Of a stretch of DNA of 64,000 nucleotides, positions 1-64,000 are shown piece after piece (the first letter of the stretch is position 1; each line of letters begins with the position of its first letter). Source of the DNA: Crambe crambe (lineage: Eukaryota > Porifera > Demospongiae > Poecilosclerida > Crambeidae); contig OZ004585.1 in the NCBI GenBank assembly GCA_963924555.1, positions 2,307,488 through 2,371,487 on the forward strand. Reading direction: 5' to 3'. Below the pieces are notes generated by a model. The model saw only the letters and a program-made list of their open reading frames with translations. It did no database searches and was not told the origin of the DNA. The position numbers were made by a program, and so were the translations under genes.

Positions 1-77
1 AATTTCTGTAAGCCTTGAAATAATGTAGCCTTGCCATCTGACTGCTACTGACATCTATCACCAAAATGATCAAGCAG

Positions 78-830
78 CTACTGCTTTAACTTTATTTGTT
101 TCTCAACTTGAAGGGTTTTAAAATGATTTTCATATAAACCATGCAACTCAGGCAGCTTAAAAATGAATTTGCCAGCTTCAACACTATCCTCAATATGGGA
201 TACCAATTCAACAAATACTTGAGCATCAACTATACTATTATCTTCACTGATAGTAGAGTCTTGCTTAGCTTCTTGTGCATTTCGATACCTATTTTTATGC
301 TTTGAAAGACAGTTATAATGGTATTTGGCTTCTATAGCTATTAAGTCATCCCCACAAATCCTAGCAAGCAAAGCTGTATCTTGTAACTCTGTAGCCATTC
401 TTCTCAATTCAGTATCGAGATTCATTGTGGAACAATTATGAAGTTTATCACCTACCTCAGAGCAAAATACACCACACTGGGAGTTCTAACTCTTTTTCGT
501 TTCGATTTTCTTTGCTCCTCCTCATTTTCAACTTCAACTGATCGTTTAGCTAGTACTCTTACTTTCTCGAGCTTCAAAGGGGCAAACTTCAGGTGACATG
601 CCTTGTGCCACTTAGCTCTATTTGTCATGAATGATTCAGCATCTTCATTCTCACTGAACTTCACTACAGCTGGTAAACATTGAAGATCATGATAGTTTGG
701 AGAAAGCTGCTGTAAATTTCAAGCCATTACCTTGATAACTATCTGCTGGGCATTTAAGATCCTCTTCCCCTCCACAAATAACACAGCACTTCCAATCTGC
801 ACACCCAAAATGGTTGCAGGCCAAAAAAGT
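78..830 (-). pseudogene. Decayed N-terminal region of a repeat-associated zinc-binding protein
   Basis: Three overlapping minus-strand frames read in order: a CVIC...CPADS segment (about 740-830), a WHKACHLKF segment (about 600-640), then an LHNCST...MATELQDTALLARI...EAKYHYNCL segment (78-470). This order of Cys/His motifs matches a large family of uncharacterised proteins that is multiplied in cnidarian and sponge genomes and often lies near transposons. The frame changes near 715 and again near 475, so the reading frame is broken at least twice. The gene would continue past the left edge of the window. I see no catalytic domain here. Function unknown; probably a transposon-linked relic. Confidence 0.5.
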
Positions 831-1084
831 AAATTTAATTTTCGCGAAATTAAAATTCGCGTCATTTTTACTATTGTAGCTGTGCAATGAGCGAAATTAA
901 TATATTTCGCGCATAGCGCAACTTCAAGGTAAAAAGTTTGAAGCTTCATACTTTTGCTTCCATAGTGAAAATTCAATGGCACCCCTTCTGAATAGCTTTA
1001 ATATGGTATGATAAATCACATTACAAAAAATTATGCTTTGGTCCAGTTGGTAACGATTTCATGAAAAATTCTGCGAAATTGACC

Positions 1085-1289
1085 TGACTATTATTCAGTC
1101 TGCACCAGTGTCTTCTCACTTCTGATCCTGTACGCTGGTAAAGTAGGGTAACTAATACTTAGGCCATCATCTGGGTATAATAAAGAGGGTGTGGTTAATC
1201 AAAAGTGGGCGTGGTTCGCAAAAATTTCGCGCGCGCTTACGCGCGCATTATCTAGCACCCTCCTAGTTCAAATTCTAGATACGCCACTG
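1085..1289 (-). mobile_element. hAT-like MITE end inserted in a receptor gene
   Basis: Read on the minus strand, the element starts at 1289 with CAGTGGCGTATCTAGAATTT and continues through a GC-rich stretch (GCGCGCGTAAGCGCG) and an ACCACGCCCACTTTTGATT block. The same order of sequence occurs at 15984-16220, so this is a dispersed element. A CAGTGGCG terminus is typical of the hAT superfamily. The far end is not clear: similarity to the second copy stops near 1085. The insertion point is inside the coding sequence of the receptor fragment to the right. Confidence 0.6.
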
Positions 1290-2440
1290 ATAGTGAGATT
1301 GTTGTTGACATAATTATCAAGCTGTGTTATGGTCTCACTTCGTACCTGCACAATGTCAACTGCTAATCCCACCCTTTCATTGTTCACAATCTTTACAGGA
1401 CCACTTGCTCCAGTGAAGTCTATATCATTCAGTGTGGCACTTATGTCAGTATCATTACTTTCATTCAGAGCCAATGCTACAGCCCATATTGCATCATGTA
1501 GTACATAAGCATAAGGGTTGACCTTTAGTGTGAATGAACAATGTTGTAGCAGTCGTGATATGTTATTGTATGTTAGTCCAGTAAGATGCTGATGTATGAA
1601 TATGACTCCTATCATCTGTGAAGCAATGCAGTTAGTGTCATTCTCAAAGGCTGTAGCATGTAAAATGAAGTCATTGACACTGTGGCTTAAAACTATCCAA
1701 GCATTATTTAGGCCAAGCAAGATCTTTTGAGTGAGCAGTGCAAATTAACTTGACTGCATTTCGAACATTCATGGAGAGTATTATGACATTGGATTTGAAT
1801 GCATTATTTCCAATTATCTCAAAATTATAATCTTCAAAGTGAATTGTGTTTTTAATGGCTACATTCAAGTACTTCTTAGAAGTAGCATAAAGCTCTTCAG
1901 CAATTTGTAAATAGAGTGGATCAGAGCCAGAAGTGACGATGGATGGTCCAGTCCAGTTATAGAACTCCATTAGACTGAATAAAGCTCTTTCTAGGACAGA
2001 TGTAGACTGCACCATGTGAAATAGCTGTGGAAATCTTTCTCTATCAAATGCTTTCAGGGACATCGATGTCGATAGTTGCAAACTGATATTGAATTTACGG
2101 CCAGAGGTGAAAAAATCTCAGTTTCTTTATCAAAGAACATTCCAATAATTGCAATACTCTCTCTGTTAGTAGAAACTCTCACGAAATCTACCAAGCTGGC
2201 AAATGAATCATCAGCATTGCTATTGATGGTGCTCAATTTTAAGAAAGTGTCTTGGAGGATCGTGGAGTCATTGTTTATCATATCAACAGCTAGGTTTGCA
2301 CCCCATCCTCTTCTCCAATTCTCAACCGGCAGAGTTGTCTCATTTCCCTGAACCATCGGCACCAGTGCCAATATGTGTAGAGTTGATTTCTCTCTTGCAT
2401 GAATAGAACTTCTAGAAAGACAATCTAAAGGAGGAAAGTA
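1290..2440 (-). pseudogene. Family C GPCR (GABA-B-like) ligand-binding domain, broken
   Basis: Three consecutive minus-strand frames together resemble the extracellular ANF-receptor/periplasmic-binding-like lobe of GABA-B-type receptors. They carry LHILALVPM, then WRRGWGANLAVDMIN, AIIGMFFDKETEIFSPLAV, FPQLFHMVQS, FYNWTGPSIVTSG, YAYVLHDAIWAVALALN and FTGASGPVKI, in the usual order of the family. The frame shifts near 2070 (after the PLAVNSIS segment) and near 1715 (before the NNAWIVLS segment). At 1289 the frame runs into a hAT-like element and stops a few codons later, so there is no seven-helix domain. The frameshifts could be sequencing errors, but the insertion is a clear break. The signal-peptide gene upstream (3340-3900) might once have been its 5' end. 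Confidence 0.6.
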
Positions 2441-3339
2441 TTCATAATGTACTGTAGTATGACAGCTTAACTCTCTTGTCTTGCCCAATTGATAGTTATA
2501 TTCCTATCTGTGTCTGCACCTATTTCATGGATAATGCAAGTTTTATAGTAACTCAATAATTTCCTCCCAAATCTCCAATTCATGTGGTACCAGAGACAAA
2601 TTATAGTTATCTTTATGTATCATGATGCTCATACTAGTTACCTAACATCATACTATCATGTCACTATATATAATACATGTACTGTATGTATCGAGAGAAC
2701 TGTAATAACAAGTTCCAGGTGAACAACAAAGCTACACTCTATTCAGGCTAATAACCTTTAAAAAGTTTCAATCATTATGCAAGCATTAATTTTCATTTGG
2801 GGAAAATAATTATGTTTGACAGCATAAGCTGATAATCTCTGATGACAGCCTATTCATTAAAAATGTTTGTTCATCATGACTGTCCATTGACCATACTTAT
2901 CAACACCCCCTCTGGATCTGGGATATTTTTTCCCTGGATGAAATTAATTTAATGTTATGTAGGTTGATCATAGGTTTCGAGGCATAATCTGGTAATGTAA
3001 CCATTGTCTAACCTATCAAAGAGCACCTAGACATAATAATGATATTTTTTTTTAAATATTCCCTGGATTTTCTATTGTTTCCTGGATGTCTGGATTTGAC
3101 ACCCAATCCCTGCTGATAATCCAGGGAAATCTGGATGGTTGGTATGTATGATTGACTATTGATGTTTACTGTAGCGAATTCCTCAATTATTTAGGTAGTA
3201 TATTGGCAAGACTATAGAGCTGATGTATGATGTAACATTGTATTGTTGCTTGCTCTATGTACTGTCCATTCAGTGAAAATTTGCATCATTAATAATTATT
3301 ATTAATGGTGTAATGAAGAAGTAATCCTTACATCTTGCC
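2441..3339. other. Non-coding stretch
   Basis: No convincing exon, RNA gene or tandem repeat seen. AT-rich sequence with short homopolymer runs. It may be an intron if the exons at 3340-3900 belong to the receptor fragment at 1290-2440, but the splice phase does not fit simply. Confidence 0.4.
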
Positions 3340-3900
3340 TTATACTTTGCTACAACTATTTCTGTACAACAATGATGGCGGCATGGTGGCAACCTTCTGC
3401 ACTTCATCATTAACTGCTTTATATATCTTACTGACAGTCACTGCAGAATTCTCCTCATCAGATGCACAAATATCAACAAGGATTTGGTCTTCCAGATGAG
3501 GAGTGCTATTAGAGAACCTTACCATACCATGTTTTGGTGGTATATACTGAGCAAGCATTGTAATCACCAAGGAGTTATTATTAGTCTACCATAAAAATTG
3601 GCATAAAATATAGTTAAGACATCAAAATAAAATTTGAACTGCTGACCTCTTGTATTTGATTAAAGGCTTTAGTGAAGGAATCCATCATTTTATTAAAGGG
3701 GGTGTAAATTCTTATAGCATAAGTACCATTGCTAAAGTATTGATTCCTCCTAATGCGCTCTTCATCTGAAATTGAAGGTTCAAAAGTAATAATTATGCCA
3801 TAGCTAAATAGTTACAGCTTACCTTGAGTTGTGATAGCACTACAAGATATCAACACCAATAGAATCACTATCACTGGGGTTTCCTTGTTGCAAAACATTT
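3340..3900 (-). CDS. Small secreted protein, three exons
   Basis: Exons 3823-3900, 3647-3765 and 3340-3585 join in phase with GT-AG junctions and give about 145 residues. The first exon encodes a typical signal peptide (MFCNKETPVIVILLVLISC). The rest contains YFSNGTYAIRIYTPFNKMM and several N-glycosylation sites, with a single VDIC and a C-terminal NSC segment. I do not recognise the family. The stop TAA overlaps a good splice donor (GTATAAG), so the third exon could instead continue into the receptor-like fragment downstream, which would make this the N-terminal module of that receptor. Both readings remain open. Confidence 0.5.
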
Positions 3901-4103
3901 TGATGACAATAGTTAGCTACCTATAATGCTTGAAATGCAGTTGACTGTAATGCTTCCTTCCTTTTTGAAGCTTGTGTAGGAATTAAATAAGGCAACAGTG
4001 CACACATGACTGCACAATCAAGATTGTAGCTTTTTATAGTAAGCTACCTATTATGGAAACCTTATCACACTACTGATAGACATTGAGTTATTGTTATTGC
4101 TGT

Positions 4104-4105
4104 CG

Positions 4106-4142
<37 letters not shown>
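4104..4142. repeat. (TTG)n microsatellite
   Basis: Uninterrupted GTT/TTG triplets over about 39 bases, in the gap between the small secreted protein gene and the unknown gene at 4331. Confidence 0.9.
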
Positions 4143-4240
4143 CACTGTTGCTAATTCCATAAATTGCTGTTCAACACCATAATAATAGCTAGCTAATCAT
4201 CTACAATAATAATGAAGCAATAACTATCATAATTATTATG

Positions 4241-4246
4241 TTTATT
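4241..4246 (-). promoter_or_regulatory. Polyadenylation signal
   Basis: AATAAA on the minus strand, about 85 bases downstream of the stop codon at 4331 of the unknown gene. Position is right for a 3' end; sequence match only. Confidence 0.4.
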
Positions 4247-4330
4247 ATTGTTTCTTTATCTCAACTAGCTATCTACAGAGAACTAGGATTTTTAAAATTA
4301 ATCTTCATAATGAGCTGCTAAGGCAAATAA

Positions 4331-5171
4331 CTAATTAGCTATACTGGTGGATGACGATGATTTTGTTAGAGCAACATTGTACTTCTGTGTGAGTGAGACC
4401 AGCCATTCAGGTATTTCTCCTCCTCCATCACTCGATTTCCTCTTCTGCCTGCTAGCTCGTGTGGCACTGGATCCTCCTGGCACCATGAGCTTCTCTGGTT
4501 CCACTGGAGATATCAAGTTATTGGGACACTCTGATGGAGCTTCCTCTACTGCAATCTATCCAATGGCAAGTAATCAGAGGCTGCATGCAATGACATCCTT
4601 CTTCATTAGCTACAGGTGCAGTGCAGGCCTGTAGCCAGGATTTTTGAAAAGGGATGGCTCAGGAGGATCTCAAAGATTGATTTATAAGAGTATTTTCAAA
4701 ATGCTAATACATCGTAAGTTAGCAATTAATGTAAGTGATAAAACCTGGCTCAGGGTGGTGGGGCTCAAGCTCATTGAGCCACCTGCTGGCTACAGGCCTA
4801 TAGTGCATGTATGGTCTGGAACCTCTCAATGTGGACACTTCTAATCGGGACCAGAAGAATAAACGTCCTGATTGTGTAAAAGAGGTGTCCTTAAACTAGG
4901 GTTGACTATAATTATTATACATCTACGTAGCTATGATGAAGTGAAAATAATGGCCTAACATGAAAGGTGTCTTGATATGAGAGGTATCCTAATTAGAGGT
5001 GTCCTGATATGAGAGGTGTCCTAATTAGAGGTGTCCTGACTAGAGATTTCTTATTATGACAAGTCTCCTGTTGGTTATAATAATCAATTAGATGTCCTGT
5101 TTTTCATGAGTGAACTATAATAAAAATTATTGCATATTATTATCTACAATGAATGAGTGTCTGAATAATGA

Positions 5172-5214
<43 letters not shown>

Positions 5215-7936
5215 AATTCAGGGAGTCTACTTTGAACTGAATCTCACATATCATTAGCACCTATGTAAGCTAACATGAGCTACGTATCATTATGTGAGAG
5301 GCAACATAAAGTGGTAATGCCCTCCCACCCCCTCTCAGTTCCTGCCTGAGCAATTGCAACATACGTACCAATGGAGCATTCAAGGAGTTCTTTCCAGGTC
5401 GTGGGACAGGTCTACTAGATGCATCACTCTCAGGTGACGTGATGAAAATATCATCCCTCTTTTCTGATGTTAGGGACTCATAAGAACTCCATCGAGATCC
5501 CATATCTTCTGCATAGTGAAATTGATTCATTCAGTATTCACAGAATGCATAAGATGGAGGCCAGTGCATAATTATGTGAAAGTCTTTGGGATTCCACATA
5601 ATGGAGTTTTTGTTGTTGTTTTCTTTTGTTTGTTTTTTGTTTGTTGTTTTTTGCCACATAGTCGTGTTGTTTTTTTCAAGAGTCAACCACATACCAAGTA
5701 GAAAAAAATAGGCAATAAAAGAAGCTGATTATATATGACCTTGGTAAAGATCGTCAACATGGAGAAGACATTAGTACAATTTCTGATCTGGTGCGCAGTC
5801 CAAAATGAAGTAGAGTTAGGGGCTCTAAGTTAATAACATGAAGAAGGATGAAGTTGCTTTAGAGATCCGTGAAGCACTGAGGTACTCAGAGAAGAAATGC
5901 ACTTTGATTATTTAGATTACGTATTTTCTTTTTTTTCTACTGGTATGTAGCTAATATTGTTTTTTTTTGTATTTACTGTAATACTGTAATTTCAAAAAGA
6001 CATGAAAATGGGGTTATTTTGAATGGTACAGCAATTCCAGATGCTTCAAATATTTTCTGAGCTCAAAGTTGGATGGTATAATCACTATGATAATGTACGT
6101 AGCTATGATAGCTTTCTAAAAAAGTAAATCTCAACAATTTTGAAAATTGGTTAACAGTGGAGTAGGAATTTATTGGGGGGGGGGGGGGGGGGGGGGGGGA
6201 ACAATAGAATCTTGAGCATATGCAGTCAGCAAGCAGCAGTGAAATTGCTGACATCACACTGCAATGACAGCATTCATATTGCTTGGTGCCTGGTCCTTGG
6301 TGCTATATTTTTACTTTCAATATAGCTACTCAAGGTAGCTGCTCATAATTATTATTATTGGGGGGGGGGGGGGGGGGGCAGTGCCCCCCCCCCCCCATTC
6401 CTACTCCACTGTTAAAGTACCTGATATCTGGAATTAGGTACCCTGCAATAACTAACTGGTTTTGACAGAGATCAATCAGATCTTATTATTATGCTATGCT
6501 ACTGAATTGTGTATGCAGCAAAATTACCATGGAGAGATTCACCAGCAGCTGAGGACTGACTGCCTTGTCTACCAAAGTAGTTCACAGACCCAAATGAACT
6601 CCTCCTTGAATCTGTTGTCGAATTTCTAGGCAGATTCTGCTATGGTATGATACATTGCAATTAATAATAGCTTGTAGGCAAAAAATTGACTAAATAAAGT
6701 GATATTCCCTGTAAAAGTGATAGTCCCATGTAAAAGTCCCTTAATTGTTTTGATGAATTCATTCCAAAATTCTGTCATGTCTTCTATAATGGTTAGACTA
6801 TCTCTACACCAAATTTCCCTGTAAAGGCAAGAGTGTGTACTTTATACATACCAAAGGAATGTTCTCTTTAATTAACCCTTTGCCTACCAAAAGCGTGCAA
6901 TTTTGCACATTAGTCATTTAAATGGGAAAACTCGCTTAAATAGATGTAAAATTGGAATTGGCGGCATTTGGCGGCCTTATCTATCTCAAAAAATCTCTGA
7001 GAACAATAGAGCGGTCAAATCGGAACTTTGCATATCAAGCTTTGATCTTTGCTTTCAACACTTTTTTTTTTAAGAAGAAGATACAGTAGGGCATGGTGGG
7101 TATCTTGGGTGAGGAGCGGATCCAGCTCGATCTCTGTCTGCTGAGAAGGGAGGCTGCAAGGAGCTAGACCACGGAGGCTGGAATTTTGTGGGCGTGGCCC
7201 ATCGGTTGTCACGTCAACGACTTTTAAGCGTGACGACCCCTGCCCATTCGATTTTGATTTCAAAATCTTAGCTGCTATTGCAGGCTAAGGGGTAAACAGT
7301 ATATATAGGTATGTAGTTACTGTTTACACCAATACACTTTCATTTTTAGGGTGTATAGCCACTAGTAATCCTGAGTTATGGTGAGCCAAAGCTTTAAATG
7401 TGGCCAAAAAATAATGTAATATCATGTGGTTCTACTTGGGACTGTCACTGTTAGATTTTTGTAAGGTGAATGGAACTTCTATGATGGGACCAGCAATAAT
7501 ACTTTATGCATTGTATGGTGGTTATCCTTTCTTCCAGAGCAGTAAATGTTGCTGTAGCTACTTGCCTTGCGTTTTGGGTTTAACTTATTGGCATTGAGCT
7601 GCTTCCTCAGTTCTGATATCTGCAAAAGCAATGTGACAGTATTAGCTATGTACCTTTCCATGGTAAAAAAGTGAGGGGGACTCATGCAAGTCCTAACTTT
7701 ATTCACTATCGTTTATCAGTGTACATTAACAGTAGTGGGTGCTCTAATTATTAATCTCACCACATTGAGAGTTTGATACCTTGGCCATCAGCTATGTTCA
7801 ATTTATCACTAGCTATGACTAAAATGAATACTGACTTGCTCTATATTTTTATTTGTCATACCTCTTCCTTATTAATGATGGTTATTTCCTGGAGCTCAGA
7901 TCCCCAGTTCTTTGTATTGTGACCCTTACGGAATTT
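4331..7936 (-). CDS. Unrecognised multi-exon gene, 3' part
   Basis: Five exons join in phase: 7862-7936, 7566-7619, 6528-6636, 5369-5508 and 4331-4555. All use GT-AG except the second, whose donor is GC (GCAAGT). The product so far has about 200 residues. It opens with KFRKGHNTKNWGSELQEITI and a probable coiled coil (ISELRKQLNANKLNPKRK), followed by a long low-complexity Ser-rich tail (TTDSRRSSFGSVNYF; PESDASSRPVPRPG) and a C-terminal IPEWLVSLTQKYNVAL segment. This looks like an intracellular, possibly phosphorylated adaptor or coiled-coil protein. The 5' exons are not resolved and should lie between 7937 and 8600. Two MITEs sit in its introns (6151-6415 and 6882-7295). No family recognised. 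Confidence 0.6.
4625..4799. mobile_element. Short MITE with 14-bp inverted repeats
   Basis: AGGCCTGTAGCCAG at 4625-4638 is repeated inverted as CTGGCTACAGGCCT at 4786-4799. AGTGCA lies on both sides (4620-4625 and 4802-4807) and may be part of an 8-bp target duplication with two mismatches, which would suit a hAT-type element. No coding capacity. It lies in an intron of the unknown gene. Confidence 0.6.
4970..5045. repeat. Short tandem repeat, unit about 18-20 bp
   Basis: Alternating GAGGTGTCCTGATAT and GAGGTGTCCTAATTA units, about four to five copies, within an intron. Confidence 0.7.
5178..5212. repeat. Poly-T tract
   Basis: 35 consecutive T. It could be the poly-A tail of an inserted retroelement on the minus strand, but no target duplication was identified. 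Confidence 0.85.
6151..6415. mobile_element. Fold-back element with G/C-run arms
   Basis: TTAACAGTGGAGTAGGAAT followed by a 25-base G run (6175-6199) is mirrored at 6384-6415 by a 13-base C run followed by ATTCCTACTCCACTGTTAA. A second G run lies at 6360-6378. The whole can fold into a long hairpin. No coding capacity; it lies in an intron of the unknown gene. Confidence 0.65.
6697..7440. repeat. Dispersed repeat split by a piggyBac-type MITE
   Basis: 6697-6830 (ATTCCAAAATTCTG, CTACACCAAATTTCC) and 7350-7440 (CCACTAGTAATCCTGAGTTA, TGGCCAAAAAATA) match the two halves of a repeat that is continuous at 14690-14840 in reverse orientation; a related piece lies at 12355-12500. The halves here are separated by the TTAA-flanked element at 6882-7295. 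Confidence 0.55.
6882..7295. mobile_element. piggyBac-type MITE, copy 1
   Basis: Starts with TTAACCCTTTGCCTACCAAA followed by CGTGCAATTTTGCAC, and ends with a degraded inverted copy (GGCTAAGGGGTAAAC). TTAA plus CCCTTT is the piggyBac terminal signature. A second copy of the same layout and length lies at 26351-26792, beside the piggyBac transposase gene. It has no transposase of its own, so it would depend on one elsewhere. Confidence 0.65.
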
Positions 7937-8625
7937 CTAATAGTATTATGTAACACATTATTATCATTTCTATGATTGCATTATGGAAACTTACTGATCC
8001 AGGGCTATAGAAACAGATCCACATTCACATTGTCATTCAACATGCAATAATAAAAATAACATAATATCAATTATACTGAAGTTGTCAAACATGGCTGCAA
8101 CAATAGCAGTGGGGCTGCAGGCTGCAGTCAATGCAGAGTAGGGTTGGCCAGAAACTGAGCTCCCTGGATCTGAGGGTGTATTAGCTAGCTAGTATACTTA
8201 GTGGATTCTATAGCTAATGATATCTGCAAAGCTATATCGGTGATGTATTGGTCATTTTCCAACCAAAATGTTTTGGCAGATCAATTGTGACAGTCCAAGG
8301 TAGCTAACTAGCTACAATCATTTTTATATATACATCATGGTTGGCACATCCCTACGTACATCAACTTTCCTAATAGCTATCATAAAACACTCAAAGGGGA
8401 GTGAAGTAGGGATCACTTGCTACGTAGTAACTAGCTATAACACAGCTAATAGTTACATATGTACTTATTAAAGGAGCTCCTTCTCCTTGTTTTTTCATAA
8501 ACTTCATCAACGTCAAACTGTATAGGGTGAAATACCTACTTACGTAAGTATAGCTATAGCATCTGTTATTTCAGAATCATAAGGACATCCATGTAAACTC
8601 TAGTATAGCTATGTTGCTATAGTTA
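7937..8625. other. Gap between the channel gene and the unknown gene
   Basis: Must hold the 3' flank of the two-pore channel and the unresolved 5' exons of the unknown gene. I tested an ATG at about 8093 (MFDNF...) and a ten-base candidate exon near 8000, but could not join them in phase to the exon at 7862-7936. Confidence 0.35.
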
Positions 8626-11309
8626 TTAAATCACCTGATCTGATTCTTCATCTGAATTCCCTACTGATAGCCTGCCTGTAGGTGGTGCCAAAGTTGCCCC
8701 GAGCAATGATGCCCTACCTGTAAGTGCCAATGCTGTCCCTAGTGATGATGGCCTGCTAGTAGGTGTCAACAGCAATCCCTTGCTTGCAGTTGATGCTGCC
8801 CCAGGTGACACCCTACCTGCAGGTACTACAGCTCCCAGAGATGATGCCCTGGTTTTAGGTACCACGGCTCCCAGAGATGATGCCCTGCTTGTAGGTGTCA
8901 CTGCTGACAGTGATCCTTTGCTTGTAGTTGATGCTGCCCCAGGTGATACCGCCCTGCTTGTAGATGCCACAGCTCCCAGAGGTGACACCCTTCCTGTAGG
9001 TACCATAGCTCCCAGAGGTGATGCCCTGCCTGTAGGTGCCATTGTCTTCCCTCTAGGTGCTACTGTGATGGCTATTAGTAGAAAGAAAATAGTAAGTTTT
9101 CGTGTCACCTTGCCACAATCTTCAGTCCATTATAATTGATACATACCTTCTAGTACAATTTCCTGAGGGCTGATGGGATTAGAATTGATGTCCTGAAGTA
9201 CAAAGTAATTTGCTAATATTTCACGTAAAGATAGTGCATTTTTAATGGGAATAGTAATATTTCATATTCTTCTAATTGAGGTTCTCAGATTACTGCAAGT
9301 TCTCAGATTACTGCAAGTTCTCAGATTACTGCAAGTTCTCAGATTACTGGGGTTTACTGACTGGGGTTTGGATTAGTGAGGTAGCTAATGCCAAGCTGCA
9401 CATTGTGTGTGCAGCAAGGTAGAAATAAAACTTACATTACTGATTTCAGCAACCGGAGACAGTTTAACCTTGATTTCTTTTTTTGAGGTGGAAGGAGCTG
9501 TGTGAGCGAGCGTGGTAGATACCACAGTGTCATGAGATTGCTTGTGCGCAATTTTATTTCGCTGCCTCTCTTTGATTTTCTTTCGTAACTAGTAAAAAAG
9601 AGAAAATAGCCAATTACCATAAATCCAGAAATTTTTGCTGTTAAATTTTAGCCTCGTTCCCAGACCTTCCTCTCTCAATTGTAGTCTCTCCTGTGCAGTA
9701 CTTCACTTTTTCTTCAGTGAGAGACTACAAGTGAGAGAGAAAGGCCTGGGAACGAAGCTAGTTAATATTCACCTTCCACTCTGATTACATCGTAAATAAT
9801 TATAGTGCACCTTTCTTAATCATAATCATGTCAGCAAGTAAAGGATTGTTTATTATAGCTACGTACGTATACTAAAATCTGAATCCTACAAAAAAATCCC
9901 AGAAAAAAATTCACTTCTTCCCCTCACTCTGTACGTACCATTCCTTGTTGGGAAGTGAATGCAGACTCTATGGCTTCACTCTCTGAGTTATCAGCAGCAG
10001 TCACATGACCTGGGCTCGTATTGGCACTTCTTTCCGCTGACTCAGGTGATAGTGATTGCTTCCTGTTGGAGGGTGGGGTCTGGGTTTTGAGGGGCGGGAA
10101 TGCCCCATGTAATGGTGGGGAAGATTCGGGGACTACTATTATCTCGGGCTCCAGTAGTTCACCTGATGAATGTCTTTTAGCAAACTACAAAAAATACAAT
10201 CAAGCCGTGAAGAAGTGAATAAAATAAGATCTAATGGAAGAAAGGTGCATGGTGCTGAAGGAAGGAAAATGATGATGCACAGAGAAAAATTATGATGTAA
10301 TTAATGTTTAGCTAAATGCACATGTGGTCCTTTCATCAGCTGCTAATCTTTGCTGAGCCACATGTGCACACATCTGTGAATGCTACAATCATATGTGGAA
10401 TAGTTACATGTACATTGATTTTTATGGTTCACACTTCACATTATTTTTCAAAACCAGGAAATGTTTGTTCTAATTAGAGGCTACTAATAATTTACTAACT
10501 TTCACTTGTGAAATCTGTGCAGTGTTCCTACCGAGCTTTCTGGCAGGTGCACTAACCACATTTCTTCTTCTCTGCTGCTCACTAGTTTCCTCCTTCTCTT
10601 CCTGATCATCAGCCTTGGCACTGTCAACTACACCAAGCTCATTGGTCTGAAACATATGAAGAAGAAGTGTGCATACATGTACAAGTGTAGCCATGAAGCT
10701 AGAACACTATAGCTAATTACCATAATTATATGAGACATAATTTTCATATTCAAATGTAATAATTCACTTAGCTATAGCTAGTAGCTAAATATAATTCTTG
10801 TCCATCAATATTTTAATAACCATAATCATCTCAGCAGACCTCCGGAGAAACCTCCCTTAAACCTCTCTTCTTGTCCATTAAACATATCTCAGCAGCATCT
10901 ATTCTAACCTCTGAAGAAACCTCCCTCCTCCCTACTCATTCTTGGCCAATTATACTTAACTGGGAGGTCACAGCATAATAAGCAGGTTTCATTGAATAAT
11001 GTTACCAGGAGGAAAAAAACTACTACCACTAGATACTGAGATGAGAGGACTATTATGGTCTAACTCACACTGGAAGAGCTGAAAGCATCTATCAATCCAG
11101 AGACCATACCCTTGAGGATGAGTCTTCCAGTAATTTTTTCCTTCACCCTCATTTGCTGATTAGCCTCTTCCTCTTCTGCCATCTCTTGAATCGATTCGAG
11201 GGAAAATTTATTGAGGGCCTCGATTCCAATGGCAATCAGAAGACTACATATATTCAAATTACATACAAACAAAATAGATAAGTGTTCGCTAGCAAGGGGT
11301 TCGCATGTT

Positions 11310-11343
<34 letters not shown>

Positions 11344-13396
11344 GTTAATTGTGTTGTTGATTTCAACCATATACTTTGTATATTTTGGTATTCTGTAGCA
11401 GTAGTAGTAGTAGTAGTTTTTGTTGTTGTTGTAGTTGTTGTTATTGTTATTGTTGTTTGTTGCCATCCTCAAAATCAATTGAGTAGCTATTGGTGCTCAC
11501 TTCATGATGATTAGGTTGATGACAATGTAGAAGGTTATGAAATAAATCAAAGGGGCTTGAGATTTCGTACTTAGAATAATCTACAAGAATAACGTGAACA
11601 TAATTAATCTAATTATAGACACACATCATAATGTTTATGACACCTTGTCCATGGAGTACCATTAATTTTTATGAAATCCTGTTTGATGAATAGCACTGAA
11701 GTGCTAACCTGCAATTGTCAGTTGATGCTTTCATCACATCAGATCATAAAAGTACACTGTCTACATTTTCATTATGAAATTCCGCACTTATTATTGACAA
11801 GGTGGTAGTGATCGACAAACATTTGGTAGCACATTGTATGGACCACTGTGTAGACTATAGTTATGTAGAAGAAGCTATATAGCTACATTCTTGCCTTCTT
11901 TCTGGAGTAAAGCAAGCAATTAAAAAACTGGAAAGTATTGTATAGACCTGATTAAGGTGAAGTTGAAGCTACTGGCTGTGTTGTGGCTGTAACAGATACA
12001 CAGACAGTCAGGTGCACATGACTGAGTACAGTGTACTATAAACCTTGTGCATATGCTAAGGATTATTTTTTGGCCATGTGACAGTGTTAGAGGATGACAC
12101 CCTCTAACAGTGGACCCAGTGCTACTAGAACTTCAAATTTACATACACAATTAAAACTCTATCAGCACCTTATTGACACACTTTAATCTTAACATACTTG
12201 ATTCTGAGATCATTAGGCTAGGTAAAAGACTTTGAGACAGTTGATCCTTTTAGTCTGGACTATTTTTTGATTCTGATTAAAGTGATTCTTTTCTGATTCT
12301 CTTGTTTGGCGCCAGGCATCTGGGTAGAACCTATTCGTCAGGGTTATATTGTGCGGAGATAACCTAACAGACAGTCCCATGTAGAGAGTGATATGCTTTG
12401 ATGAATTAGTGTGGTTCTATACACCAAATTTCCTGACTATGGCCACTAGTAGTCATGAAAGCCAAAAATTAAAAAAGTGGCCAAAAATGAATACGTCTGA
12501 TAATTTGATTTCTGTCATTATCTATGTTAACTTACTGGTACCATCATGATAAGATCAAAACTCACAGAATTCATTATCTCATGCCAGTTGCTGGTGATGA
12601 GGAGTTGGAACACAATTATGAGAGAACATGGGAAGTTCATGAAACCCAATCCACAGTTATACTGGAAATAATCTGAGGAAGGCGTGTCTGTACTGATTTC
12701 GAATCTACTGAATGCCTCCATCCCTATCACGGCATAGAAGTACCTGCAGAGGTAAAGTGGAAACTTGTGAATTTAAAGAGTACTTTGATTTGGACCAAAA
12801 AAAATTAACTGTTATGCTATGCATATCCAGAAAATACATCTACAAATTAATTTTATTCCCCCTTTTGGATAGCATGCATAGAAGATGGGAGGGGGGTGGA
12901 CTGAAGTTGAAAAGCTACGTACAGCTGCTAGCATACTTACATAACAACAGCGAATAGAACTATCAGGTCCCACATGATAGGAAAGAGTCTGAAGAAGATA
13001 TTCATGACTGTACGACTCTGAAGAAAGAGGGGTAAAAGTAAAAACATGGCTCTCCTGACTTCACAACAATAATTATTTAACTGTAAGAGGCTTACTCATG
13101 TGATAATGTTAGAATTATCTAGACTGAAATACTTCAAATTTTTCAGCGGTTCAATGGTGTATATACTATCTCATTTTATGCCAAGTGAATGGAAATAGAC
13201 TTTAGTTGAGTAGCTATCTGTTTGGCTATACTACATAGCTAGTACTTTGGTGGAATTAAAGAATATTCTGAAGAAGATAGCCATTGAAGAGATGACGACA
13301 GTAGAACCTCTCCAAAGTTCCACATTGATATCCACGTTCTCTGAAAGACTCACATACCATATCAAGTTGGAGATGAATCCAATAACAACCTTCACA

Positions 13397-13462
<66 letters not shown>

Positions 13463-16400
13463 TTGCTCATATCTGGGTAAGCTACGTAGCTATACTGTAG
13501 TAAATTCCATGATTATTTGCTAATATACAGCATGAGATCTTTGAAGGGTAAAATGAAATTATATGGGTAGCTATAACAAACAAGGGGGTAATATAGGGGT
13601 CTTAATCAAAAGATTACAAATAAGGGGTAACACTTTAATTTTCCCCCTCCCTCCCCCCAACAAATATAGGGGTCTTAATTAAAAGCTTATGGGTAAGACT
13701 TCAATTTCCCCCACAAATTTATATAGGGTCAAGCTTACAAACAAGGGAGCTTATATGGGAATTTTACCCTACAAGAATTCTTATACTCATTATAGCTATC
13801 AGCTAAGCTATCATTACAAGCTGTTAGTAAATACCACACCAGAATTAGATCCATGAAGTTATAACTCTTGAAGAAGAAGTTTCCAAAAGCAACAATCTTG
13901 AGAAGAATCTGTAACTGCATGGTTAAATAATGCTCATAATTATAATACACACAAGACATATTTAAATACGAAAGACTACATGCAAATTCTAGCCCTCGTC
14001 CCAGGAATTATTGTTGTTGCTGTTGCTGTTGTTGTTATTGTTACTATTGTTGTTGTTAGTTATTTTTTTTAGAAGAGTTCACGTGTTAGTATGCTTTTTA
14101 CATACCACAAATATAGACACGACTGCTGTTCGTAAACCTGAAAAAAATGAACAAAAAAAGTTATAATAATGTATGCTACCATTACTATAGTGTGAATTTT
14201 GTGGGGTAGTTATTATATGAACCATTACAAATTCCCTTGTCTTGTACATTAATTTTTCAAAACGCATTCCCCAGGAAGAATTCCTCAATAAATTATCAGT
14301 ATTAAGTAAGAGATATGTATTTTAAATATACTAGCTTAAAAAATTCTTTTCACATCCAACGTTTCGGCCTGGTCCTCAAACGTCGGATGTGAAAAGAATT
14401 TTTTTAAGCTAGTACGTATATGCAGCTACGTAGCTGAGAGTGGTAACAACTAGCTAGAATGGAGACTTCTTCTAATTAGGTCCGGACCCCCTACTTATAT
14501 TATGCATGTACATTACCATGAATAGTGATTTCAGCAATGAAAGGCATCCCACGCCATCTCAATGCAAATAAAATGCTAAAATGAGATACATAGGAAATGA
14601 TGAATGAGGATTGCAGAAATTGTGCTATGGCTTTAAGTGACAGTTCCAAGTACAAATCAAATAATTATTAGACACATTAATTCTTTGGCCACTTTTTAAA
14701 ACTTTGGCTGACCATAACTCATGACTACTAGTGGCCATGGTCTGGAAATTTGGTGTAGAGATAGTCTAGGTTACCATTATAGAACACATGACAAAAATTT
14801 GGAACTAATTCATCAAAGCATATTAACTTTTACATAATTAATTTAGCTAGCTACTAACCTGTGACAAATTATCATCAAGGTGACTGCTATTTCCAAGGCT
14901 TTATACTGGATGAAGAAGAAGAGGAAGAAGTACAAAAATTAGCTACAATGATTATTGCCCAACTATGGCACATCATAAGTGTATGAACTGGGAGGCATTA
15001 TGGGTGCGAAGAATAATGCCACTAGCACACTTTGTGGGTTCTATAAAATCTGAGGGGCCCTTGCTCCGATCATGCTTCCTACGCTGAGAGTGGGAAACTG
15101 GATTGTATGATAATGCCACTTGGCTGTGAAGAATAATGCCACATGGCTATGAATAATGCCACATGGCTTAGCTACATGGCTGTGAAGAATAATGCCACTA
15201 GCACAATTTGTGGGTTCTACAGCCCTTCCCTACACCTATGCTAAGGCTACGTAGATCTAGATCTGGATATAATCACCTCAATAGTTCTGTTAGTAGCTAT
15301 AGCTGGCCGATTTACTTGTGTCTAATTTTCTTTGACTAGATACCACCATCAGGGTTAGCTTCCCCCGAATGTCCCCCCTCCCCACCCCTAGATAGAACCC
15401 TGACCATATAAGGGAACTAAGAGTACTAATGATTTACACCAATAATCCTCCTGATAGCAAGTACAAGACAAACAAGCCACTGTTGAGCAAAGCAATTTCC
15501 AGGGTAAGGCTTGTGAACTGTTGTCTTCTCGAGATCAAGAATCTGAGTAACAGTGCAAGGTTAAATTAGATAAATGAGGGGAAGAAGTTTAAAATGAGGA
15601 GGGAGGAGGAGGAGGAGGAGGAGGAAGAAGAGGAGGAGGAGGAGGAAGAAGAGGAGGAGGAGGAGGAAGAAGAGGAGGAGGAGGAGGAAGAAGAAGAGGA
15701 GGAGGAGGAGGAAGAAGAGGAGGAGGAGGAGGAGGAGGAGGAAGAAGAAGAGGAGGAGGAGGAGGAGGAAGAAGAAGAGGAGGAGGAAGGGAGGAGGAGG
15801 AGGAGGAGGAAGAAGAAGAGGAGGAGGAGGAGGAGGAGGAAGGGAGGAGGAGGAGGAGGAAGAAGAAGGGAGGAGGAGGAGGAGGAGGAAGAAGAAGAGG
15901 AGGAGGAGGAGGAGGAAGAAGAAGAAGAGGAGGAGGAGGAGGAAGAAAAGGAGGAGGAGGAAGAGGAGGAAGAAGAAGAGGAGCAGTGGTGTATCTAGAA
16001 TTTGAGGGTGCTAAGGTAATAGCTAGCAATACTGCACTGTGCGCGTAAGCGCGCGCGAAATTTTCTCGAACCACGCCCACTTTTGATTAACCATACCCTC
16101 TTTATTAATGGCCTAAGTACTAGCTACCCTACTTTATCAACGTACAGGATCAGAAGTGAGAAGGCATTCAGTTTGAGACACTGGTGCAGACAGCACAGAT
16201 TTTAGATCAAGATATGCATTATTTAGGGTAAAAAACGTGCCGGGGTGCATGCGCCTCGCCGATGTGATTATTGAACTCTGACCCAATGCTGCACTCAGGC
16301 TCTCTTTCTGTAAGTGTAATAACTGCCTAGATGATCAGCTTAATTGGATAGATAACTATAGAAGCGAGCCAGCAGCTGAGGGGGGTGCTCGAGCGCCCTG

Positions 16401-19400
16401 AGCACCTCGCTAGATACGCCACTGAGGAGGAGGAGGAGGAGGAGGAAGAAGAAGAGGAGGAGGAGGAGGAGAAGGAGAGGAGGAGGAAGGAGGAGGGGGG
16501 AGGAGAGGAGGAGGAGGAGGAGGAGGAGGAGGGGAGGGGGGAGGAGAGAAGGAGGAGGAGGAGGAGGAGGAGCATTATATTTTGCATGATAACTACAGTA
16601 TGTACACTATTCCGAATTTTTGATGACTCACATTAAGAATCTGGGTGACCCATTCTATCCAATCCACGTAGCCGGTCTCATATGGATCCAGTTCTTCAAT
16701 CAGTTCTTTGTTCTCTTCATCAGTGTTCTGAATTTCAGTATAACAAGTATAGAAAAAAGTATTTGTTCTATAAATAAAAAGAAAAGTAGGGATGGCTGTG
16801 TGCGGTTCAAAAAAGTTCAGCAACAAGAGAGTTAACTTCAGTCAAGTAGTCCCTTACCCATCACCAATATTACCAAACTACGAGCTAACTATTCCTATTT
16901 CACTCCCATGACAGGCCATATGAAGAAGTATACCTTTGGTTTTAGTATATGAAAGAGCTTCAAGAGTTGTGGATCATCTACACAAATTCTTTCTATGGGT
17001 ACAAATAATACAAAAAATATTAATTTTAATACAGCAATAAATCAAAGGAATTTATATAGCTAAGTCCATACATGTAATTCAAATTTAAAAATTTCCTGCT
17101 AGGGTCTCATGTTTATGTACCTACGTATGTACCTTCATTTGATGTGTCCAGCAATTTCCAAGCTTTCACCAGTTCAGCTCTTTGCTTTGTACGTTCTTTC
17201 TTGACAAATTTTTTATTGTATTGCCTGGGGGGGGGGGGAAGGGAATGGAGGTGGGTATCATCCAATTATTTATGCTGATGATGAGCATCTTACCAATATA
17301 TGTTGGCAATAATTGCTAGGAGAACTGCTGTCAATAGAAACACGCCAATGAAGATGAAGGAACCTGTGATCATGATTGATTTATCAAAAGAGATTAATGG
17401 ACATTTATGACTGAAGTACTAATCAACAGTGAATTTACTAACCAAAGTATGCAAAGAACCAGGGTGATTCTTTATATGCTGGAAACATAAAGACCTGCAA
17501 GTATGTATTGTGAATCCTATAGCTACACTTCCAAAGTTTTAAAAAATGTAGCTATAATTATTGTGTGATATAATTTTACTGGATAATTTTCTGTAGTCAG
17601 CAATATGAAGAGCTGAAGAGCACCCAATCCTATATGATTGAACGTCCTGTATGAAGAAGAAGTAAAGTTACTCTATTTTGAGATACAATCATATGTACAC
17701 TGTATGTTGCTAAAGCAAAATTAACTATTATAATCAACAAAGCATAAGTTAGCGACTTGCTTCTTTTTTTTTTGGTGACATTTCTCCACTATTTGAAGAC
17801 AATGAATAAGGTAGCTATAAAAATTGTGTCCACTGGCTACACTTTTTCATTCCTGTTTGTAAAAAGAAAGCTAGTATAGCTAGTAGCTATATCTGTTAAC
17901 AAATTTAATGTAAACTCTGCTTATTTTTCTCAGCTAACATGATAAAAATTCAATAGAGTATTCTGGTCGAAACGTTGGTGGTTTGTTTCATAAGCTAATT
18001 TTATGAGAACTAATTCTATTGAAAATTAATGTAGTTGTGGCAATTAATTTAAATACATTCAGAGACTGAGTTACTGTGGTGTTTAAGCTATATTAAAACA
18101 ATGGCTGACCCTTCATAGATGTTACTTTCATTGAAGACGGTCCTAGAATTCTCTGTGCAAGTTGTTGCTATTTCAGAAATTTCATCACTGGTGAGTTTAT
18201 TAGACACATCAGATAACACATTCGATACATCTGCCATTCGCTCTGGACGCAATGCACTAGAATAATAAGATGGATTACATTTGTGTTACATTTGGATTAC
18301 ATTGGATTGCATTGTGTTACATTTAGGATTACATTCTGTCATTGTTACATTTACATGCTGTGATGAAATTACAGTGAATTTCTGATAATGTACGCTGACT
18401 CTGTGACAAGGACAATGACTACAAATACACCAAAGATTATGCTTTACTGGATGCAAGGCTTTCGTCCCATTATAGCCTTATTAAAGATTCTTCTATAGCT
18501 CATAGTAGCCTAAAGTTCATGTTTTTCACACGTGGCAAAAGTTGGTGTGAAATGCAACCTTATCAGCTATTAACAACTTACAGTGTGCTAAAAAACCTCA
18601 AGAATGCAGCCACATGACTGCATAATTAACACACAAAGTACTGACCATCAATAATGAGTATACTTTTCACACCAAGCAAGATAGCTAGGTGTTGCAGAGC
18701 ATGTGACTTCTACAATAGCCATAAGGGAATGAAAGTCCTCTATAAATCTGGACTTATTATCTGGACTCCTTTAATTATCCCTTCATAATAATTATTATGA
18801 ATGAATGGACTCCAGAAATAATAAGGATGCCTCATCTATTAGGTGCCTGTATTTACGAGGATGGCTGTGTGCGGTTCAAAAAAGTTCAGCAACAAGAGAG
18901 TCAAGTAACCCCTTACCCATCACCAATATTACCAAACTACATACGAGCTTACTATTCCTACTTCGCTCCCTTTATATCATCTTGGCCTGTCATGGGAGTG
19001 AAGAGCTCATAGCTTGGTAATATTGGTGATGGGTAAGGGATGAAGTGGTCATATTATTTTATATACAAGTTATTGATCACATAATAATTCTATTGACCTT
19101 ATATTGACTTCAACAATAACTTCAAATGGTTCCATGACGAGATGGATGCCAATGCAGCCATAGATGAAAATGAAGATCAAGATGACCAGGACTATGCCTC
19201 CCAGTTTGAACACTATGGACTGCACGACCTTTATCATGATAAAAATTAAAATCCTATAACTAGAAATACTATTAATAAAGCATGCAGCGATGTGTTCCCT
19301 TCAGACTCCTGGCAGGAGAGGAAAAGATCATTGTTTATTTGTTTTAGTTATAGTTTGGTGTTGTTGTTATTGTTGTAGCTGTTGTTATTTTGTTTTAATA

Positions 19401-21643
19401 ACAGAAAACTGAATTGTTTTTTTTGTGACCATGTGATACTTACATTGTAGATGTGCCCAACATTCTTTGCCTTGCACATAACCATTACTAGTCGGAGCAT
19501 TCTAAAAGGCTGGACAATCTGCATCATGAAGTAAGTAAGGTTACCATTATAAACTGTAATGATTATTATGTCCGTGCAAAAAGTAGTGACCCTTCCTAAA
19601 AATCCTGTGGTCCAAACTTGGGCCGTCACTGGCTGAGTGCATGGCATGATAGGACTTATCCTCTCATTCATCAATATTGTGCGCAGTCTCACTTGGAGTA
19701 CTTACCAGTCTGATTCTAGTGATGAACTGGATAACAAGAAGAATCCAATCAACAGTAAACCCACAAAATAGCACAAACTCCACTCTGAATTTTGTTATTT
19801 AAAATAAAAAATAAAAACTTGTTAAATGGGTGAAATCATTTTACAATGAAAAGGTGTGAATTTGAAGTTAATTGGCTTGCTGTATGAAAATAATTGAACA
19901 TGACTTTGGTACTTATTTTTTGATGGCAGCACTGATACAGGAGGAGGGAGGAGTTTCTAATTATGAACATATTAAGTGTCGTATTATTATGTATAGCTAC
20001 ATATGAGATTGTTTTTGTTTTTGTTGTGATTTGTTGAAAAAAAAAACACTGACGTTTTTACAAAAGGGAGGAGGGGGGGAGAGAGGGAGAGGGGAGAGAG
20101 GGAGAGGTGAGAGAGGGAGAGGGGAGAGAGGGAGAAGTAGGGAGAGAACTGTCATTTGATCCCAATATTTCAGTAGCTAGATACCTGTTCCAAAAGAATT
20201 CTTCTCTGGTCCAAAATGTCTTCCATGTCAGGAATTTGAGTTGCAGAATGATGTCAATCAGGTACAGCAGGAGGCATAAGAAATTCAGAAGTGCAGATGG
20301 AATGGTGAATCGCAGTTGTCCCCTGAGAGGAAAGGAAAGTAATGCATGGTAATCCCTTGATCAAGGTTTTTTTTCCTTGATGAAATTTCTGTCATATGTT
20401 ATATAGGCAAGTTCAGTGGCACAGCCAGGCAGGGTGCTCTGGGTACTCGAGCACCCCCTCTGTTAGAACCTTTATTACATGTATCTAACCTGTCAGTCAC
20501 AAGCTAGCGGGGCCTGTGAGACTAAGCTAGATTGAGATCACTAACCTCACAACTTGTAGTGCAATGCAACTGTCATTATAGTAGGTCTAAGGTCAATGCT
20601 AGTGGGTGTGGCCACATAGCTGTACAGTTTTCTATGCTTAGTCATACTCACGTGACCTTAATTGGGGGGCGTGATACCCCCAAAAATTTCCGGGCGCTTT
20701 GCACCCAGAGCACCTCCTTATCTTAAATCCTGGCTACGCCCCTAAAGTTGACCAGTAATAATAATGTATAGAAAGCTAATTTCATGTATATAAGTTCCTG
20801 AGTTTCAGTAAGGCTGCACATTATTAATGCCATAAAGACTCTACTCACGGTGGAATACTGGGAGGTTCTAGAAAGGTCAAAGCACTGTGGACTATTGTCG
20901 TCAAATAGATGAGACGTAGGAACCAGGGGTTGGTGAAAATTTTGAACGCTCTGAATGTATAATTATAATCGTCAGATTTAGCTATTATTTCATTGAGACT
21001 TACATTTGGGCGTGACGTGGCTTGAAGTAGTATTGGGCCTTCCCAAACTCTCCTCTATAAAAAAGGGGGATTATGACATAGCTATAGCTGAATTGAAGCA
21101 GGAGGATAGTTACTGAGCTAGCCAACAGTAAGCCCTACATAGCTTGCTATAGCTACCTTCCGGTCTGTGCATCTTCAATGTGGGCAGCTGCTAGCACAAG
21201 ACTTCTGTCTTCTCCTGGCAGTCCTCGAAATTCTTGATTAGACGTGTCTTCAACCTGAAATGAGCCCTCTATAGTTAGCTATGACTGCTACATCACAGTA
21301 AGATAGCTGCATGTCTAGCCACTCCCACGATTTAAAAATCTGCCTGATATTATTAAGCTGGCTAAAACGACTCTGCATCTGCCTTTACGTCTGGCTGTTA
21401 GTCTAAACTTACTCCACTATTAATTGTTGGTACTACCGCTACAGCAGGAACCAAGAGACCAATGTGGGAGAGATGTTTTGCTGTCCTTTTCTTTCCTCTC
21501 TTTGACTTGCGATTCTTGAAGCGTGGTACTGGTTGTTTCAAGCTCAGATCGCTATTAACCGGACTCACGTGCATGAGAATCGGAAATCTCTTTCCCCGTC
21601 GTGAATGTTTGAAGCTTTTCTTCCCGCTAAAGTAACTGACCAT
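8626..21643 (-). CDS. Two-pore channel (TPC family), 29 exons
   Basis: Endolysosomal-type cation channel with two six-helix repeats. Exons: 21413-21643, 21157-21254, 21004-21054, 20849-20950, 20185-20322, 19706-19784, 19444-19518, 19098-19228, 18110-18256, 17580-17646, 17443-17494, 17294-17363, 17133-17224, 16934-16992, 16632-16727, 15440-15517, 14859-14905, 14106-14137, 13840-13914, 13246-13389, 12941-13017, 12566-12743, 11501-11580, 11069-11243, 10500-10646, 9939-10184, 9436-9588, 9147-9192 and 8626-9071. About 1,135 residues. Domain I: S1 FLRLIYLTTIVHSALTFLEP, S4 FRMLRLVMVMCK, pore LFILLTTENYP, S6 GVFLLTAVLLAII. A degenerate EF loop (LDPYETGYVDWIE) lies in the linker. Domain II: S4 FFRIFFNSTKSRT, S5 YFYAVIGMEAF, pore VFQLLITSNWHEIM, S6 FITFYIVINLIIMNLLIAI. 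The long cytosolic tail is Ser/Pro/Ala-rich. Only the 14859-14905 to 14106-14137 junction is out of phase by one base; a donor seven bases earlier would fix it. Subtype (TPC1, 2 or 3) not decided. Confidence 0.9.
8660..9045 (-). repeat. Coding minisatellite in the channel tail
   Basis: The last exon of the channel encodes roughly a dozen units of 10-13 residues like SSLGAVVPTGRA, with Pro, Ala, Gly, Ser and Thr dominating. The DNA unit is about 30-40 bases. The frame stays open through the array to the stop at 8626, so it is translated if the gene model is right. Confidence 0.7.
9281..9349. repeat. 18-bp tandem repeat
   Basis: GTTCTCAGATTACTGCAA repeated almost four times without change, inside an intron of the channel gene. 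Perfect copies suggest recent origin. Confidence 0.85.
9650..9760. mobile_element. Fold-back element, AGCCTCGTTCC family
   Basis: Arms of about 40 bases (AGCCTCGTTCCCAGACCTTC and its inverse GGCCTGGGAACGAAGCT) flank a loop of about 30 bases. Related arms occur at 40370-40416 and 46838-47439. Located in a channel intron. Confidence 0.65.
11309..11343. repeat. (TTG)n microsatellite
   Basis: About twelve TTG units in the intron between channel exons 11069-11243 and 11501-11580. Further TTG/TAG triplets follow at 11400-11460. Confidence 0.85.
13398..13460. repeat. (CA)n microsatellite at a splice acceptor
   Basis: About 31 CA units. On the coding strand this is a (TG)n tract ending about ten bases before the acceptor of the channel exon that encodes domain II S3-S4 (13246-13389), where a pyrimidine tract would normally stand. 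Confidence 0.9.
14326..14420. mobile_element. Short fold-back element
   Basis: TAGCTTAAAAAATTCTTTTC at the left is mirrored by GAAAAGAATTTTTTTAAGCTA at the right, around a small loop containing GTTTCGGCCTGG. Lies in a channel intron. Confidence 0.65.
15597..15983. repeat. Long (GAG)n / (GAA)n tract
   Basis: Nearly 400 bases of pure purine triplets on the plus strand in a channel intron. It is open in several frames (poly-Glu or poly-Pro/Leu), but this is a consequence of the repeat and not a gene. Confidence 0.9.
15984..16424. mobile_element. hAT-like MITE inside a GAG microsatellite
   Basis: Starts CAGTGGTGTATCTAGAATTT and ends CTAGATACGCCACTG, its imperfect inverse. (GAG)n lies on both sides, so the element inserted in the microsatellite and the target duplication cannot be told apart from the repeat. 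Its first 230 bases match 1085-1289. No coding capacity. Confidence 0.7.
16425..16572. repeat. (GAG)n tract, right of the MITE
   Basis: Continuation of the purine triplet tract after the hAT-like insertion; about 60 bases from channel exon 16632-16727. Confidence 0.85.
16790..16920. repeat. Dispersed fold-back family, half copy
   Basis: GGATGGCTGTGTGCGGTTCA ... CCCTTACCCATCACCAATAT ... ACTCCCATGACAGGCCATA. The same sequence heads complete hairpins at 18861-19045 and 54500-54655. Here only one arm is present. Intron of the channel gene. Confidence 0.6.
18861..19045. mobile_element. Fold-back MITE, full copy
   Basis: Begins GATGGCTGTGTGCGGTTCAA. The inner part is a palindrome: CCCTTACCCATCACCAATAT is mirrored by ATATTGGTGATGGGTAAGGG around TATCATCTTGGCCTGTCATG. 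Lies in the intron between channel exons 18110-18256 and 19098-19228. Confidence 0.65.
20415..20752. mobile_element. hAT-like MITE
   Basis: Starts CAGTGGCACAGCCAGG, ends CCTGGCTACGCCCCT, and has internal CTCGAGCACCCCC / GCACCCAGAGCACCTCC blocks. An AAGTT occurs on both sides but a full 8-bp duplication is not seen. Lies in a channel intron. Confidence 0.55.
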
Positions 21644-22197
21644 TTTAATGAAGGCTTCTCCTTATGCACCTAGCTAACTAGAAGATAAATTTTTAACGCC
21701 TTCCGGTGGTCGATAGGTAGATATACGCGAGCAGGAACCCATGCGCATGCGTAGCCATGCGGGTGGCTCAAGCTTTGTAACAGCGCACTGGAGAAAGGAT
21801 GGACCCATGCCCAATGTGGATCTAGTTGGAAATGTAAGTGTGTACAGAATGTGGAAACTCTTTTATTCCTCCTCGTTGTATTCATGCTCCATATGATTCA
21901 ATTTTTTTGACTTCGACTTTGCATGTGAAGTAGCTAACTGAGATCAGCCCCATTGCTAACTAGCTACATCAGAAACTCTTCACTGAGTAAGAAGTACCCA
22001 AACTTCAGAAGACCTTGACCTTACTTTTGTACCCATTCTGGATAGCCATGTGTTCTCCTTTTTTTTTTGTTGGTTATGCCCCTTGAATAAAAAACAAAAC
22101 AAACAACAATAACAATAAACTAGTCAAACTAGTAATAAACTGGCTGGATAAATTTAATGTTAAGAACTGTCCAGGAAAAGTTATACTGTTAGAGTAG
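21644..22197. other. Gap between the channel 5' end and a receptor 3' end
   Basis: Should hold the channel promoter (just right of 21643) and the 3' flank of the minus-strand receptor gene. Short AT-rich simple sequence at 22060-22130 (AACAAACAACAATAACAATA). No other feature seen. Confidence 0.4.
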
Positions 22198-24054
22198 CTA
22201 ACTAATTGTTTCATCATCTGAGCGATCCATTACATTGATATATTGCTCTATATTTCTATCTGGACTCTCTTCAATCCTCTTGTTTCTACTTCTCCAAGCC
22301 ATTATCCTGTTTCTTAGCTTCAATCTGCACCTTCCACGTGAGTAGACCCAGTAGAAAATCATCATCAGTATGTAAAGTAGAGGAATAACTGAAAAAATGC
22401 TTGCCATAATGTTGCAAAATGTGCTCAGCTGGTGTATTTTAATAGATGTAATATCTATGCCACATATCAAAATATAGTCCATAGCAAGAAAGGTGAAAAA
22501 TATCGAATAGGTTTTTGAATAATGGCTGACTGAAGATTTAAATGGTTGGATAGTCACAATGAGCAAGACCAGAAATAAAAGAATTATAGCACTGATAAAG
22601 AAGTACGCTGTTGTCGTAGTTAAGGCATATATTAAAATGAAAATAAAACGGAATGAAAATAAGACAGCAGTAAACCATCGACAATCTCTAGTATCTGGTT
22701 CCATACCATCTTTAAAGACACCTTGAAAGGAGTCCATAAAGGTGTGCAAGATGTGCCAGCGAACAGGAATGTAATTCAGGAATTTCTGAAAGAAAATAAA
22801 AGGATAGAGAGCAAGAAGTGCAACTGGTAGGATGACGAATACCGTTGAAACGATTATGGCAAGAATTCCATATGGAAGATGCTCCTTGCCAAAATACTTA
22901 ATATTTCCAGCATAGAATAGTACGACATTGTGATTATAGCCATCTTGATGTAGTTGATAAATTCGAGTTGGGCCAAGTAAGTCGCATGTCACGGAAAGAA
23001 ATTTTGCATTTGATAAAAAGAAGACTGTAGCATAAGAGTCAATGATAGAACTCCTGATATTCCAATTCCTGTTGAAAAAAGAGAACAGCAATTGAAATGG
23101 TTTCCACATGATAACAATGACTCTGTATTTTTTATCATACAGGTTTAAAAGTAGGTAAGTGACAGCCAAGAAGAAGAGAGGGTACACAGCAATGGCATAG
23201 TCCAAAGCTAGGGTGGGGAGAAGATCTATTCCAAGACAGATGTCAGAGTAAAATGGCCTGAAGAAATCAAAGTTCCATATACCATAGAGTGAAATGACTA
23301 TCTTTGATGGTAGTAGATAGTTTGGTCTAAGACTTATACCTAAAAATAATATACGTGACATGGCTGGCATCGAAATGAACTGGCTGTACCATATGACTGG
23401 ATGCAAGTGGCTAGTAAGAGCATTCATTTGGAAGAAGATGATAAAGAAACAGAATGCTGTTAGTGGGAGATAGGCAGCCATGACGTACCTACCCCAGTTC
23501 CACCTAACATTTGGACATTTGATGCAAGTTAGGTTGAAAGAGTAGGCAAGGGGGTAATGATGAGACAGACACCTTCCACATAATTGCCCGGCTCTGTTGA
23601 ATGATGAACAGATAGAATTGTTTCGCTTTTTGCGTGAAAGCAAGTGGTATATGACATCCACAGAAGAAAATTTTTTCATATTCTCGCAATTATAAATACA
23701 AGCCCCTACTTTAGTTAAATTCACTCCTTCATCGAATGTGGCACAGTAGCAATCTAAGACAGCAGAAGTACCCTTCTCTTCATCACACTTGATGATTTCG
23801 TGAGGGTAGTGACCACACTTACACTGTCCTTGCTTACAAAAGAGAGCAGGAGGACACATTTCTTCACTGTCATAGTTATAGCAAGATGATGAGTGATTGC
23901 TGATCGATGTGTTAGTAATTTTTGGAGTCGCTTGAGAATCAGTTAGAAATTGAATTTGTTCATTTTGACTGTTAAAGTTTTTATTTTTGAATAGGCTGCT
24001 TGAACTCTGGAGAAGTTCAGCAGACAAGATCACCACCATAAAAGCTATGAACAT
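22198..24054 (-). CDS. Orphan 15-Cys multi-pass membrane protein, copy 1
   Basis: Single open frame, 618 residues, starting at the first ATG (an upstream TTG frame extension is unlikely). Signal peptide MFIAFMVVILSAELL; ectodomain of about 170 residues with 15 Cys (CPPALFCKQGQCKCGHYPHE, TSAVLDCYCATFDEG, LCGRCLSHHYPLAYSFNLTC) and several N-glycosylation sites; then about ten membrane helices. Between helices sit a conserved KEHLPYG segment and an intracellular-looking DSFQG.YKDG...DTRDCRWF box. C-terminal basic tail about 45 residues. No intron, unlike the channel gene next door. Family not recognised; five relatives lie in this window. Probable plasma-membrane receptor or channel-like protein; function unknown. 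Confidence 0.9.
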   Translation of the reverse strand: MFIAFMVVILSAELLQSSSSLFKNKNFNSQNEQIQFLTDSQATPKITNTSISNHSSSCYNYDSEEMCPPALFCKQGQCKCGHYPHEIIKCDEEKGTSAVLDCYCATFDEGVNLTKVGACIYNCENMKKFSSVDVIYHLLSRKKRNNSICSSFNRAGQLCGRCLSHHYPLAYSFNLTCIKCPNVRWNWGRYVMAAYLPLTAFCFFIIFFQMNALTSHLHPVIWYSQFISMPAMSRILFLGISLRPNYLLPSKIVISLYGIWNFDFFRPFYSDICLGIDLLPTLALDYAIAVYPLFFLAVTYLLLNLYDKKYRVIVIMWKPFQLLFSFFNRNWNIRSSIIDSYATVFFLSNAKFLSVTCDLLGPTRIYQLHQDGYNHNVVLFYAGNIKYFGKEHLPYGILAIIVSTVFVILPVALLALYPFIFFQKFLNYIPVRWHILHTFMDSFQGVFKDGMEPDTRDCRWFTAVLFSFRFIFILIYALTTTTAYFFISAIILLFLVLLIVTIQPFKSSVSHYSKTYSIFFTFLAMDYILICGIDITSIKIHQLSTFCNIMASIFSVIPLLYILMMIFYWVYSRGRCRLKLRNRIMAWRSRNKRIEESPDRNIEQYINVMDRSDDETIS

Positions 24055-25790
24055 TTCGATATCTGCCTGAATCAACAATGGAGCAACTAGTTACTGTTTG
24101 TAGCATCAATATTTCCCAAATTTAAAGGGTCAGCTATCATTTACTCTATCTTGAAAATGATGACATTATGAAGGTGAACAATAGTAAGAGCAAAAAAAAA
24201 AAAAAAAAAAAACCCAACAAATTTCCTTTTAGCTATTGCAGCTGTCTGACCTATCCAGGTCACCATGGTGAGATCAGTTATAGAGAAATTGTTCTCTATA
24301 GAAAAAAATTAATGTCCTAGCTAAAGTTATAAAGTTGCTTCAAGTTAACTAGTAGCTATTTTCATACTGAATGCTCAGCTTTAAATGTAAACTTATGAAT
24401 TTTTTTCAGCGTTTACTTCATAAAGGAACTGTTTCCTTATTGTTTTTAGGAACTCTAGTAGACACATCTGCATATTTTCCAGTGTTTACTCCATAGGATC
24501 TCTTTCCTTGTAAACTGTCTTCAATTTCCTTGCTTTTTTAATTTATAGACTTCTAGGTACCTATTTACGTAGCTGTAGGCTACACTATAAAATAACACTG
24601 GTATTTTTAGCAGAATTTTAGCGATTTCAAATCCAAAGGATTTGCAGCGAGGTACCATTTTTCCAGAAAACAAACATTATTGCAACATACATTAATTTTA
24701 TTACATAGTAGATTTTACATCTTGTCATTCTTATCACAGCTTATAATAATTCAATTAGCTAACAGCAAAGTCACAGATCTATAGGTCTAGAAAGTTATAT
24801 GTAAGTCGTGCATGTTGTGAGTAATTGGTGTACATGTAAATCACAATATCTCAAATTTAATTTTGGTGGTACAAAGCATTGAAGTGTGGAGCATAATATC
24901 TAAATCCCCTTTTTAGTTTTCAAAACCACGAAATTTTGTCCCAAAAAAAATGCTGTTAGCTATTCAGTGAATTATTCTTTGACTGTTACACTTGTAGTTC
25001 CAGAATTGCTATTACTTGGAACCCACCCTGTTCTCTTTTGGAGGTTATTTTTGTATCGAGTGTATGTATATGCAAAGATTGTAGGGATGGTGATCTTCTT
25101 TTCCCCTTGCTATGGTTGGAGCCGGCTGCACAGGATTGTCCTCTTCATAGGGGAAAAGGGAATGAAAAGGACTATTAAATTTTATTGAAGTCCGATATGA
25201 TGCCACCACATGCAGAGCTGAATGAAAATGAATGTTCACAACAACTGAGAATTTTAGATTCTGTCTCTATGGTTACCTTTTATAGGGACAGACTATCTAT
25301 TAAAATAAACAATGACTGTGATCTAATGGTTACAACCAATAAGAATGATGATTTTGCACAGTGCTTCAGGTGAATGAATGTTTATAAGATATGTAGCTAC
25401 TTACAGTTAGTTAGTCTCTGCTTATTTTTCTCAGCTAACATTGTAGAGATTAATTGTATTTGTGTGGTCATGTTATCTTGTTTGTGGTATATTGTATTTC
25501 CTGTACGCATGTGCACAGTAATGCTTTTTAATCACCAAGTTATCACTTTTCTGTCAGTTGTTGAATATAGTCCAATAAAAGTTTTCACTCTTGTAGTTGG
25601 CTAGTAGCAAAAACACTACAAACATGATAAAAACTCAATAGAATTAGTTCTCATAAAATTTATTGAAGTATGAAAAGGACTATTAAATTTTATTAAAGTT
25701 GAACTAGTTAGTCTTTTCACACTAGCTAGTGAATTACCATAGCTCTAGCTTAGTATGAACTATTTTTTTGCATATCTATGTACTTATGGA
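24055..25790. other. Gene-free stretch
   Basis: Holds a poly-A run at 24190-24209 and a copy of a dispersed repeat at 25620-25690 (AATAGAATTAGTTCTCATAA; also seen near 17960-18020 and 39890-39950). Short plus-strand frames at 24967-25604 show no family motif or splice logic. Confidence 0.4.
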
Positions 25791-25794
25791 ATTT

Positions 25795-25958
25795 TTACCA
25801 CATAGCTACATAGGTACCAATATGATACTATAGCACATACATAGGTACCAATATGATACAATAGCACATACATAGGTACCAATATGATACAATACCACAT
25901 ACATAGGTACCAATAATTATGATACAATACACATACATAGGTACGTACCAATATGATA
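25795..25958. repeat. Minisatellite, unit about 32 bp
   Basis: Five units containing ACATAGGTACCAATATGATA CAATAGCACAT with small changes between copies. Confidence 0.85.
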
Positions 25959-26079
25959 CAAGTAATAGTTATATCCCGAGCACGAGGGATATAAGTATTT
26001 TGTGTCTGCCCAGTCCAAAGATCAAAGAAGGCGGCACGCAAAATACCAGCTCGCTGTTAACCAGCTAGAATGTTCTGTC

Positions 26080-26240
26080 TTTTATACTAGCCACTCTCAG
26101 AAAAACTTGTTGGGTTTGAAACGTGGAATTTTAATGTTATTCATTGACCACGGTGCACGTTTATAATGATATTCATTGACCACATTCCACGTTCAAACCC
26201 AACAAGCTTTTAAGATTGTAGCCAGCATAAAAGGCAGAAC
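26080..26240. mobile_element. Fold-back element
   Basis: CTTGTTGGGTTTGAAACGTGG near 26107 is mirrored by CCACGTTCAAACCCAACAAG near 26185, and outer arms (TCTGTCTTTTATACTAGCC / AGCATAAAAGGCAGA) extend the hairpin. The loop has direct copies of ATATTCATTGACCAC-like sequence. Confidence 0.6.
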
Positions 26241-26350
26241 TTCCAAGCTGTCTCACAGCGCAGGCTGGCGTTTCGCATGCCAGTTTGCTCTAGTTGCCTT
26301 GCTAGATCACCGCCCAACTACGGCACTGTGCCCTTGCCCGCTTGGTCGAG

Positions 26351-26792
26351 TTAACCCTTTGGCTTCCAAAACCGTGCATTTTTGCACATCCAGTTATCCG
26401 GGAGAAAAACGGGAAATATCCTGCTGATGAATATTCATTGTCGGCACGTCGGCACTATCAGTAAATAGAGATCTCAGTGAACAATAGAAAGATCGATAAG
26501 CGCTTTGATTCAAGTGCTTTTGCTTTGAAGAAGCTTTGATGTTTGTTTTCATCACTTTTTTTTTTAAGGAATGACTAGACATGCATGCCTCTACTTGCCT
26601 ACGTAGCCTATAGTTGTTTGGAGGTGTTAGCAGGAGAAGAAGCGGTGGAAAGGAGTGGCTTGTGCAGCTCGAGCTGCAAGTCAGGTTGCCATGGGGAGCA
26701 TCGATGACGTAAGATCGGCCGTCCAATTTGCCACTGGTGTGTCGATCCTTTCTCGAGAGAAGAAGACAGCACTACTGAAGGTAAAGGGTTAA
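26351..26792. mobile_element. piggyBac-type MITE, copy 2, or 5' end of the full element
   Basis: Bounded by TTAA on both sides with inverted ends TTAACCCTTTGGCTTCC and GAAGGTAAAGGGTTAA. Same layout and length as 6882-7295. It ends two bases before the first codon of the piggyBac transposase gene. It may be a MITE that landed there, or the terminal region of the element that carries the transposase. Confidence 0.65.
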
Positions 26793-26794
26793 AG

Positions 26795-29700
26795 ATGGAG
26801 CTGTGCGAGGCTGACAGGCAGGAGCTGGGTCACCCAAGTGACGAGTGGAGCCCGTACAACGGTAAGGAAGTCTTGTCCACCAAAGTTTGAACTGTAGCTA
26901 ACTATTACAGTGCTCACAATAACAGTCAGTCACAGGACATTTTCCAGTCAATTTATTCATGTTATACTCTTAAATTGCTATTAGATAATCATGTCCGGAC
27001 AATACTAGAGTGTTACTGCGAGCCCTGTAACTAGCCCTGTAACTAGAACTGTGACCTCTGTAAGGGGTGCATGGGAGCGTATTTGAGGGGTGTGGCCTTT
27101 ATATTGAGCTGTGGGGATGGGTGTGGCTGCTTTTAATGTCCTCAGTGAAGCCGTAGGATGGGTGCGGCCATTCAATTGCCCTTGATAAAGCTACAGGACT
27201 GTCTGATTGCTCCTACGAAGTTGTAGGATGGGTGTGGCTGTTTAATGAAGTGGGTGTGGTTGTCTATTTGCTCTTAATGAAGCCATAGAGTGGGTGTGGC
27301 TGTTTAATCGCCCTTAATCAAGCTGCACGACTTTAATTGCCCTTAAACAGACACACCCACTCAATTAAGGAGCAATTAAACAGTCATGTGGCTTCATTAA
27401 GGGCGATTAAACAGCCACACCCACCCTGTGGCTTCATTAAGGGCAATTAAATGGCCACACCCACCCTGTGGCTTCATTTGTGGCTTAATTAAGGAGCAAT
27501 TAAACAGTCATTCAGCTTCAGGGCGATTAAACAGCCACACCCACCCTGTGGCTTCATTAAGGGCGATTAAACGGCCACACCCACCCTGTGGCTTCATTAA
27601 GGGCAATTAAACGGCCACACCCACCCTGTGGCTTCATTTTTGTGGCTTAATTAAGGAGCAATTAAACAGTCATTCAGCTTCATTAAACAGCCACACCCAC
27701 CCTGTGGCTTCATTAAGGGCGATTAAACGGCCTCACCCACCCTGTGGCTTAATTAAGGAGCAATTAAACAGTCATGCGGCTTCATTAAGGGCAATTAAAC
27801 AACCACACCCAGTCTGTGGCTTCACTAAGGACGATTAAACAGCCACACCCACCCTGTGGCTTCATTAAGGGCAATTAAACGGCCGCACCCACCCTGTGGC
27901 TTAATTAAGGAGCAATTAAACAGTCATGCGGCTTCATTAAGGGCAATTAAATAACCACACCCAGTCTGTGGCTTCATTAAGGACGATTAAACAGCCACAC
28001 CCACCCTGTGGCTTCATTAAGGGCAATTAAACGGCCACACCCACCCTGTGGCTTAATTAAGGAGCAATTAAACAGTCATGCAGCTTCATTAAGGGACGTA
28101 AATGGCCACCACACCCACCCTGTGGCTTCATTAATGAAGCTGCATGACTGTTTAATTGGTTTAATTGCCCTTAATGATGCCAGAGAGTGGGTGTGACTGC
28201 TTAATGAACCCACAGGGTGGGTGTGGCTATTTACGTCCCTTAATGAAGCCGCATGACTGCTGTGGCTTTGGCCCTTAATGAAGCCGCAAGGTGGGTATTT
28301 CTGTTTAATTGCCCTTAATTACCCTTAATGAAGTCATAGAACTGTTTATGCCCTTAATTACCCTTAATGAAGTCATAGAACTGTTTAAATTCAGCCATAA
28401 GATGGGTGTGGCTGTTTGCTGATTTTGGCCTTAATTAAGCTGGGAAAGGGGTGTGGCTTTCTGCAGTACAAAGGGTTGTCCTTCATTAAGGGGTGTGGCT
28501 GTCTTATGAAACCATACAGCTATAGGGGAGGGGCATAGAGGGGTGTGGTATTATCATGTGATATTTTTTTGTAGAACTTTCTAGTGATGATGACAACAGT
28601 TTGGAAGATGAAGAAGAAGAAGAAGAAGAAGAAGATGATGATGATGATAAAGAAGAAGAAGAAGAAGAAGACCTAGATGGTGTACTACCTACCCCCAAGC
28701 GTCGGCGGTTAGCTAGTATCATTGGACTTGGCCTGTCTCTCACCTCTGGTCGTTATCCTAAGTATAGGTATTGTGGTGTTATTGGCCCTTATCAGCATCT
28801 GGACCCTGCAGAGCATACCCCATTAGATTATTCGAGTTTATTGTGGCCAGATTCCTTGAATGATTTGATTGTGACAGAGAGCAATAGGTATGCCGGGAGG
28901 AAGAATCGGTCAGGATGGGTTGATATTACTAAGAGTGAATTCTTGGCTTTCCTTGGGGTTCAACTAGTGATGGGGATACACCGCCTGCCCAGAATTAATG
29001 ATGCATGGAGTAAGGATAAGTTATTGGGAGTAGAGGGAATCCAGAGGTGTATATCTAGGACTAGATTCTGGGATATTAGGTCCAATTTGCATTTGGTGGA
29101 TGATGTGGCCCTTCCTCCTGGTGGTAGCAGCCTGACCCATAAAATTAAGCCACTGTTAGATACACTTGGTGATAAATTTTTCTTGAATTATAGTCCTGGC
29201 CAAGAGCTGGCGGTTGATGAAGCCATGATTAAGTATAAGGGTCGTGCGAAGGGTAAAGTGGTGATGCCCAAGAAGCCAATAAAGAAGGGATTTAAGATTT
29301 GGTGTTGTTGTTGTTCCTGTTGTGGATACCTCTGCACTTTTCAAGTGTATGAGGGAAAACCTATCAACCCGGTAACTGGCGAGCGGGAAGCAGAGAAGGG
29401 TATGGTTATGAGAGTGGTCACAGATCTCCTTAGACCCTTTGTAGATATCAATCATGTTGTTTATTGTGATAACTTTTTTTCCAGTGGGCCTCTTGTGGAA
29501 TCGTTGGCGAAGGATAAGATTTATTATGTTGGCACCATCAAACAGAGAGCATTAGGATTTCCTGCAAATTTGAAGGGTGTTAAGCCTCCTAGGGGAAGCT
29601 ATGTTGTAGAGAGAGTGGGAGATGTGTGTTACTATGTTTTTAATGATCGTAAGGTGGTGTCCTTTGTGAGTAATGTGTTTCCTGAGCATATGGAGGATGA

Positions 29701-30226
29701 AGTGCCACGGGTTCAGAGAGGTGGTAGAATAGGGTATCAGTCAGTCCCCCCACTATTGCCGGCCTATAATAAGTACATGGGTGGAGTTGATCGCCTTAGT
29801 CAGCTTAGAAAGAGTTATGGTTATGATAAGAAATCTAAGAGGTATTGGTTGCGTGCCTTTTTCCAGTTCCTTGACTATGCAGTAGATAATGCCTTTATTT
29901 TGTACAAGCATAATTGTAAGTATTATAGAGTGAAAGCATGTAAGCTGCTGGATTTTAGATTGGATTTGGTTCGCCTTCTGTTAAAGGATAAGAGGTATAG
30001 GGAAAGGTCTCCTTCTAGTAGTAGTAGTAGTGGTGGTGCAATGGATGATGTCAGTGTTGAATGTAGTCTGGTTAAGTCCACTGACGCTGGCTTGCCGCGG
30101 GGTAGGTGTGAACAGTGCTTAATCAAGAGGGCGAAACGAGTTCGATTTACATCCTACGCCTGTTCCATCTGCAGGAAACGACTGTGTAAAATTCCTTGCT
30201 TTAGAGACTTTCATAGATTACAATAA
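26795..30226 (+). CDS. piggyBac-family transposase, two exons
   Basis: Exon 1 26795-26861 (MELCEADRQELGHPSDEWSPYN) and exon 2 28575-30226 join in phase with GT-AG ends to give 572 residues. An acidic run of Glu/Asp is followed by the DDE_Tnp_1_7 fold. The three expected catalytic aspartates are present: ELAVDEAMIKYKGR (about 237), HVVYCDNFFSSG (about 321) and YMGGVDRLSQLR (about 428). The C-terminus has the Cys-rich zinc-binding domain CEQC...CSICRKRLCKIPC. The enzyme class cuts and inserts DNA at TTAA in the nucleus. There is no frameshift or stop. I found no matching right terminal repeat downstream to 30851, so the gene may be a domesticated copy or the right end is lost. Confidence 0.9.
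27060..28500. repeat. Inverted minisatellite filling the transposase intron
   Basis: About 44-base units built from CCACACCCACCCTGTGGCTTC and ATTAAGGGCAATTAAAC. Units at about 27350-28140 run in one orientation; those at 27060-27340 and 28150-28500 run in the other (GGGTGTGGCTGTTTAATCGC). The array as a whole can therefore fold back on itself. It makes up most of the 1.7 kb intron. Confidence 0.85.
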
Positions 30227-30851
30227 TTATCATTATTAGCTGTTTCTGATCACCACCATAATCATAATCACAATAATTATCATGATAATAATCCTTATAT
30301 GAATGAGATGAAGAGTGACTGTAGGGGAGTGTGATGTCATCTGAGGTGTATGAGGCAGTTCACATGAGGGTATATAGGTTATCTCAGTAGGTAGTCATCT
30401 CAGTGAGTATTATAAGAGCAGGTGTGCAGCTAGTGTGACTAGGATGCACAGAACTGATCAGATGAGAATGTGATGGAACAGTGGGTTGGGTGACGTGTTG
30501 GGTGTATTAGTGGTATAGTATGAGGGAGTTCACATGTGGATCTAATGAGGGTATTATAGTAGTTATCTCAGTTAGATGAAGGAGCTGGGGATATAGTAGT
30601 TATCGAAGGCGCTGAGCTCAAGATCAATAGGTCAACCTTATGTCAGTGGAATGTTAAAGCACAATGCGTGGGTGGGTTGTAGCACACTCGAACCTTATGC
30701 GATTTAAAATTCGATCTTCAGGCTGGGCATGACACAATAGCACATACAATATGAATATCACAGAGCTGAAGTCATTAGTAGCTAACATAGCGAACTCTAT
30801 AATATGGCATAGTGATAACAATTAGTGAGAGTTTCACTCAAGTGTGCATGT
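30227..30851. other. Gap after the transposase
   Basis: No right-hand piggyBac terminus (AAAGGGTTAA or close variant) seen. Contains repeated short motifs such as AGTTCACATG(A/T)G and GTTATCTCAGT, each twice, which suggests an old local duplication. Confidence 0.4.
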
Positions 30852-32669
30852 TCAAAATGTGTCCAGTCTGTCTCCATTGATTGAGTTATACCCTCTCCTC
30901 CGGGATTTAATCTTGCTAGCTAAGCAGATTCCTAATTTACTATGCGAATATATCCAACGAACGATTATCAGTAATGTGTAGAGAAGAGGACTGATACCAG
31001 CAAAAAAAATTAGTACAAAGAAAACTGGAACAAACTGCTTTTCTTTAATGATGCTTGCTGCCTCCAAACCGCTTATAGTGATGTATAAAAGAATAGAGAA
31101 GGAAAAAAAAGTGGCATTGATTTTCGAGTAATGAGCAACTGGAGCTTTGAAAGGTTGCACATTAACTATCAGCAAAACTAGAAGTAAGAGACCGACAGTG
31201 GCAAGAAAGAAGAAGATGATATGATGAGCAAAAGCATACACCATGAAACCAATGACTCGTGCTAAGAAGAAGATTCCTGCAAACCATCGACAATCTCTAG
31301 TACCTGGTTCTGTGCCATCTTTATAGATACCTTGAAAGGAGTCCATAAAGGTGTGTAAGATGTGCCAGCGAACAGGAATACAATTCAGGAACTTCTGGAA
31401 GAAAGCAAAAGGATAGAGAGTAAGAACAGTGACTGGTAAGATAACGAAGACTGTCGATGTGATCATGGCCAGTATAGCATAGGGGAGATGTTCTTTGCCG
31501 AAGTATTTGATGTCCCCCGAAATATACAGTCCAAAAGTGTAGTTGTAGCCATCCTGATGGAGTTCATACACTGGTATCGGGACAATTAAGTCATATGTCA
31601 CACTGAGAAATTTTACACTTGATAAATAAAAGAAAGTAACACATGAGTCAATTGTGGAGGTTCGGACATCAAATTTTTTCTTGAAAAGGGAACGGATGAA
31701 TCGAAATGGCTTCCATATAGCAACGATAACGCTATAATTCTTGTCGTACAGGTTTATCAAAATGTAAGTGATAGCCATGAAGAAGAGAGGGTACACAGCA
31801 ATGACATAGTCCAAAGCTAGGGTGGGGAGAAAACCTATTCCAAGACAGATATCAGAGTAAAATGGCCTGAAGAAATCAAAGTTCCATATGCCATACATTG
31901 AAATGATTATCTTTGCCGTTATTAAATATTGTGGTCCGGAGCTTAAATGCAAAAACACTACACGTGAAATAAGTGGTATTGAAATAGACTGACTGAACCA
32001 TATGACTGGATGCAAGTGGCTAGTAACAGCATTAATTTGGAAGAAAATGACGAAGAAGCAGAATAACGATAGTGGGAGATAAGCAGCCATGATGTACCTA
32101 CCCCAGTTCCAGCCAACATGTGGACATTTGATGCAAGTTAGGTTGAAAGAGTAGGCGAGGGGGTAATGCTGAGACAGACACCTTCCACATAGTTGCCCAG
32201 CTCTGTTGAATGATAAACAGAAAGAATCATTTCGCTTTTTGCTTGAAAGTAAGTGGTATATACTGTCTGTCGATTCTGTCTTCATTGGATTCTTGCAATT
32301 ATAAATACAAGCCCCTACTTTAGTCAAGTTCACTCCTTCATCAAAAGTTGCACAGTAGCAATCCAAGACAGCAGAAGTGCCTTCTTTTTCATCACACTTG
32401 ATGATTTCGTGAGGATAGCGACCACATCTACAGTGTCCTTGTTTACAAAAGAGAGCAGGAGGACACATTTCTTCATAACTATCGTTGTAGCAAAATGATG
32501 AGCGATTGTCATTTAGTGATACATAAGGAGTCACTTGGGAACCTGTCAGAAACTGAATCTTTTCATGATAGCTGAAAACTTGAAGGTTACTTGAGAAACA
32601 CTGAAGGATCAAAGTGGACAAGATCACCAACATAAAGTCTATAACTCTTCCTATACACATTTTAGCCAT
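30852..32669 (-). CDS. Orphan 15-Cys multi-pass membrane protein, copy 2
   Basis: Single open frame, 605 residues from the first ATG; a second ATG nine bases on (32660) aligns better with the start of copy 1 and is equally possible. Signal peptide VIDFMLVILSTLILQC; ectodomain with the same Cys order as copy 1 (CPPALFCKQGHCRCGRYPHE, LCGRCLSQHYPLAYSFNLTC); about ten helices; conserved KEHLPYA and DSFQGIYKDGTEPGTRDCRW boxes; C-terminal tail KIKSRRRGYNSINGDRL. Close to copy 1 in most of the ectodomain and membrane part, which suggests a local duplication later separated by the piggyBac gene. Confidence 0.9.
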   Translation of the reverse strand: MAKMCIGRVIDFMLVILSTLILQCFSSNLQVFSYHEKIQFLTGSQVTPYVSLNDNRSSFCYNDSYEEMCPPALFCKQGHCRCGRYPHEIIKCDEKEGTSAVLDCYCATFDEGVNLTKVGACIYNCKNPMKTESTDSIYHLLSSKKRNDSFCLSFNRAGQLCGRCLSQHYPLAYSFNLTCIKCPHVGWNWGRYIMAAYLPLSLFCFFVIFFQINAVTSHLHPVIWFSQSISIPLISRVVFLHLSSGPQYLITAKIIISMYGIWNFDFFRPFYSDICLGIGFLPTLALDYVIAVYPLFFMAITYILINLYDKNYSVIVAIWKPFRFIRSLFKKKFDVRTSTIDSCVTFFYLSSVKFLSVTYDLIVPIPVYELHQDGYNYTFGLYISGDIKYFGKEHLPYAILAMITSTVFVILPVTVLTLYPFAFFQKFLNCIPVRWHILHTFMDSFQGIYKDGTEPGTRDCRWFAGIFFLARVIGFMVYAFAHHIIFFFLATVGLLLLVLLIVNVQPFKAPVAHYSKINATFFSFSILLYITISGLEAASIIKEKQFVPVFFVLIFFAGISPLLYTLLIIVRWIYSHSKLGICLASKIKSRRRGYNSINGDRLDTF

Positions 32670-32760
32670 CAAGCTATTATCTTTCAGCTAGCTGTAATGC
32701 TCATAACAATAAATATTTCCATTATATAATTTTTCATGTTGAAAATGAAACATAAGCACT

Positions 32761-32927
32761 ACACTGCAAAAAACGAAATTGTTATTTTAACAAACTTGCT
32801 TATAGCTAGCTAGGTGAGATTAAATCTGTCAAAATGACAGAATATTAAAAAAACTGTTGGGTTAGTTCAACAATGATTATAATCTCACCTAACAGTAGCT
32901 ATGTCATCAATTCTATTTTTGCAGTGT
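32761..32927. mobile_element. MITE with ACACTGCAAAAA ends, copy 1
   Basis: ACACTGCAAAAAACGAAATTG at the left and TTCTATTTTTGCAGTGT at the right form inverted ends; an internal GGTGAGATTAAATCTGTCA / AATCTCACCT pair adds to the fold. Second copy at 33301-33483. It lies about 90 bases upstream of receptor copy 2. Confidence 0.65.
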
Positions 32928-33300
32928 ATATAGCTAGCCAAAAACACAACAATTATAATCATTAGTTAAACTATGAACTTTGCTACAGCAACTGTAATAG
33001 CTACGTATTTAGCTAAACTCTGAACTTTGCTATGCATACAGATTCATTGCGACTTTTTAGCTGAACTATGAACTTAGAGTTAACTTATAGCTGCTATCTG
33101 TACACTAATTATGATGACCTGTTAACCGATAAAGGACATTTCCAATTAGGAGAGAGGATATAACTAACCATCTTCATACAGGATGAAATGGTTGCTTATA
33201 CAGCTGGCAATTGAAGAAGAAGAAGAAGAAGAAGAAGAAAAGAGAAGTGTGTTCTGAATTTCACCAATAATTATTATTGACCTGCAGATTATATGTATGT

Positions 33301-33483
33301 ACACTGCAAAAACAGAATTGTTATTTTAATAAACATAACAGTTAATTAAGACTAATCATCGTTGAAACAACCAAACAGTTTGTAGTATTCACCAAAAATA
33401 TAGCGTCATTTTGACAGATTTCAAATGATTAATCTCACCTAACTAAGCAAGTTTGTTAAAATAACAATTTCATTTTTGCAGTT
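33301..33483. mobile_element. MITE with ACACTGCAAAAA ends, copy 2
   Basis: ACACTGCAAAAACAGAATTG and TTGTTAAAATAACAATTTCA TTTTTGCAGT ends; same family as 32761-32927. Confidence 0.65.
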
Positions 33484-35590
33484 TATAGCTATGTGTATAT
33501 ATCTGTAGCTGCTGTTATCACATACGTACTTTGGCATGCTTATTTTACATCAAATTTTCAATTTCCTTGTAGATTCAAGTCCTCGATTCCTTGTCTAATA
33601 CGTATTTGCCTTCTTATTCACTCTTATAGGTTGTTTTGTCTATAGCTACAGTAGCTAGCTAATACAATAGCTATATATATTATGATGGTACCACTTTCCA
33701 TACTTTGGTGTTTTGGGATAATATTATTATACGGAAATACGTAGTTATACCTGAGCATGTATTATTATGCACACTAAAATGTCCCAATACACACACTATA
33801 CATACAGTATGTGTGTACACAAATTATTGTCCCTATATACACATACTATAAGAACTGTTCTGTGCAGTATATACTTGTTTTTATGGTGTAGGCATAGGAA
33901 TGCATGTTGCTAGAGTAGAGGCCTCCTAATAATGGACCCTATGTAAATCATGTAGTTGTACAGGTACTGGGTAACTCTACATTCCAATAATTTGTCCTTA
34001 CGTATGTAGGTAGGGAGGTGTTGGAAGCACTCTCTTATAATTAGCTATTGGGCCAATAGTATATAGGGTAACAGCTCAAGCTTGTCTTTCAGTGGTATCT
34101 CATGCCAATTTCATGGTACCTGCATGAGAGTCAGCTCGCTTGCTATGCTCACTCGTGAATAAAGAAATCTTTTTTTTATGTTATCATTTTTTTTGTTATC
34201 AAATGAATTTCATATTCTTCCCTCTTCTGTGTAGGTAGAGTAATTCATTCATTGTAACCTTTTGAGAACTTGGGGTAGCTAGGATATTGTGTATTCTTTA
34301 AAAAATAGGTACAAGCTATAGGGGAGGGGCTTCTCCGGTATTCATGAGGTATGCAATGCTACACAGATTTGAACTACATACTATCCAAAGGTCCAGTGAT
34401 AAGACCAACCATGGTGGAGATCATAATTTGTACCCTTGCAGGAATTCCAGCAATCATGGCAAAACTATATGCATGTAACTGGGGCCCACTCACTACTTTA
34501 GATCATAGATATACTATCAGACTAAAATCACGTGATGATTACATAACCAAGATAAGGTCAAAGTCCAATGATACAATAATAATAATAATGTCTTAATAGT
34601 TAAGTCAGCATTGTTACATGCATATAAATTATCTAAGTTTTGGTGAGAGGAGGTTCATCCTGTTTCCATTCGCATCAGTGATGATGTGGTGTTCGTCAGT
34701 CTCTGGGAAGCAAGGGAATGGCATTCAGCGATGATGGAAAACCAGATCAGAGAGGGAAAGGAGAGGGCTCCCTCCAATGTTACTAGTTTTCCTCTCATAC
34801 CACTCTGTGGACTAATACGATTGATTCGGACTATAAAGAGTAAGTAAAATTATCAACAGATGTGTAAATCACCCCACTGTTTGCTATAATATAGAACCAG
34901 AGGACCGAGTATGTTTGAAGCAAGTTCTGATATCCTCGCCTGAATGTGAAAGTTGGTCTGAGACTCTATCAGATAAAAATTAATGTCCATACATTGATTC
35001 CTACAGCTAACTGGTTATTTGGGACAATTTAGGCTTAGGTAGCATAATTTTGGGAATAATCATGCAGGACTTCCTGGAATCAAGTATAATGTCAGAATAA
35101 TGGGGCATATTTTAAGCATAATGAGAGTAATTGAAGCTGCTGCAAGCCTGATAACAAAGACTTCACTCTCTACTGCCTGAGGTGGTTTCTTGCTACACTG
35201 TGACAGTGCCTAGCTAAGACCCGAGTCATGAGTGATTTTCTCACATAATATGACATGATATGAACAACAAGCTACATGCAGCTGTAAGCTAGTTTATGGC
35301 AATGGCTAAGCTACTTCTAGCTCTGCTACTGGACTGGGCAAGCATAATCACTTAATAATTGGTGTATTTGAGGGAATAACTGGTGCATTTGAGGGTTATA
35401 GCTATTAATAATAGGTAGCATTTTGGAGCATCATGGAATAGAATAACTGGAGAAATCTTGAGCATAATCTACCTAAGCCTAGGATAATTAAGCAAATGAA
35501 ATGCCACACTGAATTTGATAAGAAAAAGCAAAGGAGTCAATCATTGACGTTCTGATATCTAAATTATTATAATGCTTGATCACACATTAT
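33484..35590. other. Gene-free stretch between opposed receptor genes
   Basis: No supported exon. The open frame at 34351-34596 has no family motif. The stretch separates minus-strand copy 2 from plus-strand copy 3, so it should hold upstream control sequence for both. Confidence 0.4.
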
Positions 35591-35594
35591 GAGG

Positions 35595-35665
35595 ATAATG
35601 ACCACTGCACTTACAGATTCCAATTCTTGCGAAAGAGACCTGGAGAACATGAGCAACCATTGTAT
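35595..35665 (-). pseudogene. Remnant of an orphan receptor copy
   Basis: ATTCCAATTCTTGCGAAAGAG followed by GAGAAC resembles the minus-strand family sequence that encodes the NWNIRSS region (as at 23060-23085). Downstream sequence (GAGGAGTGATTGTTACATTC) recurs at 40190-40220 beside another remnant. Very short, so the call is tentative. Confidence 0.35.
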
Positions 35666-35884
35666 CATGAGGAGTGATTGTTACATTCGAAAAGTGGAAA
35701 GATTCATTTTCATCTAAAGCCTGTTGCTAGTGTTTCAGCAATCAGGATCATAAGATAAGTAGCTAACTTTTTACAAACATTTCTCATGGGACTTGACTAA
35801 GTTTTACATATCTTAATTTGTAGCTAGAATTGAAATCTGTAGTTTCTAATAGAAAATGATGACGATCATTTACCCCACCCACGT

Positions 35885-36004
35885 GCTGTAAAGTTCAAAG
35901 TTTAATTGGGATTTCGCGCGCATGACAGCATGACGGCATGTGCAAGGGCAATTATTTAATTCCCTAAGGGAGTCTGACTAAGAGAAATCTGACTAAGAGA
36001 AGTC
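35885..36004 (+). promoter_or_regulatory. Conserved upstream block of receptor copy 3
   Basis: GTGCTGTAAAGTTCAAAGTT followed by AATTGGGATTTCGCGCGCATG is repeated at 47458-47500 before copy 4, and both run on to a GGGAGTCTGAC motif close to the ATG. It may hold the promoter and 5' UTR, or may simply be part of the duplicated unit. Confidence 0.4.
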
Positions 36005-37828
36005 ATGTTGGTGTGTGAGTATTTATCTCTTATAGTTGCAGTCTGTTTTATTGGATCTACTGGCATTCAGAGCTATGATTACCCTATGTCTTCCACTCTG
36101 AATCCCAAAGTTCAGATAGATTCACCAGTGATCAATCGTTCATCATCATCACACTGCTCTGCTGGAAACCCTGAGGGCTTGTGTGCAATTGGTCTCTTTT
36201 GTGAGAAAGGACATTGCAAGTGTGGTCGCTATCCTTATGGCATCATCGAATGTGATGAAGACAAAGGCACCTCTGCTGTTTTGGATTGCTACTGTGCTAC
36301 ATTCGATGAGTTGAGAAATGTAACTAAAATAGGTGCATGTATTTATAACTGTGAGAATGTGAGTACTAGTTTTGTTGACAGTGTGTATCATCCTCTTCTT
36401 AACAGTACACAAAAACAAGAAGAAAGTGTGTGTGGATTTTTTAAAAGGAATGGTACACTATGTGGGCATTGTCAGCATGGGTTCTATGCCTTGGCCTACT
36501 CTTTTAACTTGACTTGTATCCCTTGTTCTCATGTCGGCTGGAACTGGGGTAGGTACATCATGGCAGCCTATCTCCCACTTACACTATTCTGTTTCATAAT
36601 TCTATTCTTTGAAGTAAATGCTGCCACTAGCCACTTGCATCCAGTCATATGGTACAGTCAATCTATTTCAGTACCAGCAATGGCACGCATATTACTCTTA
36701 TCTGTGCGTACGAAATCCACCTATCTTATGGTAGTGAGACTACTCTTATCTGTCTATGGCATATGGAACTTGGATTTCTTTAGACCCTTTTACTCAGACC
36801 TCTGTCTTGGAATAGGTTTTCTCCCCACCCTAGCTTTGGACTATGTCGTTGCTGTGTACCCTCTCCTCCTCATGGCTCTTACCTACTTACTGGTAAACCT
36901 GTATGACCAAAATTACAGAGTTATCGTTATCATATGGAAACCATTTCATATCATTTTTTCATTCTTCAAGAAAAATTGGAACATCAGAAGTTCCCTGATC
37001 GACTCCTTTGCTACATTCTTTCTACTAGCAAATGTTAAATTTCTTAGTGTTACTTTTGATGTACTTGCCCCTACAAGAGTATATGAGTTACATAGAGGAA
37101 ACTATAGCTCAACGTGGGCAGTGTACTATGCTGGAGATGTCAAATATTTTGGCAAAGAGCATCTTCCTTATGCCATCCTGGCCATATTTGTTACATTGGT
37201 TTTTGTTATTCTACCGTTCATAATTCTTGCTTTCTACCCTTTCACTTTCTTCCAGAAACTTCTGAATTGTATTCCTGTTCGTCGGCACATCTTGCGCACT
37301 TTTGTTGACTCCTTTCAAGGAGTTTATAAAGATGGAACAGAACCAGGCACCAGAGATTGTCGATACTTTGCTGCTCTCTTTTTCATAATGCGCTTTGTAT
37401 TCTTCCTGGTCTATGTAGTTACTCTTGATTCCTCATTTTTCTCTTTATCTGCAATGATTCTCTTGCTTTTAGTCCTCCTGATCATCAACGTACAACCTTT
37501 CAAAGCACCCCTGTCTCATTATTCAAAGATCAACTCTATCTTTTTCACCTTCCTGGCTATGGATTTAATCACTATGAGTGCCCTGGATTTAGCCTCTATC
37601 AAGACACGACAACTTATTACATTCCTACGCATTGGTATAGTCTGCTTTGGGTTCGTCCCTCTTATTTACGCATTGATAATGATCATCCACTGGATATATT
37701 CCCATAGGAGGTTCGGTCTCAAACTCAACAACAAAATCAGAGCCCGATTTTACGGGTACAGGGAATTGAATGGCAGGGAAACAAGCAATGGAGGAGACTA
37801 CATTGATTCTATGGAACGCATTCAATGA
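36005..37828 (+). CDS. Orphan 15-Cys multi-pass membrane protein, copy 3
   Basis: Single open frame, 607 residues, ATG at 36005. Signal peptide MLVCEYLSLIVAVCFIG; ectodomain with 15 Cys (CAIGLFCEKGHCKCGRYPYG, TSAVLDCYCATFDELRNVT, LCGHCQHGFYALAYSFNLTC); then about ten helices from GRYIMAAYLPLTLFCFIILF on. KEHLPYA and DSFQGVYKDGTEPGTRDCRY boxes conserved. Tail ends RFYGYRELNGRETSNGGDYI. Nearly identical to copy 4 at 47566, including more than 100 bases of 3' flank. Compared with the minus-strand copies the ectodomain differs most between Cys 10 and Cys 11. Confidence 0.9.
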   Translation: MLVCEYLSLIVAVCFIGSTGIQSYDYPMSSTLNPKVQIDSPVINRSSSSHCSAGNPEGLCAIGLFCEKGHCKCGRYPYGIIECDEDKGTSAVLDCYCATFDELRNVTKIGACIYNCENVSTSFVDSVYHPLLNSTQKQEESVCGFFKRNGTLCGHCQHGFYALAYSFNLTCIPCSHVGWNWGRYIMAAYLPLTLFCFIILFFEVNAATSHLHPVIWYSQSISVPAMARILLLSVRTKSTYLMVVRLLLSVYGIWNLDFFRPFYSDLCLGIGFLPTLALDYVVAVYPLLLMALTYLLVNLYDQNYRVIVIIWKPFHIIFSFFKKNWNIRSSLIDSFATFFLLANVKFLSVTFDVLAPTRVYELHRGNYSSTWAVYYAGDVKYFGKEHLPYAILAIFVTLVFVILPFIILAFYPFTFFQKLLNCIPVRRHILRTFVDSFQGVYKDGTEPGTRDCRYFAALFFIMRFVFFLVYVVTLDSSFFSLSAMILLLLVLLIINVQPFKAPLSHYSKINSIFFTFLAMDLITMSALDLASIKTRQLITFLRIGIVCFGFVPLIYALIMIIHWIYSHRRFGLKLNNKIRARFYGYRELNGRETSNGGDYIDSMERIQ

Positions 37829-40090
37829 GATCATTGTTTTACATAACTAACCAATGATATTCAACAGCAGAATGTGAAAGTATAACTCACATTCAGTGTT
37901 TTCTATACACTTACTTTGTACTCTGTAGCTATATATTTGTAATAACAACTTGAAGCACTCAGTTACATATCTATGGTTACCATTTGTTCAGTCTGCTCAT
38001 GTTTAACTTCTCTCTGTGTGTGTTGTTTTTGGAAGACTCTTTAATGGCTTAGTTGCTCCCTTACAAATAACTGTAAACAATAGGCTTATTATTAGAACTG
38101 CTATTTATACTAGCTACTGTGAGACTGTCCTGATTGTCATGCAACTTTCTGCAATGTCAGCACAAGTAGCTGGCTAACATTATTTTAGCTATGATGCAAC
38201 AGTAAACGTTGTATAGTCCCTAGATGGATCACAATTATGGCTCTCCACCAGTGGCCAAGCTTGGTCTTATGACTTGTACATTACATCACCATTGTTTAAC
38301 AGAATTAGCTATCCGGAGCTTTCCACACCTATATTCCCAGATTTTCTACTAATGCATGTTTAGATTCAGTAGCCATTCATCCATGGTTGCAATCTCCAGC
38401 TAGCTAGTTATACTGAAGCTACATAAAAATTACTCTAGACAATCAAGATTTTCCCTAAAAAATATACCAGAAGGATTTCATGTCAAGTTACATAGTTCCA
38501 AAACCAAAATATATAAAAGTTACAGCTTGGAATGATACAACAGATAACCAATGGCTATAATTAATGTTAGCTTGTGTGAGACACCAGTGACCACTCGTAC
38601 CACACCTTCTTCTTGTTGCTGAGACACCACTCGTACCACACCTTCTTCTTGTTGCTCAGTTGCCACATATTAAAGAGCCAGGGCCAGGGTCAAGGTAGAC
38701 AAAAATCATTCTATAAATATTTATTGAGTTATCAATTTCAATAATTCAACATTGAAACTACCATTTAGACATTCACCTTAAATTAGAATTTGTTTTGCTC
38801 ATTTTTGGAAATGTTTAGCCTATATGACAGCTTATGGATAAGAAATGGATAAGTGTGTTGACAGGAAAATTATAGTGTTTTAAGTTATCTCTTCCTTTCA
38901 TGTACATACCAACCACAATAACAACATTTAGCTATGTACTAGCCTATAATACTAAAAGGAAGAGTGTGCAAGTGTGTGCAAGTCAGCTTGCTTACACTTA
39001 GCTATGTATTCACTAAATAAAGAAATACAACAAAAATCAATTTTAGAAATCATGTTCTTTTCCTCGTTATCCAAATTAATGAATATGAAGTAATTGTAGA
39101 GTAAGGAGAGTAAGGGTAGAATACCAGTGTTCTTAATCTTGATTAGCTATAAGTTTCAAAAAAGCAGGTATACAAGTACCTAATGTGATTCTGGAAAGCA
39201 TAACAGGCAAAAAGTAGCTAGCTATGAGAGCTCAAGTGCATATTCAATGAATCCAGGCTACTTTGTAGCTAGCTATGTAGACACTAGCTTTGTAGCTAGT
39301 GCTTTCTCTATTAAACAGTTATGAAGAGATCAGCAAGCTAGCTATAACTTATACATGAAATTAAGATAGCTTCAGTTCTGAGAAAATAAGCTTGTCCTAC
39401 AAAAAATACCAGGCTGGCTACTCACTAATTACATAGCTATTTTTGGCAAGTTCAGTCATTTAAGAGTAGCTACATCAAATTGAATCAGTGCTACAGAATT
39501 TGTTTCTGAACTGATACCCCTGTAGCTAGCTATCCACTTCTATGATCCAGTTCTTCATCCATAACCCAAATTTTCTATGTGAAAAAAAAAATCCAGTAGA
39601 ATAGCTATCATCATTAATATCACAGAATAGTAGCAATTGCATGGAAAAAAGTACGTAGATAGTTGATGTAGTTTAATAGTTGCTGTATCTATACACTACA
39701 TAATATACTCTGCTTATTATTCTCAGCTAACATGATAAAGCCTTAGGGAAATAGTTTTTATGACTTCAGGTATTGGCATGCTATAATATCCATAGGCGTT
39801 TGCATGTGCGTTGTCTAGATAACGAGCGTAGCTATATAAGGACGTTTCTGTGTGCATTTTTTGTATCACCCTGATGAAGGCTAGAGTATTCTGGTCGAAA
39901 CGTTGGTGGTTTGTTTCATAAGCTAATTTTATGAGAACTAATTCTATTGGACTACATAATATAGTTCATAGCTATAGCTAGAAAGGTGGTTAGCTAATTT
40001 TCACGAAATGAGACTTGGTCGAATGTCACATGATGAGAAAACAGCACCAATAGCTAGAGAAATACAAAATTGTTGGAGTTATAAGGCAGA
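37829..40090. other. 3' flank of copy 3, gene-free
   Basis: 37829-38000 and 38700-38880 match 49387-49540 and 49950-50115 downstream of copy 4, so the duplicated unit extends about 1 kb past the gene. A 36-bp sequence (ACCACTCGTACCACACCTTC region) is repeated in tandem at 38580-38655. A dispersed repeat with GTCGAAACGTTGGTGGTTTG lies at 39880-39950 and also at 17965-18030. No exon seen. Confidence 0.5.
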
Positions 40091-40094
40091 CTAG

Positions 40095-40185
40095 AAAAGA
40101 ACACCATCGGCAATTTGGTTTTGTTCCATCTTTATAGCAAACATCAAGTGAAGGAGTCCATAAATGTGTGCATTGGCATTGTAAT
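40095..40185 (-). pseudogene. Remnant of an orphan receptor copy
   Basis: ACCATCGGCAATTT, GTTCCATCTTTATAGCAAAC and GAAGGAGTCCATAAATGTGTG follow the minus-strand family sequence for the conserved HTFMDSF...YKDGTEP...DCRW box, with deletions. The duplicated block around it recurs before copy 3 (35595-35760). Confidence 0.55.
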
Positions 40186-40369
40186 GTGAGGAGTGATTAC
40201 CTATTACATTCGAAGAGTGGAAAGCTTCAATTGATTTTTGTCTTTTTTTTTTTTTCTATTTGAAGCAAGTAGCTATAGTGTTTTAACAATTAGGGTCATA
40301 ACATAATAGGGCTTGATGCTACTTACTCCTCAGTTTAGGGTTGTAGCTAGATGAACAGTAGCCTCGTCC

Positions 40370-40416
40370 CCAGGCCCTCTTTTTTAAATTATGACTGCTA
40401 ACAAGAGGGCCTGGGG
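40370..40416. repeat. Fold-back arm hit by the Mutator-like element
   Basis: AGCCTCGTCCCCAGGCCCTC followed by its inverse AAGAGGGCCTGGG; same family as 9650-9760 and 46838-47439. The 6.4 kb element starts inside its right arm. Confidence 0.5.
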
Positions 40417-40603
40417 GCGATTTTTTAATTTGGGCTCACTTTGGGGTTCAAAGGTCAATCGTCGCACAATTTTTTTTTGCCATAGCGCGCGCGAACGTGA
40501 CTACAAATCGCCTCTTTTCATCTAGTAAGAAGCATGAAGAAGTCAGGTAAGCTATTAGTAGATATAATATATATATATTCCTATTCAGTATTCAGTATAT
40601 TGT

Positions 40604-42990
40604 TCAAGTCTTCTTCCTCTCACTCTGGCTATTAAGTTTTGTACTAAAATTGTGTGGTTGCTTGGGACGTTTGGGTTTAAGTGGTATGTTGTGATTTTGT
40701 AACTTCCACTTAGCTGGCCTTCCCTGGGGTGCCATTTTTGTACCTCTTGATAAACCTTTCCTTCTTCTTTGGATCCCTCCTGAGTTGGTTTTTATGTAGG
40801 AACCATGCCTACCATTTAACCACACAGCTCCTAAAAAGTAATAGTTTATAAGGCATTGAAAACAATATAGTTTTGTATATTATTACTCACTGTCCGATTT
40901 CCCAAAATTATGTAGTGCATAGGATAGAGCACTGTTGGGAGCTTGGGAATTTTCCATCTGTTTGTAGGAATTTATAATTTTGTTTGTTCCTGATAACAAG
41001 TTATGATCTCCTTCCATTAATCTCTTGGTAAGGTCCTCCATTATGTCCATTAAGAAGGTTTTGTACAGTAACACCTGTGCTTCCCATTCATTATTGACGT
41101 CCTGGCTATCCCTTGCAGTGACAGAGTAATTCTCAGGTATCTCATTGCTATATTCGTTGCCGTCAGTATTTACATCCTGGCTATCCTTTGTAGTGTTAGA
41201 GTACTTCTGCACATCACTGCTATTGGTAATGATCGTAATTTTCTCTGAATTGCTCTCTTATAAATCAGCATAAAAATCTATATTCCTGGTGTATTGCACT
41301 CCCCTGGCAATTATTGCAAAGGTGTGTCGTGCTTCTTTTGAGTACATAGGAGCTATGTTAAGGCAAGCAATTTGAAATTTCTTGGCTATGGCAGCCTGGT
41401 GTTTACAAGCAGCTCCATTGCTTCCAGTAGAGCAAGAGCATATTCCTAGCTCCATATCAACTAGATACTCAAAATCCACCTCTATCCCTCCTCTGAGTGT
41501 TATCTTTTCTTTAATCATGTAAATTGCATCTCTGATTATTTCATATCAGTTATGTTATTCTGCATCTTATTTAACTCTCTATACCGAAGAGATAAGCCTG
41601 GTCGAAATCTGCTGTGAGCAATATGCATAATTATTGGTGTTGTTTCCCCTTGTGATAGCTGCAATCCTGTGTGAAAGTGCCCATTCTGATTTTCTTTTCC
41701 AAAAGATTTCCAGATGCTTACGGAGCTGGGGGTACTGGTTATAAAAGCTATTGGCTATATTAGGATCTGTTAAATTCTTATAACGCTGCTCTAGGTCTTC
41801 TTCACTAGTCATATAAACTAGAGCACGAATAACCTGCATGATTGGTTGTCGGTCTTGATCAGCAATACCATGATTAGAGTCCCATAACCATTTCCACCAA
41901 CTCTGCAGATAATGAAAGATGCAGAGAAGCTGCACTGATTCAGGCCAGACTAATTTAAGGGCATTCCTTTCAGCTTCACAGTCGTCTGTGATAAACATCT
42001 GTGGACCCTTACTTCCTCATCCAAAGAAAGCATTATTTGGCATGAGAGTTCTAAGGTAAGAAAAAGCTTGCATGAGTGTGCTTTGACTCTCTCTAGAAGT
42101 GATAACAACTCCCAGGGGTATGCCCCCTCCAGAACTTGATGTGCTAAAGATGAAAGTGGGGCAATTGCATCTGTCTAAGCTGGCAGTGCTATCACAATAA
42201 ACTAGTTCACCAGCCTGTAGTGGCATAGCATGAGCCCTAGCCATCAAGGGTGTGCATACAGCTAGTACAAGAGGAGTGTCAATGCTTTCTCCAGGTTTAT
42301 CTTCCCACTTCTGTGATTTATTGTCAACGCTCCTTTCAAACTTTTGAAGAAATGCTTTGGCCCCCTCTGATCCATTTTTCTGATTGTATTCCTTTATCAT
42401 CTCTTCTAGTTTGTTGAACATTGGCTCACCATTTCGTTCACCATGATTTTTAATTCTCCATTTTCTGTATAGGTAAAAAACGTCACCATACTGAGGATAC
42501 TGAAGGAACGATCTGCTCTGACATACTCCAATTCATCATTGTGCTCTATGGCCAAATTTAGCCAGTGCAAATGTAAAGCTGATGAAGGTGAATGACCTTG
42601 ATCAAAGTAAGAATGAAATTTTGTTACTGTATCTGGATCAATGGGCCTAAAACTAAGTGCTTTAGCACATTCCAGGCCATCCCACACTAAAGTAATTTCA
42701 CAGGAGTGTGTTTTGTGGATCATGTTTGTAGAGGTGTCCATATTATGTACCCTCAAGGTAAATCTTGAATTGCACTCAGTTTTTTTGTTTCTGATACTGT
42801 CCAGTCGTTTGAGTACTCTCTTCGACTTTTTCCTTTTATGTTGGCAGTGCCTCACTGTTTTGTAGAGGATCCTTTTCCCTTTTGGCTGTACACCTCTAGT
42901 GATTCAGTAGGTTGTCTTGGTTTTGTCTTGAAAATCAACAATCCATTGTTCTGCACCATCTCTTGACGAAGTATTGGTGAGTAAAGTAAC
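40604..42990 (-). pseudogene. MULE transposase with SWIM domain, decayed
   Basis: In order: a Cys/His region (TVRHCQHKRKKSKR; NSRFTLRVHN; HSPSSALHLH), the DDE core with YCDSTASLDRCN, GVVITSRESQSTLMQAF and MFITDDCEAERNALKLVWP, a later KRKSEWALSHRIAAI carrying the likely catalytic Glu, then the SWIM motif CSCSTGSNGAACKHQ. The C-terminal part continues at 40604-41212. Breaks: an in-frame TGA near 42905, a frameshift near 42415, a TGA near 42010, a frameshift near 41630 and a TAA near 41257. Both TGA codons stand where an Arg would fit, so CGA to TGA (CpG deamination) is likely. Not active as it stands. Confidence 0.8.
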
Positions 42991-43066
42991 TGAACATACT
43001 AAATTTAAATTGCTAGTGGAAATATCAATTTTTTGAAAGATGTAAGTATATGATTTCGGGAGTATT

Positions 43067-44012
43067 TCATGTAGGAAGATTATCATGTTTTGTGATATGA
43101 TGGAGATCTGATATCTCGAAATTTTTATTGAATTGGTTTTGACTAGGAGTAATGACATCTGGAGGATTAGTGGGAGATACTGAATCAGATGGAGATAATG
43201 AGTGACATGGGCTGGTTATAGGACTATAAGTGGGTGGAGGAGGTGAACTTTGATTAACGCTGAATTCATGAGATAACGAGTGACATGGGCTGATTATAGG
43301 ACTGTAAGTGGGTGGAGGAGGTGACACTGAATTCATGAGATAATGAGTGACATGGGCTGATTATAGGACTGTAAGTGGATAGAGGAGGTGAATGTTGATC
43401 AATGCTGGATTCATGAGATAACGAGTGACATGGGCTGATTATAGGACTGTAAGTGGGTGAAGGAGGTATATCAATGCTGCATTCACGAGGTAACAAGTGA
43501 CATGGGCTGGTTATAGGACTGTAAGTGGGTGGAGGACGTGAACTTTGATCAGTGCTGGATTCATGAGGTAACGAGTGACATGGGCTGATTATAGGACTGT
43601 AAGTAGTTAGTGGAGGTAAATTATTTCTTTGATCAATGCTGGATTCATGAACTGAATCAGGTAGAGGTAGTGAGTGACATGGGCTGGTTATTGGATTATA
43701 AGTGGGTGGAAGAAGTGAATTATTTCTTTTATCAGAGCTGGATTTGCTAACGGGAAATTGAGATTGTTTGGTAACAATGTTACCTTCCAAAAGTGCATAC
43801 GGAGTTGATTGCTGTTTTTTAATAAGAGAGCATGTATGAGAATTGAGGTGTGTTGATATTGCATTTCTTGGGGGCAGAGAAGTGCTAATGATTTTAACTT
43901 CAGAATTTGATTTTTTTTTCTGGGTGGATATCAAGAGTGTTTTATGTAGGTTTTTTGCTTGTAATGGCTCCAGGAATATTTGTGGGTTGTAATAGGTTTC
44001 AGGCTGGTCCAC
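43067..44012 (-). CDS. Pro/Ser-rich repeat protein segment in the MULE
   Basis: Two overlapping frames encode about nine units like PPPTYSPIISPCHSLSHESS, 22-28 residues each, from a DNA minisatellite at about 43190-43710. The frame shifts once near 43330 inside the array. It lies directly upstream of the transposase in the same orientation and could be its N-terminal extension or a separate exon. No known domain. Confidence 0.4.
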
Positions 44013-45205
44013 TCTCTGACTTAAAATCTTTTCCCTTTCCCTTCTAGTTCTGATTAGTAAGTAGTATTATGTATTGAAAAGCTTACATACACATTTAGTG
44101 TCTGGTGAACTTACAATAAGCTTCCACAGAGCACCTCTTCATACATCATCTTTCTCACTAATCCCATATCATCCTAATGAAAATGTCATATGACTGAACC
44201 CATAGACTTACATATGAGGCTATGTAACTGATTTAATATTCACCTGACTGAAATCCATGGGATCTTCTCTTACAATGTGCAAAGCATACTGTATTAATAA
44301 CATCACTATCATATACTATATTAAGCCCACCATTAATTATAATGCAGCTACAGTGCAGTATGTACCTGACATAAATACTCCACAATCGGATCCATTTTTC
44401 TGGACAGGCATTTTCTATGAAGAATGCTGGCTAAAATAGCTATATATATTTTTTAATAAATGAAATGGGCTTACTTTGTTGTTCACATAAGTCCATTCCT
44501 TCCAATTAAATGAAGATGTAGCCAGCTCATTCAAGTATGATCTGATGAAGATGCAATGGTATTTGGATGTCAGGTATTTTTACTTTAATCCTCTTACGTG
44601 ACTTTTTAAATGTAGATGGAATTATCATGAAGAAGAGAGTTGTAATAGTTGACCTCTTTCTTTCTCATATCAAGTACCTTTAAAGTATATAACAGTAATT
44701 TATATTCTTTAAGTGTTTTTCTCTAACCAAAAGGGTCCATTGGATTCCTTTATCATTGATTATGAACAGTAATAAATCGTTATGCAAAACATCTTTCTAT
44801 GAAGCATTATGTATATGAATATGTAACATTAAATCATCAATATCTTACTGATCTATGAGATGATGGGAGGCCAGAACAAACCACGTCTTGCATACGTATA
44901 AGAAACCTTCCATCAAACACTTTTACTTTCTTCGCTCTCTATTTATAGCAATAAAAATGAAATTCAAAATTGCTCACTGTTGCTCCTTCCAATGCTATTA
45001 AGTTGAAGTACCCTTCAATTATCTAAGATTTTTGGTTGTTATTGTTCATGATTAATTGACATAATAATAGTTGCATGTACCTCATCTGTTAACCAAATTT
45101 TTCCAAAAAGTGGGATGCTCTGGTGCAATGAAAGTGATGGTTGCTGCTTTCCTGTATTTATTATTGGTTATGACTGTGTAGCAGACAAGTTTAGACTATC
45201 TGTAC

Positions 45206-46610
45206 CTTCTTCATAAAACAAAATGAAGGGATGTTGTTGAAGGACAGTTGCTATGCTCACTGGCATAACCTGTATACAGGTTTAATATGTGTCTCTATGA
45301 GGGAGGGCTTAACTTACACGATTGTCATCAGCATGAAACCATTGCATTGGATCCTTTAAGGACCTAAAGAAGGCAGTATAGTGTCCTATAGAATTGGTTA
45401 ACTGCTGATAAACAACAAGCCCACGAAGTTGGTACCAGTGCCCTTCATTGGGAATCTTGAGTATGTAGTTCTATATACACATGTGTAATATAAAAAGGTG
45501 TGTATTGAAAGTATAATATTATCACCAATAGAACCTGAATCTGAACACTTGGACCCCTGTAATTCCTGAAATTAAGTGTTCACAATAATTACATACTTAG
45601 AACTCAGGTCAGTGATGTGAATGCAAAGTTGCTTGGGTGGTTTTCTCAGTACCACATCTAAAATTAGGGGACTGTAGTTATGACAGAATATGCAGCATAT
45701 CTGCTTAAGTACCTGCCACATGACCCAATAGTAGTCTCTTCAAGCATCCATTGAGAAAATAGTTCTTGAATATGAACGGGGTTGATGCCCTTTAAATGGA
45801 AATGAGAATAATTTCTTTGGGACAGCTCACCTGCAATTCTAAACATGATGTTTTTGTGATGCATCCCTGCTGCAACTTGAAACCACAGTGTGTACATGTA
45901 ACTGAAAATTATTAATTATTGTCCCTGTACCTAGCACTGATGATAAAAATCATTCTTACGCTGGCTGTGTACATTCATAGAAAAATGGATTCCATGACAG
46001 CTTTACCCCTATAGCATAATAATGTATATACTGGTATGTACAACATGGTATCATGTGGTCTTAATTACTTATCATCCAGTCTGTTTTTAATCCTGGTAAG
46101 TAATGCCAGATAGAATTCATGGCAATCATATTGGTGGCCAGCTACTATATCTGATGATATATCTGTAATAGTGCACAGTAGCAAATGAATGTGTAGCCAA
46201 ATAGAAATGATTAATCCACGAGTCCATTCACTTTTATTTTTATTTTTACCAGGCAAAGAAGCAAGTAATGGATGAGGTGTGATGGAGTGTCCCTCTCCCC
46301 CATATTTATAATCACTCAACATCAGCTTGAGTGCTCCAAGACTATAAATTGAACCTATTAAGAATATTATTGTCTATCATAATTATTACTCTGTAATTAC
46401 TCTGTATTCAATATGTACTCTATGTTAATTGTGAATGCCACATACTCTTATCACAGCAAATGTTGTCACAGCCATTAGAGTGAACTCTGGTTATCTCTTT
46501 TGCCAAGTCCGTAAAGTGAGGGAGATTGAAAAAAACATTGCAGTATTGCACTTGCATAGCAATTATTGCTGGTATTATAAAAATCCCAGAAGGGTAAACT
46601 CTATCTAGGT
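45206..46610 (-). CDS. Ubiquitin-specific-protease-like gene carried by the MULE
   Basis: Exonic pieces in order on the minus strand: a Cys box YNTSNNCYASAILQCFFQSP (Cys codon 46559-46561); a QYDCHEFYLALL box near 46110-46145, matching the QQD.HEF motif of peptidase C19; a middle piece at 45664-45897; a His-box exon 45318-45470 with LVVYQQLTNSIGHYTAFF and WFHADDNR (His codon 45381-45383); and a final exon 45206-45269 ending FILFYEE. The last two exons join in phase with good splice sites. Cys, His and Asp of a deubiquitinase triad are all present. Complete exon structure and start codon are not resolved. It would remove ubiquitin from proteins. Its place inside a transposon is unusual. Confidence 0.65.
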
Positions 46611-46837
46611 AAATACCAGGCTCCCTAAAGTTTTGTCACAGTTTTTTCAGGGTCCTTCTTCTGCTCAAACTCAACCTTTTTATTTTGGAAATTTCCCGCC
46701 AAATCCGTGGGAAAAGCGCGCTGTTGACGATGCTGTGCACGTGCGTTTGCGCGTACATAAAAATGTTGACGATTGACCTTTGAACCCAAAAGTGAGCCCA
46801 AATTAAAAAATCGCGGCCTGGGAAGATACGTAAACAG

Positions 46838-47439
46838 TAGCCTCGTCCCCCCAGGCCCTCTTTTTAGTTATGAATGTGGAGGGCCTGGTACACGAAGTCA
46901 CGGGGGATAGAACTGGGGTAGAACCCGTCTTAATTGGGCGTGGGCAGTGCACAAGAGCATTATGACCATGCCCACGCATTTGGGCTACGGACTGGAGCGA
47001 CTACAGGATCGACCTAAAGGCACCAGGTGTTCAGAAGAACTTCTGCTGTTTCGCTACAACAAAAAGACCAATTCGCTATGGCTATACAACCAAGGACTTA
47101 CTAAAACTCGTGAAGAATTCTGAGGCCGATCTATTTATAATCCAGCTGAGCCTAAAATCTAGACTACTCGATAGCTTTACTATCTAGACGATAGGCAGCT
47201 CCGATACTATCTGCTCGAATTCAGTGGCAGCTCAATGGCTCAACGCCTCTTCTTTCTAAGGCCTGGCCAGGCCATGTGCTAGTGCATGGTCGTAGCACCG
47301 ATTCGTCATGGTGACGTATGCAATGGGAATGCGTTTCCTTGGACACACCCACGCTATGGGTTTCTATGGTTTTGCGATATTTTCGCGTACCAGGCCCTCC
47401 ACAATCATAATTAAAAAGGAGGGCCTGGGGACGAGGCTA
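46838..47439. mobile_element. Fold-back element, AGCCTCGTCCCC family, long copy
   Basis: Arms of about 55 bases: TAGCCTCGTCCCCCCAGGCC at the left and GGGCCTGGGGACGAGGCTA at the right, with GTTATGAATGTGGAGGGCC mirrored by GGCCCTCCACAATCATAA. TAAACAGTAG occurs on both sides (46831-46840 and 47442-47451), which suggests a target duplication of 9-10 bases as for Mutator-type MITEs. The body shows no gene. It sits directly before the conserved upstream block of receptor copy 4. Confidence 0.7.
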
Positions 47440-47457
47440 CATAAACAGTAGATCATT

Positions 47458-47565
47458 ATGTGCTGTAAAGTTCAAAGTTCAATTGGGATTTCGCGCGCAT
47501 GTGCACGAGCAATTCACTATTCCCTTCCGTCGTCCCTAGGGGAGTCTGACGGGGAGAAGTTAGTC
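47458..47565 (+). promoter_or_regulatory. Conserved upstream block of receptor copy 4
   Basis: Matches 35885-36004 before copy 3 (GTGCTGTAAAGTTCAAAGTT, TTTCGCGCGCATG, GGGGAGTCTGAC). An open frame runs through it, but the copy 3 comparison indicates it is 5' flank. Confidence 0.4.
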
Positions 47566-49386
47566 ATGTTGTTGATGCGTGAGTATTTATCTCTTGTGGT
47601 TGCAGTTTGTTTTGTTGGATCTACTAGCATTCAGAGCTATGATTACACCACTCTGAATCCCAAAGTTCAGATAGATTCACCAGCGATCAATCATTCATCA
47701 TCATCATCACACTGCTCTACTGGAAACCCTGAGGGTTCGTGTGCAATTGGTCTCTTTTGTGAGAAAGGACACTGCAAGTGTGGTCGCTATCCTTATGGCA
47801 TCATCAAATGTGACGAAGATAAAGGCACCTCTGCTGTTTTGGATTGTTACTGCGCCACATTCGATGAGTTGAGAAATGTAACTAAAATAGGTGCATGTAT
47901 TTATAACTGCGGGAATGTGAGTACTAGTCTTGCTGACAGTGTGTATCATCCTCTTCCTAACAGTACACAAAAACAAGAAGAAAGTGCATGTGGATTTTTT
48001 AAAAGGAATGGAACACTATGTGGGCGTTGTCAGCATGGGTTTTACCCTTTGGCCTACTCTTTTAATTTGACTTGTATCCCTTGTTCTCATGTTGGCTGGA
48101 ACTGGGGTAGGTACATCATGGCAGCCTATCTCCCACTTACACTATTCTGCTTCATAGTTCTATTCTTTGAAGTAAATGCTGCCACTAGCCACTTGCATCC
48201 TGTCATCTGGTACAGTCAAGCTATTTCAGTACCAGCAATATCACGCGTATTACTCTTAGCTGTGCATACAAAATCCACCTATCTTAAGATAGCAAGACTA
48301 CTCTTGTCTGTCTATGGCATATGGAATTTGGATTTCTTTAGACCCTTTTACTCTGACATCTGTCTTGGAATAGGTTTTCTCCCCACCCTAGCTTTGGACT
48401 ATGCTGTTGCTGTGTACCCTCTCCTCCTTATGGCTCTTACCTACCTACTGGTAAACCTGTATGACCAAAACTACAGAGTTATTGTTATCATATGGAAACC
48501 ATTTCATATCATTTTTTCATTCTTCAAGAAAAATTGGAATATCAGAAGTTCCCTGATTGACTCCTTTGCTACATTCTTTCTACTAGCAAATGTTAAATTT
48601 CTTAGTGTTACTTTTGATGTACTTGCCCCTACAAGAGTATATGAGTTACATAGAGGAAACTATAGCTCAACGTGGGCAGTGTACTATGCTGGAGATGTCA
48701 AATATTTTGGCAGAGAGCATCTTCCTTATGCCATCCTGGCCATACTTGTTACATTGGTTTTTGTTATTCTACCGTTAATAATTCTTGCTCTCTATCCTTT
48801 CACTTTCTTCCAGAAATTTTTGAATTGCATTCCTGTTCGTCGGCACATCTTGCGCACTTTTGTTGACTCTTTTCAAGGAGTTTATAAAGATGGAACAGAA
48901 CCAGGCACCAGAGATTGTCGATACTTTGCTGCTCTCTTTTTCATAATGCGCTTTGTATACTGCCTGGTCTACGGATTTACTCTTAATTCCTCATTTTTCT
49001 CTATAACAGCAATCATTCTCTTAGTTTTAGTCCTCCTGATCATCAACGTACAACCTTTCAAATCACCCCTGGCTCATTACTCCAAGATCAACTCTATCTT
49101 TTTCACCTTCCTGGCTATGGATTTCATCACCATAAGCGCCCTGGATTTAGCCTCTATCAAGACACGACAACTTATTACATTCCTATATGTTGGTATTGCC
49201 TGCTTTGGGTTCGTCCCTCTTATTTACACATTAATGATGATCATCCACTGGATCTATTCCCATAGGAGGTTCGGTTTCAAACTCACCAATAAGATCAGGG
49301 CCAGATTTTACGGGTACAGGGAATTGAATGGCAGGGAAACAAGCAATGGAGGAGACTACATTGATTCTATGGAACGCATTCAATGA
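47566..49386 (+). CDS. Orphan 15-Cys multi-pass membrane protein, copy 4
   Basis: Single open frame, 606 residues from the ATG at 47566. I chose this start by comparison with copy 3, although the frame is open from 47458 and a further ATG lies at 47575. Signal peptide, 15-Cys ectodomain (CAIGLFCEKGHCKCGRYPYG, LCGRCQHGFYPLAYSFNLTC), about ten helices, REHLPYA and DSFQGVYKDGTEPGTRDCRY boxes, tail identical to copy 3. Most differences from copy 3 are scattered single residues (for example FFLVYVVT versus YCLVYGFT in a late helix). It is the sister of copy 3, with the Mutator-like element and a fold-back element inserted between the two. Confidence 0.9.
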   Translation: MLLMREYLSLVVAVCFVGSTSIQSYDYTTLNPKVQIDSPAINHSSSSSHCSTGNPEGSCAIGLFCEKGHCKCGRYPYGIIKCDEDKGTSAVLDCYCATFDELRNVTKIGACIYNCGNVSTSLADSVYHPLPNSTQKQEESACGFFKRNGTLCGRCQHGFYPLAYSFNLTCIPCSHVGWNWGRYIMAAYLPLTLFCFIVLFFEVNAATSHLHPVIWYSQAISVPAISRVLLLAVHTKSTYLKIARLLLSVYGIWNLDFFRPFYSDICLGIGFLPTLALDYAVAVYPLLLMALTYLLVNLYDQNYRVIVIIWKPFHIIFSFFKKNWNIRSSLIDSFATFFLLANVKFLSVTFDVLAPTRVYELHRGNYSSTWAVYYAGDVKYFGREHLPYAILAILVTLVFVILPLIILALYPFTFFQKFLNCIPVRRHILRTFVDSFQGVYKDGTEPGTRDCRYFAALFFIMRFVYCLVYGFTLNSSFFSITAIILLVLVLLIINVQPFKSPLAHYSKINSIFFTFLAMDFITISALDLASIKTRQLITFLYVGIACFGFVPLIYTLMMIIHWIYSHRRFGFKLTNKIRARFYGYRELNGRETSNGGDYIDSMERIQ

Positions 49387-50335
49387 GATCATTGTTTTAC
49401 ATAACTAACCAATGAATGTAGTTAATATTCAACATCAGAATGTGAAAGTATAACTCACATTCAGTGTTTTCTATACACTTACTTTGTACTCTGTAGCTAT
49501 ATATTTGTAATAACAACTTGAAGCACTCAGTTACGTAATGAAAATTCTCTAATTCATGGCAGCTACAAGTTATACTGAAGCTACACATAAATCACAAAGC
49601 CAATAGCTGCTCAAAACTTTCCCTCAAATCATGCCAGAATGATCTCATGTCAAGTTATCCATTTAATTTAGTTCCAAAACCAAAATAAAGGTTACAGCTT
49701 GGAATGACAAATGATTAACCAATGATTATACGTAGTATTAGCTTAAAGTTCCAAGCAAGCATGGTATTTATTATAAGTTCAAAGTCCAACCCAGTAAGAG
49801 CGGCCACCGGGATTGTGTATCTCTGAGACCTGGGGCTGCATGAGACACCACTCATACCACATCTTCTTCTTGTTGCTCAGTCACCACATAATCAACTTGA
49901 CTGAAGATCCAGGATAGCTACTACAAAGAAAAAGAAACAAAATAGAAAGTTGTCACTCTAAAAATATTTATTGAGTTATCAATTTCCAATAATTCAACAC
50001 ATTGAAACCACCATTCAGACATTCTCTTAAAACTAGAACTTGTTTTACTCATTTTTGGAAATGTTTAGCCAATGATACCTTATGGATAAGAAATGGATGA
50101 GTGTGTTGACAGTTATTTGTTATCTATTCCTTCCATGTTAATTCAAAACATTCCACTTAAATCTATTTGCATGCATTCATCTGGCATCTTGATTGGGGAT
50201 GCTGATACCATAGGCTGCATGGGGAAGAGTGGAAAAGGTAATTTAATGATAATATCATCATAGTGAAGCTAGCTAGCTATATAAAGAAAAAAACTTTTAA
50301 GTTGGAATAGTTCAGATCAACAAAACTCTTTGAAC
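49387..50335. other. Gap, duplicated 3' flank of copy 4
   Basis: 49387-49540 and 49950-50115 match the flank of copy 3. The rest holds no exon. The region before 50336 should contain the promoter of the beta-helix protein gene. Confidence 0.5.
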
Positions 50336-53300
50336 ATGGAAACCTTCAAGTTGTATATTTTGCTTCATATGGTGATGCTAAGTGCTTCATTCCAAAGTCT
50401 ACATTATGTAATGCCGAATTGCCTCCCTTCATTCAACTCTTCATGTCTCACATTTGATCAGTACATCAATGAAAGTGCAAAATACTTCACATCTGGAGCT
50501 ACATTTATGTTCCTACCTGGAAATCACAGTGCACGACATCCACTGTATATTGAACATGTATCCAACATTACCATTAAAGGTTCAGATAATGCCACCATCT
50601 TATGTATGGACAACTTCACTATTCGATGGCACAATGTCAGCTATGCAACCATTGACCGAATGAGGTTTGTGTTCTTGTATGAGCATGATCTAGAGTTAAG
50701 GATGCTAGATTACATCAAAAGCAGAAAAATCATAATTTCTAATTCAGTATTTCAAGGGAAAGTTTCTAGAAGAATAAGAGCACGAGCAGTTCATTTAGAT
50801 CACACAGACATCATAATAATGAAATGTTTCTTCAGAGGAATTTTCAATGATATTGCAGGAGCTATACTTGCTGCAAATCAAAGTTTTTTAACTCTCATTG
50901 ACAACACTTTCATTGGAAATCTAGCAAGACAATCAGGTGGTGCGATTAATGTTATCAATAGTTATTCAATACTTAACAGAAATATATTCGTCAACAATCA
51001 TGCAGCTGAAACAGGTGGAGCCATTGTTGCTTATAATAAAACTTACCTCACGCTCATTGAAAATAAATTCTTTCGAAATAATGCAAGCGTTGGAGGAGCC
51101 ATTTATTTTTTTATTATGAATTGTGTACTCCTTGGAAATAATTTCACTAATAATGTTGCAATGATTACAGGTGGGGCCATTTACATTGAAACTGTAGCAA
51201 GACATTCAGGTGGTGTGATTACTGTTAACAATACATATATAACTGATTCAATACTTAACAGAAATATATTCTTCAACAATCATGCAGCTCAAGCAGGTGG
51301 AGCCATTGCGGCTGCATATGAAAATCACCTCAAGCTCATTGGAAATAAATTCTTTCGAAATAATGCAAGCGAACTTGGAGGAGCCATTTTTGTTTCAAGT
51401 ATAAATAGTATGAGACTCCTTGGAAATAATTTCACTAATAATGTTGCAATAATGTCAGGTGGAGCCATCTTTGCTATTAACGGGAACCTAACATTCATTG
51501 GAGCTACATCATTCATTAATAATACAGGTGGAGAAGGAGGTGCTTTGTATTCGTTTAATTCTGCTGTAGTGTTCAAAGGAAACACATCATTTCATAACAA
51601 CAGTGCTACACTAGTTGGAGGTGGAACTAGTTCACAATATGGGAACATATCATTTGCCGGAATCACAACATTTACTGCCAACAGAGCTGGAAGAGATGGT
51701 GGTGCATTGAATGCAATAAGTACAGCAGTCACTTTCGAAGGGATGCTGAAATTTTCTTTTAACTCTGCAAGGACTGGTGGTGCAATGTATTTTATTAATG
51801 CAGCATCTCTGACTTTAGCATCACACACTACCCTTGAAACTTCTCACAACAGTGCCATTGACTATGGAGGAGCAATATTTCACAAGGACATTGTCACACC
51901 CAGTCAATGTGACAATGTGATCCATCAATTATTCCAAGTTTCATCAAAACTTCCTTTTTGCTTTCTGCAATTGAAGGACCTAATGGCATTTAACATTAAC
52001 TCGTATTATGGCTCTGCAGGAACTGAAGGTAGTTTTTTATATGGTGGATTATTAGATAATTGCCGAATTCCAGAATTAAAAAATAGATACTATAAACCAG
52101 AGAGTCTATTTGAAGTAGTATCACCAGATGAGAAGACTAACCAAATAGCATCTGAAGCGTATCTGTTGTGTTTTTGCTATGATGAACACTACAACTATGA
52201 ATGCAACATAACAGAGACTTATGTAACTATTTTCCGGGGGCAAAATGTTGAATTGAATGTCAAAGCATTAGGCCAAAGAGGAAGCACTGTTTCTACTACA
52301 GTCGTGGCAATAACGAGTGAAAACACCAGGATGAGAGTTGGTCAAAATCTTCAAAAGATCTCACAAAATAATTGTTCTAATTTGAGATATACTCTCTATT
52401 CCCGAAATAATTCAGCAAGCTTAACGATTTATCCTGATGGTCCATGTCATGATACTGGAAAGGCTTATAAAGTCATTCACATGACATTCCTTTCCTGTCC
52501 AGAAGCATTTAGTTTACAAGATGATCAGTGTTTATGTGAGGAACGATTACAACCATATAACACTGAGTGCATTATTGGGAAAGAAAACATCATCCTCAAA
52601 AAGAATACATCAAAATTTTGGATGAGCATTTTAAGGGGTGACAATGCTACCTATCAAGGTCTGATTCTCTATCCCTCTTGTCCACCCAATTACTGCAAAA
52701 CAAGCACTCTTGAAATCTCTACGGATAATCTGGACATTCAGTGTGCCATGAACCGAACGGGAGTCCTTTGTGGACAGTGTGCAACAAACTATAGCCTCTT
52801 GCTTGGTACTTCAGATTGTGGGCAATGTTCAAATAAGTATCTAGCCCTACTGCTTCCCTTTGCAGTAGCAGGAATAGCCTTAGTCATGTATTTGTCATCC
52901 TTTAAACTAACAGTTGCCACAGGAATGATCAACACCCTGATTCTCTATGCTAACTTTGTACAGGTCAATAGAAGATTGTTCTTCCCCACAGATAGCGTTA
53001 GCGTCCTAACAGTATTCATAGCCTGGTTGAACCTTGATCTCGGTTTTCAGACTTGCTTCTTTGATGGACTGGATGCATACATACAAACTTGGCTTCAGTA
53101 TGCTTTTCCTCTGTATGTCTGGCTGTTAATTGGCTTTATGATAGTGACCAGCAGGTATTCCATGACAGTCTCTGAATTGATAGGACATAACCCTGTTGCA
53201 GTCCTTGCTACCCTTATTCTCATGTCGTACACTAAAATCTTGCAGGTAGTTATTGCCGTCTTCTCCTCAGTCAGCTTGGAATATCCCCATGGAAAGAGGG

Positions 53301-54040
53301 TGAGAGTGTGGTTGAAAGATGCCAATGTGGCATACTTGCATTCAAAACATCTCTTTCTAGCAGTAATTACTTTAGTGGTTGTCATATTCTTCTTCCTTCC
53401 TTACACCGTCTTCCTCTTACTGGGAACTCGACTCTATCGTATTTCACCTAGACGGTGTACCCACATGCTTCTAAGGATGAAACCTCTACTGGACTCCTAC
53501 TTTGCCCCATACAAGAGGAACTCTCGTTATTGGACTGGATTCCTCTTGTTGGTACGCTGTGTTCTTTATATCGTGTTTTCATTCAATTCACTTGGGGACA
53601 CAAATAAAAGCCTGTTGGCAATTGTCATAACATTTACTGGAGTTGGGGGCATTGCTTGGATTTCTGGAAGAGTGTACAAGAACTTCTATATAGAGATTAT
53701 GGAGAGTTTGATATATTTAAATCTCATCACTCTATCAGCTGCTACTCTTACTCAAGTCAACAGGACAGCACTAGTCAATGTATTAGTGGGAATAGTGTTT
53801 GTCAACATGATCATAATCACCATTTATCAATTGTATCTCCTTTACATTTCCAAGTCGAAAAAATGGCTGAAAATAAAAGAAAAGCTATCCAATATCTTTC
53901 CATATTCCAGAGCTAGAGCAGAAAATGGTACATCAACAGATGACGTAGTAGCACCAACAAGGCCACCACAAAAAAACGAAGATAAATTTGTCACGTGCAC
54001 TGTGATAGAATTACGTGAACCTTTAATAGAAGCTAGGTAG
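50336..54040 (+). CDS. Pmp-like beta-helix ectodomain plus multi-pass membrane module
   Basis: Single open frame, 1234 residues from the ATG at 50336. Signal peptide METFKLYILLHMVMLSASF. Residues about 30-130 precede a parallel beta-helix region (about 130-510) with some 13 GGAI-type motifs alternating with FxxN motifs (FIGN, FVNN, FFRN, FTNN), the signature of chlamydial polymorphic outer-membrane proteins (Chlam_PMP). A linker with scattered Cys leads to a GCC2/GCC3-like box (LCGQCATNYSLLLGTSDCGQC, about 808-828). About nine to ten helices follow, with YLHSKHLF and KPLLDSYFAPYKRNSRYW boxes that align in order with the orphan receptors next door. Cytosolic tail about 60 residues. Surface protein; ligand unknown. 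Bacterial contamination is unlikely because neighbours on both sides are related eukaryotic genes. Confidence 0.85.
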   Translation: METFKLYILLHMVMLSASFQSLHYVMPNCLPSFNSSCLTFDQYINESAKYFTSGATFMFLPGNHSARHPLYIEHVSNITIKGSDNATILCMDNFTIRWHNVSYATIDRMRFVFLYEHDLELRMLDYIKSRKIIISNSVFQGKVSRRIRARAVHLDHTDIIIMKCFFRGIFNDIAGAILAANQSFLTLIDNTFIGNLARQSGGAINVINSYSILNRNIFVNNHAAETGGAIVAYNKTYLTLIENKFFRNNASVGGAIYFFIMNCVLLGNNFTNNVAMITGGAIYIETVARHSGGVITVNNTYITDSILNRNIFFNNHAAQAGGAIAAAYENHLKLIGNKFFRNNASELGGAIFVSSINSMRLLGNNFTNNVAIMSGGAIFAINGNLTFIGATSFINNTGGEGGALYSFNSAVVFKGNTSFHNNSATLVGGGTSSQYGNISFAGITTFTANRAGRDGGALNAISTAVTFEGMLKFSFNSARTGGAMYFINAASLTLASHTTLETSHNSAIDYGGAIFHKDIVTPSQCDNVIHQLFQVSSKLPFCFLQLKDLMAFNINSYYGSAGTEGSFLYGGLLDNCRIPELKNRYYKPESLFEVVSPDEKTNQIASEAYLLCFCYDEHYNYECNITETYVTIFRGQNVELNVKALGQRGSTVSTTVVAITSENTRMRVGQNLQKISQNNCSNLRYTLYSRNNSASLTIYPDGPCHDTGKAYKVIHMTFLSCPEAFSLQDDQCLCEERLQPYNTECIIGKENIILKKNTSKFWMSILRGDNATYQGLILYPSCPPNYCKTSTLEISTDNLDIQCAMNRTGVLCGQCATNYSLLLGTSDCGQCSNKYLALLLPFAVAGIALVMYLSSFKLTVATGMINTLILYANFVQVNRRLFFPTDSVSVLTVFIAWLNLDLGFQTCFFDGLDAYIQTWLQYAFPLYVWLLIGFMIVTSRYSMTVSELIGHNPVAVLATLILMSYTKILQVVIAVFSSVSLEYPHGKRVRVWLKDANVAYLHSKHLFLAVITLVVVIFFFLPYTVFLLLGTRLYRISPRRCTHMLLRMKPLLDSYFAPYKRNSRYWTGFLLLVRCVLYIVFSFNSLGDTNKSLLAIVITFTGVGGIAWISGRVYKNFYIEIMESLIYLNLITLSAATLTQVNRTALVNVLVGIVFVNMIIITIYQLYLLYISKSKKWLKIKEKLSNIFPYSRARAENGTSTDDVVAPTRPPQKNEDKFVTCTVIELREPLIEAR
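50925..51470 (+). repeat. In-frame tandem duplication in the beta-helix region
   Basis: About 270-bp units: AACAGAAATATATTCGTCAA and AACAGAAATATATTCTTCAA head two matching blocks that run through CATGCAGCT...GGTGGAGCCATTG and CTTGGAAATAATTTCACTAA. Each unit adds about 90 residues with four GGAI repeats. Confidence 0.75.
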
Positions 54041-54099
54041 TCATTCAGATTGTATTTTGTATGAATATTTAGTATAAGCAATTATAATATTTTTTCATT

Positions 54100-54105
54100 A
54101 ATAAA
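54100..54105 (+). promoter_or_regulatory. Polyadenylation signal of the beta-helix gene
   Basis: AATAAA 60 bases after the stop codon at 54040. Confidence 0.5.
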
Positions 54106-54225
54106 TTATATAAACCCACTATAATACAGTTATTAAATGAATAAACCTGTAAGTTTTCAAAAAATTCTCACTATTTTAGCTGAAATCTAAAGTTATTATT
54201 TTAATAGCTACTATGTTTGTAGCAT

Positions 54226-54425
54226 GCGCGAGTTAAGTAACCCCTTACCCATACCCATCACCAAACTCAAGAACCACAGCAATATTACTATTCCTACTCC
54301 ACTCCTAGGCCTCCTAAATGGGTGTGGTTATTGAAATTGTGAAGTAGGAATAGTAGTTCTGTAGTATTGCTGTGGTTCTTGGGTTTGATGATGAGTACGG
54401 ACAGGTACGTAAGGGGCTACTTGAC
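54226..54425. mobile_element. Fold-back MITE
   Basis: AAGTAACCCCTTACCCATAC and AAGAACCACAGCAATATTAC are mirrored by GTAGTATTGCTGTGGTTCTT and GTAAGGGGCTACTTGACT. Relative of the 18861-19045 family. Confidence 0.6.
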
Positions 54426-54499
54426 TCAATTGTCGCTGAAGGGAGAGTAAAGTTGGGTGATAATAGTCACACGATTGCATCAAAAATTTAATAAACAAA

Positions 54500-54655
54500 T
54501 TGAGCTAACTATTCCACTTCACTCCCTTTATCTCATTTTGGCCTGTTATGGGAGTGAAGTAGGAATAGTTAGCTCGTAGTTTGGTGATGGGTAAGGGGTT
54601 ACTTGACTGAAGTTCACTCTTGTTGCTAAACTTTTTTGAACCGCACACAGCCATC
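54500..54655. mobile_element. Fold-back MITE of the GGATGGCTGTGTGCGG family
   Basis: GAGCTAACTATTCCACTTCA is mirrored by GAAGTAGGAATAGTTAGCTC around ATCTCATTTTGGCCTGTTAT; the element ends with TTTTTTGAACCGCACACAGC. Opposite orientation to the copies at 16790 and 18861. Confidence 0.65.
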
Positions 54656-55149
54656 CCTATTTTTATTTTTTTAGCTATTTAGATCTAAATATTTATTCCT
54701 TGTGTAATATCACATTATGGTACATGTATTAAACCATTAACAACAATAATTATTGTAAACATAATTATTCTATGACATAATAATGATATCTGTCAAAATA
54801 AACTACTGGACGAACTGTACGATAATACACATTAAATCCCCTTATTTGTGCAAGGGTAGCCGAGCTCCAACTTGTATGACTGAGTCAAGAAGCTTAAAGG
54901 TCCACTCCATTCCCATTTATCAAGTCATACCCTCACACTAAACAAGAGAATTTACGTATAATCATGATTCATACTTCATAATTATTTGCAAAACTTGAAA
55001 TTATAAAACAATAATACTTCAGTGGCTACATGTAGTTAATTATTAAACAATTTCTGTTTTGCTAAAGTATTACTTGTAATTATAATAATCACTGACAGTT
55101 TCATTGTGCCACCCTATTCAAGAGTACGAGGTCAAACTCTTGTTGTATT

Positions 55150-55480
55150 CAGGTGCTCGTTCAATTGAATCAAGTCTGTATCATCGTCCAAACCTCTGTA
55201 TCCATTTCTCCAGCTTCAACCCAACTGTCTCTGAGAGAAAATCAAGTAAGTAACTAGTATCACTGCATAAACCAGAGGAAGGACCAAGAATATGCCAATG
55301 ATGATATAAAATAGTATACTCAGTTGATATATAATACACTAAGGCAATGTGAAACATTTGACAGCAAGCGAGCATTCTTGTGCTTGCTGAAGGATCAGTC
55401 AATACAAAGCTGAAGGTTCTATTTCTGTTGACTCTATAAGATTGATTGTGGATGGTGAATGTAGCCATGGTCATTTCTAG
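55150..55480 (-). pseudogene. Remnant of an orphan receptor C-terminus
   Basis: Minus-strand pieces match the end of the 57693-59573 gene: YAVILVTYLIF, WRNGYRGL-like sequence and a DDDT...LI.LNE tail, in the right order but split among frames. The last helix and tail are all that remain. Confidence 0.6.
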
Positions 55481-55759
55481 TGCTGTGGTGTGTCATTTGT
55501 ACGGCATACTTTATTACACTATCCTTCCATGGCAATTGTAGTAGAAGGGCTATAGCAGGTTTGTCGAATGACATGTCATAATTAAGAGCAAACTGGCAGT
55601 CAAGGATCAGCCAATGCAGAAGCTGAAGGTACAATAGAACTGCATCATCTTTACCTAAGAAAATTGTTGAGGTAAAGGAGAAATTAAGATGAAAGAAGAC
55701 TAGGAGATGGACACATTTATTTATCCTGCTACTTGTAAATCATATTTCTCTGAAGGGAG

Positions 55760-56078
55760 ATCAATGGACACACTTCCACCAACCCAAGCTGCTCTTGTGG
55801 AGCACATCAAAAGAGCTTAATTCCTACCAAGCTGGTCATGTCTGCAGATGCTTGTTACTGTAGCTAATCCTAACCTACCATCTCCTAGTGAATGGGGGTG
55901 GGTGCAAACAATCAATGGAAGCTGGGAAGTGAAGTGGACAGAACTGCCTGAGGCTTCTCAAGCTTGTCGTGAACTGATCAGATGCTCATGCAAGAAAGGC
56001 TGTAGAAGTCGATGTAAATGTGTTAAGGCTGCATTACAATGTACTGCTTTGTGCCAATGTGGAGGACAATGTGCTTAA
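55760..56078 (+). pseudogene. Remnant of a transposon-linked Cys-rich protein C-terminus
   Basis: LPPTQAALVEHIKRA in one frame, then a frameshift, then RELIRCSCKKGCRSRCKCVKAALQCTALCQCGGQC (55848-56078, given here only as a motif region) in another. The Cys-rich CxCKxxCxxxCxCxK pattern ends a family of repeat-associated proteins common in cnidarians and arthropods. The upstream part is missing. Function unknown. Confidence 0.55.
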
Positions 56079-56229
56079 CATAGAATTGGACCAATTGGAA
56101 TGACCATCTTTACCGGGTTTACCTAGGGCAAGTGAATTCTAAGTGCTATAAGGCGTGATTCTAAGTGCCACAAGGCGTGATTCTAAGTGAATAGAATTCA
56201 CCAAATGGACCAATGAGATTACTTGATTG

Positions 56230-57590
56230 TGACTAGCTATAGTCTAATATATCAGTTTCATCTGTGTTGCAGAATGTGCAGCACCATTAGGTTATTCAAA
56301 GCATTTGACTCATTGTAGTTCTCAGGTGATTAGCTAAGGACAATCCTAGTCTCTGAGTGGCAGGCATCAGCTTTATTATGGGGCTGATCCTTTAAAGAAG
56401 AGGGGTAAATAATAAAAATAGTGCCAAAATTTAGAAATCATACCCATTTTGGTTTGCCATATGGCTTTCTTAAATCAGCTAGGCTATAGAATTACAGTAC
56501 ACACTTCATTACTCTAATTAGTGGGTGGATGAACACCACATAACTTACAGCAATGCAATTTCACACTTCAGTACTCTTATTAGTGGGTGGATGTAATAAC
56601 CAACCTAGTCATGATAATTGCCAACAGCCACGCTGCTGTCATCTTCAGGGCTGAACAAAAAAGATAGAAATAATAAAATAAAGATGCTAATGGGTGATGG
56701 TGTTATGATTGTTTATCTAGGTGACTTTAGGTTTAGGCCTCTGAAAAGATACTTAATTGCTACTGATTGTTGTTATGCAGTTGCTAATTATGTACCTGTG
56801 CTAATAGTTTATTGTATTTCATTTGTATAGTAAACTACATAGATGATTACAGCTATTTCAATGAAATTCATAGCTAATCTGTAATAGTGGGCTATGTTTT
56901 ATAATAGTGTGGCCAAGTGCTTGAAATAGTGCTCCACATGCGTGTAATTGGCTAATTGCCTTCACTACATGCAGGAATAACCACTAACTACTAGCTATGA
57001 AAACAACAACCAACTAAGTACTATAGTAGCTATTACACAAAGCACTCTCAAAAAAAAATAATTCTCAAACAATTATTGTTAAAATTCATTACAAATACTT
57101 GTAGTACATGTATATGGATAAATGAACAGAGGTTACACTGTATTGCTTTTAAGTATGTGGTGTGATCACAAATAATCACATAGGTGGAAGTTGGAATATC
57201 AAAAACTTATCTTAATTTATAAAAATGTTGATCGTTCCTGTAAGCAGCATTAAAAGTGCATGCCTTGATTGGCTCCACATCAATTCCCAGACAACACATT
57301 ACAACCTGTATAGTCTTATGGTAACCAGGGAAATCACCTAAGGCTTGTCTATCAGTGGAATCAGATTATATATACAGTTCAATAATTTGAAACTCTGAAC
57401 TTCCCCTTATGACATAAATCCTAGATCATAAGGGGGATTATTATTGTAAAGAGTTCTACACGCAATAGTTAGCTAAATTTATAGAGATGTCACTGCATGA
57501 ATTATAAAAGTAATAACGACTGAGATAAATAGAATGAACATGAATCTATCACTAATTACAAGCTGATCATTAAGTCATGTGAGCTAGCTG
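56230..57590. repeat. Duplicated 3'-flank block, copy A
   Basis: Matches 60630-62520 over most of its length (ATGTGCAGCACCATTAGGTT, ACTCTTATTAGTGGGTGGAT, CCAACAGCCACGCTGCTGTC, TTCCTGTAAGCAGCATTAAA). No exon seen. It lies just beyond the stop of receptor copy 5 at 57693, and copy B has the same relation to copy 6. Confidence 0.8.
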
Positions 57591-57692
57591 AAATAATGAT
57601 TCTCATTCCATGGAGAAAGAAAGAAAAACAACAACAAAATACACAAACAAACAAACAAACAAACAACAAACAAATAAATACTGTCCTAACAT

Positions 57693-59573
57693 TCAAGGTG
57701 AACAGCTTCTTTCAGAAAATAAGATCAAACTCTTTGCATCACTTGGACGTACATGTTCAATTAAGTCATCTGTATCATTGTCTAATCCTCTGTATCCATT
57801 TTTCCAAGCCCTTATCCTGTTAGCTAACTTTAGCCCGAACCGTCGATGGGTGAAGATCCAGTAAGTGACTATAATCACTGTATAAGCCAAAGGAACGATC
57901 ATAAATATGGCAGTGATGACGTAGAAGAAATTTTCAAGTTGATGTACTTTGATATTTGCTAATTCAAAACCACACAGGGTAAGATAAAGCAGTGAAAGTA
58001 GGATGAAAAAAGTGGCATTGATCTTTGAGTAGTGGGCCACTGGAGCTTTAAAAGGTTGTACATTAATTATCAGCAAAACAACTACCAAGAGAAGAATCGC
58101 ACCGAAGGCGAAGTAGATTGATGTATGGACAAAGGCAAAAATTATGAATAAAAACAAGCGTGAATTAAGGAAGACTGATGCAAACCATCGACAATCTCTT
58201 GTTCCTGGTTCTGTTCCATCTTTATAGCAGCCATTGAAGGAGTCCATGAAGGTGTGCAAGATGTGCCAGCGAATGGGAATGCAATTCAGTAACCTCTGGA
58301 AGAAAGCAAAAGGATACAGAGCAAGAAGAGCAATAGGTAGGATTATGAAGACTATCGAAATAATCATGGCTAAGATACCATAAGGAAGATGCTCTTTACC
58401 AAAGTATTCTATATCTCCTGCATAATACAGTCCTAATGTTTGGTTATAACCATCTCTATGCAATTCATAAACTTGTGTTGGAGTAAGTAAATCAAATGTC
58501 ACACTGAGAAATTTAACATTAGATAAGAAGAAAAATGTAGCATAGCAGTCAATCAGAGATGTTTTTATATTCCAGTTCTTCTTAAAAAGAGAGAAAATAA
58601 CCTTAAATGGCTTCCACATTACAAGGATGACTCTGCAGTTCTTGTCATAAAGTTTAATCAGTAAATAGGAGACAGCCATGAGGAGGAAAGGGTATACTGC
58701 AATGGCATACTCCAAAGCTAGGATGGGGAGAGGACCTAACCCAAGGCAGATATCGGAGTAAAAAGGCTTGAAGATGTCCAAGTTCCATATGCCATAAAAT
58801 GACAGAAGGATTTTTGCACCTAGCAGATAGCTGGGTTGAGTATGTATGGCTATGAGTACCACACGGGACATAGCTGGCACTGATATGGCCTGACTATACA
58901 CTATGACAGGAAGCAAATGACTAGTGACAGCATTAATCTTGAGAAAGAAAATGAAGAAGCAGAACAACATTAGCGGGAGATAAGCTGCCATGAGGTACCT
59001 ACCCCAGTTCCAGCCAACATGTGGACATTTGATACAAGTCAAGTTAAAAGAGTAAGCCAAGGGATAGTGTTCAGGCAGGCATCTTCCACATAGCATTCCA
59101 GTTCTGTTCAAAGGGGCACATATGGTGTTATTATTTTCAGTATCATTTGGAAGCGAGTGATACACGAAATTACGCAATGTTTTAGGATAATGGTCACAAT
59201 TATACACACAAGCACCAGCTACAGTTGCATTTTTACCTTCAACAAAAGTGGCACAGTAGCAATCTAAGACAGCAGAAGTGCCCTTTTCTTCATCGCACTT
59301 GATGATGTCATGAGGATAATGACCACACTTACAGTATCCTTCGTCACAAAAGAGAGCAGGAGGACATGACCCCCTGGGAAGATCATTGGAACAAATTGAT
59401 GAATGATTACTTGAAGAGTTTATGTTCACTATCGGTAGAAGATCAATTCGTGCTTGAAAACTGTTCACTTCTGATGCAATTATATTGGAATCCAATATAC
59501 TCAATACAGGTTTGACAGAGAAGGTCACAAGCAAGCAAGCTACGTGCAGATAGGCAAGGATCTCATTCATCAT
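57693..59573 (-). CDS. Orphan 15-Cys multi-pass membrane protein, copy 5
   Basis: Single open frame, 626 residues from the first ATG (59573; a second ATG follows at once). Signal peptide MMNEILAYLHVACLLVTFS; ectodomain with CPPALFCDEGYCKCGHYPHD, TSAVLDCYCATFVEGKNAT and MLCGRCLPEHYPLAYSFNLT; about ten helices; KEHLPYG and DSFNGCYKDGTEPGTRDCRW boxes. The box reads FNGC where copies 1-4 have FQG(V/I), and copy 6 shares this, which groups 5 and 6. C-terminal tail DNDTDDLIEHVRPSDAKSLI is longer than in copies 3 and 4. Confidence 0.9.
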   Translation of the reverse strand: MMNEILAYLHVACLLVTFSVKPVLSILDSNIIASEVNSFQARIDLLPIVNINSSSNHSSICSNDLPRGSCPPALFCDEGYCKCGHYPHDIIKCDEEKGTSAVLDCYCATFVEGKNATVAGACVYNCDHYPKTLRNFVYHSLPNDTENNNTICAPLNRTGMLCGRCLPEHYPLAYSFNLTCIKCPHVGWNWGRYLMAAYLPLMLFCFFIFFLKINAVTSHLLPVIVYSQAISVPAMSRVVLIAIHTQPSYLLGAKILLSFYGIWNLDIFKPFYSDICLGLGPLPILALEYAIAVYPFLLMAVSYLLIKLYDKNCRVILVMWKPFKVIFSLFKKNWNIKTSLIDCYATFFFLSNVKFLSVTFDLLTPTQVYELHRDGYNQTLGLYYAGDIEYFGKEHLPYGILAMIISIVFIILPIALLALYPFAFFQRLLNCIPIRWHILHTFMDSFNGCYKDGTEPGTRDCRWFASVFLNSRLFLFIIFAFVHTSIYFAFGAILLLVVVLLIINVQPFKAPVAHYSKINATFFILLSLLYLTLCGFELANIKVHQLENFFYVITAIFMIVPLAYTVIIVTYWIFTHRRFGLKLANRIRAWKNGYRGLDNDTDDLIEHVRPSDAKSLILFSERSCSP

Positions 59574-60625
59574 AACAATTTTCAATGCAGCAAACCTGCA
59601 CTAAAATGCAGCTTTAAATACACATATCTTAATAGTAAACATTGCCCTTATTAGGAGCTATCAAATATCCATCATAAAAAACCCCCGAGAATACGTACAG
59701 AGGTGTTGGAAGCAAGATTCAGTTGGTCAGGCCCAAAATTGAAAAGTAATCCCACAGACCACTGAAGCTCTACAACTTATAATTATTTGCAGGGGCTGGT
59801 CCAGAGTTTTTGGAAAGAGGGGGCCGTGTGCTTGCACAATGGCTGCATGGAGTCTCCGCTACAGCTGGTACCACTTTTCTGGATTTTGATGTTGCACTTA
59901 TGTTCACTGAAATCCAACAAACTATACTAACACTTAATTAAGATCATAATACTTCAGATACATTTCAGGGGCCGATCCAGGGGAATGAAATGGGTCCCTC
60001 TCAAAATTAATGATAATTACACATTGTAAAACCTATCAGATGCATATTGCTTAGGCGGTGGAACAGGTCAGGCCAGTCAGGCCAGTCAGGCCTGACCAAT
60101 ATTTTGGGAAAAACAAGGTTAATTATTAAGTAGCTATCAATCAAAAACAAAAGAAAGATGCTCAAATCAGGGACTGATACAGGTAGGGGCCTAATGGACC
60201 AGGGCCCCGGCCCCCTTTTTCATTAACATTAGCCACAGTACTCATTGTATGGTGCAATATTTTAAATGAAAGAGCCACATGGTAAATTAAAGCACCATAA
60301 TTACAGATGTTTTGCGCCAGAGAAAAGACTAGCTAGACAAGAACAGAATTATGAAGCTAAGCTACAGTTGATCTAGTTATTATTTTGGGTGTGGTGGTTT
60401 GGTCAATAGCAAATTTTTTTTCCACATGCACAGGGATGGAGCTAGCTATTTTATAGTGGTATGCACAAAGTGCACCATCTAGACCCAGAAATTTTTTTTA
60501 GATTTTAGGGTGTCTCAGTTTCAATCTGGTGCAATCTGGAGGGTATTTTAGCATGGATAATTTGTCAAATGATCTAAGTTAACCTTCTCTCTTATCAACA
60601 AATTGATTTATAACTGAACTTGGAT
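59574..60625. other. Upstream region of copy 5, repeat-derived
   Basis: Contains fragments with GCAGGGGCTGGTCCAGAGTT (59789) and CAGGGGCCGATCCAGGGGAA (59968), which resemble hAT-type termini, and a short GGCCAGTCA tandem at 60071-60092. No exon seen. Confidence 0.45.
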
Positions 60626-60629
60626 AAAC

Positions 60630-62520
60630 TATCAGCTTCATCCGTGTCACAGAATGTGCAGCACCATTAGGTTATTCAAAGCATTTGACTCATTGTAGTT
60701 CTCAGGTGATTAAGGAGAATCCATACATTTGAGAATGCTGGTCTCTGAGTGGCAGGCATCTAAGATAACAGCTTTATTATAATATCATCAGGGGCTGATC
60801 CTTTAAAGAAGAGGGGTAAATAATAAATAGTGCCAAAATTTAGAAATCATACCCATTTTGGTTTGCCATGGCTTTCTTAAATCAGCTAGGCTATAGAATT
60901 ACAGTACACACTTCATTACTCTAATTAGTGGGTGGATGAACACCACATAACTTGCAGCAATGCAATTTCAATTTCTCACTTAATTACTCTAATTAGTGGG
61001 TGGATGAATACCACATAACTTGCAGTAATGCAATTTCACACTTCAGTACTCTTATTAGTGGGTGGATGTAATAACCAACCTAGTCATGATAATTGCCAAC
61101 AGCCACGCTGCTGTCATCTTCAGGGCTGAACAAAAAAGATAGAAATAATAAAATAAAGATGCTAATGGGTGATGGTGTTATGATTGTTTATTTAGGTGAC
61201 TTTAGGCCTCTGAAAAGATACTAGCTACTGATTGTTGTTATGCAGTTGCTAATTATGTACCTGTGCTAATAGTTTATTGTGTAAACTATGTAGCTATTTT
61301 AATGTAAATCTGTAATAGTGAGCTATGTTTTGTAATAGTGGGCTAATTAAGTGCTTGAAATAGTGCTCCACATGCTGTGTAATTGGCTAATTGCCTTCAT
61401 TACATTCAGGAACAACCACTAACTACTAAAACAAGAACCAACTAAGTACTATATAGCTATTACATATACAAAGCACTCTCAAAAAAAAAATTCTCAAACA
61501 ATTATTATTAAAATCCATTACAAATGCTTGTAGTACATGTATATGGATAATGAACAGATGTTACACTGTATTGCTTTTAAGTATGTGGTGTGATCACAAA
61601 TAATCACATGGGTGAACACTTGCTAGCACCTAAACCTAAAAACTTGTCTATGGCTCCAAAGGACTGATTTCTATGTTGAATTTCAGACCATGATGTATGT
61701 GCATGTTATCCAGGTTCAGGTTGAGGGTCACTGAGTGCACAAGGCTTAATTGTTATTGGTTCGACTGTGTTGTGTAAAAAAGCCTTTAGGAGATCCTAAA
61801 GAATTACAGTTCCATCATCAGTGAATTATTTGCACATTGAAGCTCTCTCTATATGTTAGTAATGTACTTTTTCCCGACACTTTTATTTCTGCCCTCTCTG
61901 TTATACAGATGTACCTGCATCTAGGTAACTTGTTATGATTGGGCATAGTATTTACGGTTATAGCACACGTAATGATGCATGCCTATCCCCTCATCCTATA
62001 TAAGCACACTTTGCAAGTGATGTTAGTAATCTATCAGAGCACTTAACGGCTCCACAGGGGACAGGTAGTACCTGCAGCTAGCTACAAGGTTTCAGTTGGA
62101 TTCAGTCATCTCATTGCGGGTTTAGGAAGTTGGAATATCAAAAACTTCTATATCATTCTCTTAATTAATTTTATAAAATTGTGATCGTTCCTGTAAGCAG
62201 CATTAAAAGTGCATACCTTGATTGGCTCCACCTCAATTCCCAGACAACACATTACAACCTGTATAGTCTTATGGAAACCAGCGAAACCACCTAAGGCTTG
62301 TCTATCAGTGGAATCAGATTATATATACAGTCCAATAATTTGAAACTCTGAACTTCCTCCTTATGACATAAATCCTAGATCATAAGGGGGATTAATATAT
62401 TGCGAAGAGTTCTACACGCAGTAGTTAGCTAAAATTTATAGAGATGTCACTGCATGAATTACAAAAGTAATAACGACTGAGATAAGACTGATGATACAAC
62501 TTATAAATAGAATGAACATG
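60630..62520. repeat. Duplicated 3'-flank block, copy B, with insertion
   Basis: Matches 56230-57590. It also contains a small internal repeat (CTCTAATTAGTGGGTGGATG three times, 60920-61060) and an extra stretch at about 61611-62125 that is absent from copy A, where the flanks meet directly (CACATAGGTGGAAGTTGG). Confidence 0.75.
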
Positions 62521-63174
62521 AATCTATTAATAGCAGAGACTAGGACTAGAAGATTCAGCAGGAATACAAGATACAACAACAGGACCACAAACAAGGGTTA
62601 AGTTACATGATACAAGTTCTAGAAGGACAAGTGACCTTTTTCAACATAATAATGCAACACAAAGTATCTACCTCACACACAAATGATGTAACAGTCACCC
62701 CATTCCCAATCAAATTGCAAAAAAGGGATTTTTTTCATACGAGGCTGCAGTAGCTACATTATACGTACAGCCCCAACTAGATTCCTGGGCCATCCCTACA
62801 AATTTTTTGCACTCAAATAGGCCAGAATTTATCCTCAGCAGTACATTATTACATGTTCTAATTCATTACAGCCTAAGTGGTAACCATCAAGTTAGCCAGA
62901 TGAAATTAACAAAAATAATAATTATTGTAAACAATCCATTAATTCAAAGATCTATTTCTGGGGTATAAATTGATATTCCAATGTTAATGGCATGATAATT
63001 AGATGATTCAGTATTCCATAATAAAGATTGAGAGGGGAATTGTATACAACAGTAGGACAGCTAACAAAAGGTATTGGTATAAGTTTTGTGTGACCACTTA
63101 TAGCTAAGCATTCAGCAGTGTTTGTTATTAATTTCTTTATTTAAATCCTTTCAGAGTAGTTACAAGGAAAAAAG
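62521..63174. other. 3' flank of copy 6
   Basis: AT-rich, no exon or clear repeat seen. Confidence 0.4.
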
Positions 63175-64000
63175 TTAATGAGGTGCTAGTTCCATCGAAT
63201 CAATCAAGTCGTTAACATCATCATCTGATGCTTTGTATCCATTTCTCCAGGCTCTTATCTTGTACGTAGCTAACTTCAGCCCAAACTTTCTATGAGAGAA
63301 GAACCAATAACATACCATCATCACTGTATAAGCAAGGGGGATAGACATGAAGATAGCTAAAATTATGTAAAAAAATGTCACGAGTTTGTGCACCTTGATA
63401 TTCGCTAAATCGAAGCCAACTAAGGAAATATAGAGCAGAGAAAGGAAGGTAAAAAAGGTGGTATTTATTCTTGAATAATGAGCTTTTCGCAATTTAAAAG
63501 GTTGCACATTAACGATCGCTAAAACCAGTAGCAGGAGGCATATGGCTGCAAGAGAAAAGAAGATAACTGTAGGTTCCAAGGCATAAACCATGAACCCTAC
63601 GAAACGGACCAAGAAGAAGATAGCAGCAAACCATCGACAGTCTCTAGTTCCTGGTTCTGTTCCATCTTTATAGCAGCCATTGAAGGAGTCCATAAAGGTG
63701 TGCAAGATGTGCCAGCGAACAGGTAAGCAATTTAGAAACTTCTGGAAGAAAGCAAAAGGATAGAGAGCAAGAATAGCAATTGGTAAGATGATCATGACAA
63801 CTGAAACGATCATTGCTAGGAAAGCATAGGGAAGATGCCTTTTGCCGAGGTATTCAACATCTCCGGAGTAGTAGAGCCCCCAAGTATAATCATAACTGTT
63901 ATTGTTCAGTTCATATACTTGTGTCGGGATGAGAAAATCAAATGACACGCTGAGAAATTTAACATTTGATAAGAAAAAGAATGTAGCATAGGAGTCAATC
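63175..64000 (-). CDS. Orphan multi-pass membrane protein, copy 6, cut by the window edge
   Basis: The frame is open to the right edge, so only the last 274 or so residues are seen. It starts within SYATFFFLSNVKFLSVSFDF, then KRHLPYA, DSFNGCYKDGTEPGTRDCRW, the last four helices and a tail ending SDDDVNDLIDSMELAPH. Signal peptide and Cys-rich ectodomain must lie beyond 64000. It is closest to copy 5, with the same FNGC box and a similar duplicated 3' flank. Confidence 0.9.
   Translation of the reverse strand, partial: IDSYATFFFLSNVKFLSVSFDFLIPTQVYELNNNSYDYTWGLYYSGDVEYLGKRHLPYAFLAMIVSVVMIILPIAILALYPFAFFQKFLNCLPVRWHILHTFMDSFNGCYKDGTEPGTRDCRWFAAIFFLVRFVGFMVYALEPTVIFFSLAAICLLLLVLAIVNVQPFKLRKAHYSRINTTFFTFLSLLYISLVGFDLANIKVHKLVTFFYIILAIFMSIPLAYTVMMVCYWFFSHRKFGLKLATYKIRAWRNGYKASDDDVNDLIDSMELAPH

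Follow-up and report, generated by a model that had tools for sequence, protein, structure and literature searches.

A cluster of intronless genes in Crambe crambe

We analyzed a 64,000-nucleotide stretch of the Crambe crambe genome (the window) that carries a cluster of intronless genes for membrane proteins and asked to what family these genes belong and what role their products might have. The original prediction described six members and three remnants of an undescribed family. Members A to E were each a complete single open frame within the window, and member F was read as a full 617-aa frame in the genome beyond the window edge, which gives the six members, each of one exon, that had been anticipated (Table 1). 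Member D has a second in-frame ATG at 47458, from which it would be 642 aa long. One of the remnants was solid and one was weak, and the third was not found; a reversed-window control for the remnant search gave 0 matches at an E value of 0.01. Residue numbering throughout is that of member E.

Table 1. Positions in the window of the genes, remnants, and motifs described in the text
Feature	Coordinates	Strand	E value and remarks
Member A, short-type, intronless, 618 aa	22201..24054	-	
Member B, short-type, 605 aa	30855..32669	-	
Member C, short-type, 607 aa; close duplicate of D	36005..37825	+	
Member D, 605 aa from ATG 47569	47569..49383	+	
Member E, short-type, 626 aa	57696..59573	-	
Member F, 3' part, extends past window edge	63178..64000	-	
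Remnant of short-type gene, C-terminal part	55121..55332	-	E 9e-21
Weak remnant	40050..40190	-	E 1e-4, 33% identity
Long relative (1,234 aa) with Cys module, membrane core, and an ectodomain of Chlam_PMP repeats	50336..54037	+	
DUF7630-like Cys module of long relative	52739..52828	+	E 0.28, below Pfam cut-off
Member E, residues 444-465: DSF..YKDGTEPGTRDCRWF box in a predicted cytosolic loop	58179..58244	-	
Member E, residues 594-597: YRGL, the YxxPhi motif of the tail	57783..57794	-	

Cysteine-rich ectodomain and conserved boxes

The members have signal-like N termini in hydropathy, judged by eye and not by a signal-peptide program, in agreement with the signal peptide first proposed. After residue 25, the ectodomains of members A, B, C, E, and F contain 15 cysteines each, as had been claimed for all members, but member D has 16 when read from ATG 47458, one of which lies in the signal-like start if ATG 47569 is used. 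Among the 32 rows counted, there were 15 cysteines in 13 rows, 14 in 9, 16 in 4, and other numbers (5 to 17) in 6, several of these last being sequences clipped at the fetch edge. Each short ectodomain also has about 5 N-glycosylation sequons. Both predicted sequence boxes were present in all six window members, although the DSF box of member A departs from the pattern (VFKDGMEPDTRDCRWF). By strict patterns, the HLPY box was conserved in 25 of the 32 rows and the DSF box in 16.

Membrane core and cytoplasmic tail

Hydropathy analysis gave about ten hydrophobic segments per member, as first described. Taken together with loop charge, it suggests a topology with the N terminus outside, the C terminus inside, nine crossings, and one re-entrant-like segment, which would fit the core better than the ten helices originally proposed. 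The short rows showed positive-inside loops, and in the long rows this signal was weak (3.9 K+R in outer loop L5 versus 2.2 in inner loop L4). The re-entrant-like segment (residues 256-281) is conserved, as are the charged residues D266, K354, and R472 within predicted membrane segments; such charges would suit a channel or a transporter too and count against a receptor reading.

We determined column entropy across the predicted loops and found that outer loops were more variable (1.18 bits over 63 columns) than inner loops (0.62 bits over 88 columns), with two broken short rows excluded from this analysis, the tree, and the hhalign comparison. The contrast was uneven: outer loop L5 (0.79 bits) was about as variable as inner loop L4 (0.86 bits), and the inner tail was variable (1.35 bits). 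An AlphaFold2 model of member E built with seven window rows had a pLDDT of 34.5, and one of the long protein's ectodomain alone, mostly strands, had a pLDDT of 41. The low pLDDT of both models, like the uneven loop contrast and an ectodomain dN/dS below 1, weighs against the receptor reading.

Of 31 tail rows, 30 have a tyrosine at the same alignment position, and in 29 of these 30 the residue at +3 is I, L, or M, with the two residues between them variable; the two broken short rows and a third row clipped at the fetch edge were excluded from this count. YxxPhi is a short motif, which is a caveat for any reading of the tail. The long tails carry LRE-x-L-[LIM] in 13 of 14 cases.

Relationship to long proteins with beta-helix-type heads

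That the family stands alone was not supported; one long member lies inside the window. Sequence comparison places the short members as the compact branch of a larger family, with short ectodomains, in which the long proteins have a beta-helix-type ectodomain (Chlam_PMP/Beta_helix) and a DUF7630-like Cys module. Eleven cysteine columns are common to both types: all 14 long rows have them, and each is occupied in 94-100% of the 33-34 short rows, eight of them without exception. Two broken short rows were retained in this count and in the dN/dS analysis. When only the membrane parts were compared, the short and long profiles aligned in hhalign at 97.4% with an E value of 1.3e-11, and the reversed controls gave 0.1 and 0.2%. 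The head itself is missing from the short type: the five complete window members had no Pfam match to a beta-helix-type ectodomain at E values up to 1, and we therefore filed the short members as a variant branch of the long family.

Among the long proteins, PF02415 exceeded its cut-off in L012 and in the one from the window and stayed under it in L009, PF13229 exceeded its cut-off in L010, and the NCBIfam model POMP_repeat did so in the window protein. L053, from another long subgroup, had no Pfam match above cut-off. To keep a second tree balanced, the array at C8 2.0-2.2 Mb was represented by just 3 rows.

Genome-wide expansion, duplication, and selection

We searched the genome and found at least 83 short-type loci, 69 of them with intact-length frames and 74 on two chromosomes, and at least 181 further loci with the long-type membrane core, which brings the family to at least 264 loci, some of them fragments. 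The searches scored part of their candidates (69 of 965 in the short-type search and 81/683, 80/615, 80/755, 77/980, 90/499, and 91/511 in the others), and the totals are therefore lower bounds. They were compiled from search-table coordinates and frame lengths, with small pieces beside listed loci omitted; the short locus C8:2343420 was counted by its intact 611-aa frame and C16:1154955 as a fragment. The short-type matches scored go beyond chance, being 43-66% identical to the query; higher values came from member C (88%) and from the query's own locus.

Tandem copies, with many broken ones interspersed among intact genes, bear out the local birth and death by duplication that had been suggested. 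The copies that we compared have flanking DNA in common outside the frame, and for this reason duplication at the DNA level is preferred over retroposition, which these flanks disfavor. We do not claim gene conversion between members C and D, for which the longest identical run was 154 columns and 2,000 random draws gave a mean of 75 and a maximum of 170.

The sum of dN over the sum of dS was 0.33 over 230 nonindependent pairs with dS below 0.8, and the DSF box gave 0.13 (207 pairs). These ratios indicate that the family is under purifying selection. The ectodomain gave 0.29 overall, with single recent pairs up to 0.8, and since the overall value is below 1, diversifying selection on the putative binding part is unsupported.

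Candidate functions

The greater variability of the outer loops and the positionally conserved tail YxxPhi favor surface recognition receptors that are endocytosed. We tentatively propose that the products are recognition receptors of the cell surface, belonging to a large membrane family that has no name and internalized through this tail. Such a receptor would present a disulfide-rich extracellular module on a common core of about nine crossings, N terminus outside and C terminus inside. On the cytosolic side it would have a conserved loop and a tail, which might recruit clathrin adaptors. Long members would display a beta-helix-type head, and the headless short members of the window multiplied by tandem duplication. 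The ligands of these varied outer surfaces may be varied as well, with microbial or organic particles taken up by the filter-feeding sponge as the most plausible, and the YxxPhi tail would then internalize receptor and cargo.

The alternative that survives best, though we consider it unlikely, is a ligand-gated or mechanically gated channel with a TRP/polycystin-like or fungal FLC-like core and the Cys or beta-helix ectodomain as its sensor. The predicted multi-pass layout, the re-entrant-like segment, and the membrane charges are all consistent with a channel, and the fungal TRP/FLC family (PF06011) likewise has a lumenal N terminus and many crossings. No sequence match accompanied this likeness of layout: neither PF06011 nor Ion_trans (PF00520) was among the 17 families matched by any of 43 aligned members at E values up to 5, and a PDB profile search gave nothing credible. 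The genome search with PF06011 was empty, but its controls were silent as well, which leaves absence unproven.

Somewhat less probable still are chemoreceptors resembling GPCRs in role and not in fold, which would use the conserved cytosolic loop for signaling, with few of many expressed per cell. Intronless tandem genes would suit them, as would inner loops whose average conservation exceeds that of the outer loops, but hydropathy suggests about ten segments and not seven, no 7TM Pfam model matched the window members or the 43 aligned members, and the conserved tail motif suggests trafficking. The large, clustered gene set recalls allorecognition or self-recognition molecules, which we regard as improbable given an ectodomain under purifying selection on average. 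A transporter, or a protein that handles lipids, with the ectodomain as an accessory, would account for the multi-pass core and its membrane charges, but is more improbable again, as no transporter model matched the members scanned and so large an expansion would presumably be unusual. A mostly silent gene island, maintained by duplication with little function, would explain the numerous broken copies and is very improbable in view of the overall dN/dS and the intact-length frames at most short loci, whose total is a lower bound.

If the receptor reading holds, the family might constitute an undescribed class of non-GPCR recognition receptors with about nine crossings, hundreds of them in one sponge, and the headless branch might serve as a chemosensory or microbe-recognition repertoire acting through regulated endocytosis; this broader proposal is possible but doubtful. 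The receptor-like gene set is very large, and its role might lie in sensing or microbe sorting, which touches on sensing in animals without nerves and on the sorting of microbes by sponges. For such questions the family offers genes to test as candidates, together with its conserved cytosolic loop and tail motif.

Comparison with known systems

As originally predicted, the family could not be placed among GPCRs, TRP channels, or transporters, since no such characterized model matched the members scanned, and no named domain was found over the membrane core. Other Pfam families, matched by 1-2 of the 43 aligned members at weak E values, were taken as noise, and an NCBIfam Cys-rich match of member D (16.6 bits versus a cut-off of 100) was discarded. 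The best PDB profile match, by a search that like the sequence search gave nothing credible, was a ribosomal protein (E 0.27); the Cys-rich region of EphA4 (E 5.9) was rejected. No relative was confirmed in the bacterial/archaeal and viral collections, and the titles and abstracts among the literature matches listed held no description of the family.

The closest named module is DUF7630 (PF24633); with an E limit of 5, it was matched by 11 of the 43 aligned members (best, 2.6e-5), and it scored above cut-off at 5 genome loci, one of them solely together with neighbors in its frame. A CxxNRxGxLCGxC...C..C block, shared with DUF7630, precedes the first membrane segment of the family. Unlike the family, DUF7630 is a domain of 45 residues whose function is unknown. 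At E values up to 1 it matched none of the five complete short window members, and L051 and L052 reached 15.5 and 14.5 bits versus a cut-off of 27. Chlam_PMP (PF02415) and Beta_helix (PF13229) proteins resemble the heads of the long relatives, whereas the short members have no such head; chlamydial Pmp proteins are bacterial autotransporters. The PANTHER family PTHR11319, "GPCR-related," which we take to combine a beta-helix with a multi-pass region much as this family does, was not found by name among the literature matches listed. In the sponge Amphimedon, GPCR expansions form clustered, duplicated receptor genes of seven-pass families (PMC4302439), in a report whose main text does not contain the terms "intronless," "10 TM," or "PMP." The Crambe members differ from these in matching no seven-pass GPCR family and resemble them in their clustering and duplication.

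Results

Family members in the window and across the genome

The predicted cluster was confirmed, with members A to E present as five complete single-frame genes within the window and the sixth member, F, having its 3' part there and a frame that the genome sequence completes beyond it. The expected 15 ectodomain cysteines occur in A, B, C, E, and F, while D has 16 when read from its upstream ATG, and one of these falls within the signal-like start when the frame is begun at the following ATG. Both conserved boxes (the HLPY box and the DSF box) were found in all six members, with A deviating in the second, and two of the six are oriented opposite to the rest. Three remnants had also been proposed; we recovered one solid and one weak example and did not find the third, in a search whose reversed-window control gave no matches. 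The transposase frame between A and B is presumably piggyBac-type.

We searched the genome (143,139,886 bases in 119 contigs; the window is C8:2307488-2371487) with seven protein searches, each scoring part of its candidates, so their union gives lower bounds. There are at least 83 short-type loci (49 on C8 across 0.56 Mb, 25 on C16, and 9 elsewhere), 69 of which have frames of at least 570 residues with no stop. Long-type loci, recognized by their membrane core, number at least 181; 126 have frames of at least 1,100 residues with no stop, and some of the remainder are fragments. A neighbor of the same type lies within 30 kb of 77 of the 83 short loci and 120 of the 181 long loci. Short-type loci are also found within that distance of seven long-type loci, of which C8 holds four, C16 two, and C19 one.

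Two close copies share flanks of about 180 to 220 bases upstream and 630 to 670 downstream; for C and D the corresponding figures are about 120 and 140 bases. Such common flanks indicate duplication at the DNA level. The C8 stretch at 2.03 to 2.20 Mb has the same orientation throughout, except for two small fragments, and its intact copies are interspersed with many broken ones.

Features of the window and of one fetched genome piece, L053
Feature	Position	Strand	Description
ANF_receptor exons	1271-2117	-	PF01094; class C GPCR-like ligand-binding region
Ion_trans frame	12530-12772	-	PF00520, 25.1 bits (cut-off 25); a probable channel-gene exon
Simple repeat	15561-16050		Long, purine/pyrimidine-rich; produces open frames in several directions
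Transposase frame	28562-30226	+	554 aa; PF13843 DDE_Tnp_1_7, E 1.9e-72
Open frame	43266-44066	-	Imperfect Pro/Ser-rich repeats (TYSPIISPCHSL)
Long relative	50336-54037	+	1,234 aa; Chlam_PMP repeats, E 1.1e-11
LRE-x-L-[LIM] box	54008-54037	+	Example of the long-tail box
Long-type protein	L053:3-3752	-	C9 subgroup; 1,250 aa; ectodomain without a Pfam match above cut-off

Kinship with long beta-helix-type proteins

The long relative in the window matched the short members by tblastn (E 1e-9 with member E). In the alignment, 11 Cys columns are common to both types, occurring in 14 of 14 long rows and 94 to 100% of short rows. Invariant in both, numbered as in member E, are W263, N264, D266, F271, Y294, T346, P413, D444, and R462. 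A profile comparison limited to the membrane regions matched the short and long types at 97.4% (E 1.3e-11), and the reversed controls gave 0.1% and 0.2%. In both trees (46 and 40 rows), which are unrooted, one branch with support of 100/100 sets apart all short rows; this branch is long, and the first tree carries a warning about long branches that meet. The simplest reading is a single loss of the beta-helix head in the short branch, with gain of the head by the other members a possible alternative. Among five long pieces examined for their ectodomains, a beta-helix-type Pfam match was above cut-off in three, below it in one, and absent from one.

Topology, selection, and tail motifs

In the short rows, the charges of the loops predict an outside N terminus, an inside C terminus, and nine crossings plus a conserved re-entrant-like segment at residues 256 to 281. 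The charge signal for that topology is weaker in the long rows, where K+R is 3.9 in outer L5 and 2.2 in inner L4. D266, K354, and R472, all in predicted membrane segments, are kept in both groups, with K354 replaced by R in one long row.

Summed dN over summed dS was 0.33 (230 nonindependent pairs, dS < 0.8), with values of 0.29 for the ectodomain, 0.32 for the membrane part, and 0.49 for the tail (182 pairs). The DSF box, a predicted cytosolic loop, had a value of 0.13 (207 pairs). Mean variability was higher in outer loops (1.18 bits) than in inner loops (0.62 bits), with a Mann-Whitney P of 1e-6 when each residue is counted as independent. The contrast is uneven, since outer L5 and inner L4 are nearly alike (0.79 and 0.86 bits) and the tail, although on the inner side, varies (1.35).

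Of 31 rows, 30 have a Tyr at residue 594, followed at +3 by I, L, or M in 29 of these 30, and the two positions between them are variable; the exceptions are A, which lacks the Tyr, and F, where Ser stands at +3. A C-terminal LRE-x-L-[LIM] box, which we take to be near an acidic dileucine signal but noncanonical, is present in 13 of the 14 long tails. Two C9-subgroup long members, including the L053 protein, instead have a short-type-like NGYEVI tail.

Discussion

The original prediction placed the family in no named GPCR, TRP, or transporter family, and our searches agree for the members scanned. With E values up to 1 allowed, Pfam gave no match to any of the five complete window members. When the 43 members of the alignment, short and long, were compared at E up to 5, 11 matched DUF7630, and the other 16 families were matched by one or two members each, with no GPCR, TRP, or ion-channel model among them. 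A PDB search gave no credible match, and among the papers listed by our literature searches none describes the family, which is unmentioned in the parts examined of a choanoflagellate GPCR survey (PMC12716839) and an Amphimedon GPCR survey (PMC4302439).

Judging from sequence features, these proteins may be endocytosed surface recognition receptors, a reading we hold tentatively and at somewhat less than even odds. Its main rivals are a role as a channel and a role as a GPCR-like chemoreceptor. Among known systems, we presume the family to resemble PANTHER PTHR11319.
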